Shown piece after piece: positions 1 to 64,000 of a DNA stretch of 64,000 nt. Numbering within the stretch: the stretch's first letter is position 1; each line of letters opens with the position of its first letter. Source of the DNA: Trileptium ribeirensis (lineage: Eukaryota; Nematoda; Enoplea; Enoplida; Thoracostomopsidae). The notes beneath the pieces are model-generated. The model made no database searches. It saw nothing but the letters and a program-made list of their open reading frames with translations, and was not told the DNA's origin. Made by a program: the position numbers and the translations under genes. Where the stretch lies: positions 1-64,000 of the forward strand of contig JASANE010001471.1 in the NCBI GenBank assembly GCA_030248225.1. Direction: 5' to 3'.

Positions 1-50
1 GGATGAAACCACAAAATTTTGTAAGGAATTCAAAAAGTTAATTATCCTGT

Positions 51-2134
51 TTAAGAAATGAAATGACGACAGTGCAGGCGTGATGCTGTGGTGGTAGATC
101 GTAGTTTGTATTCGTGCTGACGTAATGGTCTGTGGCTCGCACTCTTAAAAAGACGGCTGAAATGGTAGTTAAAAACTCTATGGAGCATTTTGTGAACTAA
201 GATTACGTCGATCCGAAGACGGCGCGTTTTTAGGGACTGTAGATTCAACGACCCAGGTCGCTCTTCATAGTTTAATTGTCTGATCGATGGCAGTAGCTTT
301 GTGGCTTGTCGCTGTACTTTCTCTAATAACTGTATTTCGCGCTGGAAGAAACGACTCCATGCCGCACTAGTATGCTCAAGTTTTGACCGCACAAGGCAAT
401 ATAAAGCATTTTGAACGTCTCTGCGTCCCAGTACCAAAGCGTTCGTTTCATCTGCCGTAAAACAAATTAAGATTCTAGAGCAATACGTGCGGCATGTTCT
501 GATGGCTTCAAACTTTCCGAAATGGTAACGCCTAAATCTTTGGCACTGTTCGCCGATGGTATGACTTGGCGACCCACGACGTACTGATTTCGTGGTTTGT
601 GGTAACCGAAGTGTAAACAACTACACTTGTCAACGGTAAATTCGATGAGCCAGTCAGCCGACTATCGAGTCAATGAATCTAGGTCAGCTTGCAAATCGGC
701 CCCAGCTAACGACGGAGAATAACGATCAATTCGCCTAATAGTTTAGAATCGTGTGCAAACACCCAACAAGCACTGCTCACAGCGTCTGTCAAGTCATTGA
801 TATAAAAAGAAATAGTAGAGGTCTCAACATGGTTCCCTGTGGCACTCCGGAAGACACTGGCAGAGCAGGTGTCTTGGCATCGTTGATAATTACAGTTTGG
901 GATTTGTCAAAAAGAAAAGCTCGTATCCAGCCTAGCAATGGATCGTGGATGCCATAAGGCCGAAGCTTAAGGAGAAACCGTTAGTGTGGGACACGATCGA
1001 ACGTCTTTTTCAAATTCAGGTATATTGCAACAGCACTATCTCCATTATCAACAATTTGTGTAGCGCAATCCAAGTGGTCTAACAACTGCAATTCACATGA
1101 GCGTATAAAACCATATTGTGACGGTGACAGCAGCTCGTTATTGCTTGCATGCTCTAATAGCCGATCCTTCACTATACTTTCCATTAGTTTGACGTCGGGG
1201 ATAAGTAAAGTAATGGAAAATTTGATTTATCAAATCGGCTACCCTTCTTCGGGATCGGTGTAACAAGTGCGTAGAGCCAGTCATGCGAAATAAACTGTGT
1301 GTCAAAAGATTGCTGTAAAAGTGAGGCCAGATAGCTAGAAAGGGATTTAGATCATTGCTGCAACACGAAATTTCGGATAAAATCAATATATACCTGGTAA
1401 CGCGGAAGACTTGCATTTAGCAATGGCAGCAGCAACGATGTCTGGCATAAATGTAAATGCTTGTATCAAAGAAGCTGTTCCAATTGGAAATGCAGGGAGA
1501 ACAGGGTCACCTTTGTGAAGAAACACAGACGCGAAATACTGATTAAGATGGTAGTAGACTCAACATCCGAGGCAGAATATGACTGATCCTCACGAAGTAT
1601 CGGCCTAAGTCCGGTTTGAACCCTTTTGCGACTATTCACGTAGGACCACCATGATTTGGGATCTGTTCGAATATTTCGAGCAAGTCTGCGTTCATACGAC
1701 CTTATATGTAAATGTAAATATAAATGTAAATGCTTGTATCAAAAAAGCTGTTCCAATTGGAAATGCAGGGAGAACAGGGTCACCTTTGTGAAGAAACACA
1801 GACGCGAAATACTGATTAAGATGGTAGTAGACTCAACATCCGAGGCAGAATATGACTGATCCTCACGAAGTATCGGCCTAAGTCGGGTTTGAACCCTTTT
1901 GCGACTATTCACGTAGGACCACCATGATTTGGGATCTGTTCGAATATTTCGAGCAAGTCTGCGTTCATACGACCTTATAGTGTAACTTGTTTCTGCGGCT
2001 AACCCTCGACTTGCCACCTGGTACCTTTCCCACGCTATGGCGATACATGAGCGAGAATGCGCGATTGGCGATGGAAAGTGCGCTTGCATGTTCGACATGT
2101 AACCACGGTGTCCATTTGATGCATTTAATATCAA
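51..2134 (-). mobile_element. CR1-like non-LTR retrotransposon remnant
   Basis: Read on the minus strand from 2134 to 51, the pieces follow LINE order. RSYERRLARNI and WWSYVNSRKR (linker before reverse transcriptase) are at 1900-2000. YGFIRSC and AVAIYLNLKKTFDRVPH (RT blocks) are at 990-1120. YINDL and FAHDSKL (the FADDTKL active-site block, changed) are near 740-810. YCLVRSKLEHTSAAWSRFF and LEKVQRQATKLLP (RT C-terminus) are at 250-400. Many stops and shifts make it inactive. The 5' endonuclease is not seen, and the element may run past the window start. Confidence 0.82.
1448..1980 (-). repeat. Tandem duplication of about 270 bp inside the CR1-like element
   Basis: The stretch from about 1450 to 1705 is repeated almost base for base from about 1728 to 1980. 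The junction at about 1705-1735 is a short run of TGTAAA-type hexamers, which probably allowed slippage or unequal exchange. Differences are few (for example AAAGAAG versus AAAAAAG), so the duplication is young relative to the decayed element. Confidence 0.88.
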
Positions 2135-2261
2135 AGGGTATTACAGTCGAATAATGCGTTGGCTATACGTAATGAAACATAGTATATATATATATATATA
2201 TTATGTTCAGGCGTGTTAAACTGCAGCTATGACATTTATGTCTCTGTTGTGCTGCGCTTTC

Positions 2262-2460
2262 CAAATTCGGATGGGGGGCCTGGCATTTTCGGCTCCCCCT
2301 AGTTAAGAACAGGTGCCCCCTGGCAAAAGTTTGGGCTCCCCCAGTCCACCGCCTCTTGGAATTTTTTGTTTCCAATCGGTCCAAAGTACTTAAAATTTGA
2401 TCAAAATTTGTACTAAAACCTTTTCTACAACCCGTACCTTTCTACAATGTGTATAACAAT
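2262..2460. repeat. Dispersed repeat, GCCxGGGGGC family, copy 1
   Basis: Words such as GGGCTCCCCCAGTCCACCGC, CTTGGAATTTTTTGTTTCC and TCGGTCCAAAGTACTTAAAA also occur, diverged, at 18005-18330 and, on the opposite strand, at 14060-14400. A related fragment is at 34495-34660. No terminal repeats were defined. Probably a non-autonomous mobile element. Confidence 0.6.
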
Positions 2461-2604
2461 ATTACTTATTTGACCTTCTAAAATTGTGTCTTTGTTATCG
2501 TAAAATATATATATATACTTGTTTTATATAGAATGAAATACCGCATATTTGGATTATTAAAGATTTGAGATTGTAAAGGTTTCGCAGTTTTAACGCATCC
2601 TGGA

Positions 2605-2706
2605 ATGGCGTCCGAAGCAATTAATAGTGGTCACTTTATGGCCAGCCGCATTCATGATAGTGACTTAAAAGAAAAGCGAAAACGAAAATATCATGAAGAC
2701 AAAAAG
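2605..2706 (+). CDS. Mondo: Mondo exon 1 (conserved region I)
   Basis: This exon has 34 codons from the first in-frame ATG, with an in-frame TGA at 2566 upstream. It contains INSGHFMAS, the counterpart of the IHSGHFMVS signature of conserved region I, followed by a basic stretch rich in Lys and Arg. It ends in phase 0 at AAG before gtac. An alternative reading is that a TTTCGCAG acceptor at 2587 joins an upstream non-visible exon, which would make the protein longer at its N terminus. Vertebrate and fly Mondo proteins usually have some residues before this motif. Confidence 0.8.
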
Positions 2707-5700
2707 GTACATAATTCTTGTTTACAGTGTCAATACATTATACTCTACAGTCAATTTCAATAATAGATTAACCAACGGGTGCAAAGCACACAGAATTGAC
2801 TTTGAATTTTGAATATATATATATAAGAGAAGTTTCATAAAAGCAATAAGTAGCATTGGTGGTACGAAAATACAATTCTTGCTAGTGTGCCATGTTGAGT
2901 TTCAGTTTTTGATTACGATGGAATGAGCGTCACCTACATGAAAATAAACGCTTTCTAGTGAAAACATCGGTTTATGACATTACAGTGTTAACGTGTCTGC
3001 ATTTTGTCAAAGCAAAACGAAAAAAGTGAGTGTCGTGAGTAACAGTAAAGTGGAAGCAGTGGTTTATTATCATCACCATTAATAGTTTAAGTGGTGGACA
3101 AGTAAATATATTGCTAGTATCTTTTATAACATTCTGTTCTGGAAAAGTGAAAAAACTTATCTGTTAATGAATTTTTCAGTACCTTTTGTTAGCTCCAAAG
3201 GAGTTTATCTTAATTTTTTAGGTTTTTTACTAATTTCATGTTGCGCTGGGGCATTAAGCTGGGGCCGCCCAGCTCCAACCTGGGGGAGCTGAAAATGCTT
3301 GGCGAAATCCTTACCCACCAGGTCAAATGGGGGTTTATAATTGCATTTTTTCGCATTTTTCATGTATATATTTGCAACATGTATATCGGTGTGTTGCATA
3401 TTTGTTATTTAACGACCGGAAATGCATATATTTGTAGGCCGCCCTTTATTTTGCTTAGATTTTGTCATAAATACTCGAAATATAAGGTGTAGTATTGAGT
3501 TTTGTTATAACCATTTTTGTTCAGGACGATAATTTCTATATCACCTCAAAATTCCTGGGGGTACCGGGAGGTTGACCAGGGTGAAGCCAAAATTTACGTA
3601 TGGTTACTTAATGTGCTAAATACATTGATTTATTGTTCTAAATACTGAGTATATCATTAAGCCTGTGGGGCAGTGCAGGAGCTGAAATTTTAATTTGGAC
3701 GCCAAAAATAAACTTTGTCACTTTCTCAATTAGTTGTACTCAAATGACCTGAATGGTACTTATGTTTTGGAAGTTGCTGAATGCAGTTAAAGTAATTGTG
3801 TTATTGTGAAGTAATAGGAGCCTACAACTTATAAATATCGCTTCAGATGATAATTTTTTAAAGATGTGATTTAGAAATTTAAACATTTTTGTCACTTTGT
3901 CCACGTGCAAAAAAAGTCTTGCTGTTTTTGTATGTGATGGAAATGAATGTAGTGTTTTCATTAATGTATTACTGGTTTAATATTATTTTGGGACTCTAAT
4001 TGGTGTTCAGGAATGTCAATCTGAAACCTTGCAAAAGCCGCGGAGCGGAGACTGTTGTAATAACACCTTGTTTGTTGTTCACTGTCCGAGAAACTACTCT
4101 AGACTAAGACAAATGTGGTCTGTTGTGGTGTGGTCATTATTCATTCAGGTGTTATTCGCGAAAGTCCGCAATCTTATTGCTGATTAGTTAGTACACTATG
4201 TGCACCTGCCAATTTCTGTAACAATGTTTCAAATTTAAACCTCAATATTATAGGTTGTAAATACGTAGTCGCAACGAATAAGTTGTTTTACATCAAAATT
4301 TTTTAGTAGTTTGATAAACATGAACGTGTGACTAAGATACCATATTTATGCTTGTGAAACTATTTTGATAAACAATGTTACGATTTTGAAATTGTTGTGA
4401 TAACATGAACAAAATGTGTGACTGTAATTTTTTTAGGAAAAAGCCCTTAGCGATGTCGAAGACGACACTGATCCGCCAGGACAAGTTTTACCAGACGCCG
4501 CGTCCGAAAAACCGATTACATTTTTTAAATTTGGACCGACATCCACACGCTCAATAACTATCGATCTTTCACTTACAAAGCTGTGCAACTATTTCAACTT
4601 GGCATACCAGTAAATATAATTATTATTTATATATATATATATGTATTTTGTTCGAGTTAGTGAAAGTACCGATGACACCTTTTGCTCCCGGTGCGATAGT
4701 ACCATTTGTTTGAGGTTCTGCTGTTAGTTTAGTTACCTGTATATTGGTATATATACTGCAGTAACGGTCAGAAATAAATGCACAAAAAAACGAAAAACGA
4801 ACGCAGGTACATTACAACGTTCGTTTGTGTTTAAGTTCGTTAAAAAATCGTTCTAAAATACGACACTTGTTTAGTTCATCTGTAAACTAACATTCTTACG
4901 TTTGTTTGCGTTTACATTAGTTCACCTTTTTATTCACTTATTTTTGGCCACGGCCGTATTACAGACTCCCGGATATAAACATAAGAAATTCCTTGCTGCA
5001 CCTGCTGTTCTGCCATTAAATTATATAGATGGTATATTAAATTTTGGCGGGGCACACTTTTATGATGTGCAGCTTGGTTATTGGGCCAAAATTTTTAACC
5101 TGTATGAATTTGGGCCATCTTTTCATTGGGTACCTTTTCAATTTTTTTCTTGGTTGGGCTCTACAATTGGCCGAAAAACGGCGCGCAAGTGTAGGAAAAC
5201 TGCAGAACTCAACAACGCGTTGATGTACTACAGATCCGCGCTACCTAAAGGCCAGTGGTAGCGAAGCGGAACGAATGCCTGCCCCGGCGGCAGGCTGTGT
5301 TTCGCGCTAGTATATATTATAATGTAATGTGTGACGTATGGCCATCACAGCGGTACCATTTCTCAGCGATCCATTTAGGTAGCCTTAGCAATTTTTATAA
5401 ACTTCGGACTTGATAAAAGCAGATAATTTATAAATGTGACTGCATTTTCAGTGGTGATTGATCGCTATGTTCTAATTTACAATTAATTTTGTGCATTATA
5501 TAAACATGGCTTAATGTTGCGTATCGGTAAATAACACAAAAGGTGCCAGCTTTTAAAGACTTCTAAAATGCGCTTACATCTCATGTAATACATCAAAGGC
5601 GTCTGCCAATAGTTTACGCACATCTGTAGGGTCGCTTTACTGTAGGGCCCGAACTGTCTCGAAAGTATCTGGAATTGAACTGGTTAAAACTCTGGTCTGT

Positions 5701-8700
5701 TCTTTGTGCGGAGGGAGGTTGGATGATTTACCCTGCTTTCCAGTTTTTTGGCTTCGGAAGTTTGTTGCCTGGACAGCACCTGGTGGGCGAGAAATTCGGT
5801 CTCTCCTCAGTTACACTGGGGGACCCACTAGCTAAAGTGGGCGACTTATAACGCGGAAATGCTGTAATAACTGATTCGCAATAAACTTACAATAATAATG
5901 CACATCACGTAATAAATCTTATCAACTGATACCAATTTTAGTGTTTCTATTCCGCTTGGCAAAAAATCGAGATTTACGTTTCAAATGGAAAAATTGGCAC
6001 ATTTTTCTCGTAGCGAAGATTTGGCATATTTTTAAGGTGTGTTCATACGCTCAAACTTTTCTCTCAAAATTTGATCACGATTTTAAGGTGATCTTTAAAG
6101 GAAAATAGCGACATATCATCGAAATCTGATATCAATACTTGGTGGGGGGACCACCATGTTCGTGAGATGTTCCTTCATGTCCATCCCCCCGCTCCGACAA
6201 AACCACCATGTTCAACTAAATTCAAAATTTTTTATGTCTTTGAATCTGTGTTTTCTGTAATCAAAATGTTTTGAAACCATTAACTACTATTTTTAATAGT
6301 AAAACAGCGTTTTAAAGTCTGAAAATACTTGTTAGACAGTAAAACTACATGAAAATATGGAAATATATAGCATTTTTCGGTTAAATTTGTAGCACCCCGC
6401 CTTGAAATTTCCCCCGAGAATGAACATGGGAACTCCCGTGAGTTTAACTCTACTTTGCGGAGGGCTGTGGAGATGCCAGGCTATGTATATATCTATGATA
6501 TATGTAGATGTTGAAGTCAGATCCACAGTGAAGTCTCAAGAATTCCCGTGCTGCTCTGACGAAAGTATTGTTATTCGTAGGCGGTCCTGAAAAGGACCGT
6601 TTTCAGTTGTGCTTTAAAGACGGAAAATGACAGATCAGGATCACGCAAGGAGACAGGTAAACCGTTCTACAACGCTGGCGCGAAACATTCGAAAGTATTT
6701 GATGTTCGAATAGGCACTTGTAGCTGACGCCGTGTGATGAGTCGTTCACCATCGCAGTAGCGTAGTGTGTTTGATAGGGTGGTTGGTGCTATATCGCAAA
6801 GGCATTGGAATACGATACATGCCACCTTAAAAGCGATGCGCTGCTTGACTGGAAGTCAGTGTAGTGCGTTCATAATGGGTGTGATATGGTCATATTTACG
6901 GGTGCGAGTGATGACTCTGGCGGCGGTATTGAGGATGCGCACCACAGGTTTTAAACTGACGTCTGATAAACCGTATAGTAGGGAGTTACAATAATCGATT
7001 CTGGACGTCACGAAAGCCCGTACGATTGTTTCAGTTGTAGCATTGTCAATCCGAGGCCGCACACGCCGAATTTCATTGAGCTGCCACGATGACGTACGGC
7101 TCAGTTGTAATATGTGTGGGCGTAAGTTAAGCTGATTGTCGATAAGAACACCTAGAAATTTGAGTGTCTGTCGCGTTTAGGTAATGTCCATTGATGTTGA
7201 GACCGTAGGTGACGCCACCGGATTCACCATGTTCAACAAGCAAGAGATGAGATTTATCACCATTTACTTGCAGCATGTTGTTGTGGAGCCAGTGTAAAGT
7301 ACTATTGATCGTTGCTTGCAAATTGGCGAATTGACTGTGAGCATTGTGTTTATGGTATGATATATACATGATGATATCGTCGGTATAAATGGCAGATTTA
7401 CAACCGTTTGCAGTAGCGATATCTGCCAACGGTGTCATGTACATGTTAAATAGAATTGGCCCCAGAACACTGCTTTGTGGAATGCCACATACAGATATGG
7501 TGCGTTGAGAATAACTGTTGTTGACGCGAACATGCTGATATCGTTTACGTAAGTAACTGTCGAACCACTGTAGACACTGACCACCAGTCAAAAAATGATT
7601 ATGAAGTCTTGACAGCAGAATCTTATGATCGACCGTATCAAATGCAGCGGATAAATCAAGACCAACGACAGCTGTTGACAAACCGACTGATTTACTATGA
7701 CGCATGTCGCTAAGGACGGACAGTAGTGTAGTTTCCGTTGAGTGATGTTGTCTGCACGATTATTCGATTGAAGCTAGTTTTATATGCTTCAAATGGGAAG
7801 AAAGACAATAGGCGACGTGTTGTTCAATTAATTTAGAGACGATAAACAGGTTACTGATAGGGCTATAGTTGCTAATGTCTCCCCTGTCTAATGAAGGTTT
7901 TTGAGAATAGGGGTAATAAAAGATTCTTTTTCACGAGAAGGCATTATTGCAGTGCTGAGCGATAAGTTTACAATTGTAATTAGTAGTGGACAAAAACTTG
8001 ATACGTTGTCCTTTCGGAAATGCATGGGTATTGGATCTAATGCACATTGCTTGTTTGCTCTTGCATATAAATATACATATACAATATACGTTATATCTGT
8101 TATTTTAACAACTAATGTATACCACTGGCTTATCGACTTCATACATAAATTAATTTATCATAGTTATGTGTGATTGTGTTATAAAATATGGTTTGGATTG
8201 TAGCAAAATGTCGACACCGAAATGGAAAAATTTCACGGGAATGAAATTGAATTGGAAAGATCGAATTCGGCTCAACAATGTGATTTGGCGGGCTTGGCAA
8301 ATACAGTGTAAGTCATAGTTTTAAGAAAGCAAAACTTTACACATAGGAATTTTTATTTCGCGAAGATATTGTGGACTGAATTTGTATAAAGGTCCTGTGC
8401 GGAATATTGATTTACCAACGCTTACATGTTCCATTCGTGATCCGTTATTATTTGATTTCAAAGGTCTTTATACAGTGACAATCGGAATAAAATGCACATG
8501 AAATCGAACGAAGTTCGCTAAATTAGCATTTGGCTAATCAGTAACGATTTTTATTTTAATGCATTCAAACTTCGTTAAATTAATTCTAACTAATCGATTC
8601 TAGCTTAAACGAAAACTATTGAATTCAAACGAAGCTTCTATCGATTTTGAGAAGTTACTGCTGAGTGTGACTGTAGACTATGTATACATTTATTGATAAT

Positions 8701-11700
8701 AGATATACCTAATGGAAGAAAACTTGCACGACACATCAGGGGATACACATTCTTATTTGACAGTTATGAACACGTGTTTTTATGCGTGTGGCATTGCCAA
8801 AACATCTAATATTTAAGGTTTATAATATAGTTTCCTAATAAAAAATCATAAAAGGAATGATTGACGATATATGACTTATAATTTTGATAAATGTCGTAAA
8901 TAGCCAATTATTGTTAGGCTATTAAATGAAAATGATGTATTAAACAGAGGACATTAATTAATTAAACAGAAACAGGTAACGTAAAATTTGTTGAATCGGA
9001 AGGGTCACACAAATTTGACGGCACCTCGCCAGCACGTCTGTTATCGAGAACATTGCTGTCTTGTACCACACGACCACAGGGAAGCGAGTTTGGTAACGCT
9101 TATTTACAAAGTCTTGAAACGCCAGAATGCCTGGATGACGTGAAATCAGTTCCTGACAACATTACACGGTTTTTTGAAATAATAAAATAACGATGCGTCC
9201 TTAAATTTTGCTGTGTGTCCTTGAAACTATGTGACAATCTGGGAAATTTATTTCGCGGCAAATTTATATGTTTTTGTCTTTTGCCTAAGGACGATCGTCT
9301 ATTACGATGATGTTTTAGCATGCTTAAGAGTGTTCCTATTTTAGTCTATGAGCACAGTCTTGTACGAATTTGTATATAACGAGTTGTTCTTTTTAGTTAA
9401 ACAAAATGTGAAACCCAAATATTGCTTCTTTGCTGTACCGGAAGAAGGGACGTATTGGAACACAGAGGTAAGTTACCGTGGGCATTCTCAAATATTTCAT
9501 TGGATCGGATATGTTGTTTCGATTAATTTATTGAAGTTTTAAGACATTTCGCATGTGTTTTCAGAACAAACCTGCTAGATGACTCCGTTATCATAGACAT
9601 AAGACTGTACAATATCTGTTCAGGCACATATACAGAGCAATGCTTCTACCACTACGTGTCGATGGTTAGCTACAACCAATGGTAAAAAATTACATAGATC
9701 GGCCCGTCCGTTGCTGAGCTATAGCGGATTTAACAAAAGTTTGGTTTAGCTCGGTAACCTATCAACAGAGTAATCGGTAGCCTATCAACGGGAAATATAT
9801 ATTTAGCACAAAACTTTGCTACTATTGCATTCTAATGTAGCGCGTTTTATGGGTTTCCCCTCTCGGAGTATTATCTGTCCATATATGTTAAGATTCCTAG
9901 GTGACGGTTGTCCTTTATAGCTTGTAACAACATTTGGATGTTTCCGTCTTTGAGTTCAGGAACTAGCGGGTTCAGAACTACGTTTGCCGAGTTAATGTTT
10001 GGTATTACCTAGGGTAAACCAAACAGCTACTATCGTACGCTGTAAGTATGCTGCGTGTTAATAATAAGTTGTAAATATACCCGTATTTCTTATTCGTATT
10101 AAATTTATATATGATCGCGGGAATGTAATTTTATATCTAAAATTATTCCATCTTAATTCGTTTTTCTATCTTTCGATTGACTATGATAATTTATATCTCT
10201 TTCAACTGCTATTTATAAAAATACTATAATCTAGGTGTCAAACTTTTTAAGTGCTTAGAAAATCACAGATATCGACGTTGATTTGTAACAGGTATAAGGT
10301 AAACTTTACATTATTTTATTAAATATAATTTTGTTTTACAGCCGAGATCGTGAATTTGAGTGTTGACTAATGCGATTTAGAGAGACATTTGCATTTAGAA
10401 TGGTGAAATTTTATACGGGGCCGTGAACCGGTACCCTTACTCCGAATCAGCGGTGCCGCATGTTACCAGAGGGGATAAACAGTCCTTCAAAATAGAAAAA
10501 ATTCGAAATGCAGTGTTTTTAATAAACAGCGCTAGATATTTGCTTAACTGTGGCACAAACATCTTTATAACTTTATATACTCAGGTCGACTGTAAATTGT
10601 GACACATTGTGATTTAGGTAGGCATTTAAACTATATCGAAATATCTGATTCAACTCCAGATTTATTATAATCACTATCTTTTCCGCGTAAAAACATGTGC
10701 CATGCAATAATACTTGTGAGAAGTGTGGCGACATAAGATATGATACCGTTTTGTTCTGTGGAATATCTAAGATATTCGTCTTGCAAAAACCTTTCCCGCA
10801 CTATAATTTAATTCGATCCCTTACCTTGTGCAAACGAAAAATATTGCTCGATACAGTATAGTATTACTTGTATCAAGAGCCGATGATAGTGGACTCTGCT
10901 AAAGCGTGTTACATTTGCTTATATGGTTTGATGCTGTATCTAATCACTGATTGATACGCAGGATTTTCAAGCTTAATTATTATTTCAGACGACGGTTATT
11001 CTTGAAGGTATGTATTGGAAGCGTCGTTACGAAACCGTTGTGGCCGAGTACAGTCGATGGCGCCATTATAACCATAGACGACGACGATTCAAAAATAAAA
11101 TGACTAAGGATGAGGTAAGACTATCTGACGATGAGTTGAACTTTTAAATTACCCCTCAAGCAAGGGGTGTAAAGCCTGTTTGTGATTTCTGTATTTGACG
11201 ATTTTAGTTGTACCACCCATTAACAGGAAAAGTATTCGAATGGTGTTTCATATGACCGGATCTGATCACGAGTTCGTTAGCAATCCGAAATTGTTCATTA
11301 GATTTCTCCGTTTAGAAATTACGATTATGTTTTTGCACCGGCTACTAACTTGACATCGGTATTATCTCAAGGTATTTTCGATATGTTCTAAGCCGCTGTA
11401 TGGCGTCAGTGGCGCCCTTTTGCGATATTTTAAGGTTGTGCCGAATTATGAAGCGAACAGCAGGTCAAATTTTTTCAGTTTTGGCAAGAAAGCAAAGACT
11501 AAGTAATTTTTCGTGATGCACTAAATTTTTTGTTTTTGAATAAGTTTTGCCTAACAAACAAAATATTTTTGCTTGTCTTATGCGTATAATGGGTCAAATT
11601 AAAAAATAGTTTGTACTTTAAAATTAAAAATGGCGCACTGCTCTCCTACAAAATAATATGGCCTTTCACGTTTTTTGACACTTGGGTCGATTTTAGTCAT

Positions 11701-14700
11701 TTTTCAAGATTAACGGATTTTGAATGAACATGCCTCGCGAACGAAGAAAAATTAAAAAATTAGATATGCGATAAGTTTTTTTGCATTTGTGTAATTACGA
11801 GGTCAAAAAACTTGATTGAGATATTTAAAAAATTGGGACACTGCATTCATTTTAAAACTGGTGTTTTGCACAAATTGGACAATTCCCAAATATTGTGAGT
11901 TTAACTGACCTAACTACGTTGTTGTGATTTATGATTTTGGACAGTTCCTGGATGAGTACTGTAGGTCAGTCATGTCTGTCCTTAAGTGATTTTTCAACGT
12001 CGACGTAAGTAAGTCTATATCTACTACATTGGCCTGGTGTGTATAATTGTTGATGTCGTGACGTCTGTAACGATATATTGCCTTGGGAAACAATATTCCA
12101 GATGTGAAGCTGGGGACGTACTAAGTCATGAACCCCAAACACAACCGGCCAAATCCCTTAACTTCACCGTCACATGAACTAATTTGTGTTCCTTATTTAT
12201 TTGATAATTTCGGAAGACATCGGGCAGGGGGACATATGGCGTAATGTAACGGTCCGCACTTATCTATTCTATCTCTAGAATGGGCATAAATGTTTGTTGT
12301 TTACTATCTGTGCAATCCATTTATTGTGTTTACAGTCTACTTTGTTGTTATGAAATGTTGTATACAAAAGTAGTATATGTATTTCGTATGTATATATCTA
12401 CACGAAAGGTATAATTACTCATGGATATGTTTATAAAATGTATATCGGAACAGAAGCTGCGTAATCAAGGTGAGTACGGTTCCGCCGTTTATTTGTTTAA
12501 TGTGTGTATAATTTGTAATTTGTTGTAGTTTGCGAAATAAAAAGTCTGCATTATAAGTGGTGACACACTAAGGTCTTAGGAATAAGCTACAGAAATCCCG
12601 CATAGGACTATTTTGTGCGAAATTTGTTGTAGTTTGTGTGTAATCTACGGTAGTTCTAAACACCCCTAGGACCACGTAGGTTACAGATCTTTGCAGCCTT
12701 CGGGAGTGCACCGAATTACCTCATAGAAACGCAGATTTTCAGTATTATAGGAGGTGATTATGTTCTGTGTTTGCTTTTATATGAGTAAAATAATTGCATT
12801 ATACAAGTTGGACATTCTAGTAACTTTGTGACCGCTATTTTGAATACCTACATACTTTTTTGATAACGCTAAATGTCGGTTAATTCCATTCAGAGGTTCA
12901 AAAATTAGGGTTTTTCTATCTGGCTCACCCAAAGTTCGATTTAGTTTCGTCAAAAAGTAAACTTAGTCAAATTGGGCATTCTAGTGTCTTTGTGAGCACT
13001 ATTGGAGTATCTACGTATTTTTGGATACCCTGAAAATGGGAAAATGACCCATTCAGGCATTTAAAAACATGGTTTTCGGATCTGGATTTTCGGTTTATCT
13101 GGATCGCCCATTCATTGTTAATGACCTTATGAAAATCTGCATATAGTGAACCGTTTGGCCTACTATAAATTTCGTTACAGGAAAATGAGAACAAGTTAGG
13201 AAAAAATATGCTGTAATTAATTTAATGCTAATACAGTGCGGATAAATAATACTAGCTCTTACATATCCCTGGTAGTTTAAAGGGTTGAATTCGTTTGTCT
13301 TCACCAACCAATTTCACTGCTACTTGCTCCTGTTGGTTTGAAAATGTATCAATGAAATTTTGGTTTATCCTATGTCGCTTTGCGACTGGGTCCTCGGAAT
13401 TTCAAAACTATTTTTTAAATAATCGCCGTGTTCCTGATTAAGTAGGATTAAATGTTTGAATTGTTTGTTTTTCAAGAAGACAGTAGACCTAATAGTTAAC
13501 TAGAATACAAACATAATCTATCTTATAGGTTGAGGCGCTGTCAAATTTTGGTCCGCATGCGGACAACTGCGACGAAGCTGTATTTCTGCCTGCTCCTTCG
13601 AATCAAGACGATGACGAGTTCTCGAACTTCTTTACCGACACATTGTTTCAAAGTTTAAATCAGCCATATATGTTCCCGAATCCGAAGGAAATGGGTAAAG
13701 AAAACTGCCGTTTAATAGATTGGAGTTAAATGCTTACAAGACTCGCTGCAATTAATAAACTGTCACCATACGAGCAAGGAAACAACAAGCTTATTGTAAA
13801 TTATTGAACGCAAAAGTTTATTTTCTCGAGAGCGAGCTACGAACGAACATTGAGCGAGCAGCTGTTAATTACGGCAATATAGCTGGTGGCACCTGGTACC
13901 GAGAAATTCGGTTTCCCGCGGATCGAACTGGGGGACACCTTAACCGAACAGGGTACTGAACAGCGCAGAAATTGTATAAATATCTGATTCACAGTAAATA
14001 TATAATAATAATGCATATTATATTATAGTGAAACTCTATGGAGACACGGCAATATGGGCTCCGTCCATACGATGAAAATTTTGCCAGAACCATGAACCAG
14101 GGTGGCGCCCGATTTTGCCAGGGGGCATTTTTCCAAGAGAATAACGGTTAAAAATCGTGTCAGAAACACTACCAAAATGGTTTTGATGGAGATAAAAGCT
14201 ACTTTGAAGTAAATTTTGACAAAATTTCCGAAACTTTTGGCTTCAGAACGGAATTTTAGTGCAAATTTTGATCACATTTTATGTACTTTGGACTGATTGG
14301 AAACAAAATTTTTTCGAAGAGGTGGTGAACCGGGGTAGCCCAAAATTTTGCCAGAGGACGTGAACCGGGGACACCTGTTCTGAACCAGGTCGAACTGAAA
14401 AGTTTTACAACTATCATTATAATGCTAAGTTGTTTTCGCTACAGAACCCCACCATGTATTTTACTTACTATGTGTTTTCGTAGAAGCTACACAAATAGTA
14501 TTTGTAGTACACTGAAAACTGCGTACTGTGTAGAAAATAACTACATGCTTGTCATGCTTTTAATATTTTTCTTCATTTCTAACAGCATAGCTTTCTATTG
14601 AAAAACAATAGATGTGCTGTTTTCTAATAACTTGTAAGTTCAGGGCAATATCATTATAAATTCAGTAAAGTTCACCAGAATTTTGTGCCGAAAATATGTT

Positions 14701-17700
14701 GAATTTTACGGATTTCGCCCTATTGATTCGAAAATACTGTATCGGTTTTCAGTATAACGCTAAATGTCGATGGATATAGAAGCTAACACTAATACTGAAC
14801 ATTTTGGAATTACTTTAGCTGCAGGAGGCAAAACTATGTCACAAACGGCCAAGGCAAGCAGTGTTATTTAAAGCTCTGATGAGAAACCGCAGTTTGAAAC
14901 CTAATACATTTAGCGTTTGCCGTATTGTACTGACAGTTTGTCCCTCAAATTATTTCAATATCGCGTTATTGTGGCTTCTGGGAGACAAGCCGCGAACTCG
15001 TACAACAAGGGTTCTCGAGAAGACTTATAGTACTGTAGCTCTTAAGAAGGTTTTTGTACCTAGTTACCTCGTAAGTAGATTTACATATGTGATTTTGCTG
15101 TAAATTATTGGGACTCGCGGAAAGGAGTCGAAATATGCCTATTACGACCAGATCTGGCCACCATTTCTTGACATACACGAAAACCGTCGATTTCAGAAAT
15201 TAATCATAGATTTCGTTTTTCTCTTTTTTCCATCAAGCACAAACATGTCAACAACGTTGTATGGTACTGTTAAATTAGGTACCAGTCGACTAGTCCTGAG
15301 CCAATGTTGCTGCGGCATTTCGTTGTTTTTAGATATTCTATGACTGAGCCGAGTTATTGCCAAAAAAAACCGGCCAATTTTTTCCCAGTTTCAGCAGAAA
15401 AGTCGGGTTGAAAGGTTTTTTGGATGCGCACAATTCGTTCCGTAGTTTGATCTTGTTTTTTGCTTGAACCAAAACTAGCCAACCAACAAAATCGTTAGAA
15501 CAATCTGAAAATGAAATTTTTTAACAGTTTGTAGGCACGCATGATTTTAGAACTGTAATTGTACACTCGTACTCACTTTCACTTAATGGGTGTATTAAAC
15601 ACTTGTTTTGTTATTTTAGCGACTGTATGAAAATTCAGGTGAGGCTTTCAGGGTTTAATTGTTCATCTTGTTTTAGTATTTTAGTGAGTAATAACAGCTT
15701 TATCATATCTTGATATCATATCAAAAAGGGCTTGAGCGAATACTTTGAAAAATAAACCGTAAGTGCTCCGCAATATTTTGCTTGTTTTAGATATTGTAGC
15801 AAGTGAAATAACTCAGGGCATTGTTATGACTTATAAACTTATAAAAATTTAACAAGGTTGCAGTAACCAGGGATTCATTTTTTTATTTCCGTTTAGCAAA
15901 TTTTTTTCTAACTTGTTATACAAATCGGTAATAAATTATACAAATCTCTAAATCTTCGAAATATTTGAATGTATTTTATTGAACCTTTTCAGCACAGGCG
16001 GGCAATGCGGATTTTATTCAGCCTGGTCTCGTTCAGCTACAGCCAAGCCTTGAAGATATAATGTCTTATCTCGGTATGTTTGGTTTTAATGTTGGTGGTA
16101 CGTTTTATATTTTGTTATAATCATGGGCACTATTCGGTTGTAATACATTTTGTAATAAGTTACGATTATGTTCTATGTTAATTATGGAACTAAAAACCTG
16201 AGCTTCCACGTCAATATCACTATTGCTTCCGTCCAAGTTTTCGTTAATGCGCGACTAAACTTAAAACGACCCCGGCAACCATCCTGTTTTGTATTTTTGG
16301 ATAAAATTTGTTACGAAACGGTTTTTGCTCAATTGAAATTTACGTAAAACTGTTCGCGCACACAGCGCTCGCGATTCAATTCTAACCATTTTGTGTTCGC
16401 GAAAATTGAAGTAAAATTACCCAAATGTTTGAGAACGAAAATTTGTTGATTTGATTGTGACCTCACTTTTGCATTAAATTTGTTAGCGAACACTGTACAA
16501 TCCAAATTTTAATGATAATACATTAGGGAACAGAATTTCTGCAAACTGAAATCGCCAAAATTCTGTTCAAACACAAGGTCTAATTTCTGGCACTTGATTT
16601 GAGTATGCCAATTTTCGGTTAGCGAAAAACCGAATGAAATTAGGCCTGTTTTCCGTAACAAGGGTTTGCGATTCGATATCGATAATGACAGAATAGGATG
16701 GTTGGCGGGGTCACCTTAAGTTTACTTCCGCATAAGTTGTCGGTTTGACTTGTCTAAAACCAAACCAGCAAAATCTTCTGCATTGTCTCAGGAGTGTAAA
16801 TGACTGTAATCGGGAAAAGATATTCAAATCGCGAATAGTACATGTTTATGGCGCGATGGCACAACAAACCTAGACTTTAATAATATAATGCGACACGCTT
16901 TGACTTTAGTCTAGATCATAATGATGAAGAGAGAAACTATAAATTCGCTAATGATTAGTCGTTCGTTATGATAGTAATTTTAGTATTTTCAAACTGCTTG
17001 TGCTATTATAAGTTAACCATGTTGGGTAAGTCGCTTAATGTAGTGTAGTAAATTAATTTGCTTAGGGTTCGTTTTTGCGCAATGCACCACAATCTAAAAA
17101 TATTCTGCCCGTCTACACTCTCGGCGTAGCAATACACAAACTCTCACGTACTTCCTCACTAGGGTTGGTTTACACGCTCCACGATCTTTTTTGGAAGCTG
17201 AAATGACTCATGTGGTTGGTTGTTTCGCTTTGAAACGACGCTTAGCATAAATGCGCATGTGGTATGTTTTAGATTCTGGCGCACTATAACCAAAACGAAC
17301 TGAAATTTGAAAGTTTTTTATTTGGTAATAATATCCGTGCAGCCTACATTATAATTACTAAATCTTGTGTTTTAGATGCCGAAATTGATGGAGATACGAT
17401 GGTACCGTCAAACGAATCACAGGGCTATAATACTGGCAACGACACAGCTCATGGACCAACGGACAGAAACGATAGCAACGCTCGCGATCCACAATCGCTG
17501 TCAGGTGTATTAAATCGTGCTATAGATGCTTCATCTCTGGGCCTGGTACGTTAATTTGAAAATGGCACTTATAAATTCTTGTTCCGTGTGTATTTATATT
17601 ATCTAATATATCTGGCGCCTTTAAATCATTCCCCAAACAAATTTTCGCTTCCTCCCAATTCATGCCTCCAGGTAAGTTTTGGTCTGTCTCCAGTTCAGGA

Positions 17701-20700
17701 CCCTCTCCAGCCCCCAAATTACAGTATTTGCCAGGTATACGTGCTGTCCGTTCGAAGTTTGTTCGAACTTCGTCCGAAAAGTTTCAAATTTTATGCGATA
17801 AGTGTTCGGATTTTATGCAGGACTTGTTAGCAACTTCTACCTCTGTGCTAATTTTGTTCTAGTGCTGCTCGAAGTTTGATCATGGAAAGGTAAATTTTGT
17901 ACAGCTTCGCAGTTCGATGGTCGTTCGTTCGAGACATTTATTTCTTGCTAGTGCTAGTACATATTTTTTGCGGTTTTTTCAGTTTGGACAAAAGGTCCTC
18001 CAGATTGGGAGTGGGGCCCCCTGGCATTTTCAAGCGCAGCCTGGCAAAATTTTGGGCTCCCACAGTTCATCGCATCTTGGTAATTTTTTTTGTTTCTGCT
18101 CTGTAAAAACACCCCTAAATGTCATAAGTTTTTGATAAAAATTGTATATACTGACATAAACTTTGATAAAAAAATTTTACTAAAATTCCGAAATTTTGTC
18201 AAAAATTGCTTCAAAATTACTTTTCTCTCCATGAAAAGCATTTTGGCAGTGTTTCTGACATGATTTTTCACTTTTCTCATGGCAAAACGCCTCTGCCAAA
18301 TCTCAATTCGTCTTCGGCTGATGACGTCCCCTGACCAAAGAACGTCATCTCGGGCCCTGTGAGCCCTCGCTCTGCTCATTTATGGGCGTCAGGCGACAAC
18401 AACATACTAAGTAACACGTAACTTTGACAGTCATTTCTAGTCAGTACTATATATTTATTTATATATGGTGATAATATTTACGTCGGTCATGCTGCATTGA
18501 ACTAAGTATACGAGGACACTGCTTCGAAATACTTAAATATCCGGTCACTTCAAATGTAAACTGTGTTTTCGGTCATACACTAGTTAGGGAGATTCAGGGA
18601 AGGGACCCACTATCCTTTCAGCTATGCCCCCATAGTTTCTGGATCCGCGATCATTCCTCACCCACAAAACAGTTTACTGCGCAATCTGGGTTGCCTCTTT
18701 TCATCTATGCCTCCATTATTATGTTATAGCTATAAATTTTGGTAGGGTGTATATCTCTGTTTCCAGCGATTTTTTTGCAAAATTGGCCCTTTAAAATCGT
18801 CAATCTTTCTATCACCCACAGGTAAACGAAGTCACTCTTTCGAATGGCACGGGTCCCGAAAAACTGTAGGGCCAATCGTTGGGGCAGTAGTCTTCCTTGA
18901 AATTCGGTGGTCCAAAAAATCGAGATTGACAGTTTCATGAGTATAGGGATTACGATTAAGTAATTATAACCTCGTTGATGAGTTAATTCAGGGGTTAATG
19001 ACCTAGACTATGGCATAGGCTCGGGATTTCACATAATTGGAAATAATTGGGTTTATATACTACAGCAAGTTTATTATAATAGTTTTATACCAACAATAAT
19101 CGAATTGGCAAATAAAATTATACATTTATTGCGAAAAAAATTTTCGAAAATTTTTGGGTACCAAGGGACCTCAAAAATATAGCAAAAATTTTTGTCTCAG
19201 AATGGCGGAAATATACATTTTCTGGACCAGCTCGTAGAGCTGAGACGTATGGTACAAAATAACAGCGATATTTTCAAAATTGGCCAGTTTTGGGCTGGGG
19301 GGAAGGGGCTAGCCGAAAGGACCCACTTTGTCATAATATCATTGCTGGTTCAAAGTGATCACGCGAACTGTCACTGTCGCTACGGTATTTGGAGGAGACG
19401 TTGTTAACAAGGGGACCTATTCTCAACTCGGCCAAACTGCGGATTAGATAGCCCATATTCAGCAGATTGATCTTGGACTAAGATTCGTGTACGGTTCGCT
19501 GTTATAATGGCTTTGCAATCGTTGGTTCCGGTTTCGTTCGAGTTGTTGCTATGCTGGGGTCATTCTCATGGTCCTGCACTGGTGACTTGATCCCGCGATT
19601 TCTGAAACGGTTCCGAAATGAGAATCGAAAGTATTTTCACGACGAGAAGCGGTCAATCTTCCTACTTCGTCGGATAATATTTATTTAAAAGCTAAACCCA
19701 ACCGTCTCAGCCCAGCATCCACTATATTGTCGTGATTTATTACTTTAAGTCATTGTATAATAGTTGGTTCGAGCAAATACTTAAAAATGTTCTATCAATA
19801 AAGTAGTGATGATCATATAGTACAAAAACTATTGGTTCTTTTCCGTTATCCCTCCAGTCAGAATTTGGTCAATTTTGAAAGATCCAGAGCTGATTTTACT
19901 ATCAATCGATTCAGCTCGATGAGGCAGTTCAGAAAATATTTGTGGCGTAGATTTCAATCATCTACACACAGGCGAAAGGTACTCAACGTGACCATATTCC
20001 GATGAAAAAAAATTTGGGTTCCCAAGGGGGACTTTAAAAAATAGAAAATTTTTTAGGGATTCTGGTAAAATGCATATTTTCTGAACCGCCTCATCGAGCT
20101 GAATCGATTGATACAATCAGCTCTGTATCTTTGAAATTGATCAAATTCGGGCTGGGGATAACGGAAAAGAGGGTCATTTCACGCTACGATGTCCTTTCGC
20201 CCCAGAAAAAATGACTAATGACTTTTTTGGCTCCGATTATCTTCATTTGTACACCCTATTACCAAAAAACATCAAGGATCCGTAATTTGAGGTCGTTATA
20301 GTAAAATTTTTTAACCGTTTTTATGCTATGGCTTCTCAAATACCACCCCCTGCTGCTCCGCAAGGTACCATAAAATGGCCTCTGGTATGCTCCAGGTTGC
20401 ATCTAGCCTCGATTTTGTGATCGTATCTCGTGCAGCCCGTCAGCGCGGTCAAAATCACGTTATGCGGATTAAGCTTGTTATGCCTATTCTTGGGTCAAAT
20501 TTAACACTTTTAAAACACGGGGGTGCCGATTAAACTGGTTATTAAATGGAAAGGAAGGGGCCATACACGGTAGCTATTTATATCGATAGTTTAACCTGGG
20601 GGAAGTGTTACGCAAAAAAATTCAAAACATACCCTTCGCCAGATATGTTAGAATGCCGGAAGTAGCTTGTGGTCGGGGGGGGGCAAAAATGTGAAATGGC

Positions 20701-23700
20701 CAATTCGACCGTGTTTAACCAGCATAGTTAACTTGAAAACAGTATGTAAGATATTCTATACCACAATTTCCACTATGAGGGTACAAAATGGCAGCCCATA
20801 TCAACTGCCAGTCTACATGCCTGAGACCATGGTCGGGGGGGGGGGTAAATTTAGAATTTAAAAAAAAAATAATTTTGCGACATATGTCGTCCAAATGTAT
20901 TGCCACAATGTATTATGAACCAAAAGCGTGAAATTTCCTCGAAATAACATCATATGTTCGATTTTTTCCACATTTTGGTGGTGGTCGGGGGTGGGTAAAA
21001 GTGTGGTCGGGGGTGGGTAAAAGCCTGAGATCAACACGTCGGGCGCGAGATAGAGCTCAGGTCGTTTCACCATTCGCTTCGTGATTGGAAAGAACCATAA
21101 CAGACAAATTAATTGACTTCTACTGACTCCACCATACCCCTAACTAGCAACGGTCGGGCGGGGGGGTAATCAAATGTGCTAAAATCGAGCTTTTGACCCT
21201 AGCGCTGGGGTAAGTAACAGCAAGCACCTGGGTTAATATTTTTTCAAAAGGCACCCAGGGGACACGTATGATATATGAACAACGTTTCTGTACCATGAAT
21301 AAGTACCGAGCAATGACCATAAAAGGAATTTGGTCGGGGGGGGGGTAAAACTGGGGTTCATGCCATATCGACAGCTGTCACTCTCCATGACTGGAGTAGA
21401 TTTGAAAATCGTGCAATTAAAAATGTTGTGTAGACCTGACTAATCCTGCATAGAAAAGAATTTGGGCCATAACTTCGAACATGGAGCCACGACACTACCC
21501 GAAAAAAAGAGGTCGTAAAATTAGTCATTACGATTTTTGTCAATTTGGGACTTATGTGGATGTCCAGCCTCTTACGGCGTGCGTGAAGCCGAAAATTTTT
21601 TTTTGTTTGAGCTAGCTAACTAATGACGCTTCCTAGCGCAAATAACATTTTTACCAGTTCCCTGCACGTTTACGTGCTACTGGCCAAAATATCCAGTTTC
21701 CCCCCCCCCCCCCCCGACCAAAAGGTCATCGTAGCGTGAAATGACCCAAGAACCCTAGTGGCAGAGCCGTGACCAAAAAAGTTCAACTGGAAGTGGGTAT
21801 TCACTCATATTGGGGTCAACTCAACGTGTGATCTGACGATAGCACGTTGAATTGCAGTTACAGTACCCCCCAAAAATGACTGTCGCTCGCTCGACACTGG
21901 CTCGCGACTCGCTCGAAATAAATTTGTTCTAAAAATAGAATTTTCTATTAATTTAAATAGTTGCGAAATGTTGAGCGAGCCACTCGATCGAACTCGTTCG
22001 CTCAAAATGCGACGGTCATTTTTGGCGAGTACTGTATAAACTGGGGGCACCAATATCAAACTGGGCGGACACGGCCACCCAGTACCCTCACCCCGTGGTA
22101 ATGCACCTAAATTTAGTGGCACTGTGTGGTGATCTTTGAAATGAAAGACTACATTTTCATATGCCTAATTCATTTTACCTCACTGTACGTTTATATACGG
22201 ACAGAAACGAATGTAAATGTTATTTGTCGTGCCGTTTAACAAAAATTAGCTGCTGTTCAGCCATGTACTCGCGAATGAATTGTTTTTTTTTATTTTTACC
22301 CGCAGTATATACATTATTACATACTATATAACTTTAGTACACAAACAATGCCATAATCACTGTCCGTATGTATGTACTATTTTGCGCTGTCATTATATTT
22401 CGGTGAAAAGCATATCTTTGCTATTCGGAATAGGTATCGATGCTTTGTTAACCTACGTTGTGTATTTTTATGCTTTGTAGTTTTTTAACTTCATGTAACA
22501 CAAAGTTTTCACATAAATAATGATTGCGCTGAAAATTTCGGGTTTATATGCATAAAATGTATTAACTGAAAAAACAGTTCTGCATTAAATGTAATTATAT
22601 ATTATGTTGGTTTTTCATGGAAAAAATATTTCGTGGCTTTCCATATAGCGCTTATAGATTCCGACGAAGTGATTAATTGCTTTTTGTACATAGCGCATTG
22701 TAGAAATGGTTATTTTTGAATAAATCCGTAGAGCGCTAAAATAATACGGCAGTTCAAAAATATTTGCTTTTCAGTGCATTTTGCGTTTATTACACGATAA
22801 TTCTCATTGGACACATCTGGGTTCACCAAAGCTTAGGCCGGGATTGTACCAGATTTTGTACCGGACACAGATAGAACATGTTTATACGGCGACGTTTTGG
22901 GACCATTGATAGACCCGAATCTGACGATATGACACTAGTCAGGGTTTGACAAGACTTCACCCGACCATACCTGATGTGGTGCCAACCCGACTGCGGCGTC
23001 GTGATTAGTACGGTTGTTTTTACACGTTCGCTACTACAGTTCACGCCGTCGTCAGAATTGGCCGCTGTGCAGTAGTTGTTCGCTCGCTCACAAGTTGCTA
23101 GTCGGGAAATATAATCTTATTTTTAAGTTTTGTTTTTATTTGCTCGTCGCTCGCTCGCTTATAAGCCAATAGTCAGCTATGGCGACGGCGAGTACTGTAT
23201 GTTCTACAAATCAAATATGTAGTACTTTAAAAATCAAACAACTAGTCAGCTTATTGCTAATTTATTAGTGGTGGCTAATGGATATTGTTAAATTTCACAC
23301 CTTACCTATGTGTAAATTGTTTTCCTTGCTTGCAACTACTCAGTATTAACAATATAATTCGACTTTTAGCATCACAGCCGAGATAGTTCTTGCTGTTGGC
23401 AGCTGTTATAATTATGTTTGTGTTTTGGAAAAGTGCTTTAAACTGGGTACCCGCATCCTGGAAAATCCTGGAATTCGCAAATGCTGTGGTGGAAAATGCG
23501 AAATCCTGGAAAATTTAATAAAATATCCTGGAAAATCTTCAAAATCATGCAATTTTTCTCCTTGGAAACGCGTCAACAGGGAGTGGATTTTCAGTCAATG
23601 ATGACATTTTGGTGGAGAATCTAAGCCAATACTCATTGGTGGCTCACCGTATATTGTCTATTATGCGGTGCTGGAAGCTGGCGGCCCAACGGCTTTTGAT

Positions 23701-26700
23701 TTCACTTCGGAACTGCTGAAGAGTATTAAGGGTGCGTAAGCTCAGTGCCGGGCCGCCCTGGATTCTCGCAAAACGGCGGATGCAGTGGCTGGTGACGAGG
23801 AACGAAAAAAGGAAAAATCCTCGCAGTCATTTAAGAGCTAAGATACAAGCGCTACGCTTCTATGTCCTAAGCGAGCGACATTTCCAGTCAATTGGTAAAT
23901 CTGTAGAAACAATTATGACCAGTGAGTCAAGGAAATACTATTACAGTGTTGAATTTTTCATTCATAAATGGGGAGAGTAACTCAGATATTTAATTTGTCC
24001 CCGGGTTCGCAGGCAAAAATTTGATCAATTAATATTTATTAGGAAAATTACTTGCGGACCAAGAAATATATCCTGGAAAATTGGCACAAAAATCCTGCTC
24101 GGCTTGCTCTTCAGGCATCATGATCGGCTTGGTTTGGCTCTAGGGCCGAGCCAAGAGCCAAAATCCTCACCACTAGGTTGATGTGAGCTTGGACCGACGT
24201 GATATACCAATAATCGATTATTGTCGGTTTCGTAGTTATTATTTCATGGCCCTATACAGTACTCGCAAGAAATGATTGCCGAGTACCGATCAAGCCGCGA
24301 GCGAGTGGCTCGCTTTAGATTTCAAGGGTATTAAATTAAACTTACTAACAAATTTTATTTTTACAGCAAATTTCTTTCGAGCGAGTACTTAGTATTTCTG
24401 GAAAGTACTGCACATATATTAATATATTTTTACGATAGCCTTGATCATTTTGCTATTCCTGTTAGCTTCGGTTGTCACTTCATAACTCTGCCCTGCAAAT
24501 TAGCTACAGTCGCGAAAACAATATAAGATGCTGCAAGCCCACTGATTAAGTTAGGTAAATGGTTAAATAAACACAATTGGTTTTATTGTTTTTAATGCAG
24601 CGGATATCTCTCTGAGACGCTTCGCGAGCCAAAAACCATCAAAATTATTAAATTTGCTTGATACTTTTTTAATCTAGTTGTGTGTAAAGCGCTGGACTAC
24701 ACCGAATTAATCACTGAGCACACACTAGCCGCACCTAAATCTATTTTCGCTTGCCGCACCAAATGTGAACCAGTAGAAATTATTTTATATTGCAATGGCT
24801 TGTGTAAAAGCTGGGAAAATTTCAACGTAGGTGCGTCTCAATCAGCAGTGGCGTTCCCGATGATGTCTATCAAAAGCTATAGACATCAAAACGTGGACAC
24901 AGGAGCGGCGTCGAAACATTATTTCAAATTTCTGCCAAACATTTGAAACTGACACAGCAGTGGCGAGCGAATTAACGTTTGGTGTGACTTAGGGTTTTCA
25001 AACCAACAATTATAAATATTGCCTTCTATATTTTAGCATCCACAAGTTATCAATCGCCTCCACTTCCGTGAGTGTATGTATAGTAGCCGCCACACTCTAA
25101 ATACTTTCCGTGAAATTTAAGAGAAGTGTTCCAAGATTTTTTGCACCACCAGGTATTCTTTTAAAATTCAAAGAACTATTTTACATACAACCATAGTCTT
25201 TTATAGCAACCCCGAATTACACATAGTAACTAGTTATTATGTACATTATAGGACTGTCCAGGATAGCTCCATTGTTTGTCTTTTATTAACAAAGAGCCAA
25301 TTATCCATTGACTTGTGCTTTTGGTATACTTTTGGTTGAAATACTAATATTTTCCTAATGCGGAACATGATTGTTCCTATATACTAATTGCATACTTGAT
25401 GTGTCGTCTTACAAAGATGGTTATAATTGAATGTTGCTCTCCGATTTGGGCAGTTCAGATCATATCGTTTTCGGGTTTTACCCAGTATGCCACCGAATGG
25501 AATTCAATTGGAGATAGTTCAGCAAGCACAAGGGTAGGCATAACTATGTAGGTTTTTCACAAATCGACTAATATCCGTATAATACACAGCTTGGCAAAAA
25601 CGATGTTTGCTCGTAATAAATCAGTTCTGAAATAGAATTGTGTTAATAAAAATAGTCTCGAAATCCCGAACCAACCGCTTCTAGGCGGTCCCCTTCGACA
25701 ATTGTAGAGTACTGTAATTTCGTACCAAAACGTTGTACACATAGTCTGGCCTCTTATGGATAGCATTTTCGTAAACATCGTTTCATTTTATATGACGAAA
25801 CATGGCCTACTAAGAATACTCAACGCTCGAAAATTTGTTTTACGGTTGCCTTCGAATCATTTCGGTTTGACAATAACTTTTAAAAGCACTTATGGTTTTT
25901 TTTAATTTCTTTTGTTTGGATTGAATTTGGAATCATCGTTCCACATATTTCACCACTTGTGATTCAATCGCAATATGATAGAATTTCGGCGGAAACTGAT
26001 TTAAACGGTATTGGACTTGGCTCCCTAAATCAAAACGGCTTAAAATCTTAGCCATCTTAGTGAGCGCACTATAATTGTGCTAGTAACTCGAAAAGCGGAG
26101 GAAACGGAGTGAGTGTGGCTCCTCTGCACTTATTGACAGTTTGTCGTTCTAAATTCAGGTTCCTAAGCTCGCTTAAGTTCCCATAATAGCAATTATACGC
26201 GGACAATGCTTCAATGATAACGCCACGGCCATTTTAGTAATATATCAAAACCAAAGAACTCTTTATTTCTTTTTGCAATGACCAAAAAGATAAAAACTTT
26301 TGAAATTTATAAATCACAAATTAAAAAAAATTATAATTGTATGAGTGATTTTTACATAATAGCGTCCTAAGACTGGTCTTATTTGATGCGTATCACCCAG
26401 ATACAAATGCTGTAATCATATTTTGCAACCCCGAAAAGCTATAGACATGGTCATTAACCTAAATACACCTATATGGCAAAAATCGCGAAATTTGACTATT
26501 TTTGGCGCCAAAATTTTACCAAATTCGGCACCACCGCGCAGTGTTAACAGCACAGCCAATATGGGATTAAAACAACGAAACCACCGTGTTTCACTGGTTA
26601 AATAACCCTATAATCCCATCGTTCATCCACACAAACAAAAAACTTGCTTTGCAAAAATTTTGAAATTTCGAAACAGGCAGGTCCGATAAAAATGCATGAC

Positions 26701-29700
26701 AGCAAAGTTGCAGCTCCTCATGAGAGGATTTATTAAGGTGGTTTCCTTATTTCGCTGCGAAACGTCTATTTCGAGCTATAGGTCGCGAAAGATAGATACC
26801 CGGATGGGCACATTTAAAAACTGTGACCCTTGACCATTTTGGGATTTAATTTGATTTGGAAGACGTGGTTGTCGGGTTGAGCATCTAATGAAACGGCACA
26901 AATAGACTGAATTTGTAATCAAATAAAAAATTGTGAAGATACATCCATCCGATGATCTGCATAAAAAGGCAAAAAAGAAATTTTTTACGATTTTTGCCAC
27001 TAGCATACCAATAGGTTTAAACTCCGCTCGCTCCGTTTCAGGCGGCATATGGCAACGCGATGCATGAACATAGTTAACAATGTAATTGATCTAGGTCATG
27101 ACCGATTTCGGGTCATATCACGTTTATTTTCCTGCACAGCTAGACGAGAGTGCAGTCAGTGGTTCTTGTTAAGGCTTCGTCAAGTGTCGACGATTGCGCT
27201 ACAACAAACTCCTACCTGTCAACCGAAGCACCCAGATCATCGCCACTGTCAAGTATTGCTATGTCGTTGCGGCTGCCACTATCAAAAACAGCTGTCACCG
27301 CTGACGTATCCGATACAACCACTACTGTTACTACTACTACTACCACGATGTACGTTGTCGAATATAGCACTAACGGTCAGCTCATTCTAACGCCTTATTA
27401 TAAAACCGCAGAGTCACCTCCTCCGATTTCGAAGGCAACACTAATTCAGATGGAAAGAACGATGTCGTGCGCCAAGAATGGTTCATCACGAGATTTGGAA
27501 CAACTAAACGTAAACATCGTTAATGTCAAGGTTAGTTAATAGAAATGTGCCTGATTGTGGTGGGTGTCGGATTACGATAAGTACAGTACTCGCCAAAAAT
27601 GACCGTCGCATTTCGAGCGAGCGAGTCGCGAGCGAGTCGCGAGCGAGTGGCTCGCTCGAGATTTCGCAACTATTTAAATTAATAGAAAATTCTATTTTTA
27701 GAACAAATTTATTTCGAGCGAGTCGCGAGCGAGGGATAGTCATTTTTGGCGGGTACTGTAAGTAGGTAGGTATTACTCAAGAGCATAATAATTCTGCGCC
27801 TAATTATCGTTACACCATATAAATAGTGGTGGGTCTCGGGTTACGATAAGTAAGTAGGTATATACATAATACTCAAAGTCATAATATAACATCCGTGCCT
27901 AGTTATCTTTACATCGTGTAAATAGTGGTGGGTGTCGGGTTTCGATAGGTAAGTACGGTATCCGCCAAAAATGACTGTCGCTCGCTCGAGACTCGCTCAA
28001 AAAATTTGCTGTAAAAATAAAATTTACTATTAATTTAAATAGTTTCGAAATGCGACGATCATTTGTGTCGAGTACGGTATATAAGTATATGTAATACTTA
28101 AAGTCATAACAAAACATCAGCGCCTAGTTATGGTTACATCGTATATTGTTTAGGTTAGTTTGTGACTGAACTATGGTTGGACCGTTTTGAATCAGAGAAA
28201 TAGTGATTGCTTATCTGACAGCCTTGTACCGTCTGGTACCCACTGCCTAATAAGCTAATATGGGCTTTGACTGTTGGGCGGAAATCGTTTTAGATTATCG
28301 TTCGAACGATGTATGTATACTGATATCTTGTTGGAATTTTGCAGTTCAGCACTTTGTTTTTTTTTAGTTCTCTTCAATTTTTAAATACCAGGCGCGGCGT
28401 TATAAAGTACTATTCTCCGTGTTTATAATCCTTATCCCAGTGCTTATAAATCTAATATAGTAGTAGATACAATACTCGCTACAATTGACCGCTGCTCGCT
28501 AGTAGTTTGCATTCACCTTGCTCGTTGAGAAATAAGATTTTAATTTGAAATTTTATAGATTGTTTTTTTTCAATTTGCTTGCTGCTTACTCGTAAATCGA
28601 CATCCAATAATTATTGTAGCAAGTATTCTGTCCTATTATTCAAGATTTTATCACGACCTTGCCCTTTTTTAACTGCAATTAGTCTTTGTACTCGTCAACA
28701 GTCAGTGGTGGCCGTTGTGCAGTAAGAGATGCCTCATTTCATAATAACCATAGTGTTGACGACTAATAATAACGGCGTTTAGTCGCGGTAGGATTTCTAT
28801 ATCGGACAAATTTTTTCGGGTTCTTTGAATTTCCAATCGAACATTTGTTTTGCCACGAGAATTTAAGCATTTTGGGGTCATTTCACGCTACGATGACGTT
28901 TTGCCCCAGAAAAAATGACTAATGACTTTTTTGGCTCCGATTATCTTTATTTTTACGCCCTATGACCAAAAAACATCAAGGATCCGTAATTTGAGGTCGT
29001 TATAGTAAATTTTTTAACCGTTTTTATGCTATGGCTTCCCAAATACCACTCCTCTGCTGCTCAGCAAGGTACCATAAAATGGCCCCTGGTATGCTCCAGG
29101 TTGCATCTAGCCTCGATTTTGTGATCGTATCTCGTGCAGCCCGTCAGCGCGGTCAAAATGACGTTATGCGGAACTCCGTATATCAAAAATTAAGCTTTTT
29201 ATGCCTATTATTGGGTCAAATTTAACACTTTTAAAACACGGGGGTGCCGATTTATACCGGTTATTAAATGGAAACGAAGCGGCCATACACGGTAGCTATT
29301 TATTATATCGATAGTTTAGCCTGGGGGAAGTGTTTTGCAAAAAAATTCAAAACATACCCTTTGCCAGATATGTTAGAATACCGGAAGTAGCTTGTGGTCG
29401 GGGGGGGGGGTAAAAATGTGAAATGGCCAATTCGACCGTGTTTAACCAGCATAGTTAACTTGAAAACGGTATGTAAGATATTCTATACCACAACTTCCAC
29501 TATGAGGGTACAAAATGGCAGCCCATGTCAACTGCCAGTGTACATGCCTGAGACCATGGTCGGGGGGGGGGTAAATTTAGAATTTTTTTAAAAAAATAAT
29601 TTTGCGACATATGTCGTCCAAATGTATTGCCACAATGTATTATGAACCAAAAGCGTGAAATTTCCTCGAAATAACATCGTATGTTCGATTTTTCCACATT

Positions 29701-32700
29701 TTGGCGGTGGTCGGGGGTGGGTAAAAGCCTGAGATCAACAGGTCGGGCGCGAGATAGAGCTCAGGTCGTTTCACCATTCGCTTCGTGATTGGAAAGAACC
29801 ATAACAGACAAATTAATTGACTTCTACTGACTCCACCATACCCCTAACTAGCAACGATCGGGGGGTAATCAAATGTGCTAAAATCCACCTTTTGACCCTA
29901 GCGCTGGGGTAAGTAACAGCAAGCACCTGGGTTAATATTTTTTCAAAAGGCACCCAGGGGACAGGTATGATATATGAACAACGTTTATGTACCATGCATA
30001 AGTAACGAGCAATGACCAAAAAAGGAATTTGGTCGGGGGGGGTAAAACTGGGGTTCATGCCATATCGACAGCTGTCACTCTCCATGATTGGAGTAGATTT
30101 GAAAATCGTGCAATTAAAAATGTTGTGTAGACCTGACTAATCCTGCATAGAAATGAATTTGGACCATAACTTCGAACACGGAGCCACGACACTACCCGAA
30201 AAAAAGAGGTCGTAAAATTAGTCATTACGATTTTTGTCAATTTGGGACTTATGTGGATGTCCAGCCTCTTACGGCGTGCATGAAGCCGAGAATTTTTTTT
30301 TGTTTGAACTAGCTAACTAATGACGCTTCCTAGCGCAAATAACATTTTTACCAGTTCCCTGCACGTTTACGTGTTACTGGCCAAAATATCCAGTTTTACC
30401 CCCCCCCCGACCAAAAGGTCATCATAGCGTGAAATGACCCTTTGGTCAACTGATATTATATTGCAACAAGATCAAGGTTGATTCGGTGAGTGTTCTCTCG
30501 GGATTTGGAGAAATTATAAACAGGAAATCAGTGAATCTAGGATATTATGTTTCACAGGAATCATGTCGTTCGGCTGTTTTGTCTTGCATGAAACGTTATG
30601 TTGATGTTGCCCTGAGAATAAATTTGATCAATTCGTGGTCAACCGAAAGTATTTCAGCAGAAGCCAAAGTTGATCCGGTGAGAGTTTTCTATACATTTGA
30701 AGAAAATAAAACCAAACACCGCCGAATCTAGAATAATACGTTTCGTCCAAACGTGCCGAAGTTCGTCTAACCTTCTTGTCCATTACATGATCGTATGCAT
30801 TGTATCATTGCAGCCAATGCCTTTGGTGCTGCTCTTGTTATGGCTACCATGTTGTCACATTGTCTACTTACATTATGCATTATGTTACTGTTACTGTATG
30901 TATGTAGTTGTTCTAATACATTGACAAAGCGTCACTTCCTATAATGTAACTTGTGCTTTCGTAGTGATTAATTCGGGTTGTTCAGCTTGATTCTGAATTA
31001 TCTTGTTATATATGCTTTTGAATGTAATAGTCCTAGCATCTAACAATGTACGTACATAGTTCAATTCTAGGAAGTTATATATAGAAAAATTTATTTTGGA
31101 AAATCTTAATTTATATAAAAATTTCACGGAGTAGTTGAATAAAAATTTTGTGAACAAAGTTTCTTCAAATAGCACATAATTTGACAAAGAATTCTTTTTG
31201 ACAGTCTGTTCGTCGCATAACTCTTTAACAGGATTGACGGATTTTTGCAATTTCTTATTCGACGCATTGTCGAATGTATGAAGTTTGTATGCATTGGGAT
31301 TTTATTTGCGCTGCTATTATGCTTTATAACCCAAATTCTGAGAAATTTGGCGCGCACTGGAGACTTTATGTTATGGTCATTTGGGGTCGCCCAATTTTTT
31401 TGAGTTATAACTCTTGTCAGAATAATGGGATCGAAAATGACAGATCTAGTTAAGACCTACAACCTTATTATTATTCATTTTTGTCACCGTTTTCGAGCTG
31501 TAGCCGCGCTTAGAAATAAAAGATTTTTCGCGAATGTTCTCGAACAATTCTCGATAAATTAACAGATGTTCAATATTGCTTGCTATTCTCGAATGTTTCG
31601 CATGGATTTGAAATATTTTGTGTTATTTTGTTAACCTGACTGTAAGTTTAAAAAATCCTACAAAAAGATTTTCCAAATTTTGATAAAGTAAGTTTTCTGC
31701 TTTTTGGGGTGAACAATGGAATTATATGGTTATAACCCGGTAAACACAACAGTTCCATTGATTTAATCCAATATCGTGTCGTCTTTAACTCTGCGAAACG
31801 GTGCCAGTGCAACATTTGGTCAATTTTGGCACCAAAATTGCAAAACTTTGCAACTTTTCAATCTAGATGTATATAGATGATTATAATGTGTCTATTATAG
31901 GTTTTAGAGTTGCTAAATACGATAAAAGCTTTTGTGTTTTGGTGGTTAGGCATGAAACAATACCGGTGTTGGATCCTACCACATAAAAATCACACCTTCC
32001 AATAATATTTTTTTAATTTGTGATTTTTATAAATTTCAAAAGTTTTCGTATTTTTGGTAGGGCTGTAGACCGACCACATCAGCGCAAACCGGTCACTCTA
32101 ATAGTATAGCCGTGAGTGTTACATATTATATACTCGTATACGAAAATTTTCATGATGCCCCGTCAAAGCCCACTACATAATGCATAGCATTGGAGCATTG
32201 GACGACATGAATCTATTGCCAAATAGGAGAAAATCAAAATACAGTCGTTGCATCTTTTTACATTTCAGAACACACCAGGTTTGCATATACCGACGCCAAC
32301 TTTAACGAAATCAAGTTCAACCATGCCATGCACTCCGGAGCACGTTTTAAAAGACCCTTGTACCAGTGCTAATCATGAAGACCGCTCACGTATTGGCAGT
32401 ACGGGTATATCGACAACTTCATTAATGGTTCCTGTAATATCTACGCATCCTTCAGCGACGTACGACAAGAATTCGTACGTTTCTAGCTCTTCCACTATGC
32501 CAAGTCCAGCGAAGAAGTCAGTAGCTAAAGATCAGCAGCTGAATCTACTTGGCCATAATAATGCCAAGGCGACGCAGTCGACAACATCCACATCACCTGT
32601 AAGCCCCGTCGGACCTGTCGCATGGCGTGTACCTGTTTCTGCATTTCACAGATTGGTAATTTTACGTTTTAATAGCATAGTTATTCATATAGGGGCAAGG

Positions 32701-35700
32701 TCAAACCTTGAAGATGGGACCTCCGCCAAACAATATTTTATTATCTCGCCCTGAAGGCTCAGCACACCCTTTCTCCGCGCCGAATGCGCGCAAGCGCAAA
32801 TATTGGCAAAAATTGGGTAAAATTTGTAGGAAATTGGGAAGAATTGGGGAAAATTTTTGGAAAAGAATAGGAAACTAAATTATTAGTTGCTAAAATTTGA
32901 AAAATGCCGCTCCCTTTGTATGGAACCATCTATACCGCTGAGGCGCGAACCTCGGACACCCATGAATCTGCACAGTTACGGGCAGAAATATGTGTAAATC
33001 TCACGAGTCGTAAACGGAAAATTTGAGGAAATTTAGTAACGATTCAATGGGCATTCCCAGTTTTTTCGAAAACCACTATTAGCAATATTTTGCGATAACC
33101 AATCTTTTATTTTAGTCCCTGACTGTACTTATGGTTTCGTAATGCTTGATATGTAGCTGCAGTACGGCAGATTTTTTGTTGGGCTATAACAGTAAATTGT
33201 TCGGATCCGCAAATTATAGTTATTGCAGATTATGTGAACGTGAAACATAAAAATGATTAGTCGCTGGTGCTTGTCGATTGTGCACATTTTTGAAACGCTA
33301 TGCAGCTATAGTCTTCTGGATGCCAACAGGATGTTTTGCACTACGCAACAACCAAAATACATCGATGTCTTTGCAGGAGGTACATAATAAAAAAATATGC
33401 CAACATTTTAGGCGGCGGTGTGGAATTTGGGCTTACTTAATATTATTGTGGTTCTGGATTGAGCTTCTTGACAATTTCATAGTCTCAGAAAAGGAGTGTA
33501 TATAGTACTCCAGGAATACACTAAAGGCACAGTTTCGGCCATTTTTGGGCAGATACCAAAGCTACAATAGGACTCTTGATTTCATCTTCCAGTGATTAAT
33601 AGTTAGTAACTTTTTAAAACCTTCTATCATCACAACTTTCAAGAAAAGCTAGAATTTTTAAGCATCATTTTTTCACTTTTTTGGTACAAACGCTTGCTGT
33701 ATTTTAATCATAAACCCAATAGAACAATGTTGTCTTAACCGTATTCAGCATGCCCGAAATATATAGACCCATAGAACATAAATTATGTAGCCCTCTGCCC
33801 TTACTTGTATTAGACGTCAATATTATTAATGTCTTAGTATCTTTGGAAGATTTTGTGCTTGAGATAGGTATACAAGTTTTAAAAAAGTGAAATAGGTTTC
33901 ACCGAACCGCTCGAACATTTTAAACTATCTGTCGCAGTTTTCTGTAAACATTATGTACCATACACACATCATAGTATATACTGGTTTTGTGATAAATGGA
34001 AAGATAAGGGAATATTTAAGGGTAACCTATCCTCTGGCTGCAGTAGGCGAGAAGTTATTGAGTTGACACTTACTAGTACGTTAATCGAACAGTATATCTT
34101 TAGTTAGGAAGTATTCTGAATAGTTAGGAAGTACAGAATATTCTGGATCGGATCACAAGTTTATTCGGTTCAAAATTGGTGTGAATACTGTTAAAGCTGA
34201 GAAACCTTAGGTTAATATTGGGATTTTTAATTGGAACTCTTATAAAGGAAGAGTAGGGCAGATTATAAATGCTGAAGATTGTGTTCAATGTAATAGTAAA
34301 TTTATGACATTGACATTACTGTAATGAAATTAACTAGCACACTTATAACTGCGGCGCAAGAGAATAATTGTCTAATGAACTCTAATGGGGCGAATCACAA
34401 TAGAGGGTGGCTATTGCAATTATAAGTTAGCTGGTGCTAAGAGAAAAGTTAAATATAATAGTAATTCTGCCTAGTCCAAACTTCGGAAATTATAGCCCTG
34501 GCTCACCTATCGGAGGGCCAATTTTTTGCCGGATTTTGTCGCTTTTACACGTTAATTTTTCTCATCAGGGGCTTTGAGCCGGGGGTACCCGAATTTTTGC
34601 CAAAGGGTGTCTCCGTTTTGCCGGGGGGGGCAGCCGAAAATGCCTCCCGCCCACCTTGGATTACCCAGTAATTGTTGCAAAATCTGTATAAGTACCTAAT
34701 TAAAGATTGGAATTTGGAAAAATGGAGGAAATTCTGGAATCGATTCATTCGGTTTCGGAAAGTAATCGAATAAACAAGATTACGAAAAAGAATAATCAGA
34801 AAAAAGAAAAGTTGGGGCAAATCACAGACGGAAATGGATTTTTCGTTTACGGCGATGCAGAAGTTTTGGAAGTAATGATGCGTACTCACGTATCAGGGTG
34901 TGAGGCCGATGATGGAGTTAATTTTGTTTATAGGGATAGACCTATTAGAATCAGCCGACTTGAGGTGGATCTAATATTATGATTAACCAGAATAATGTGA
35001 TTGAATCAGTAAGAAGCTTTGGTGCTTATAAAGAATCGGATATGATTTATCCGTTTCTGTATTGAGCAGATAGCTGATATTTTGGTAACTATCGATAGAT
35101 CATATTTCCGACTAGACCATATGTCTCAGTCTTGTAGACAAAGTAAAATGATTTTTAGTCCGCAACCAGTCAAAGAAGACTATTTACTCTAAGTCGTATC
35201 GTCGGATAACACTTTCGTCATTTTTGTTGAAAGCATTGGAAAATATTCTAAATAGTTATATAAGAAATGACGTTTTAAAGGGAGTTTCTCTACATGAAAA
35301 TCAGCACGCCTACAGACCAGGTAGAAGTACAACTTCGGCTCTGCAATTTATCTTGGATTGAACGCCAAATGAACTTTGGCAGAAACTCAGCTGCAGTCTT
35401 TCTGGCTATATGCGGTGCCTTTGACTGTACTAGGGTTTCTTTTATCCTTTAACAGTTCAATAACCGGTCAATTGCAATGTGTGTCAAGTATTGGCTATTA
35501 GAACTGCTGTAAACGAGAAGTATAACAGCTGAATTGGGGTGGCCAGATGCATTGTTTTAGCTTCCAGAGAATTTCCCCAGGGAGGCGTGCTATCTCCACT
35601 CCTGTGAAACTTGGTGGTTGATGAAGTCTTGCAAAGCGTCAACAGTAATTGGGTTGTATGCGTGGGGTATTCTGATGATTTGGCAGTAATGGGGTCTTCA

Positions 35701-38700
35701 ACCTCTTTACAAGATTCCAGAATGCGCTACTAGAATATTTGGGTGGTGTGAGCGTGGAGGACTAGCTGTGAATACAGCTAAAAGTAACAGTGTCCACTTC
35801 ACGAGGAAAGGGAGTATAAATGGGTATAGGCAGTTGATGATTTTTGTTGCAGCTGTACCGGATTCGAATGAAGTTAAATATTTTGGTTTAATACTAGCAA
35901 AATAATTTGGAAGCCAAATTTGATTTAAAAGCGTAGTAAAGCCATTAGGTTTTTGTTCTCTCTTAAAAGATTTGCAGGTTGTAATTAGTGGTTGAAACCA
36001 GGTATAACATATTTTTTGTATAAGTCTGTAGTTATGCCGTCGGTGATGTACGGCGTGGTGCGCGGCTGGCACAGATTACATCCGGAGTCATATATCGGCT
36101 TTCTTAAAAATGTTCAATTAGCTACAAAATTAGCTTGTTGCATGGTTACGGGTGCTTTTAGAACGACTCTGCTTAATGTACCGGCGTTGAATATCATGCC
36201 CATTGATGTATTGGCCAAAGAATTGGCGCTGAAGGAATACCACAGACTCAAATGCATGGGTTTTTGGAGAGATTATTCAATTAAAGTAGTCGGGTAACAG
36301 ACGATAGCGGAGTAAGCTGCTAAAAACGGTCCCGTTCTGAGCATGCCTTCAGATAGTTTTGTACCAATAAGGAATAACCAATTCTGAATTTACGTGGAAT
36401 TTAGCGTCGACTCAGGGGAAAATACTGAAATAGCATGTTACACAGATGGATCGGCCGGCAACAGGAGCAATGAAATGAATTGTGGTGGGGGTGTCTTTAT
36501 TGTAAACAAAGTATCACTATCTATCCACTTGGTCGACATTCAACTGTCTTTCAGACAGAAGTTACTACTATATGCAGATGCACAAAAATTTTAGAAGAAA
36601 AGAAATTTATGAACAGAAGTATCGCTATTTTTAGCGATAGTGAAGCTGCACTTATGGCATTAGGTAATTCCCGAATCAAATCTTGGTGCGTTGAAGGATC
36701 GAGTACAAATTATGTAGTACGAAAAAATAAACGAGGACAAAGCAAAAAACAGATATACTGAATATGCATGTCTGGAAAAAGAAAACGAGAAAAAAAAAAA
36801 AAAACACACACAACAAAACAAAAAATATAACCCAACAAAAACCCGAACAACAGCCAAAAAAACGAGCAAGACAACAGCAAGCAGAACAAAAACCAAACGA
36901 TAAAATACACACCCGCAAAGCCAAGCAAGGCAAGCCCAAGGAACACGGAGAGCACACACTCGAGCAAACGGCGCTCACACAAACGCGCCGCCTAAACAGA
37001 CACGCGCACACTCACAAGCACGCAAGATATGGCGAGCGAAAAAGAATACCGCTCAAGATAAAAAGATATCCACACCATATACGCACAGGACGGCAAGACG
37101 CGTACTCAGAAACAACGAGATACGAGTGACATAAAACAAGAACAACAAGCAAAACTATCAAACCAATCAACAAACTACCAAACAGACAAGCAGAGAAAAA
37201 GAAAAAAAATCCCAACCAACAATATATGCACGAGATAAATAAAAATCAATAGGACAGAATCTCAGACAACACTACCGAAAACCTCGAACCAACCCTCGCA
37301 ACAATCACAGACCTAGATACCAACCCCCACAACAGCGAACAGCCTCAACCAAACCACCCAGCACACGACACACCCCCCCCCCCAAAAGCAGCCCCCACAA
37401 TATCCAAACAACAAAACCCCACACAAACCCCAAAACACCAAACCACCACCCAAAACCAAACCACCCCCACACAAAAAAAAACACCACCCCACAAACCACC
37501 AAAAACAAAAACAAAACACAACAAAACACACCAACAACCCCCAACACAACCAAAACAAAAAAAAACCCACAAACAACCCACCCCCCCAAAAAAACCACCC
37601 ACCCGCTAGAATGCATAAAACATCTTAATAGGGTTGGTAAAAGCATAGTTTGAATATAGGTTGGATGAAAGGGCATTATGGGTTGATTGGGAATGAATTA
37701 GCCGGATGGTTGGGTAAGAAGGGATCGGACACCGCTTTTGTGGGTGCCGAAACTTGCATGCCTATAAGTACTACAATGGTTAATACTTTCTTAAAAGATT
37801 GTTCATATAGGGACCATCAGTCAAAGTGGCGGGATGCAAATAACTGCTTGCACACTAAATGTTTCTTGAAGGAAACCTGTGTTTCTATGTAAATTTAATA
37901 AAGACGGAATGAGAATGGCAATTTCTTACTGGGCAGGGAAATTTTATGAAACATTTGAATAACTTGAAGATTGAAGATAATGATAAGTGTAGAAGGTGCG
38001 GTAAAGATTTTGAAACTGCAAAACACTTGAATGTAGTAAATTAAGAGATTTAAGATTGAAATTCTGGTTGTTTTCCATTATCCCTCAGCTCGCGTTTGCC
38101 CAAAAATGGTCAGATTCTGGAAGTTTTGGTATTTTTGTGATCCTCGAGACCTCCCCTGATCATTTCAACCGACAAATCGAATTTTTAAAATTTTCCATTT
38201 TTTGGGTCCCAAGGGTCCCCTTGGGAACCCAAAAAATTTTTTCTTAAAAAATAGATTTTTACCCATCATTCGACGCGGCTTGACGAGGTCCGGTAACCAG
38301 ATCCTAAGTTATGGAAAAAGGTGTCGAAGGCTGAGAGGCTTACAATTGAACAGTTTTGACGATAAATTAGGATCCAATTACCGGACCTCGTTAAAAATAA
38401 CGCCATTCGATTCAGCTCGTCAAGCCGTGTCGAATGGTAGGTAAAATTCCAATTTTTAAGAAAAAAATTTGGGTTCCCAAGGAGGGACCCTTGAGACCCA
38501 AAAAATCGAAAATTTTAAAAATTCTATTTTTTGGTTGAGTTCTAATTTCTAGAATCTGACCATTTTGGGGCAAACGCGGGCTGGGGGATAATGGAAAAGA
38601 ACCGAAATTCTTTGGGTGTGGCATTTTGGATAGCCCCCATGGCTATGTATCAACTAAAACTACTAAATTACTAGGTTTCTGGAATAGGATTAAATTTTAG

Positions 38701-41700
38701 ATTCGTCAAACTGATTTGGGGTGCCGGAAAGGACCTAGAGTCCAACCAGATTATATTAACCGCTCTTTCAGTCATTCATTCATTAATATCCACGCTACAT
38801 TTCTACGCATAAACATTTTCACTAGGGCTGGGGCTTAATATGGCCAGGATTACTTAGAAAAATATTGCTGGTACGGCGGTATGTGCAATACCAGATGTGC
38901 GTTTGGAACATTCATAGGCATGGTTTCTTAGACACCCGAACGTTGATATCACTACACTACTTGATATTGCTAGATAAATAGCCTATGTACAGTGTCATAT
39001 ATTTTTATATAGCTTTAAAACAGAAAACACAGATTTATGTATATTGAGCAATAATTGATCAAGACGGAGCAGAAGTTGAATATTTTTATAACAACATTGT
39101 TCTTAACCTGGCGCAAAAGTTAAACAAAACAGTCGTGATCTGCGCCAAAAGCTTAACAAAACTAGTATTATATCTTCATGTTCCACTGAAAAATACGATA
39201 AATGACTTCAAGGATTATTTATATGAAAATAAAATTTTATTTGCCTGCGAGCTAGTTGCGAGGGAGCAGTGGTCAATAATTTCAGCGAGTCGTGTGCATG
39301 CTATCTTCTCAAGGTTATGGTATCATAATTCTCACGTGCGTTCTTAAATTTTAGAACTCTTCTGCTTTGCTCACATACGCACCCACGCCAACAACAACAA
39401 CGATAAGCGGAGCAGCAATGTCAGGAACGCTGGAGCAGGTTTTGAAAGAGCACTCTCCAAGAGTGAGACTTGAAAATCAACCGCACGCCAATAACATTGA
39501 ATCAATTCCGTGTATGATTTCTGTAATTTCATCAGTGCCTTCAACGGTGATGAACAATAAGTCCTACTTTGCCAGCTCCGCCATTATGCCAAGCACTAGC
39601 TTAGCGAAAGGGCCAGTAGCTAACTATCATCGCAGTGCGCATGCCAACTACACTAGCTCTATTACGACCTCATCACCGTCCAGTTCCTCGTGTGTAAATC
39701 CAATCGCTTGTCCTGTGCCCGTTTCGGCTTTCCATAGATTGGTAATTTTATTGGAATCCTTTTTTTATTTATTATGCATGCTGTAAAAAGATTATAATTT
39801 CTTATTGCAGTACAACAGTAATCTGTTTTATGGGACAACGAAACCAAACGCATTTCATATTATCATTTTCCGTTAACTAGGGCACCTTCGTCATGTGTTA
39901 TTTTGAAATTGCTGCAAGTAACTAGCTTTAAGAAATACTGTCAAAAGAAGCACTGGTCTCATTGGTTGAGCCATTATGGTATTTTATCTACATGGGACAC
40001 TATTCATCACCTTGTAAATTCTAACAGATTCTGACGTCACACAAATACTACAGCGAGGGAAACGAGTTGAGTTCGATTCAATGGCATTTAACCGAGCAGT
40101 TCGATTCAATGGCATTTAACCGAGCAAAATATTCAGTGTTTTTCAGCACCATACACTTATCAGTGACCCCACCCCTCCCATGTTCGTTCTCATGGGAGAA
40201 TCTAGATTCGGGGGGGGGGGCAGAATATCAATTTTTTTCTAGGTGTAAGTTGCGACTCAGCAATACGCGAGTAGCGGTCAATTGTGGCGATTATTGTATT
40301 GTTTTAGACGTTCCAATTGAAAAGAGGATTCATGGTGTAGAATCTAGGTAATAGCTTTTGAACCATGAGCCAAACTTATAAAACTCCACGTTTAAAAGTA
40401 AAATTAAAAAATTTAATGAATGAGCATTGCTGGCGTATAAGGCTGTTTAAGGTATTTACTCCGGTTGTTTCATATTTTCAAGACCACATTGGGCAGGACG
40501 TTACCTCTTTGAAATGCAGAATCGAAGCATGCAAATGGCACCAAAACTATATTTGTTTAATAAACAGTTGCTGTACATTCATAGAAGTCCAAAATGGGAT
40601 TGGGTTTTCGACACTTACTAAATACAATGACAGCAATGCTTTTGTTTTGTGTATATCATTACATAGAGGCCTCGAATGCAGAATGCGGATTTTGAAATGC
40701 CAAGGTTGTTTGAAAATTTCTGATTGATAAATTTCGAAAGTTTCCGAGTTGCCGGCCGCTTCTAGGTAACCGATATCGATATTGCAGAATGTCGACATCG
40801 CTATTTGCATTAATGAATATATAAATAATATAAATGTGTACACTTACATATACTGTAACTTACAATATACTTATGAATTTTTTCATTCAGTTGAACCATT
40901 GCAAACATTCAATGTTTTATTGTGGTTTCCGGATTCAACTCCATAACAAATCATTATGCGTTTAGTAGCAAAGACGTCTTCCGCAAAAAAAACCAATCGC
41001 TGGTTTTCGGTTTCATTAAATATGGCTTCCAATTATTATAGTGATAATCCTAGAAGCGTGCTTTTCTTTCGTATTCCGTTTCTGGACATTGCTCTTTAAT
41101 GACATGCATCGTTCTTTCGTTTTAAGTCAACATCTAAGGCAGGTAGCGTGGGCCGGGTTCGGTTTATTCCTTCATGACTAGCGTCAAGATTTCGATAATA
41201 AGAAATGAACTAAGGATTCGATTAGGCGAATAAAAAAGAATCAGTTTATTAGGTTAATACAGAGGTTGTCTTATGTAAAACTTTTAAACTAATTACCAGT
41301 TAATGTGGAGTTATAGTTATGAAATGTCCTAAAATTGTTTTTATGTGGTGCCGCACTGAACTTTGGAACTTTAAGCGCTTTAACATAGTTTAATGCCGAA
41401 GTAAAAAAATACTTATTTAGTAAAGAAAAGTGATATTAAAAATAATTTCGACGAATTTGAAGTAGCATTCCGTAACAAATATTATGTTAATTGAAGTATT
41501 TTCAACAGTTTATTAACCGAAATAAAAATTATAAGTTTCCGTCAGATTGAGCAAGACAAGTTATATACTTTTGACAGTTTGTTTATCAATAATTACTATT
41601 GAAAGTAGTTCATCCAAGACAACTTCAGTATTAAAGGAAGCCACAACAAAGTAGTTTACTGCAGTCCATATAAGAATAACTCTGAGTAAAACGTGTATAA

Positions 41701-44700
41701 GTAATGATTTTGCGTATCTTCTTGGAAATGGTTATTCATGAAGCAATAAAGTTTGCATGAATATTTCCTACATGCACAGAAAGTTTAAATGCTGACAGTT
41801 GTTGCCGCATTCAGCTCCACAGCTGGATTGTATCAGTACCAGATAAAGTAATATGTGAACATTCTGTTAGTTCTAGTATCGATAGTTTGTTTCTCACACA
41901 TGCCTGTTGCTTCAATTAAAAGTACAATAATAACTGCATACACGATAGCATTGAAAATGCTAATGTCCCGATAAACACTAATTTCTTCATTATTCAACTT
42001 CAACAATGTTGGTTTTTCTTTTAGTAGCTTATTTGGGTCAAACGATAAACTTATTACATGAAATAATGTAACATTAAATTACCGAAGCAGATTTCTGTGA
42101 ATTTTGTTAGTAGGTTTAAATCTCCATAAATTTTGCTAAATAAGTTTTGCTCTAAATTTCACGGTGGGAGTGTCGTGAAATTTGAAAATAAAAACTAAAC
42201 AATTGAACAAACGATTGATTAGGAGACCGAGCTTTAAAGCGAATCGAAATGGTTGTGTTTTATGTAATTTTCAACGTTGAAATGGTTATTAAGCACTGCC
42301 TAGCCACGCTTGCTCAGAATATTTCATATAATAAGAATATTGGCGTTGATACCATCTTTGAATTTAAAACCATGAACGAGTACCTTTTTTCGATGCGAAA
42401 ATTGTATTGATGATAATGTTTCTTTAGAATTTTCAGTTTCGAATTTCAGTGTCAACATTCTAACCAATATATTATGTAAATAACGTTCCTGCGTCAGTGC
42501 AACATCTACGGTAAGGTGCGCGCACGAGGATGGTAAAAACGACTGCTGCAATCGATTCTGTATAATACGGATTATATTCTACCACTCATGCTGTTAGAAT
42601 CGCAACTATCGAAATAAATCTAGGTAAAATCAGGTGAAGTTAATCTAAATCGGAATTTCTAGAATCTATTCGACATTTTAAACTCTGCAATGAGTTTAAA
42701 TAAACTTTAGCAGAATTAATTCTGCAAATACACAACAAATTCTACTCAAATTTATTTAGGGTGGCGTCTTTTATAGTAGAACGGATTCTCATCTAGAATT
42801 GATTCAACAACACAATTGATTCTGGCATATATTTTACCATCTCGGTGCATGCATCTTTCAGTAGTTACTGGCTAAAACAACAGCAAAACTAATCTCAATA
42901 AATGAACAATATCAACAAAATTTCATTCCGAATTACATAATACGAAATTAATTTATTGAATGGTATAGTTACATTACTGTGTATATACGGGGTATATACA
43001 CATTATAAAATTTAATAAAGCTGCTTTCTTACATTTCAGAACACTCAGGGTTTGCGCAGTATGTTAGCACCCGTTCCAGCAACAATCGGTACAGCGGTGG
43101 CAGGGATTCTGGATCAGGCTACAAAGGAGTCCTGTACTAGAGCAAAACTAGAAGGTCAATCATTTGTCAATCTTTGTTCAAGCGTGCGGCCAACTTTGTT
43201 TATGCTTCCTGAGGTTTCAAGGCAGCACTTGTCACCGACCTATGGTGGCACTTGTCACGTGGCGTACTCAGCTGACGCCGCAGCACAGCCAGAGCCAGCT
43301 AATGAACCATTAGTAAAAATGCAACTGAATACACAAGGCGATAGAACTGCAAAGACGCCGTGGTCGTCAATTCATCCTGTCGCATGGCCTCTGCCAGCTT
43401 CGGCTTTTCATAGCTTGGTAATTTTACTGATATCGTTTCATACTATAATGTATAGTTTAGCAGTAATGATTATACCTTTACCGTCGGAGTAGATCTTAAT
43501 GTTGATATATGGCAACATTTTCACTGCTACCTCTCGTTCGTTATGGAGCAGAATGGCAAGTTAAATTTAATGATGATTAGTGATATGACCTGTCCACAGA
43601 TTAATGTCACAGCAAAGCGGGGAGGGGTGGCAGGGCGTGTGGTTAACCCCATTTTCGAAGCACTCTCTGTTCGCCCGCACTCACGACACCGCCATGTTCA
43701 GCGAAATCTATGATTAACGTCTCTAAATTTGTATCTTCTGTATGGTACATTGCTCTACTGTATGCTGGCCTGTCCACAGCCCTCCCAAAAGTGGGGATTT
43801 CGTAGGACCCATGTCCATTCTCGGGAGAAATGTCAAAGCGTTTGGGAATAAATTTTGCTTAAAATACTAAACATTTCCATATTTTCACATAGTTTTAATG
43901 CCGCGCATGTATTTTCAATTGATAAATCGACGTTTCAGCAATAGTAGTAATAATTAATGTTTAAAAACATTTTGCATAGAAAAACATAAATTTTAGACAA
44001 AAATTTTTTCGATTTAGTTGAACATGGGGGTTTCGGCTGAGTAGGGGGCGGACATGGGGGGTTTAGAAAGTGGGAGATCCCTATCCGCCACTGTGGACAG
44101 GCCATGTATAATGGTACATTCCCAGCGCGTATTGCGAACGCTTGGAACAACTTAGCTGGCCAAATTGACAACAATAATCTCGTTACAACTCTAGACTCGA
44201 AAATTTTTTAAATCATTGCTCACGCTAATGGACCTACTTACTAAAAGCTACTTAAGATATGAAAGAAATCTGTAGCAGACGTTGCTCAGGTTCTACCACG
44301 TATTGGTCCATGCAAATTGCTACTATTTGAGGTTTGTATATTACTCGAATCGGTTGACGTAAATTCATTTCAAAATATCAAAAACTACTACAGTAAAGTA
44401 TAACAGGCGAGGACTAACATTCTCCTCATTCTGCCGTTATATTATTCACTTTCTAGCTTCAACCATTTCGGTATTTCGGCAATCTTCCGCGAACGTTAGT
44501 AAGCATGCTATGCAAACGGCGTTTAATGAATATTCATTCTCGAGCCGTATGAGAGCGTTCAGAAGCAGAAAACTATAGTTGTAAAGTCTCGTATGTACCA
44601 TAGGATCTGAATAAAACTTGTATAATATTGTAATGTTGTCTATCATAAATATTTTTGAACCCGCAGCGAGCGAAGTTTCCTCTAATAACGCATAATTGAA

Positions 44701-47700
44701 ACACAGATTTTTATTGCCAGCTTGTTGGTCGCATATGCTCTTCACCAGATTCAATCAATAATTTTAGCAGTCTTTCACTCGACGCGTAATGAAATGTTAG
44801 CTGTGTATCTATATCTGTATTTGAGCTGCTCCAGCAATTTATTCCATCCCTAAATTCTCACGAAGACGTCATGAATTGGAGATTTTTGTTTTTGGACATT
44901 TAGGGCCATGTATAGCTTTTTAGATTATAAATCTTACCAGAAGCACCGGATCGGGAAACGTTCATTCAGCGCTAGAGCTTTGTTTTTATGCATTTTTGCT
45001 GTTTTTGTCGAGCTGTGTGCCAAACTTAAAAAATACACTCAAAACGAAATTTTCTAAATTTTAGCGATTTTTTTGGTTTTCGAGGGTGAACAATGGAATG
45101 AAAGGGTAATTTAATTCCTTAAACACAACACGTTAGTTTCATTGTTTTAACACTATGTTTTGTATGCTTTTAACCCTATATTGGGACGGTGCTGGAGCAA
45201 CATTAGCCTATTTTTTGCAACAAAAAGTCATAAATGTTGCCACATTTTTAATTGTGACTTCTCGGAGAGAAACCACGAACCCCTGGTTCGACGAGTCGTC
45301 CCGAGAAGACACTATGCAGAGTACTGTTTAGGTCTCAAAAAGCTTTTGAAATATATTTTAGACTTAGTTACCAGTGAGCAAGTATACAAGGGTGATTTTT
45401 GTACCAATCGGCAAGACGTGGAAAGGAGTCAAACGGTGACTATTACGACTGGGTCCGGTTACCGGTTATTGGATTTAGCTTTTTTCTTTTTTGATCAAAC
45501 ACTAACTTGTCATCAGTATTGTCTAACGGTGTTAAATTTAGTGCCAGTCGAGCCTGCGTCATTGTCGGTGCGACACTTCGTCGTTTTTTCCATATTCTAA
45601 GGTTGAGCCGAGTTACGGCCAAAAACGGTCAAATTTTGTCCACGTTCGGCAAAAAATCGACTTGGAATTTTTTTGGAGGCGCACAAATTTTTTTGTTTTG
45701 ATCTTATTTTTTGCTTCACCCAAAATCTTGCCAAAGAAACAAAATATTTTGTATGGATACAATGGATCAAATTAAAAAAATAATTTTTATTCTTACATTA
45801 AAAGTGATGAACTATTCGCGTGTTCAACATGACCTTACACGTTTTATGGCACTTTGGACCGATATAGGTCATTTTTCACGATTTACGGACATTGAGTGAA
45901 TATATCTCGCGAACTAGGAAAAATAAAAAATCCGATACGAGAAGTTTCGTATTTGTCCGAAGGGTACGTTAAAAAAATTGAATGAAATACTTTTATAATT
46001 GGGGGACTAGATGCAGTTTGAAAATGGTATCTTGTGTAATTTGGACCATTCCCTAAAAATTCTAAGTCCAACATTCATAGCTTCTGTGGTTGTGATTTAT
46101 GTGATTTTAGACGGAATTAAGTATTTAGATCCTAGTCGGCGACCTTTGAACTACATTTTAGCCAAATCCCGTATCTCAGACGTCCTGTTGGGTTTAAGGT
46201 GCTCATATCTAGGTATTTATACATGGTTCTAGGTTCGTTAATAATCAAACTTGATCAAATTGGGCACCCTACTGACTTTGTGATCACTATTTCCAGTACC
46301 TAGCTACAGTACCCGCCAAAAATGATTGTTGCTCTCTCGCGACTCGCTCGAAATATATTTGTTCTAAAAATAGAGTTTATTATTAATTTAAATAGCTTCG
46401 AAATCTCGAGAGAGACAATCGCTCGCGCCTCCCTCGACACTCGCTCACTGGAAATGCGACCATCATTTTTGGCTAGTACTGTACCATCTTATACCCCTAA
46501 AATTGGACTAATCGTATTTCTAGGGTCCCAAAAATTCGATTTTTCGTATCTGGCTTGTCCGAACGTGACTGACTTTTAAGCACTATTTCCAGTACCTTGG
46601 TGCCTTTCTGGCTAATTCTATTTCTGGGGCGCCCAAAAATCCGACTTCGCATCTGGCTCGCCCGAAGTGCGATTTACGTTCGGTAAAAAGCAAATTTGAT
46701 CAAACTGGGCACTCTTCTGACTTTGTTAGCACTATTTCCAGTACCTAGCTACCTCGTTATCTCCTTAAAATTAGGCTAGCCGTGTTTCTGGGCGCCCAAG
46801 AATTCGATATTTCGTATCTGACTCTCCGACAGTGTGATTTAGGTCCGTTAAAAAGTAAACTTTATCAAACCGGGCATTGTATTGACTTTGTGTGCACCAT
46901 TTATATTACCCACCTACCTTCTTATGCCCTTAAAAGCGTGCTAGCCGCTTTTCCGGGAGCCCTAAAATTCGATTTTTCGTATCTGGCTCTCCGAAGTTGC
47001 TAGTTCTTTTTTACGCAGCATGTTCGTTTTATATACTACCAATGTTTATGTAGCAGATATGAAAACAGATAATGAGCTCGCGCTTACTAAACGAACACGA
47101 AACGCAAACGCGCATTAAAATGCTTGTTTACAAACGAAATTTGTCGTATTTTAGAAGGGATGTTTTTACGTTCGTTTGTAAACAAACGTAAACGCAAACA
47201 AACTTGTAACGTTCGTTTATAAACTAACGTTGTTACGTTCTTTTTTTGTGCACTGATTTCTTTTCGTTACTGTACCTGCAAATACGGCAATACATACAAC
47301 ATTCGCCAAATATGACTGTCGCCTTTCGAGCGAGCAGTGTTGTAAAACACTTCAAGCAGCGAGCGAATATCAAGCGAGCAATGGTGATTTCTGGCGAGTA
47401 CTGTATTTAGCATACAGGATAGAAATTTGTTTCACCACTTAGAAAATTTCTCCTAGAATGAGCCCCTCCGCAATGGTCCTCCACTTTTTGGAAAGCTGTG
47501 GGTAGGCCAATACTATACTTGACAGAAACAATCGGTAAAATTAATGGTAACACTAAAGGCTATGTCGATATACTACATGATAACTGTTGGCGCAGATACA
47601 TGATACCATAATCATAACGTAACAGTAGTAACACACTGACAAATATTAATATCAGTGGTAACTATCAGATCGCGATGGTCAAGGATGTCACTGTGACGGT

Positions 47701-50700
47701 GTTTGTGTGCCAGGATCGAGCTATGGAAGTTTCCGGTCGTGGAGTATTGATAGAATATTATTGTTGGTAGCCAGTGGCAATTCATTTGCAATATTACCTT
47801 AAAGAATACATAGACAGTTTAGGCAGTATAATGTTTGTAATTGGGCGTTTACGAAAAGTGTTCCGAATGGACCAGAACCCGCATCGCAGCGTCTAGTGCC
47901 GATTGAAATTGGCCTAATGCTTAAACAAATTCCCAAAAAAGCAATTGAGAATGGTAGAAGGTCAGATGTTGATCTTTCGTGAACAATTTGGAAAATTCGC
48001 GAAAACATTGTCTTTATTATTTACCGTAATTATTGTTGTAGACGCCAGAAATGACTTTCGAGCAAGCGGACATCCATTATGGCTAATAGAGAGCGAGTAC
48101 AGTGATATAAATTTTTTTCGAGTTGCTGACGAACTACAGATGTCATTATTCTGTCGGGTATTGTATCACAACCTCATTCAGCATCGGTTAAACAAAGTAA
48201 CAAGCGTTGTAAAGGTCTATCAATTTGACATAATGGTCAATGATTTCCGCCCTTGATAACTATTAGGACATGCCGTGAGATTATCAATTGAGTTATTAAA
48301 ATTTCAGAACGCGCCTGGTTTACATCTACCAACGCCAAATCTAGCGACAAGCGGCGCAGCAACGTCAGGGACCCTGGAGCAGGTTTTGAAGGAGCACTGT
48401 ACGAGGGTGAGACTTGAAAGTCAAGCATATGCCAACAATGTAGTTGTATCGAATCCGTTTACGGTTCCTTTAATTTCAACACCGTCTTCAACTGCAATGT
48501 GTGACACTTATAATAGTTCTTATCGTTGTTCGACTGTTGCAGCTGCGTCCGGACAGCAGGAGCTAGCGGAAGAATTGTTATTTAAAGCTCGGCTCAATTC
48601 ACCATGCAACACTTATTGTAACAGTGCAAAGGCGACATTGGCAACAAGTCTCACGCCTTCTTCTGCTAACTGCCTGGCGTGGCCTATGCCTGTTTCGGCT
48701 TTTCATAAACTGGTAAATTTTACGGTATCTTCTTCAACAACATGAAATCGCAATAAAAGATAATTGTGGCCAAAGTCAATTCTAACCTTGCTATTTATAT
48801 GCGGGATGCGCCGTCCTCGATATACTAAGTCTTAGCCTAAGCTTAGATTTTATATGAGTGATAAACTTAGCCTTACACTAAGTCGAGAGGCTGCCGCTTT
48901 CCGAACCATCCCCAAACGCTAAGCTGTTGTTTTATGCAGATGTAACGTCAGGTTCCTCAGCTTCACTCGTACCAAAGATAGTACATATATTTTGATACAT
49001 ACAGTCGGGACCAAATATAAATAAAGTCAAATTTGCTAGGTCAAAATTTTCTTTAATCGCAATCAATCTTAATTTTACAAATTTTTAATTTATCTAATGC
49101 GCTAAGATGGAATTCAATCAAAATTTCGATTAATGGAAATGGATTGAAATTTCGATGAATTATTTTTGGCCGCGACTGTACTTTATGTTACATAGGTCTT
49201 AGGTTTGTAACATTGTTTAAATTTTCAGATTTCTATTTATATCTATACACAAAATATATTTTACTACATTAATGTAAACAGCTTTGTGTACTAGTTCTAT
49301 TAACAAACCTGCGACACACGCCGTATCTAACAGAATACGTAATCAGGTGTTAAGCGGCTTTTTTGCAAGTCTGGTAATGTAGCTCCGTCGAGATTGTTAA
49401 TATATTAAAATTATTGATATTAATGCTATTTTAAAACGAATTTCTTTCGATTAAGTTGCTATCGAATTGCGTGGTATCGACAGTCGTTGTATGTAGGCTA
49501 TCGACAGTCGTTTATGGCGTCGCTTTTCTGATGTATCGTAGAAAATTTTGATATGTTTTGATACTGTGGTTATGCTGATGTGGTGTAACCAGGGTTTTTT
49601 CGCATAATTTTTGCATTTTTCAAGACATGTAGACTTTTTTTCCTGAACGAGAGACGTTTGAGCCATGATGGCTGCGCAAAGACAGCAAGCACAACAACGA
49701 AAACACCAAAACGACCCGAACTTGGCAGAAACTAATTTTTGGCCGATACATTCTGCATGTAATAACTAGATTTATGTCTTTACGATGTATGTTCTAATAT
49801 ATAACAGGTAAGAATACACATAGCAGTTAAGAGTAGACTATATTTCAGACATATCGTCGTGGTCCACACCAAAAGGCGTATATGAATTTTTGACATTTTG
49901 AGATATTTCATTAATAACTAAGTTTCATAAATTTTTGGACTTGGTTGTATGTACTTGTGTTGGAAAAATTAAGCATTTTCAGTAGGGCGATAAGCATTTT
50001 TATTTTTACGAAAAACGTAAATTACGCATTGATCAAAATGGAAAAGTAACATTTTGTCTTGTCTAAGTTTTTGAGCACAATAATTTTATATTGTTAGCCC
50101 AAATTTAGTAGAATAGTACTCACTGCGAGAGTTAATGCTAAACTTTTTTCAACGCCTTCTAACGGTTTAGCCTTTCTAACGGTATTGTTTTTTAGTTTAG
50201 TATCTTTATATCGTGTCTACATTGTTTCATTTAAATATAAAACGCGGCTTCAAAAATTTTTTATTTTGCCAACCTCGTGAAGAGACGTCATCTGGGCTTC
50301 CTACATGATGACTCTTGGCTTAGATAATTCGAAGTTGCGTTTTTATTGTAGGAATTTATAATATGTACCGTGGTTTCATTGTGTATTCGTTAATTCCAGG
50401 CTGCTCCGGGATTTCGTATATCAGCACCCATTTTACCAACATCGGATCAGATTTCGACGGAGTCCAGTATGATACCTCAGTTTAAAGGTCAAGCAACTGT
50501 GATTAAGCCACATTTATCGGAAAGTCCTATTGTGGTCCCTGTAATTTCTACATCATCGCAGCCATCAGTACCTTGTGGCAATCCGCATGTAGTAACGTTA
50601 TCCAGGGTACCTGGTCCTTCAGAACAACTAAACGAGCCGTTAGTTAAACCTTTGGTGACTGTACGTGCCGAGATGATTGCTAAAACAGCACTGTCAACAA

Positions 50701-53650
50701 TTAATCCTGTCGTGTGGCCTATGCCAGCTTCGGCTTTCCGCAGCTTGGTAATTTTCAACTAGTGTCTTTTTTGGCAATTTGAATCGCAGCGAGCAATGCG
50801 ACTAGGGTTTTTCCTCAGGAGACCTAAATGAAACAATTATTTTGTCTGCCTGTGTCACGCACAACAGCTTCAGAAAGAGGTTTAAAACTTGCGTACAGTT
50901 TTTGTAAGATTAGTAATGTAAGAACCCATTAGAACAGTATGGTATAATCCCACCACAGTTATGCGTAAGTCCACTTTAGGTGCGTACACCATGGTTGTTC
51001 TTTTGTCAAAATCACGAACTGAGTCCTTCGCGTTCACATTTCTGACATCCGTATTATTCGCATTTTAGTGAACAAGCACTCTGCGGTCTACGGTGGAAAT
51101 TTGCGTACGCGCACTTTTCTCCAATTCGCATGGTTGTCCCCGTTCACTACATGACATGCAGAATCGGACAGCTATGTTCCATGTGCATATTATGGTAACT
51201 AAAAACTAAATTGGTAATTGCGTTTTTCCATTTTTCAGAAAAATGCTATGCTAAATCGCAAAATTAGACTGCGTCAGAACCTACATGCTACAGTACCCGC
51301 CAAAAATGACTGTCGCTCGCTCGCGCTCTCCCCCTCGCTCGCGACTCTCCCTCACTCGCGACTCGCTCGAAATAAATTTGTTCTAAAAATAGAATTTTCT
51401 ATTAATTTAAATAGTTGCGAAATCTCGAGCGAGCCACTCGCTCGCGACTCGCTCGAAATGCGACGGTCATTTTTGGCGAGTACTGTATATCACAAATCTT
51501 TGTTCGCGTACAATGATCGCTTTTACGACCCTGAACTGACTTGACAAAAGAACAACCCAAGTGTACGCACCTATTCACGGATTAGTAATAAAAAATGTGA
51601 ATTTCTTTCCGGCACACCGGTGCGCAACAGTTTCCTTTGTAGCTATACTCACAGACTTTCGTTCTATCTGTCAGATGGAATTCTCTCAGTAAGTAGCCTA
51701 TTTCAAACCTATTTAGGATTTTTAATAATTTAATAAAAATATTTAGTTACGGTTTCTCGGAGAGAAGCCACGAACTCCTGGTTTTGATGGCTTACCGATA
51801 GAACACTACATGCATCGCGATCTGACCAGATTGCGTCCTTCCGCGTCTGCGCTTGCACTTATCCGTGACTGTAGTTCTAAGAAAGCCTTAGAAATCTAAA
51901 ATACTGCGTCTGCAAAACCCAGTGGTTACGAAATAAACCGCCGTACTTACAAAATATGGTAGCCATATAATGCAATTCGCGTACCTATAAAATTGTGGAT
52001 TATCGATATTTCTCGGAGACAAATGAAAAATCCCCGATAAATGCGTTTGTGAGTGAAACGAACATAAACCATAATAATTTGCCGTTGCGTTCAAATCTGG
52101 GAGACTCAGATAATATTCGTGTTTTTGGTATTTTTTCGTACGACCTGGCTGTCCAGTAACTAAATTCTGGGTTTGTGTTCTGCAGAAACGTTTAAAAGAT
52201 TATAATCAGGACGCAGCGTAGCGTAGTGGAGATTGTGTGTTGCAGGTGTGAAAGCTTTTGAATTCCGTCTGTTTGTGTGATCCGCCATAACATAACTTGA
52301 CTTACGGATTTTAATGATCTTAGGCTGATTCTAACCTGCATAGTCGATTTACTGTACATCCCGATCGATTTTCGATTTGGGGTCTGCTTCTGGGGTCATT
52401 GTTCAAAATGAAGGCTTATTAGACCATTTTAGAATCATTCACGGAAGCAATGTTATTTCTATCTTAACTTAGAATTTTTTTCTGTGGTTGGTTTTATGTG
52501 ATATTAAAGTGTTAAATGCCGATGCCTCTTTTTTGTTTTCCGATTAAGGCTCCAGTTTTGGAGTTATGGGGTTTGGAGGTATGGCACCGTCGTGGTTCCG
52601 CGACCCAAAATTAGAAAATTTGTTCTGACATCCTGGGAGGTTGCAGAATTTCTCTTGGGGGTTTTCGGGCATTGCAAACTTATTGCCATTGCTGGTGTTG
52701 GTTTTACTCTGTGATCACCTATGGTTCCATGGGTCCGGTGGTATGGCGCCCCAGTCATTGGAGGTTAAAGGTCAAAAAGGGTTTTTACCAGTTTAGTACC
52801 ATTCACGGAAGCAAGGTTATTTTTATCTTAACTTTCGAATTTTTTATCTGGTTGGGTTTATTTAATAGTAAAACGATAAATGGCGATGCCACTTTTTTGT
52901 TTTTCGATTAAGGCCCCGGTTATGGGGTTTGAGGTATGGCACCATTGTGGTTCATTCATGCAAAATTCGAAAATTTGTTCTAACGTCCTTTGTGGCTGAA
53001 AAGTTTCACTGGGGCGTTTTCGGGCATGGAAAACTCATTGTCGGCGTTGATTTTGCTCTGTGATACCCTTGGTTTCAAGGCTACGGGAGTATAGCGCTCC
53101 AAGGTTTAAGGTCAAATGACAAAATGAGGGCTTTTACCTCATTTTAGTACCCTTCACGGAAGCAAGGTTATTTTTATCTTAACTTTCGAATTTTTTTCTC
53201 TACTTGGTTATATTTCACAGTGAAATAATAAATGCCGATGCCTCTTTTTATTTTTCGGAGGGCTGTTGACAGTCCATAAACACGGTTCCAACTTTTCCCA
53301 GTCTTACTTTTTCACGGTCGTGAAATAACAACAAAGCGCTCAATTAAATGCTAAATTAAATTCAATCTCTCAGCCTTAAACAAACATGTTTTACAAATAA
53401 TTTTGTTTTTTAATTTCAGACCACTCCGGGTTGTCACATATCGTCGCCGCCTATTCTAAAAACAACTGGAGTTGGAATGCCAGAGATTGTGCACCAGGAT
53501 TTGAAAACACCTTTTGGTCGACCTAAAATTGACGATCAGTCAGGTTGGAAAACAACCGCACCGTCGTCTGCAGCTGCAATGGTTCCTGTAATTTCGACAA
53601 TGCCCTCAGTGGCATATGGAATAATTGCTCCAACTAGCAATACATGTTAA
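2605..53650 (+). CDS. Mondo: Mondo/ChREBP-type glucose-sensing transcription factor, 15 exons (gene span)
   Basis: Mondo proteins (MLXIP/MondoA and MLXIPL/ChREBP in mammals) shuttle between cytoplasm and nucleus, respond to glucose-6-phosphate and, paired with Mlx, activate carbohydrate-response genes. The predicted join is 2605-2706, 4437-4609, 8204-8307, 9397-9467, 10989-11114, 13529-13694, 15993-16073, 17376-17545, 27156-27530, 32269-32655, 39355-39741, 43040-43417, 48308-48712, 50400-50747 and 53420-53650. All junctions are GT-AG and phases match throughout, leaving 1167 codons before TAA. Exons 1-7 carry the Mondo conserved regions in the correct order: INSGHFMAS, LTKLCNYFNLAY, RLNNVIWRAWQIQ, VILEGMYWKRRYE and FIQPGLVQLQPSLED. 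This identification comes from remembered family motifs, not a database search. Exons 10-15 are copies of one duplicated exon. The C-terminal bHLH-zipper is absent from the window, so the 3' end is unresolved. Identity of the N-terminal half is very likely; the exact chain of exons 9-15 is inference. Confidence 0.87.
4437..4609 (+). CDS. Mondo: Mondo exon 2 (conserved region II, export-signal helix)
   Basis: The exon begins in phase 0 after TTTTTTTAG and ends in phase 2 before GTAAAT. An acidic, Pro-containing stretch precedes DLSLTKLCNYFNLAY, which matches the family pattern SLTKLFECMTLAYSG. In ChREBP that segment includes a leucine-rich nuclear export signal. The last two bases pair with the first base of exon 3 to make a codon just before the PKWKNF motif, as in the family. 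Confidence 0.88.
4741..4925. repeat. Dispersed ACGTTCGTTTG repeat, copy 1
   Basis: Rich in the words ACGTTCGTTTGT and ACTAACxTTxTTACG, it matches the complement of about 47035-47280, including CAGTAACG, TGCACAAAAAAA and CTAAAATACGAC in the same order. No coding capacity was seen. Confidence 0.6.
5745..5935. repeat. Dispersed GAGAAATTCGGT repeat, copy 1
   Basis: This contains GCGAGAAATTCGGTCTCTCC, CTGGGGGACC and TTACAATAATAATGCACATC. The same words in the same order occur at 13885-14035. Unclassified repeat. Confidence 0.55.
6110..6490. repeat. Relative of the TGGCCTGTCCACAG element, opposite orientation
   Basis: Words CCACCATGTTC, TTTCCCCCGAGAATGAACAT and GGAGGGCTGTGGA parallel the complement of 43760-44080. 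The ends are decayed. Confidence 0.45.
6605..8075 (-). mobile_element. L2-like non-LTR retrotransposon remnant
   Basis: On the minus strand the LINE order is clear: QCALDPIPMHF near 8040, VGLDLSAAFDTVDHKILLSR near 7650, QSSVLGPILFNMYMTPLADI near 7460, a YTDDI active-site block near 7380, and RIDYCNSLLYGLSDVSLKPV with TRTRKYDHITP near 6900-7010. These are characteristic of L2/CR1-group elements. The frame is broken at least at about 7100 and 7730-7890. The usual YADD reads YTDD. It lies in Mondo intron 2. Confidence 0.85.
8204..8307 (+). CDS. Mondo: Mondo exon 3 (conserved region III core)
   Basis: This short exon lies between a TTGTAG acceptor and a GTAAGT donor. It encodes PKWKNFTGMKL and RLNNVIWRAWQIQ, nearly identical to the PKWKNFKGL and RLNNAIWRAWYIQY signatures that are specific to Mondo proteins. 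In mammals this region contacts 14-3-3 and takes part in the low-glucose inhibitory domain. This exon is the strongest single identifier of the gene. Confidence 0.93.
9397..9467 (+). CDS. Mondo: Mondo exon 4
   Basis: This 71-base exon lies between a TTTTTAG acceptor and a GTAAGT donor, entering in phase 1 and leaving in phase 0. It encodes KPKYCFFAVPEEGTYW, aligning with the family segment KSPVCGFVTPLQG that directly follows the WRAWYIQ motif. It has no meaning alone, but frame and position fit exactly between exons 3 and 5. Confidence 0.86.
10989..11114 (+). CDS. Mondo: Mondo exon 5 (conserved region IV with basic cluster)
   Basis: This 42-codon exon is phase 0 at both ends (TATTTCAG acceptor, GTAAGA donor). 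VILEGMYWKRRYETVV and EYSRWRHYNHRRRRFKNK correspond to the family's AVVLEGNYWKRRIEVVM and EYHKWRIYYKKRLRK. The clustered Arg/Lys residues match the nuclear-localisation region of ChREBP and MondoA. Confidence 0.92.
11350..11990. repeat. Dispersed repeat X, copy 1
   Basis: Shared, diverged words link this to 15050-15560 and 45230-46210: TAAGGTTGxGCCGA, GGTCAAATTTTxTCxxxxTT, GGATGCGCACxAATTTTTT, CAATGGGTCAAATTAAAAAA and CTCGCGAAC. It is non-coding as far as can be seen. Confidence 0.6.
12800..13112. repeat. Two monomers of an about 165-bp tandem repeat
   Basis: Two adjacent units share TTGGxCATTCTAGTxxCTTTGTGA, TATCTACGTATTTTTGGAT and a GGATCGCCCAxxxT-type end. The unit start falls near 12800 and 12965. 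Related monomers form a longer array at 46236-47005. In both places the array lies downstream of dispersed repeat X, so array and repeat probably belong to one mobile unit. Confidence 0.65.
13529..13694 (+). CDS. Mondo: Mondo exon 6 (acidic, GRACE start)
   Basis: The exon runs from an ATCTTATAG acceptor to a GTAAAG donor, entering in phase 0 and leaving in phase 1. It has an acidic stretch (DDDEFSNFF) followed by DTLFQSLNQPYMFPNPKE, which fits the family pattern of DTLF...PFxFPxPRE that opens the glucose-response activation element. Confidence 0.87.
13885..14035. repeat. Dispersed GAGAAATTCGGT repeat, copy 2
   Basis: It carries ACCGAGAAATTCGGTTTCCC, ACTGGGGGACACC and ATAATAATAATGCATATTA, in the same order as at 5745-5935. 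It lies just upstream of another repeat copy at 14060. Confidence 0.55.
14060..14400. repeat. Dispersed repeat, GCCxGGGGGC family, inverted copy
   Basis: This is the reverse orientation of the copies at 2262-2460 and 18005-18330: GACTGATTGGAAACAAAATT mirrors the fragment after the GGGCTCCC word in the other copies. It contains repeated TGAACCxGGG and TTTTGCCAGxGG words. Confidence 0.55.
15050..15560. repeat. Dispersed repeat X, copy 2
   Basis: This copy has CGGAAAGGAGTCGAAA, TTAAATTAGGTACCAGTCGA and GAGCCGAGTTATTGCC, lining up with 45420-45640 (GGAAAGGAGTCAAA, TTAAATTTAGTGCCAGTCGA, GAGCCGAGTTACGGCC). Confidence 0.65.
15993..16073 (+). CDS. Mondo: Mondo exon 7 (conserved region V)
   Basis: This 27-codon exon begins after CTTTTCAG and ends before GTATGT. 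FIQPGLVQLQPSLEDIM is a near match to the family segment ADxIQPSLxQLQPNLDDLMD, in the glucose-response conserved element. It enters and leaves in phase 1, so skipping it would keep the frame. Confidence 0.9.
16247..16733. mobile_element. 0.49 kb inverted-repeat DNA element (MITE) in Mondo intron 7
   Basis: The two ends are inverted copies over about 40 bases: the left begins ATGCGCGACTAAACTTAAAA, then GACCCCGGCAACCATCCTGT; the right end read in reverse gives ATGCGGAAGTAAACTTAAGG, then GACCCCGCCAACCATCCTAT. No transposase was seen and no convincing target duplication was found at these limits. Confidence 0.75.
17376..17545 (+). CDS. Mondo: Mondo exon 8 (Ser/Thr/Asn-rich linker)
   Basis: The exon follows TGTTTTAG and ends in phase 0 before GTACGT. 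It is rich in Asp, Asn, Ser and Thr and ends with a short hydrophobic run (SGVLNRAIDASSLGL). No family motif is recognised, but the phase joins exon 7 exactly. It is followed by the longest intron of the gene, about 9.6 kb. Confidence 0.76.
18005..18330. repeat. Dispersed repeat, GCCxGGGGGC family, copy 3
   Basis: It carries GCCCCCTGGCATTTTC and TTGGGCTCCCACAGTTCATC, as in the copy at 2262-2460, and shares AGTGTTTCTGACA and TGGCAGTGTTTC with the complement of 14150-14180. Confidence 0.55.
18600..19325. mobile_element. Possible inverted-repeat element
   Basis: The left edge has ATCCTTTCAGCTATGCCCCC; the right edge read in reverse has GGTCCTTTCGGCTAGCCCCT. Ends of this type resemble those of the hAT-like element at 38066. 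The match is imperfect and target duplications were not found. Confidence 0.4.
19834..21754. mobile_element. hAT-like foldback element, interrupted by a nested element
   Basis: The left end GGTTCTTTTCCGTTATCCCT is mirrored at the right by GGGATAACGGAAAAGA, but that end is cut after AAAAGA by the 1.58 kb element at 20171. Its last bases (AAGAACC) reappear beyond the nested element, at 21748-21754. The outer element without the insert is about 340 bp. The flanks (AAACTATT and CTAGTGGC) are not duplicates of each other. Confidence 0.72.
20171..21747. mobile_element. G-run DNA element, copy A (1577 bp), 4-bp target duplication
   Basis: The terminal inverted repeat is GGGTCATTTCACGCTACGAT, read in reverse at the right end with a few changes. 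Flanks are AAGA at 20167-20170 and AAGA at 21748-21751. Inside are several short TGGTCGGGGGG...GGTAAA boxes (near 20671, 20831, 20981, 21001, 21150 and 21332), with the mirror image near 21700. There is no transposase frame. Copy B at 28875-30440 is very similar along its whole length. The superfamily is not assigned; 4-bp duplications occur for example in Sola elements. Confidence 0.88.
21859..22036. mobile_element. TA-flanked MITE (CAGTACTCGCC family)
   Basis: Ends CAGTACCCCCCAAAAATGAC and the reverse of GTCATTTTTGGCGAGTACTG, each next to TA. Inside are runs of CGCTCGCTCG on the left, their complement on the right and an AT-rich centre (AATAGAATTTTCTATTAATT). The whole can fold as a hairpin. 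The ends and TA flanks suit Tc1/mariner-type transposases. Confidence 0.88.
24254..24409. mobile_element. Diverged MITE of the CAGTACTCGCC family
   Basis: The left end TACAGTACTCGCAAGAAATG and a right part with GCGAGTACTTAG then TTTCTGGAAAGTACTG match the family. The inner AGCAAATTTxTTTCGAGCGAG is recognisable. It is older than the copies at 27582 and 51289. Confidence 0.65.
26240..26660. repeat. Dispersed repeat W, inverted copy
   Basis: Words here are the complement of 31640-32060: TTTGGCGCCAAAATTTTACC mirrors AATTTTGGCACCAAAATTGC, and TTGAAATTTATAAATCACAA mirrors TTGTGATTTTTATAAATTTC. A third copy is at 44880-45250. Confidence 0.65.
27156..27530 (+). CDS. Mondo: Mondo exon 9 (Thr-rich)
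   Basis: This 125-codon open exon is phase 0 at both ends. It is rich in Ser and Thr and contains a run of ACN codons encoding Thr residues near 27330-27350. The acceptor used here is TGCAG at 27155. The better-looking CCTGCACAG at 27139 would put a stop codon in the phase 0 frame after ten codons. It ends at AAG before GTTAGT. No family domain is recognised; it lies where Mondo proteins have a poorly conserved Ser/Thr/Pro-rich middle region. Confidence 0.6.
27582..27760. mobile_element. TA-flanked MITE (CAGTACTCGCC family)
   Basis: A clean copy: TACAGTACTCGCCAAAAATG at the left and, in reverse, TACAGTACCCGCCAAAAATG at the right. The internal GCGAGCGAGTCGC runs are paired across the AT-rich centre. 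It lies 50 bp after the donor of Mondo exon 9. Confidence 0.9.
27954..28079. mobile_element. Short MITE of the same family
   Basis: Ends TACGGTATCCGCCAAAAATG and, in reverse, TACCGTACTCGACACAAATG. The body has lost much of the CGCTCG run. It lies beside the copy at 27582, between repeated TAGTGGTGGGTGTCGG words. Confidence 0.8.
28468..28631. mobile_element. Old MITE of the same family
   Basis: TACAATACTCGCTACAATTG at the left and a right end with TTGTAGCAAGTATTCTGT show the inverted ends, much decayed. GCTCGCTAG and TTTGCTTGCTGCTTACTCG correspond to the GC-rich arms. Confidence 0.55.
28875..30440. mobile_element. G-run DNA element, copy B (1566 bp), 4-bp target duplication
   Basis: Same ends and body as 20171-21747, in the same orientation, flanked by TTTG at 28871-28874 and TTTG at 30441-30444. 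G-run boxes are near 29396, 29559, 29708, 29857 and 30032, with the C-run mirror near 30399. A box present twice in copy A (20981 and 21001) is single here. Small open frames in both copies are chance matches. Confidence 0.9.
31380..32060. repeat. Dispersed repeat W, copy 2
   Basis: GGTGAACAATGGAAT, TAAACACAACA, GTTCCATTGATTTAATCC and CGGTGCCAGTGCAACATT match 45085-45210 (GGTGAACAATGGAAT, TAAACACAACAC, GTTTCATTGTTTTAACAC, CGGTGCTGGAGCAACATT). Upstream, 30960-31360 and 44430-44870 also resemble each other, so the full unit may be about 1 kb. Confidence 0.65.
32269..32655 (+). CDS. Mondo: Mondo exon 10, duplicated-exon copy 1
   Basis: This exon has 129 codons, phase 0 at both ends, between CATTTCAG and GTAATT. 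It opens with NTPGLHIPTP, has EHVLKD in its first third and VPVISTHPSATYD near the middle, and closes with VAWRVPVSAFHRL. These four landmarks recur in the next exons, which shows they arose by duplication. It is rich in Ser and Thr and no known domain is recognised. Confidence 0.74.
32656..34480 (+). other. Mondo intron, no features recognised
   Basis: AT-rich intron between duplicated-exon copies 1 and 2, upstream of the LINE at about 34.7 kb. The short open frame at 33278-33505 has no recognisable motif. No clear inverted-repeat element was found. Confidence 0.6.
36776..37610. repeat. A/C-only low-complexity tract (about 830 bp)
   Basis: The + strand passes from A-rich (36780-36900) through A/C/G sequence with little T to almost pure A and C with runs of C (37320-37600). 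The opposite strand gives apparent long Phe/Cys/Val/Trp frames, which are artefacts of composition. It sits inside the RNase H region of the LINE. Confidence 0.9.
38066..38603. mobile_element. hAT-like foldback MITE (538 bp) with 8-bp target duplication
   Basis: The left end GGTTGTTTTCCATTATCCCT and the right end, in reverse GGTTCTTTTCCATTATCCCC, are inverted copies that continue inward (GTTTGCCCxAAAATGGTCAG). The 8-bp flanks are identical: GAAATTCT at 38058-38065 and at 38604-38611. There is no transposase. It is inserted in the 3' part of the LINE. Confidence 0.92.
39355..39741 (+). CDS. Mondo: Mondo exon 11, duplicated-exon copy 2
   Basis: This exon also has 129 codons, phase 0 at both ends (TTTTAG acceptor, GTAATT donor). 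GTLEQVLKEHSPRVRLENQ and PVPVSAFHRL make it closest to copies 1 and 4. The start has changed (NSSALLTYAPTP in place of NTPGLHIPTP), but position and phase are kept. An intact reading frame among heavily decayed neighbouring repeats suggests selection. Confidence 0.74.
39742..43039 (+). other. Mondo intron between copies 2 and 3, no gene recognised
   Basis: Apart from a 27-bp tandem pair (GTTCGATTCAATGGCATTTA and the following AACCGAGCA, at 40070-40127), nothing was recognised. Open frames at 40365-40727 and 42324-42551 carry no motif known to me. Confidence 0.6.
43040..43417 (+). CDS. Mondo: Mondo exon 12, duplicated-exon copy 3
   Basis: This exon has 126 codons, phase 0 at both ends, between ACATTTCAG and GTAATT. 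It opens NTQGL, carries GILDQATKESCTRAKLEGQ where copies 2 and 4 have GTLEQVLKEH, and ends VAWPLPASAFHSL. The segment NEPLVKMQ near its last third is shared with copy 5 (NEPLVKPL), so copies 3 and 5 form a subgroup. Confidence 0.74.
43766..44104. mobile_element. 0.34 kb inverted-repeat element (TGGCCTGTCCACAG ends)
   Basis: A perfect 14-bp inverted repeat, TGGCCTGTCCACAG at the left and its mirror at the right end. A related single end, GACCTGTCCACAG, is at 43588. The interior has ATTCTCGGGAGAAAT and GAACATGGGGG words that also occur, inverted, at 6110-6490. A clear target duplication was not found. Confidence 0.72.
44880..45250. repeat. Dispersed repeat W, copy 3
   Basis: Matches 31640-31860 in the same orientation. 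It is followed directly by dispersed repeat X, so W and X may be two parts of one larger element. Confidence 0.6.
45230..46210. repeat. Dispersed repeat X, copy 3
   Basis: The fullest copy. The left edge CGGAGAGAAACCACGAACCC recurs at 51755 (CGGAGAGAAGCCACGAACTC). The body matches 15050-15560, and the right half matches 11500-11990. Confidence 0.65.
46236..47005. repeat. Tandem array of an about 120-165 bp unit
   Basis: Four units, marked by TGACTTTGTGxxCACTATTT near 46273, 46569, 46718 and 46883, and by CGATTTTTCGTATCTGGCTC near their ends. Related monomers occur at 12800-13112. A MITE (46305-46483) interrupts the first unit. Confidence 0.75.
46305..46483. mobile_element. TA-flanked MITE inside a tandem-repeat unit
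   Basis: The left end TACAGTACCCGCCAAAAATG and the right mirror GTACTGTA. A sister unit without the insert reads CCAGTACCTAGCTACC (46738-46753); here the same words are CCAGTACCTAGCTA, then the element, then CC. This empty-site comparison fixes the element's ends and its TA duplication. Confidence 0.93.
47035..47280. repeat. Dispersed ACGTTCGTTTG repeat, inverted copy
   Basis: The complement of this stretch matches 4741-4925. It contains many near-palindromic GTTTACAAACG and AACGTTCGTTTATAAAC words. Confidence 0.6.
47295..47405. mobile_element. Short MITE of the CAGTACTCGCC family
   Basis: TACAACATTCGCCAAATATG at the left and TTCTGGCGAGTACTGTA at the right. The AT-rich centre has been lost. 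A smaller remnant of the family lies at about 48036-48103. Confidence 0.7.
48308..48712 (+). CDS. Mondo: Mondo exon 13, duplicated-exon copy 4
   Basis: This is the longest copy at 135 codons, phase 0 at both ends, between AAATTTCAG and GTAAAT. It has NAPGLHLPTP, GTLEQVLKEHCTRVRLESQ, VPLISTPSST and LAWPMPVSAFHKL. Its first half is very close to copy 2, pointing to a more recent shared origin of those two. Confidence 0.75.
49000..49180. mobile_element. TA-flanked mariner-type MITE (CAGTCGsGGCCAAA ends)
   Basis: The left end TACAGTCGGGACCAAATATA and the right end, in reverse TACAGTCGCGGCCAAAAATA, are followed inward by mirrored AATTTCGAT words. TA at both outer edges and CAGTxxxGGCCAAA ends are typical of Tc1/mariner elements. 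It is a different family from the CAGTACTCGCC MITEs. Confidence 0.82.
50400..50747 (+). CDS. Mondo: Mondo exon 14, duplicated-exon copy 5
   Basis: This copy has 116 codons, phase 0 at both ends, between AATTCCAG and GTAATT. It opens AAPGFRISAP, lacks a clear GTLEQVLKEH segment, and keeps VPVISTSSQPS, NEPLVKPL and VVWPMPASAFRSL. The shorter length comes from loss in the first third. Confidence 0.73.
51289..51487. mobile_element. TA-flanked MITE (CAGTACTCGCC family), best-preserved copy
   Basis: TACAGTACCCGCCAAAAATG at the left and, in reverse, TACAGTACTCGCCAAAAATG at the right. The arms hold CGCTCGCTCGCG-type runs, and the centre AATAGAATTTTCTATTAATT is identical to that of the copies at 21859 and 27582. 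Confidence 0.92.
52375..53270. repeat. Tandem repeat, about 360-bp unit, 2.5 copies
   Basis: ATTCACGGAAGCAA followed by GTTATTTxTATCTTAACTT recurs near 52436, 52800 and 53155. Between these, GGCACCxTxGTGGTTC, AAAATTTGTTCTxACxTCCT and GGTTTTACTCTGTGAT recur in order. It lies between duplicated-exon copies 5 and 6. Confidence 0.87.
53420..53650 (+). CDS. Mondo: Mondo exon 15, duplicated-exon copy 6, truncated by a stop
   Basis: After a TAATTTCAG acceptor the frame reads TTPGCHISSPP and later MVPVISTMPSVAYG, then reaches TAA at 53648, 76 codons in. The second half with the AWPMPVSAFHRL ending is missing; a 142-bp minisatellite begins where it should be. It could be a true last exon giving a Mondo protein without a DNA-binding domain (an AATAAA lies near 53690), or a dead copy that is skipped. 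Which applies cannot be told from sequence. Confidence 0.6.
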   Translation, partial: TTPGCHISSPPILKTTGVGMPEIVHQDLKTPFGRPKIDDQSGWKTTAPSSAAAMVPVISTMPSVAYGIIAPTSNTC

Positions 53651-53659
53651 GACCATACG

Positions 53660-54400
53660 ATATTGCTCCAAGCTAATCAATTTTGATTAATAAATCTGTA
53701 GTTAGTAAATTACAAATTAAACGAAGTAGCAGTCGATTGAGAACGCCAACGTATGAGTGGTGCAATACCAAGATCAAAATAAACTTGAGGGGATAATCGA
53801 ATGAAACTCCAAGCTAATCAATTTTGATTGATAAATCTATAGTCAGTAAAGTACAAATTAAACGAAGCAGCAGACGATTGAGCATGCCAACGTATGAGTG
53901 CTGCAGTAGCAGGATCAAAATGAACTTGAGGTGATAATCGAACGAAACTCCAAACTAATCAATTTTGATTAATAAATCTGTAGCCAGTAAAGTGCAAATT
54001 AAAAGAACCAACAGTCGATTGAGAATGCCAACGTATGAGTGCTGCAGTAGCAAGATCAAAATGAACTTGAGGTGATAATCGGATGAAACTCCAAGCTAAT
54101 CAATTTTGATTAATAAATCTGTAGTTAGTAAATTACAAATTAAACGAAGCAGCAGTCGGCTAAGAATGCCAACGTATGAGTGCTGCAGCAGCAAGATCAA
54201 AATGAACTTGAGGTGATAATCGAATGAAACTCTAAGCTAATACATTTTGATTAATAAATCTGTAGCCAGTAAAGTGCACATTAAGCGAAGCAGCAATCGA
54301 GTGAGAATGCTAACGTGTGAGTGCTGCGGTAGCAAGATCAAAATGAACTTGACGTGATCATCTAATGAATATGCAAGCTAATCAATTTTGGCACGGCATG
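53660..54400. repeat. 142-bp minisatellite, about 5 copies
   Basis: Each unit begins near CTCCAAGCTAATCAATTTTG and ends with ATGAACTTGAGGTGATAATC. Unit starts are near 53665, 53807, 53948, 54089 and 54231, with a partial sixth near 54371. The array fills the space between the stop of Mondo exon 15 and the proposed amylase start. Confidence 0.92.
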
Positions 54401-54432
54401 GACAGAGTAAAAACTATATACAATTCGCGCAG

Positions 54433-54461
54433 ATGTTTAGACTAAGTCTTTTCGCCGTCTT
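54433..54461 (+). CDS. Amy: Amylase exon 1 (start of signal peptide, tentative)
   Basis: ATG followed by MFRLSLFAV, with a GTGAAA donor after 29 coding bases. A 56-bp intron ending TTTTTAAG joins it in frame to exon 2. The result begins with Met, Arg and a hydrophobic run, as a secretion signal should, but the hydrophobic part is short. The true first exon could lie elsewhere. Confidence 0.45.
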
Positions 54462-57400
54462 GTGAAAGCGATAGCTTCTTAAAGTGGAACTAGATTAGTT
54501 GAGTACGAATTTTTAAGTAATGATTCAGGATTTTGTGAAATTTTCGACCCAAATGTCGCCTACAACGACGGTTACGACGAATCGGGTGAGGTGCTTGTTC
54601 ATTTGTTTGAATGGAAATCCAGCGATGTCGCCGAGGAATGTGAGCGATTTTTGTCCAAATACGGCTACACTGCGGTACAAGTAAGTAAGAAACTTTCGAG
54701 TCGGTGTACGCTTCATTATATGCTAAAAGCATTATAATAAAACGCGTTAAGTGCTTGTTATATTAACTGAATAGAATAAATCATGTCGCTGATGAACGTG
54801 AGCGATTTTGCCTAAATACAGCTACACTGCCGTACAGATAAGCAAGAAAGTTTCGAGCCAGTGTACGCTTCATAAAGTGAGCAACGTATTACGATAAGAC
54901 GAACTATCCTGATCTCACTCGGAAGTTGTTTAGTTTATTATTGTCGAAGAAAGAATCTAACGCATGGGATCCAATCGTGAACATTGATTGTAATGTACCA
55001 GTAAATATTATGTCGAATATTGTCTAAATTTTGGGTCATTCTCAATCGATCATGGTTCTGCTCTTATTAATGTGGCCCCCACGGAGCTCCGATAGAACAT
55101 CCTTGATTTTCTTACAGCAAGTGATGATAGCAAGCTGCGACAACTTTGGGTCGAACAAAAGCTTGGCAACTGAAAACCATCCTTCGCATTACACCTGCAA
55201 CGACTGGTACCTAGCAGCGAGAGTTTTTGCGACTTCGTTTTTTGCAGATGCTCCAAAAATCCGTCAGATGGTCCTCGTTTAGCTATCCGAGCTGTTGATC
55301 GATAAACCGGCCGCAACCGCCGATCGCATGCTGGATCAGTTGAAGAACAACGACTCCAGCTGCAGTACGGTTCGAGATAGGGACGATCGATTCGAACAGT
55401 TCGAAAAGCGTCTCGACCAACTTTGCTCAATTGTGTAAGCCATGTAGCAACGCGAAAGAACAAAGGATCGACGCCATCACTGCTATCCCCAAAGTAGTGG
55501 CAACGGACGAAGAGGACGATCGCATTGCCGATACAGACAACGAAGTCAGAATAGATCAATCCGCTTTTATCACTGACGTTTTAGCACCAACGCGACAAGT
55601 AGCCGTGCATGCTGAACAATGGCAACAAATTGGGAAACGCCCAAATTTCGTCAGACGAAGTAAATTCGTTTTGTATAGCCGCAAACACGACGCTCATCGA
55701 CAACGGCAGTGACAGAAGATTGTTGCCCTTGTCCTTCGCTTTGCCAACATCAACCGATTCGAACAGCGAGAGCCTAACACAGCCGCGAACACCACACCGA
55801 TCAAAACGTACGGTTATCTAACAATGCAATTCCGGCTCGACGGCGTTAATAAGTGGTATCAGTGAAGATTCATCATTGCTGACGTAGCCCAATCAATGTT
55901 GGGCCATGATTTCCTGCATGCACATAAGTTGCAAGCAATTGTGGCAGCAACGCCGTCATCCAGGCGGACCGTCCAACAACTGGTGCAGCCGCGAATAAAT
56001 CTCTGCCCGCACTGCCGTCAAATTAATAACACGAGAACTTTCGTCCCGGAGTTGTTGATGCGATTCAAGTTCGTTTTCGAGGAACCATCAACCAACCCTG
56101 CCGTCACGCATCCGATTCAGCGTCACATTGTTACTCGTGGAAAATCTTGGTTTGCACAGCCGCGAAGAATGGTAAGCGACAAGCTGCATGAACACGTTCA
56201 TCAGCGGTCACATGGGTTACTATCGCACAATCTCAGTCGTCCACTACTCCGCAGCTCAAGTCTGCTCTGCACCAGAGCAGTCCGAACGCCGATCGACCTC
56301 GAAAATCGGTTCGATTTACTGTTAATGCAATTCATGGATACTGGTTCCGCTCTTCCGATGGGGGTTATGTAGCAGCACAAAACCAGGTTTTCAAGCTGCT
56401 ATAGAGTAGCTGGGTGCCTGTCGAAAACAGGTGGTTGTGCATATTATTTCGAGCGATAGACTCAGCAATCGTTACGGACAGGATCGACCGATGTATGTTT
56501 TAAAGGAAACATTTATCAATCAATTTTTCCACGCAAAAATAAATTAGTTTGAACAACTGTAAGATCTACAGGTCTTACTCCATTTCATAAAGAAAACCAT
56601 AATCGGTGTATTTACTAACAAGATAAAATACGCAGTAACATGACGAGATGACAAGCAAAGTAACATGTAGCAGTCAATGGTAACTGAGATGCAGCTGCGA
56701 CGTAAGACCCATATAAACAAGATACGCCGATATGCAAATTAAGGGAATACAAACTTCGCTCTAGTAACTTGGGACCAGTTTTAATGTTTTCAAATATTAA
56801 AATTTGTTCGCCCAACTTTCAATATACAGTAATGCGGCGTTCACGTTATAATGTCCCCAACGTTTGGAACCTATGTACCCCTCACAGTGTCAGACACACT
56901 GTTGACAACAGGGTGTATTAGATACCCCTATGTTTTTAATAAATTTTTTCAACGGTAGCTAGTTACGCGTATTACCACTTGCCGACAGTGTCAGGCACAC
57001 CGTGTCTTCTGACAGCTTTATTGACAGTGTTCGGAATTATTTGAGCAATGTTCATATGGGCTAGATACAAATATCGAGAATTTAGGAAAAACTCCACAGG
57101 ACAGTTGACTAATGAACCGCATTAGCTACAGACGGTGTCCGTTATAGTTAATTCGCGCCAAATTGGTAGCTAAGGGTGTGTACGACACTGTCTAGAAAAA
57201 ATTTAGTAGCTAAGGGTATGTCGCACACCCTCGGTATTTGATTTACAGTATTGGTGTCACCCTGACTGTCTATACGGTAGGGTCGCGACTACAGGGGGTC
57301 AAAAGTTCCAAACAGCGGGGACATTATAACGTGAACGCCGCATAATAATACGCAATATTTATTGTAACACTTATAATTAGAGAACCGATCGGTGGAATTT

Positions 57401-60400
57401 CGTAATTTTTTTACCATTCAATGTGATCATAGAATAGCACATGCAACGAAAATTGTTTGCCTGTATCCCCATTATTTGCAATCAGGAGTTGAACAAAACA
57501 CTTATTTCGGGCCAACGTCAGGATTAATATGTTATCGTTTGTAACCTGGAAAGGGGCAAACATAAGGTGTGAACATTTCGCCAAGGTACGTGGCACAAAT
57601 CAATTTACCTGTAATAATGTTATAATCCGAAAAAGTTCTTCTTGAGGCCATAACATTGTCAAAACACCACATTTAAGACCAACACCTCGTCGGCTAAGTT
57701 GCTTTTATATATAAACTGCAATTGGTTGGTACAATTTCGGCTCGAACATAAATAGCACATATGCAGCATTCAAGTTATAAGTTGCCCGCCATGTGGAATT
57801 TTTGTGCCCGTACAGCTTGCGTAACACCATCAACGATATGGTGTACAGTACACCATCACTATGTTTTAAATAATTTTTATGGTGTCCAGGACACAGTGCA
57901 GTTTTCTGTATAGTTGAACAGATACAGTCAAACCCATTTCAATGAAGACGACAGTCTACAGAAATGGTTATATATGTTATTTCAGCGTTATAAGCATGCA
58001 GTGTAGCTAAACAATTGCGCTGGCACTTCACGCGGTACTAATGATAGTGTGCACAAAATGGTACATTTATTATGTAATTTGAAATTTCACTATATTATAT
58101 TTTTCCCGCCTTTTTAAAATTATTTAAAAATATAAGGTGTCGAAGACACCATAGTGTATACCGTCTTTGATGTTGTACAAATGTCCTGCTCAGCACTGTA
58201 CACTAGGGTATGATCGTGACCAAACAAGGACAGAACCTCCACAAGGTAGGCGTTTATAACGTGAACGTTGCAATACGCCATTAGATAGAAAGCTTTAAAC
58301 GAAAATATGAAACATCTCTGCCATGGAAAAGTCTGTGCTTTTGATAAATTTGGTCTAAATTTACTGTTATCAAATAATACTTCGAAATGGCTGCGTCCGT
58401 TAAAATAAATACTGTACATATGTCCGATGTTGACATACGCACGCAGTTGTTGATTTAGTAATAGCCCCACGTTATACAGCGGAATAACCCGGCCAAACTC
58501 TATATTTTTAATCCGAAAGTACATATATTTTTTCTTTTAAGTTTTCATATGAATCGATTGGTCTATGTGTCAGAAAATATTATCCCCGCTACCAAATGCA
58601 TCGAAACCAATTATTTCTTGAGAAAAAAGGTAATAATTTGTTCAACAATTTTCGTGTTAATCGCTAGTTGCAATATGGCAAGCTACTAAATCTTCCAATG
58701 CTACAAAGACGGGTATCGCAAACATCTATAACTTAAGTGACATTGCTAATCCAACGGTATCAGCTCAGCATCTAGTGCTTATACTTTATATATAGTATAA
58801 TCTGATTGCATGCAGAAAATTTGACATAACTTATTTTCAAAACTGAAAATGTCTTGTAACAGCGTAAGTATTAGCAATATTAGTTCACTGTAGTAAAAAG
58901 TCTACCTATTATACGAATGATTCCAAATTATTATAGATTCGAAAAAGGAATATACATATGACATATTTGGGTGAGAAAACATCGATAACCGACAGTGTAA
59001 TGACATTGAGCTGAATATTTAAACTTGCTCAACCGATATTGACTAATATATCGGCCGATTACCGACTAGAAACTACCGATTACCGGTAAACATGAGCTGA
59101 TACCGATTATTCGACAATTAATTCGTACATCAATAATACATATATTTAATTTTTCACATACTTCTAGAATGCAAGGTAATTTTTGTGTTTAAGATTTCAC
59201 CTGCTGCCGAGCACATAAAATTGTATAGAAATAACGACATTCCATGGTGGATTCGATATCAGCCAGTTTCGTACAAAATCTGTAGTCGAGGTGGTGATGA
59301 AGCGGCATTCAAAGATATGGTTTCTCGTTGCAATAATGTTGGAATTAAGTAAGTTCAAGCATCCTACAAAACCATATCTCGCTCTTGAAAAATGTTGATT
59401 AGCGCAAAATGTACCCTAGCAAAACTGCACGTGTCTTTTAATATTGTTATTGTGTGACTGATATAAAAATATTTCGTAAACTTATTTCTATACAACTGGT
59501 ATTCAAGACTTGGGAAATTAGCATATCACAATAATTTCATATATAATTTTGCAATGACGAATTTTGACAGTGTCAAAATAACAATTTGTGCACCGCATAG
59601 GCGCAATTATAGGGAGGACGGTAGGACAAACCCCCTCCAATTTTTGACATTTAAGTAATCGTCCCCACCTCACTTTTTTACTGATAAAATTCTTAGTGCT
59701 CTGTAATAAACGCACGTGATTATAGATTATATGTTTTTGCCAGTAACTGCCCTCCCCCACTTTTTGTTGCATTTGTGCCAATGGTGCACCGATAAAAAAT
59801 AATAATAAGCTATAATAATTGATGTTTTAACCATCATGTTAGCTTCAACAATATCGACAACGTAGCCAGATTCTTTAATACGAGGATTACTATAAAATAT
59901 GTGCAGTGATATGGTAAAAAACAAAACTGCGTTCCGTTTCATTGCTCTTTTTAAAATCAGTTTTTTATATGTGATTGACTCGATTTGATTTCAGTTTTAC
60001 AAATTCACTGATATTAAATTCACCTAAACGAACTTTATTTCTTTTAATTAACGTTGTCTTGTCAAAACTGAAATCAAATTGATTGAAGTCAAATTCAGTC
60101 ATTGGATTTTTTAGGTCACTTTTGAAATAAATGGTACCAAACATAAGTAACATCACAAGTGATTTACATTTTATAATAGTTGGGTCATTTCCACAAGCTT
60201 TGAAAAACTGGTCTGAGCGCGATAACTTGAATTCGGGTCGTTGGGATTAGAGTCATGTTCATTCACAACTGGGCCATGACGACGTTGTTGCACGGATCTT
60301 TATGATTGCTCACAACGCACAGGCAGTCATTTAAGGGAGCAACGCGCTACGTCGCATAGTATTATGTTGCCATAGACCAATCAAATATAATAAGTCGTTA

Positions 60401-62203
60401 AAACCCACTATTTCAGCATATTTACAGTGATATTTTAGCATGTACCAAACTGTGACATACTATTAATAAATCAGTACATTATAAAACAATATATCGATAT
60501 TAGCCGAAAACTATATTGGACTCTACTTGAACGTATCAAATATGAAAGCTGTCAAAGTTCTGATATTGGCTAATTCCATTATCGCCATTTGTGTTGTGAT
60601 ATTGCAATTTCGTATCGAATTCTTACCGCGATTTCCGTAGCTAAAATAATACATATTTTTTGTACATCTTCAGCATTGCATTTGCATGCTTAATGTGTTA
60701 TTGGCTAAAAACTCGTTAGTTCCATTTGTTGCTGCGTTCGGAAAATGTCATAATAAATAACAGATTTATTGTCGTTGCTAGTTTGGTTATAAACTAAACC
60801 TGTCGGCGTAAATATGTGAATTCACACAGTCTAAAAGATGGAAGAGATATAAAGCCAGGTCAATTCCTCACGCCGAGGTTTATTACATTAGTTTTATACC
60901 AGCCTTAAATTTCTAGCTAATTTTGACTGGATTTTATTACTCATGCTCTTTTTTGCGCCGCGACTCACTACAACTTCGGCTACTCTTTACTGTGCGTCTT
61001 AATTATTGTCTTCATTTTTTGCCCAATAAGTCATTAATAGCTGGAATCGGCTCCCGGATCATGTTGTTACAACAGAATAAGTTTCTGAATTTAAATCGAT
61101 GCTCCACGTTTCGTTTTCTGTTTAGAAGAATCTCCGGAACTTTTCCTGTCTTCGCTTCCAAATTTTACAGGACGCCATAGGTCAAGCCTTCACAAGCCGG
61201 TGTGAATTCTTCGGCTTATTACCCATTAAGTGTCTATCTGTTGTGCGTTATGTATTGTGGTTTTTCGATGTTCAATATCTCAATATGACCGGTAAGAATA
61301 TCGCAAAAGCGGCCGCAGAGCAAGTTACAACCATCTATCTTGCACTACAATCCATTACCTTTACGGGTTCCTCGTGCTAACAGGCAATAAAACAAATTGC
61401 GATTTCCAAAAATATTTATATCAGAGTTTTAGACAATACTATCAACGTCAACACTTTTTGCACGCCAAATAAAATATTTAGTGTATGATCCATAGTTTTT
61501 TAATCCACAAGCGTGTGAGTAACCAAGTTTTCTCAGCTATATCCGAAAAAGTTTAGCAGACATCAAACCGCTATCTTTATTTTAAAAGGAGTTTAGAATT
61601 GAACCAATGTGACCCAACAGACAACGACGGGTGTCCTGATTAGATTATTTTTCTTAACTTGAGACAGGCGAAAATAATATTCATTGTCCTCGTGTTGAAA
61701 TTTGATTTTAGCTGCTTTAACATTTTAAACCATGTTAAAAGATATCTATACTTATGTCTATTTGCATGTATGCGTCCTCCATGTGGAAATTTGTATTGCA
61801 ACAACGACAGAAATCCAGAAGTTGAAGTTATAACATTTTAAACGCTGTTTTTAGTTATATTTTGCCCGATCCCATAATTTTTGCCTGAAAGCTGAAAATT
61901 TAGCTGTTCCAATGCTAGTCCTCCTTCCAATTTTGGAAACATTTGATACCACCCTAACTTGACTTGACTATGTTGACTCATCCTAATATATTTTCAGAGA
62001 GATAGTCGATGTTGTTACCAACCATATGGCAAATCAGGGCCAGTCAGGCTACGGCTGGTGTGGGTCGCCGTTCAACAGTGGAAATCGTGCAGAAACCTTC
62101 CCGACTGTACCGTACGGCCCAGATGATTTTAACGACAACATCTGCGATCGTGGGATCAACGATTACAACGATCCTTGGAGCTTACGAAAATGTCGGCTTG
62201 GCT
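54433..62203 (+). CDS. Amy: Alpha-amylase, 5' part of gene (4 exons; 3' end beyond window)
   Basis: This is a secreted glycoside hydrolase family 13 enzyme that cuts alpha-1,4 bonds in starch and glycogen, typically in the gut. The predicted join is 54433-54461, 54518-54680, 59194-59348 and 61998-62203, with matching phases. Recognised segments in order: [20 protein letters not shown] (family MVHLFEWKWSDIA), GYTAVQ-ISP (GYxGVQVSPP), [16 protein letters not shown] ([13 protein letters not shown]), [18 protein letters not shown] (the DxxxNH conserved region I) and [14 protein letters not shown]. The catalytic Asp/Glu/Asp lie in later exons outside the window. It is similar to animal rather than bacterial enzymes of this family. 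Introns 2 and 3 are large and repeat-filled. Identity rests on remembered family motifs and is very secure for exons 2-4. Confidence 0.9.
54518..54680 (+). CDS. Amy: Amylase exon 2
   Basis: The exon encodes [20 protein letters not shown] followed by [16 protein letters not shown] and ends GYTAVQ before GTAAGT, phase 0. The HLFEWKW(S/T)D(I/V)AxECE segment is diagnostic for animal alpha-amylase. The conserved Trp after Lys is replaced by Ser (EWKSSD rather than EWKWSD). The 5' boundary depends on the tentative exon 1 junction. Confidence 0.88.
54781..54878 (+). pseudogene. Broken duplicate of amylase exon 2 end and its donor region
   Basis: About 95 bases closely match 54624-54715, which is the end of amylase exon 2 plus the first bases of the intron. 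The copy starts CATGTCGCTGATGAACGTGA, corresponding to GATGTCGCCGAGGAATGTGA in the real exon. Its reading frame has a one-base shift and the donor GTAAGT has become ATAAGC. It lies about 158 bp downstream, so it looks like a short tandem duplication or a remnant of a second gene copy. Confidence 0.85.
55031..56380 (+). mobile_element. Gypsy-type LTR retrotransposon remnant (protease and RT start) in amylase intron 2
   Basis: In scattered frames the + strand shows retroelement landmarks. [11 protein letters not shown] near 55690-55725 fits the aspartic protease motif, with Asn after Asp where Thr is usual. [20 protein letters not shown] near 55870-55930 fits the Gypsy segment VADVxxx[27 protein letters not shown] near 56100-56160 fits the region just before reverse transcriptase. 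The frame is broken by several shifts and stops and no LTRs were found. It is a dead internal fragment. Confidence 0.78.
56833..57342. mobile_element. 0.51 kb inverted-repeat element with TAA target duplication, copy 1
   Basis: The ends TGCGGCGTTCACGTTATAAT continuing with GTCCCC are perfectly mirrored at the right. Flanks are TAA (56830-56832) and TAA (57343-57345), a 3-bp duplication as made by PIF/Harbinger transposases. The interior has repeated near-palindromes such as CAGTGTCAGACACACTG. There is no transposase. Confidence 0.85.
57762..58272. mobile_element. 0.51 kb inverted-repeat element, diverged copy 2
   Basis: The left end TGCAGCATTCAAGTTATAAG and the right end, in reverse TGCAACGTTCACGTTATAAA, match copy 1 at 56833, and the length is the same. 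Flanks are ATA on both sides. Inside are GTGTCCAGGACACAGTG and GGTGTCGAAGACACCATAGT, again near-palindromic. Confidence 0.75.
59194..59348 (+). CDS. Amy: Amylase exon 3
   Basis: After a TTTAAG acceptor the frame reads [11 protein letters not shown], then [16 protein letters not shown] and [12 protein letters not shown], ending in phase 2 before GTAAGT. These match the family segments VSPPNEN, [16 protein letters not shown] and DMVxRCNNVGV. The usual SPPNE is SPAAE here, a small departure in a substrate-side loop. Confidence 0.93.
59349..61997 (+). other. Amylase intron 3, mostly unrecognised
   Basis: No exon was recognised. A short hairpin-type element lies at about 59970-60098: TTGATTTCAGTTTTAC on the left is mirrored by GTCAAAACTGAAATCAA on the right. 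The open frames at 60923-61180 and 61659-61841 have no known motif. Confidence 0.6.
61998..62203 (+). CDS. Amy: Amylase exon 4 (conserved region I)
   Basis: The exon begins after ATTTTCAG, with its first base completing a codon from exon 3. It encodes [10 protein letters not shown], where the Asn and His of VDxxxNH are the calcium and active-site residues of region I, then [20 protein letters not shown] and [14 protein letters not shown]. The donor is set at GTAATG (62204) because family similarity stops there. The frame stays open to another donor GTAAAA at 62236, which would add 11 codons of unfamiliar sequence. Confidence 0.88.
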
Positions 62204-62295
62204 GTAATGATAATAATTTTGTCCAACATGCTTTGGTAAAAATCAGTTTCCCGCAAAACTCTATGAACGAAAAAAAACGAGAAGAATTACAACAA

Positions 62296-62740
62296 CCAAA
62301 ACACTCCTGAGACGGTTAAATTATAGCTGTAAATTGTTACAGCATAAACCAAACAACACCCCCACCCCCACAAAACACCCACACCCACCCCCCCCCCACC
62401 CACCACACACCCACAACCCACCCAACGCAAACAACACCAACAGCACCACACCAAACAAAAAACACCACCACAACCAACCCCAAACACCAAAAAAACACCC
62501 AAACAAACCACACAACACCACACAAAAAAAAACCAAACCACACAAACAAAACAAACAACACAAACAACACAAAAAACAATTACACTTGTTGTAGTTCAAT
62601 TGCATAGCTACTATTCTTAATAAATCTTTCGGTGAAATTAATGACTCAGCTAGTAACAAAAACACTCCTGAGACGGTTAAATTATAGCTGTAAATTTACA
62701 CTTGTTGTAGTTCAATTGCATAGCTACTATTCTTAAACTA
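62296..62740. repeat. Local duplication enclosing a second A/C-only tract
   Basis: ACACTCCTGAGACGGTTAAA with the next 15 bases occurs at 62303 and again at 62664. ACACTTGTTGTAGTTCAATT with the next 20 bases occurs at 62581 and again at 62698. Between the first pair and second pair is a stretch (62340-62578) with no T and almost no G on the + strand. It lies 100 bp after amylase exon 4. Confidence 0.9.
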
Positions 62741-64000
62741 TCTGTTTTTTCATTTTCAGTAGTAAAAATCAATTCAAACATTAGATGCTCCAGGAGTGGC
62801 CTTAATGTGAACTACAACCAGGGGCTCTACCTCGGGCCTCTAGCTTACAAGACTTGCGGGCTAAAACTATACCACAGGCCTTGTTAAAACAAAGTTGAAG
62901 GTACGCTATGAATGCTAGCTTAATGAGGTGTATAAGGTACTCATCTGCGGAGTTGCGGGGCAAGTGTTTCAATAGTTTGAGGTGTCCTTAAGAATCTCCG
63001 ACGTAGCTATCACGTCGGGTGTACCAAATGACACGTTCCACTGGTGACCCTAGCGTTGGATAGATGGATTCCGAACCCGGGCTTATGGTTTGGCAGGCAA
63101 CAACACAAGCCATGTCATCACGTGTTGAAGCTACGCCATCTGCGCTAGAGTAGTACGGAAACTTGAGTATTAATACTTCAGCTACTTTTACGATCGAAAA
63201 CTATTTGCTCTGCTGGTAATACTAAGTTTAGGAACGTCCCTTTTATAGGCACCAGCTCAAACAATCAGCAGTTTATTACATTGCTTGGTCAATATTTGTT
63301 TGTATACATGATGCATAGCATTCATTTTTGCACCTTGAACCAAATCGGTTTATTTATTGCGATGATATAGGCTGATAAATTTTCTGTAGTTTCGACGTGA
63401 GATAGGCTTTCGTGTGGATTTTTGAATGAGTTCAACAGCAGCCATTCGTCATGCAATTTGGAAATGCAAATTAAGATACACGAGTCAAAACATCATAAAT
63501 TGCAATGTCCAAAAATTATATTTCGGACCACTTATTCCCGGGCTAATATGCTGTAAAGATAATATCAATGCTATCATCATGCAGCTCTTTACTGTAAAAA
63601 TTTGAGCCAAATGTCATCAATTAGGTAATCACTTGCAAGCAAGTGGCAGCAATAAAAACGTGGTTTTGGTGCTAAATAAGCTCTTCTTCTACACTTATTT
63701 GTTAGCGAGTAAGATTATTTCATGATGCTATGCATGCAGTTGTGCCTTATATAAAAGATTTTGCACATGGAAAATTTGATCTAAAATTACTTTTAGGTGC
63801 TATATCATATATGCGATAACACTGTGAACCGTATTGCTTATTTTAGCTTTAAAATGGGCATTGTTTATTCGCTGTCGTATTTAATAGAAATTTAATTTAA
63901 TCAATGCTATTCCTTAAATAGATCAAACGGAAAAAAGATATATCTTCCATAAATACTTTCTTGGGTTATTACCACTGCTGTAATAAAATTTTGCATTTGT
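62741..64000 (+). other. Amylase intron, nothing recognised
   Basis: The next amylase exon should encode the strand leading to the catalytic aspartate (family GFRVDAAKHM); no such sequence was found before the window ends. No repeat element was identified. Confidence 0.6.

Follow-up and report, generated by a model that had tools for sequence, protein, structure and literature searches.

A tandem array of six diverged copies of one frame-neutral exon in a predicted Mondo gene of the nematode Trileptium ribeirensis

Results

A Mondo-like gene with an exon array

The window analyzed, that is, the whole stretch of 64,000 nucleotides from position 1 of contig JASANE010001471.1 (assembly GCA_030248225.1; 107,659 bases in the whole contig), carries on its forward strand the N-terminal exons of a Mondo-like gene and, downstream of them at 32269–53650, a tandem array of six copies of one exon, five of them complete and the sixth with an in-frame stop. 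The first exon (2605–2706, + strand) contains the ATG start and MCR1, with the motif NSGHFMAS; it was found by tblastn and with an N-terminal Mondo profile, and it fits the phase chain. It is followed on the same strand by exon 2 with MCR2 (4437–4609; tblastn E 1e-8, profile E 4e-10), exon 3 with MCR3 (8204–8307; profile E 8e-20), exon 4 with MCR4 (9397–9467; tblastn E 0.006, profile E 0.15 only, order and phases fitting), exon 5 with MCR5 (10989–11114; profile E 3e-14), exon 6 with MCR6 (13529–13694; profile E 1e-13) and exon 7, a conserved Mondo segment that follows MCR6 (15993–16073; profile E 1e-10, phases fitting). The profile thus picked out six open reading frames with E values from 8e-20 to 2.5e-4, plus MCR4 at E 0.15, in order and on the + strand. 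Exon 8 (17376–17545, +), which is not conserved, and exon 9 (27156–27530, +), which is rich in serine and threonine, has phase 0 at both ends and is not a copy of the repeated exon, were predicted from open frames and splice phases only, and presumably belong to the gene. Taken through the fifth copy of the repeated exon, the model has 14 exons (2605–50747) with compatible phases at all junctions and 1091 codons without a stop; all of these exons would be joined in one transcript.

The seven N-terminal exons resemble Mondo/MML-1 proteins in both tblastn and profile searches, which bears out the Mondo identity that an earlier note on this DNA had given to the upstream exons. A search with the N-terminal 135 residues gave 369 matching proteins (E ≤ 0.01); nematodes stood at the top of the 120 listed, and nematode proteins, 37–46% identical, were the best relatives among the matches listed. 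A 37-row tree grouped the gene with nematodes (support 100/100); its branch there is long and falls outside the orders that were sampled. A Trichinella Mondo query against the whole genome (687 Mb, 20,229 contigs) gave four matches, and since all four fall on the contig of the array, the genome appears to hold one Mondo locus. Judged by its upstream exons, the gene is a member of the Mondo family, MML-1/MondoA-like.

Concerning MCR6, it reads TDTLFQ and lacks the last S/T of Sx[ST]xx[ST], the glucose-6-phosphate motif put forward for MCR6 in parts of PMC3323566. The site ends in S or T in 67 of the 99 matching Mondo proteins and does not in the other 32. The same region of the gene fits the 9aa-TAD pattern (NFFTDTLFQ), in line with what that part of PMC3323566 describes.

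Several other features lie around these exons. A 1.6-kb repeat is present in two copies, 93% identical (window 20171–21747 and 28875–30440). Short, probably MITE-like elements with the inverted ends GCCAAAAATGA/TCATTTTTGGC occur in several introns (window positions 27592, 27964, 46315 and 51299, with 22016, 27740, 46463 and 51467). Fragments of reverse-transcriptase/LTR type were noticed by eye at window 7127–7759 (− strand), 34704–36760 (+ strand) and 55053–56372. Three tracts 81 to 201 bases long and consisting of A and C alone (window 37404–37604, 62346–62426 and 62444–62579), are possibly poor assembly sequence. Farther along the contig, at about 77000–86000 on the − strand, there are open reading frames like those of Maverick/Polinton-type elements (polymerase, integrase and ATPase by eye).

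Copies, splice sites and reading frames of the array

The copies of the repeated exon (the cassettes, C1 to C6) all lie on the + strand. As a profile made from the six copies contains its own targets, each copy was removed from it in turn and the remaining profile was searched against the 3479 open reading frames of the window. The left-out copy was recovered with E 2.5e-23 for C1 (32269–32655, 129 codons), 3.9e-17 for C2 (39355–39741, 129 codons), 6e-23 for C3 (43040–43417, 126 codons), 9.8e-26 for C4 (48308–48712, 135 codons), 3.4e-9 for C5 (50400–50747, 116 codons) and 6.9e-8 for C6 (53420–53650, 76 codons and then TAA at 53648–53650). The six tandem copies claimed in the earlier note, the last of them truncated, were therefore all recovered in place with E 6.9e-8 or better. 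Searched with the complete six-copy profile, the window and the whole 107,659-base contig, each translated in all six frames, yielded just these six copies before the next match, which had E 2.8 in the window and E 4.6 in the contig.

An ag acceptor precedes all six copies, and C1 to C5 are followed by donors of the gtaatt or gtaaat type. The lengths of these five copies are all multiples of three, with phase 0 at both ends, so that the frame-neutral character proposed for the units holds. They contain no in-frame stop, again as proposed, where about 42 would be expected from base composition (634 codons); on base composition alone, the chance of zero stops in the five copies is about 1e-19. 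Read in the two other frames, the exons contain 5 to 10 stops apiece. In the complete cassettes, all five donors lack the G at position +5, which is missing from 3 of the 9 other exons, it being understood that the cassettes are homologous and not independent cases. By this feature, the cassette donors would be weak and skippable.

The translation of C6 lacks the SAFHxL motif that closes the complete copies, and C6 also lacks the cassette donor; it is preceded by ttaatttcag. Directly after it comes a satellite of 141-base tandem repeats (53666–54390, no strand assigned, 5.1 copies), which probably replaced the 3′ half of the copy. AATAAA or ATTAAA hexamers occur at nine places from 53689 onwards, inside the satellite.

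Divergence of the copies and selection

The copies are 23–52% identical in protein. Their intron flanks show chance identity (0.25–0.32), while the splice signals have kept more (0.81 over the first 10 donor bases and 0.61 over the last 20 acceptor bases). Whole introns have only transposon pieces in common from copy to copy. Judging from these sequences, the duplication of the cassette is old.

In trees of the copies, C2 joined C4 (bootstrap 81 with protein, 62 with DNA) and C3 joined C5 (90 and 96), with C1 apart. The grouping given in the earlier note is thus upheld for C3 with C5 and for C2 with C4; its placing of C1 with C2 and C4 is compatible with the tree, it being only an unrooted tree that sets the place of C1. 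These two pairings suggested that a two-exon block, C2-C3, had been copied once to give C4-C5, but the introns have kept no homology beyond the transposon pieces that would prove it.

A codon model fitted to 101 gap-free codons of the complete copies gave an omega of 0.567 and favoured it over omega 1, the doubled log-likelihood gain being 15.9; when C6 was added (64 codons), omega was 0.665, with a gain of 6.3. Realignment pushes omega down, and to allow for this bias neutral families were simulated along the fitted tree: 100 sets each without indels and at low and middle indel rates, and 30 sets with heavy indels. The observed omega was reached in 0/100, 0/100 and 1/100 sets without indels and with low and middle rates, respectively. 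With heavy indels, 7 of the 30 sets gave an omega of 0.57 or less and 4 of the 30 an equal likelihood gain; these sets were left with 42–93 gap-free codons, as compared with 101 in the real data. The difference between third and second codon positions was 0.156, against simulation maxima of 0.106, 0.122 and 0.149, and the mean identity of the copies was 0.36, against a simulation maximum of 0.32. The earlier note had held that a dN/dS near 1 across all copies would speak against its proposal, and the value found was 0.57, although errors in the alignment can by themselves bring omega down; with the heavy-indel sets in view, the estimate is not robust. So, it can be said that selection on the cassettes appears weakly purifying, a constraint weak but real. 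The retained frames and splice sites are a stronger argument for constraint than omega.

Sequence motifs and predicted structure

The best kept part of the cassette is its closing motif, WPxPxSAFHxL, with a mean pairwise identity of 0.77 over the last 8 columns, versus 0.15–0.53 elsewhere. Concerning the other landmarks that had been listed as common to the copies, GTLEQVLKEH is readily recognised in C2 and C4 and fainter in the remaining copies, and C2, C3 and C4 carry changes in PVIST. In composition, S and T make up 18–30% of the cassettes, P 7–15% and Q 2–6%. That the repeat matches no recognised domain was borne out: no Pfam family was found at E ≤ 1 for the six copies and exon 9, and no PDB sequence at E ≤ 1 for the cassette.

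When the structure of C4 was predicted from an alignment with the other copies, confidence was low (mean pLDDT 49.9); a low pLDDT obtained from six sequences speaks only weakly for disorder. The single short helix predicted, at residues 129–132, lies inside the closing motif, a block with a mean of about 70. Taking together its conservation and its position, WPxPxSAFHxL is predicted to be a docking motif. The 9aa-TAD pattern was also considered as the function of the cassette and found no support: it matched once, in C4 only, which is about what shuffled sequences give. A pattern so little conserved among the cassettes does not support a role in activation.

The possibility that the cassette is a mobile element was likewise rejected, as C4 and C5 used as queries gave significant matches in the 687-Mb genome only on the contig of the array. 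The C4 query matched C4, C2, C3 and C1 and missed C5 and C6 (next match, E 6.2), and the C5 query matched C5 and C3 and missed C1, C2, C4 and C6 (next match, E 0.41); since these queries miss known copies, distant copies elsewhere could escape them too.

Comparison with other Mondo proteins

The earlier note knew of no such array in a Mondo protein, and the searches agree with it within the 120 Mondo proteins listed of the 369. None of these 120 had an internal repeat of at least 40 residues at E ≤ 1e-4, such as is present in the model from the window, and the cassette profile gave no significant match to them (best E 0.22). In tblastn comparisons of the cassettes with Mondo proteins there were 22 matches at E ≤ 1, among them a weak one of C2 with the centre of a Wuchereria Mondo protein (64 residues at 25% identity, with E 0.007 in one comparison and 0.013 in another). 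The stretch is S/T-rich, and the match was not borne out by the profile. Two wider protein searches scored only those candidates that had the most words in common with the query (7984 and 7986 candidates): the first gave one match at E ≤ 0.01, a Mondo protein of Pristionchus, and the second, limited to the five cassettes, gave none at E ≤ 10. The array looks unique among the Mondo proteins compared.

The region downstream of the array

The earlier note had placed the array between the glucose sensor and the DNA-binding domain, and the second half of this placement has so far found no support. Neither bHLHZ nor DCD was found on the 107,659-base contig, which extends about 54 kb past C6, with a C-terminal Mondo profile (best E 0.18) built like the N-terminal one, which finds six or seven exons. 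What does lie downstream, on the same strand, is a rhodopsin-type receptor gene with at least two exons (contig 67322–71358). A coarse, exon-by-exon search of the 687-Mb genome with Mondo C-termini of Plectus, amphioxus and Trichinella turned up nothing convincing: one query yielded no candidate, one a match at E 1.6 and one a match at E 0.6 with a stop. In a search made insensitive by its fast first look, HLH matches in the 687 Mb numbered only 11, none of them Mondo-like.

Discussion

Mondo proteins couple sugar supply to transcription. The gene described here shares with other members of the family (nematode MML-1, MondoA/MLXIP and ChREBP/MLXIPL) MCR1 to MCR6 and the next segment, in the same order. 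According to parts of PMC3323566, a long low-complexity centre follows the MCRs in this family, as it does here; the difference is that the present centre consists of copies of a single exon in tandem. The non-vertebrate centres described in parts of the same work are mostly glutamine-rich, in contrast with the 2–6% of Q in the cassettes. Vertebrate Mondo genes are described in parts of PMC4766361 as having 17 coding exons at matching positions, and no exon array is mentioned in those parts.

Tandem exon duplication with symmetric phases gives adjacent homologous exons of equal phase and with the frame retained, as found here. The case usually studied is a pair of mutually exclusive exons, according to parts of PMC9741552, whereas there are five to six copies here, and the units, of 116–135 codons, are deeply diverged. 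Although tandem exon duplication is already known, its extent and its place in a nutrient-responsive transcription factor are, as far as our searches go, new; no report of an exon array in a Mondo gene was found in the parts of the literature searched. Many in-frame copies of one exon are also found in titin PEVK and in mucins, where they give long disordered or elastic proteins of variable length; the present array differs from these in that it belongs to a transcription-factor gene and its copies are few and much diverged.

The array is most likely a lineage-specific tandem exon expansion that lengthens the disordered middle region of the protein. The fuller account that we favour, in which confidence and doubt weigh about the same, is that of an old tandem duplication of a frame-neutral exon that extends the region after the sugar sensor and in which the number of units varies by splicing. 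The array would likely add five disordered segments, of about 116–135 residues each, after the sugar-response module. The central region of Mondo proteins is described in parts of PMC3323566 as mostly random coil, with portions that activate transcription in ChREBP and MondoA, and because of this activation function the array is placed in the activation region. The cassettes, rich in S, T and P, are thus predicted to act as part of that region, and the WPxPxSAFHxL end of each unit to form a short helix that binds a coactivator. Since every full unit is phase 0-0 and its donor is without the usual G at +5, splicing may vary the number of units included and, with it, the reach or the valency of the factor. 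That the length of the protein and its count of docking motifs vary in this manner has about even odds; what is said here of splicing is inferred.

It is also possible, though somewhat unlikely, that the five complete copies are always spliced in, giving a long repeat region and no variety of isoforms. The retention of open frames and splice sites in all five copies agrees with this, as do the weak purifying selection over the whole set and the lack, in the flanks, of a common intronic signal suggesting regulation. However, the donors without +5 G in all five cassettes favor skipping, and constant inclusion would place 844 residues past MCR6 with no bHLH, a length near the top of the range of 169–890 residues measured in the 94 of the 120 Mondo proteins that have both the MCR6 and the bHLH landmarks.

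The absence of a C-terminus from the contig raises another reading, which seems to us unlikely, namely, that the gene ends in the array, with C6 as the terminal exon of a main or alternative Mondo product devoid of bHLHZ and DCD. The in-frame TAA at 53648–53650, with an AATAAA from 53689, would fit such an end, and so would the contig free of any Mondo C-terminal match by a comparable profile, the receptor gene downstream on the same strand (contig 67322–71358) and the three genome queries that brought up nothing convincing (one without a candidate, the others at E 1.6 and E 0.6). On the other hand, the genome search was coarse and, with only 11 HLH matches, misses many; AT-rich DNA often contains AATAAA, which here lies inside a satellite; and C6 is without the closing motif, as a decaying copy would be. 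A still more doubtful extension of this idea is that the array replaces the Mondo C-terminus, making of the sugar-responsive protein a multivalent, DNA-binding-free scaffold that would capture coactivators through five SAFHxL motifs and would not, together with Mlx, bind promoters.

That the cassettes are mutually exclusive, with one per transcript as in Dscam-type clusters, is improbable. Adjacent homologous exons of the same phase are what such a cluster would present, but the introns are unalignable between copies, and the frame does not demand a single choice, unlike that of units indivisible by three. Nor was an intronic selector or docking sequence of the Dscam type found: in flanks of 400 bases, no 9- or 10-base word was common to at least four, and there was one AT-rich 8-mer, bearing in mind that docking/selector pairs may be degenerate. 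Finally, it is most improbable that the array is a relic or an assembly artefact, made of decayed copies or mis-joined reads, since the truncation of C6 against the satellite and the poor look of the A/C-only tracts (37404–37604 and 62346–62579) are opposed by copies that are 23–52% identical in protein, far from assembly duplicates, and that in the five complete cases have no stops or frame breaks.

Returning to the expansion of a frame-neutral exon as the preferred reading, its interest lies in the region affected. The long central region of Mondo proteins lacks conservation and is for that reason little understood. The copying of one exon provides a natural set of homologous activation-region units, in which conserved motifs can be read and whose number can be altered without breaking the frame. 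If the gene truly has no bHLHZ, its product would be a Mondo protein acting independently of DNA binding; if its transcripts vary in the number of units, the product would be a nutrient-responsive factor tuned by repeat count.
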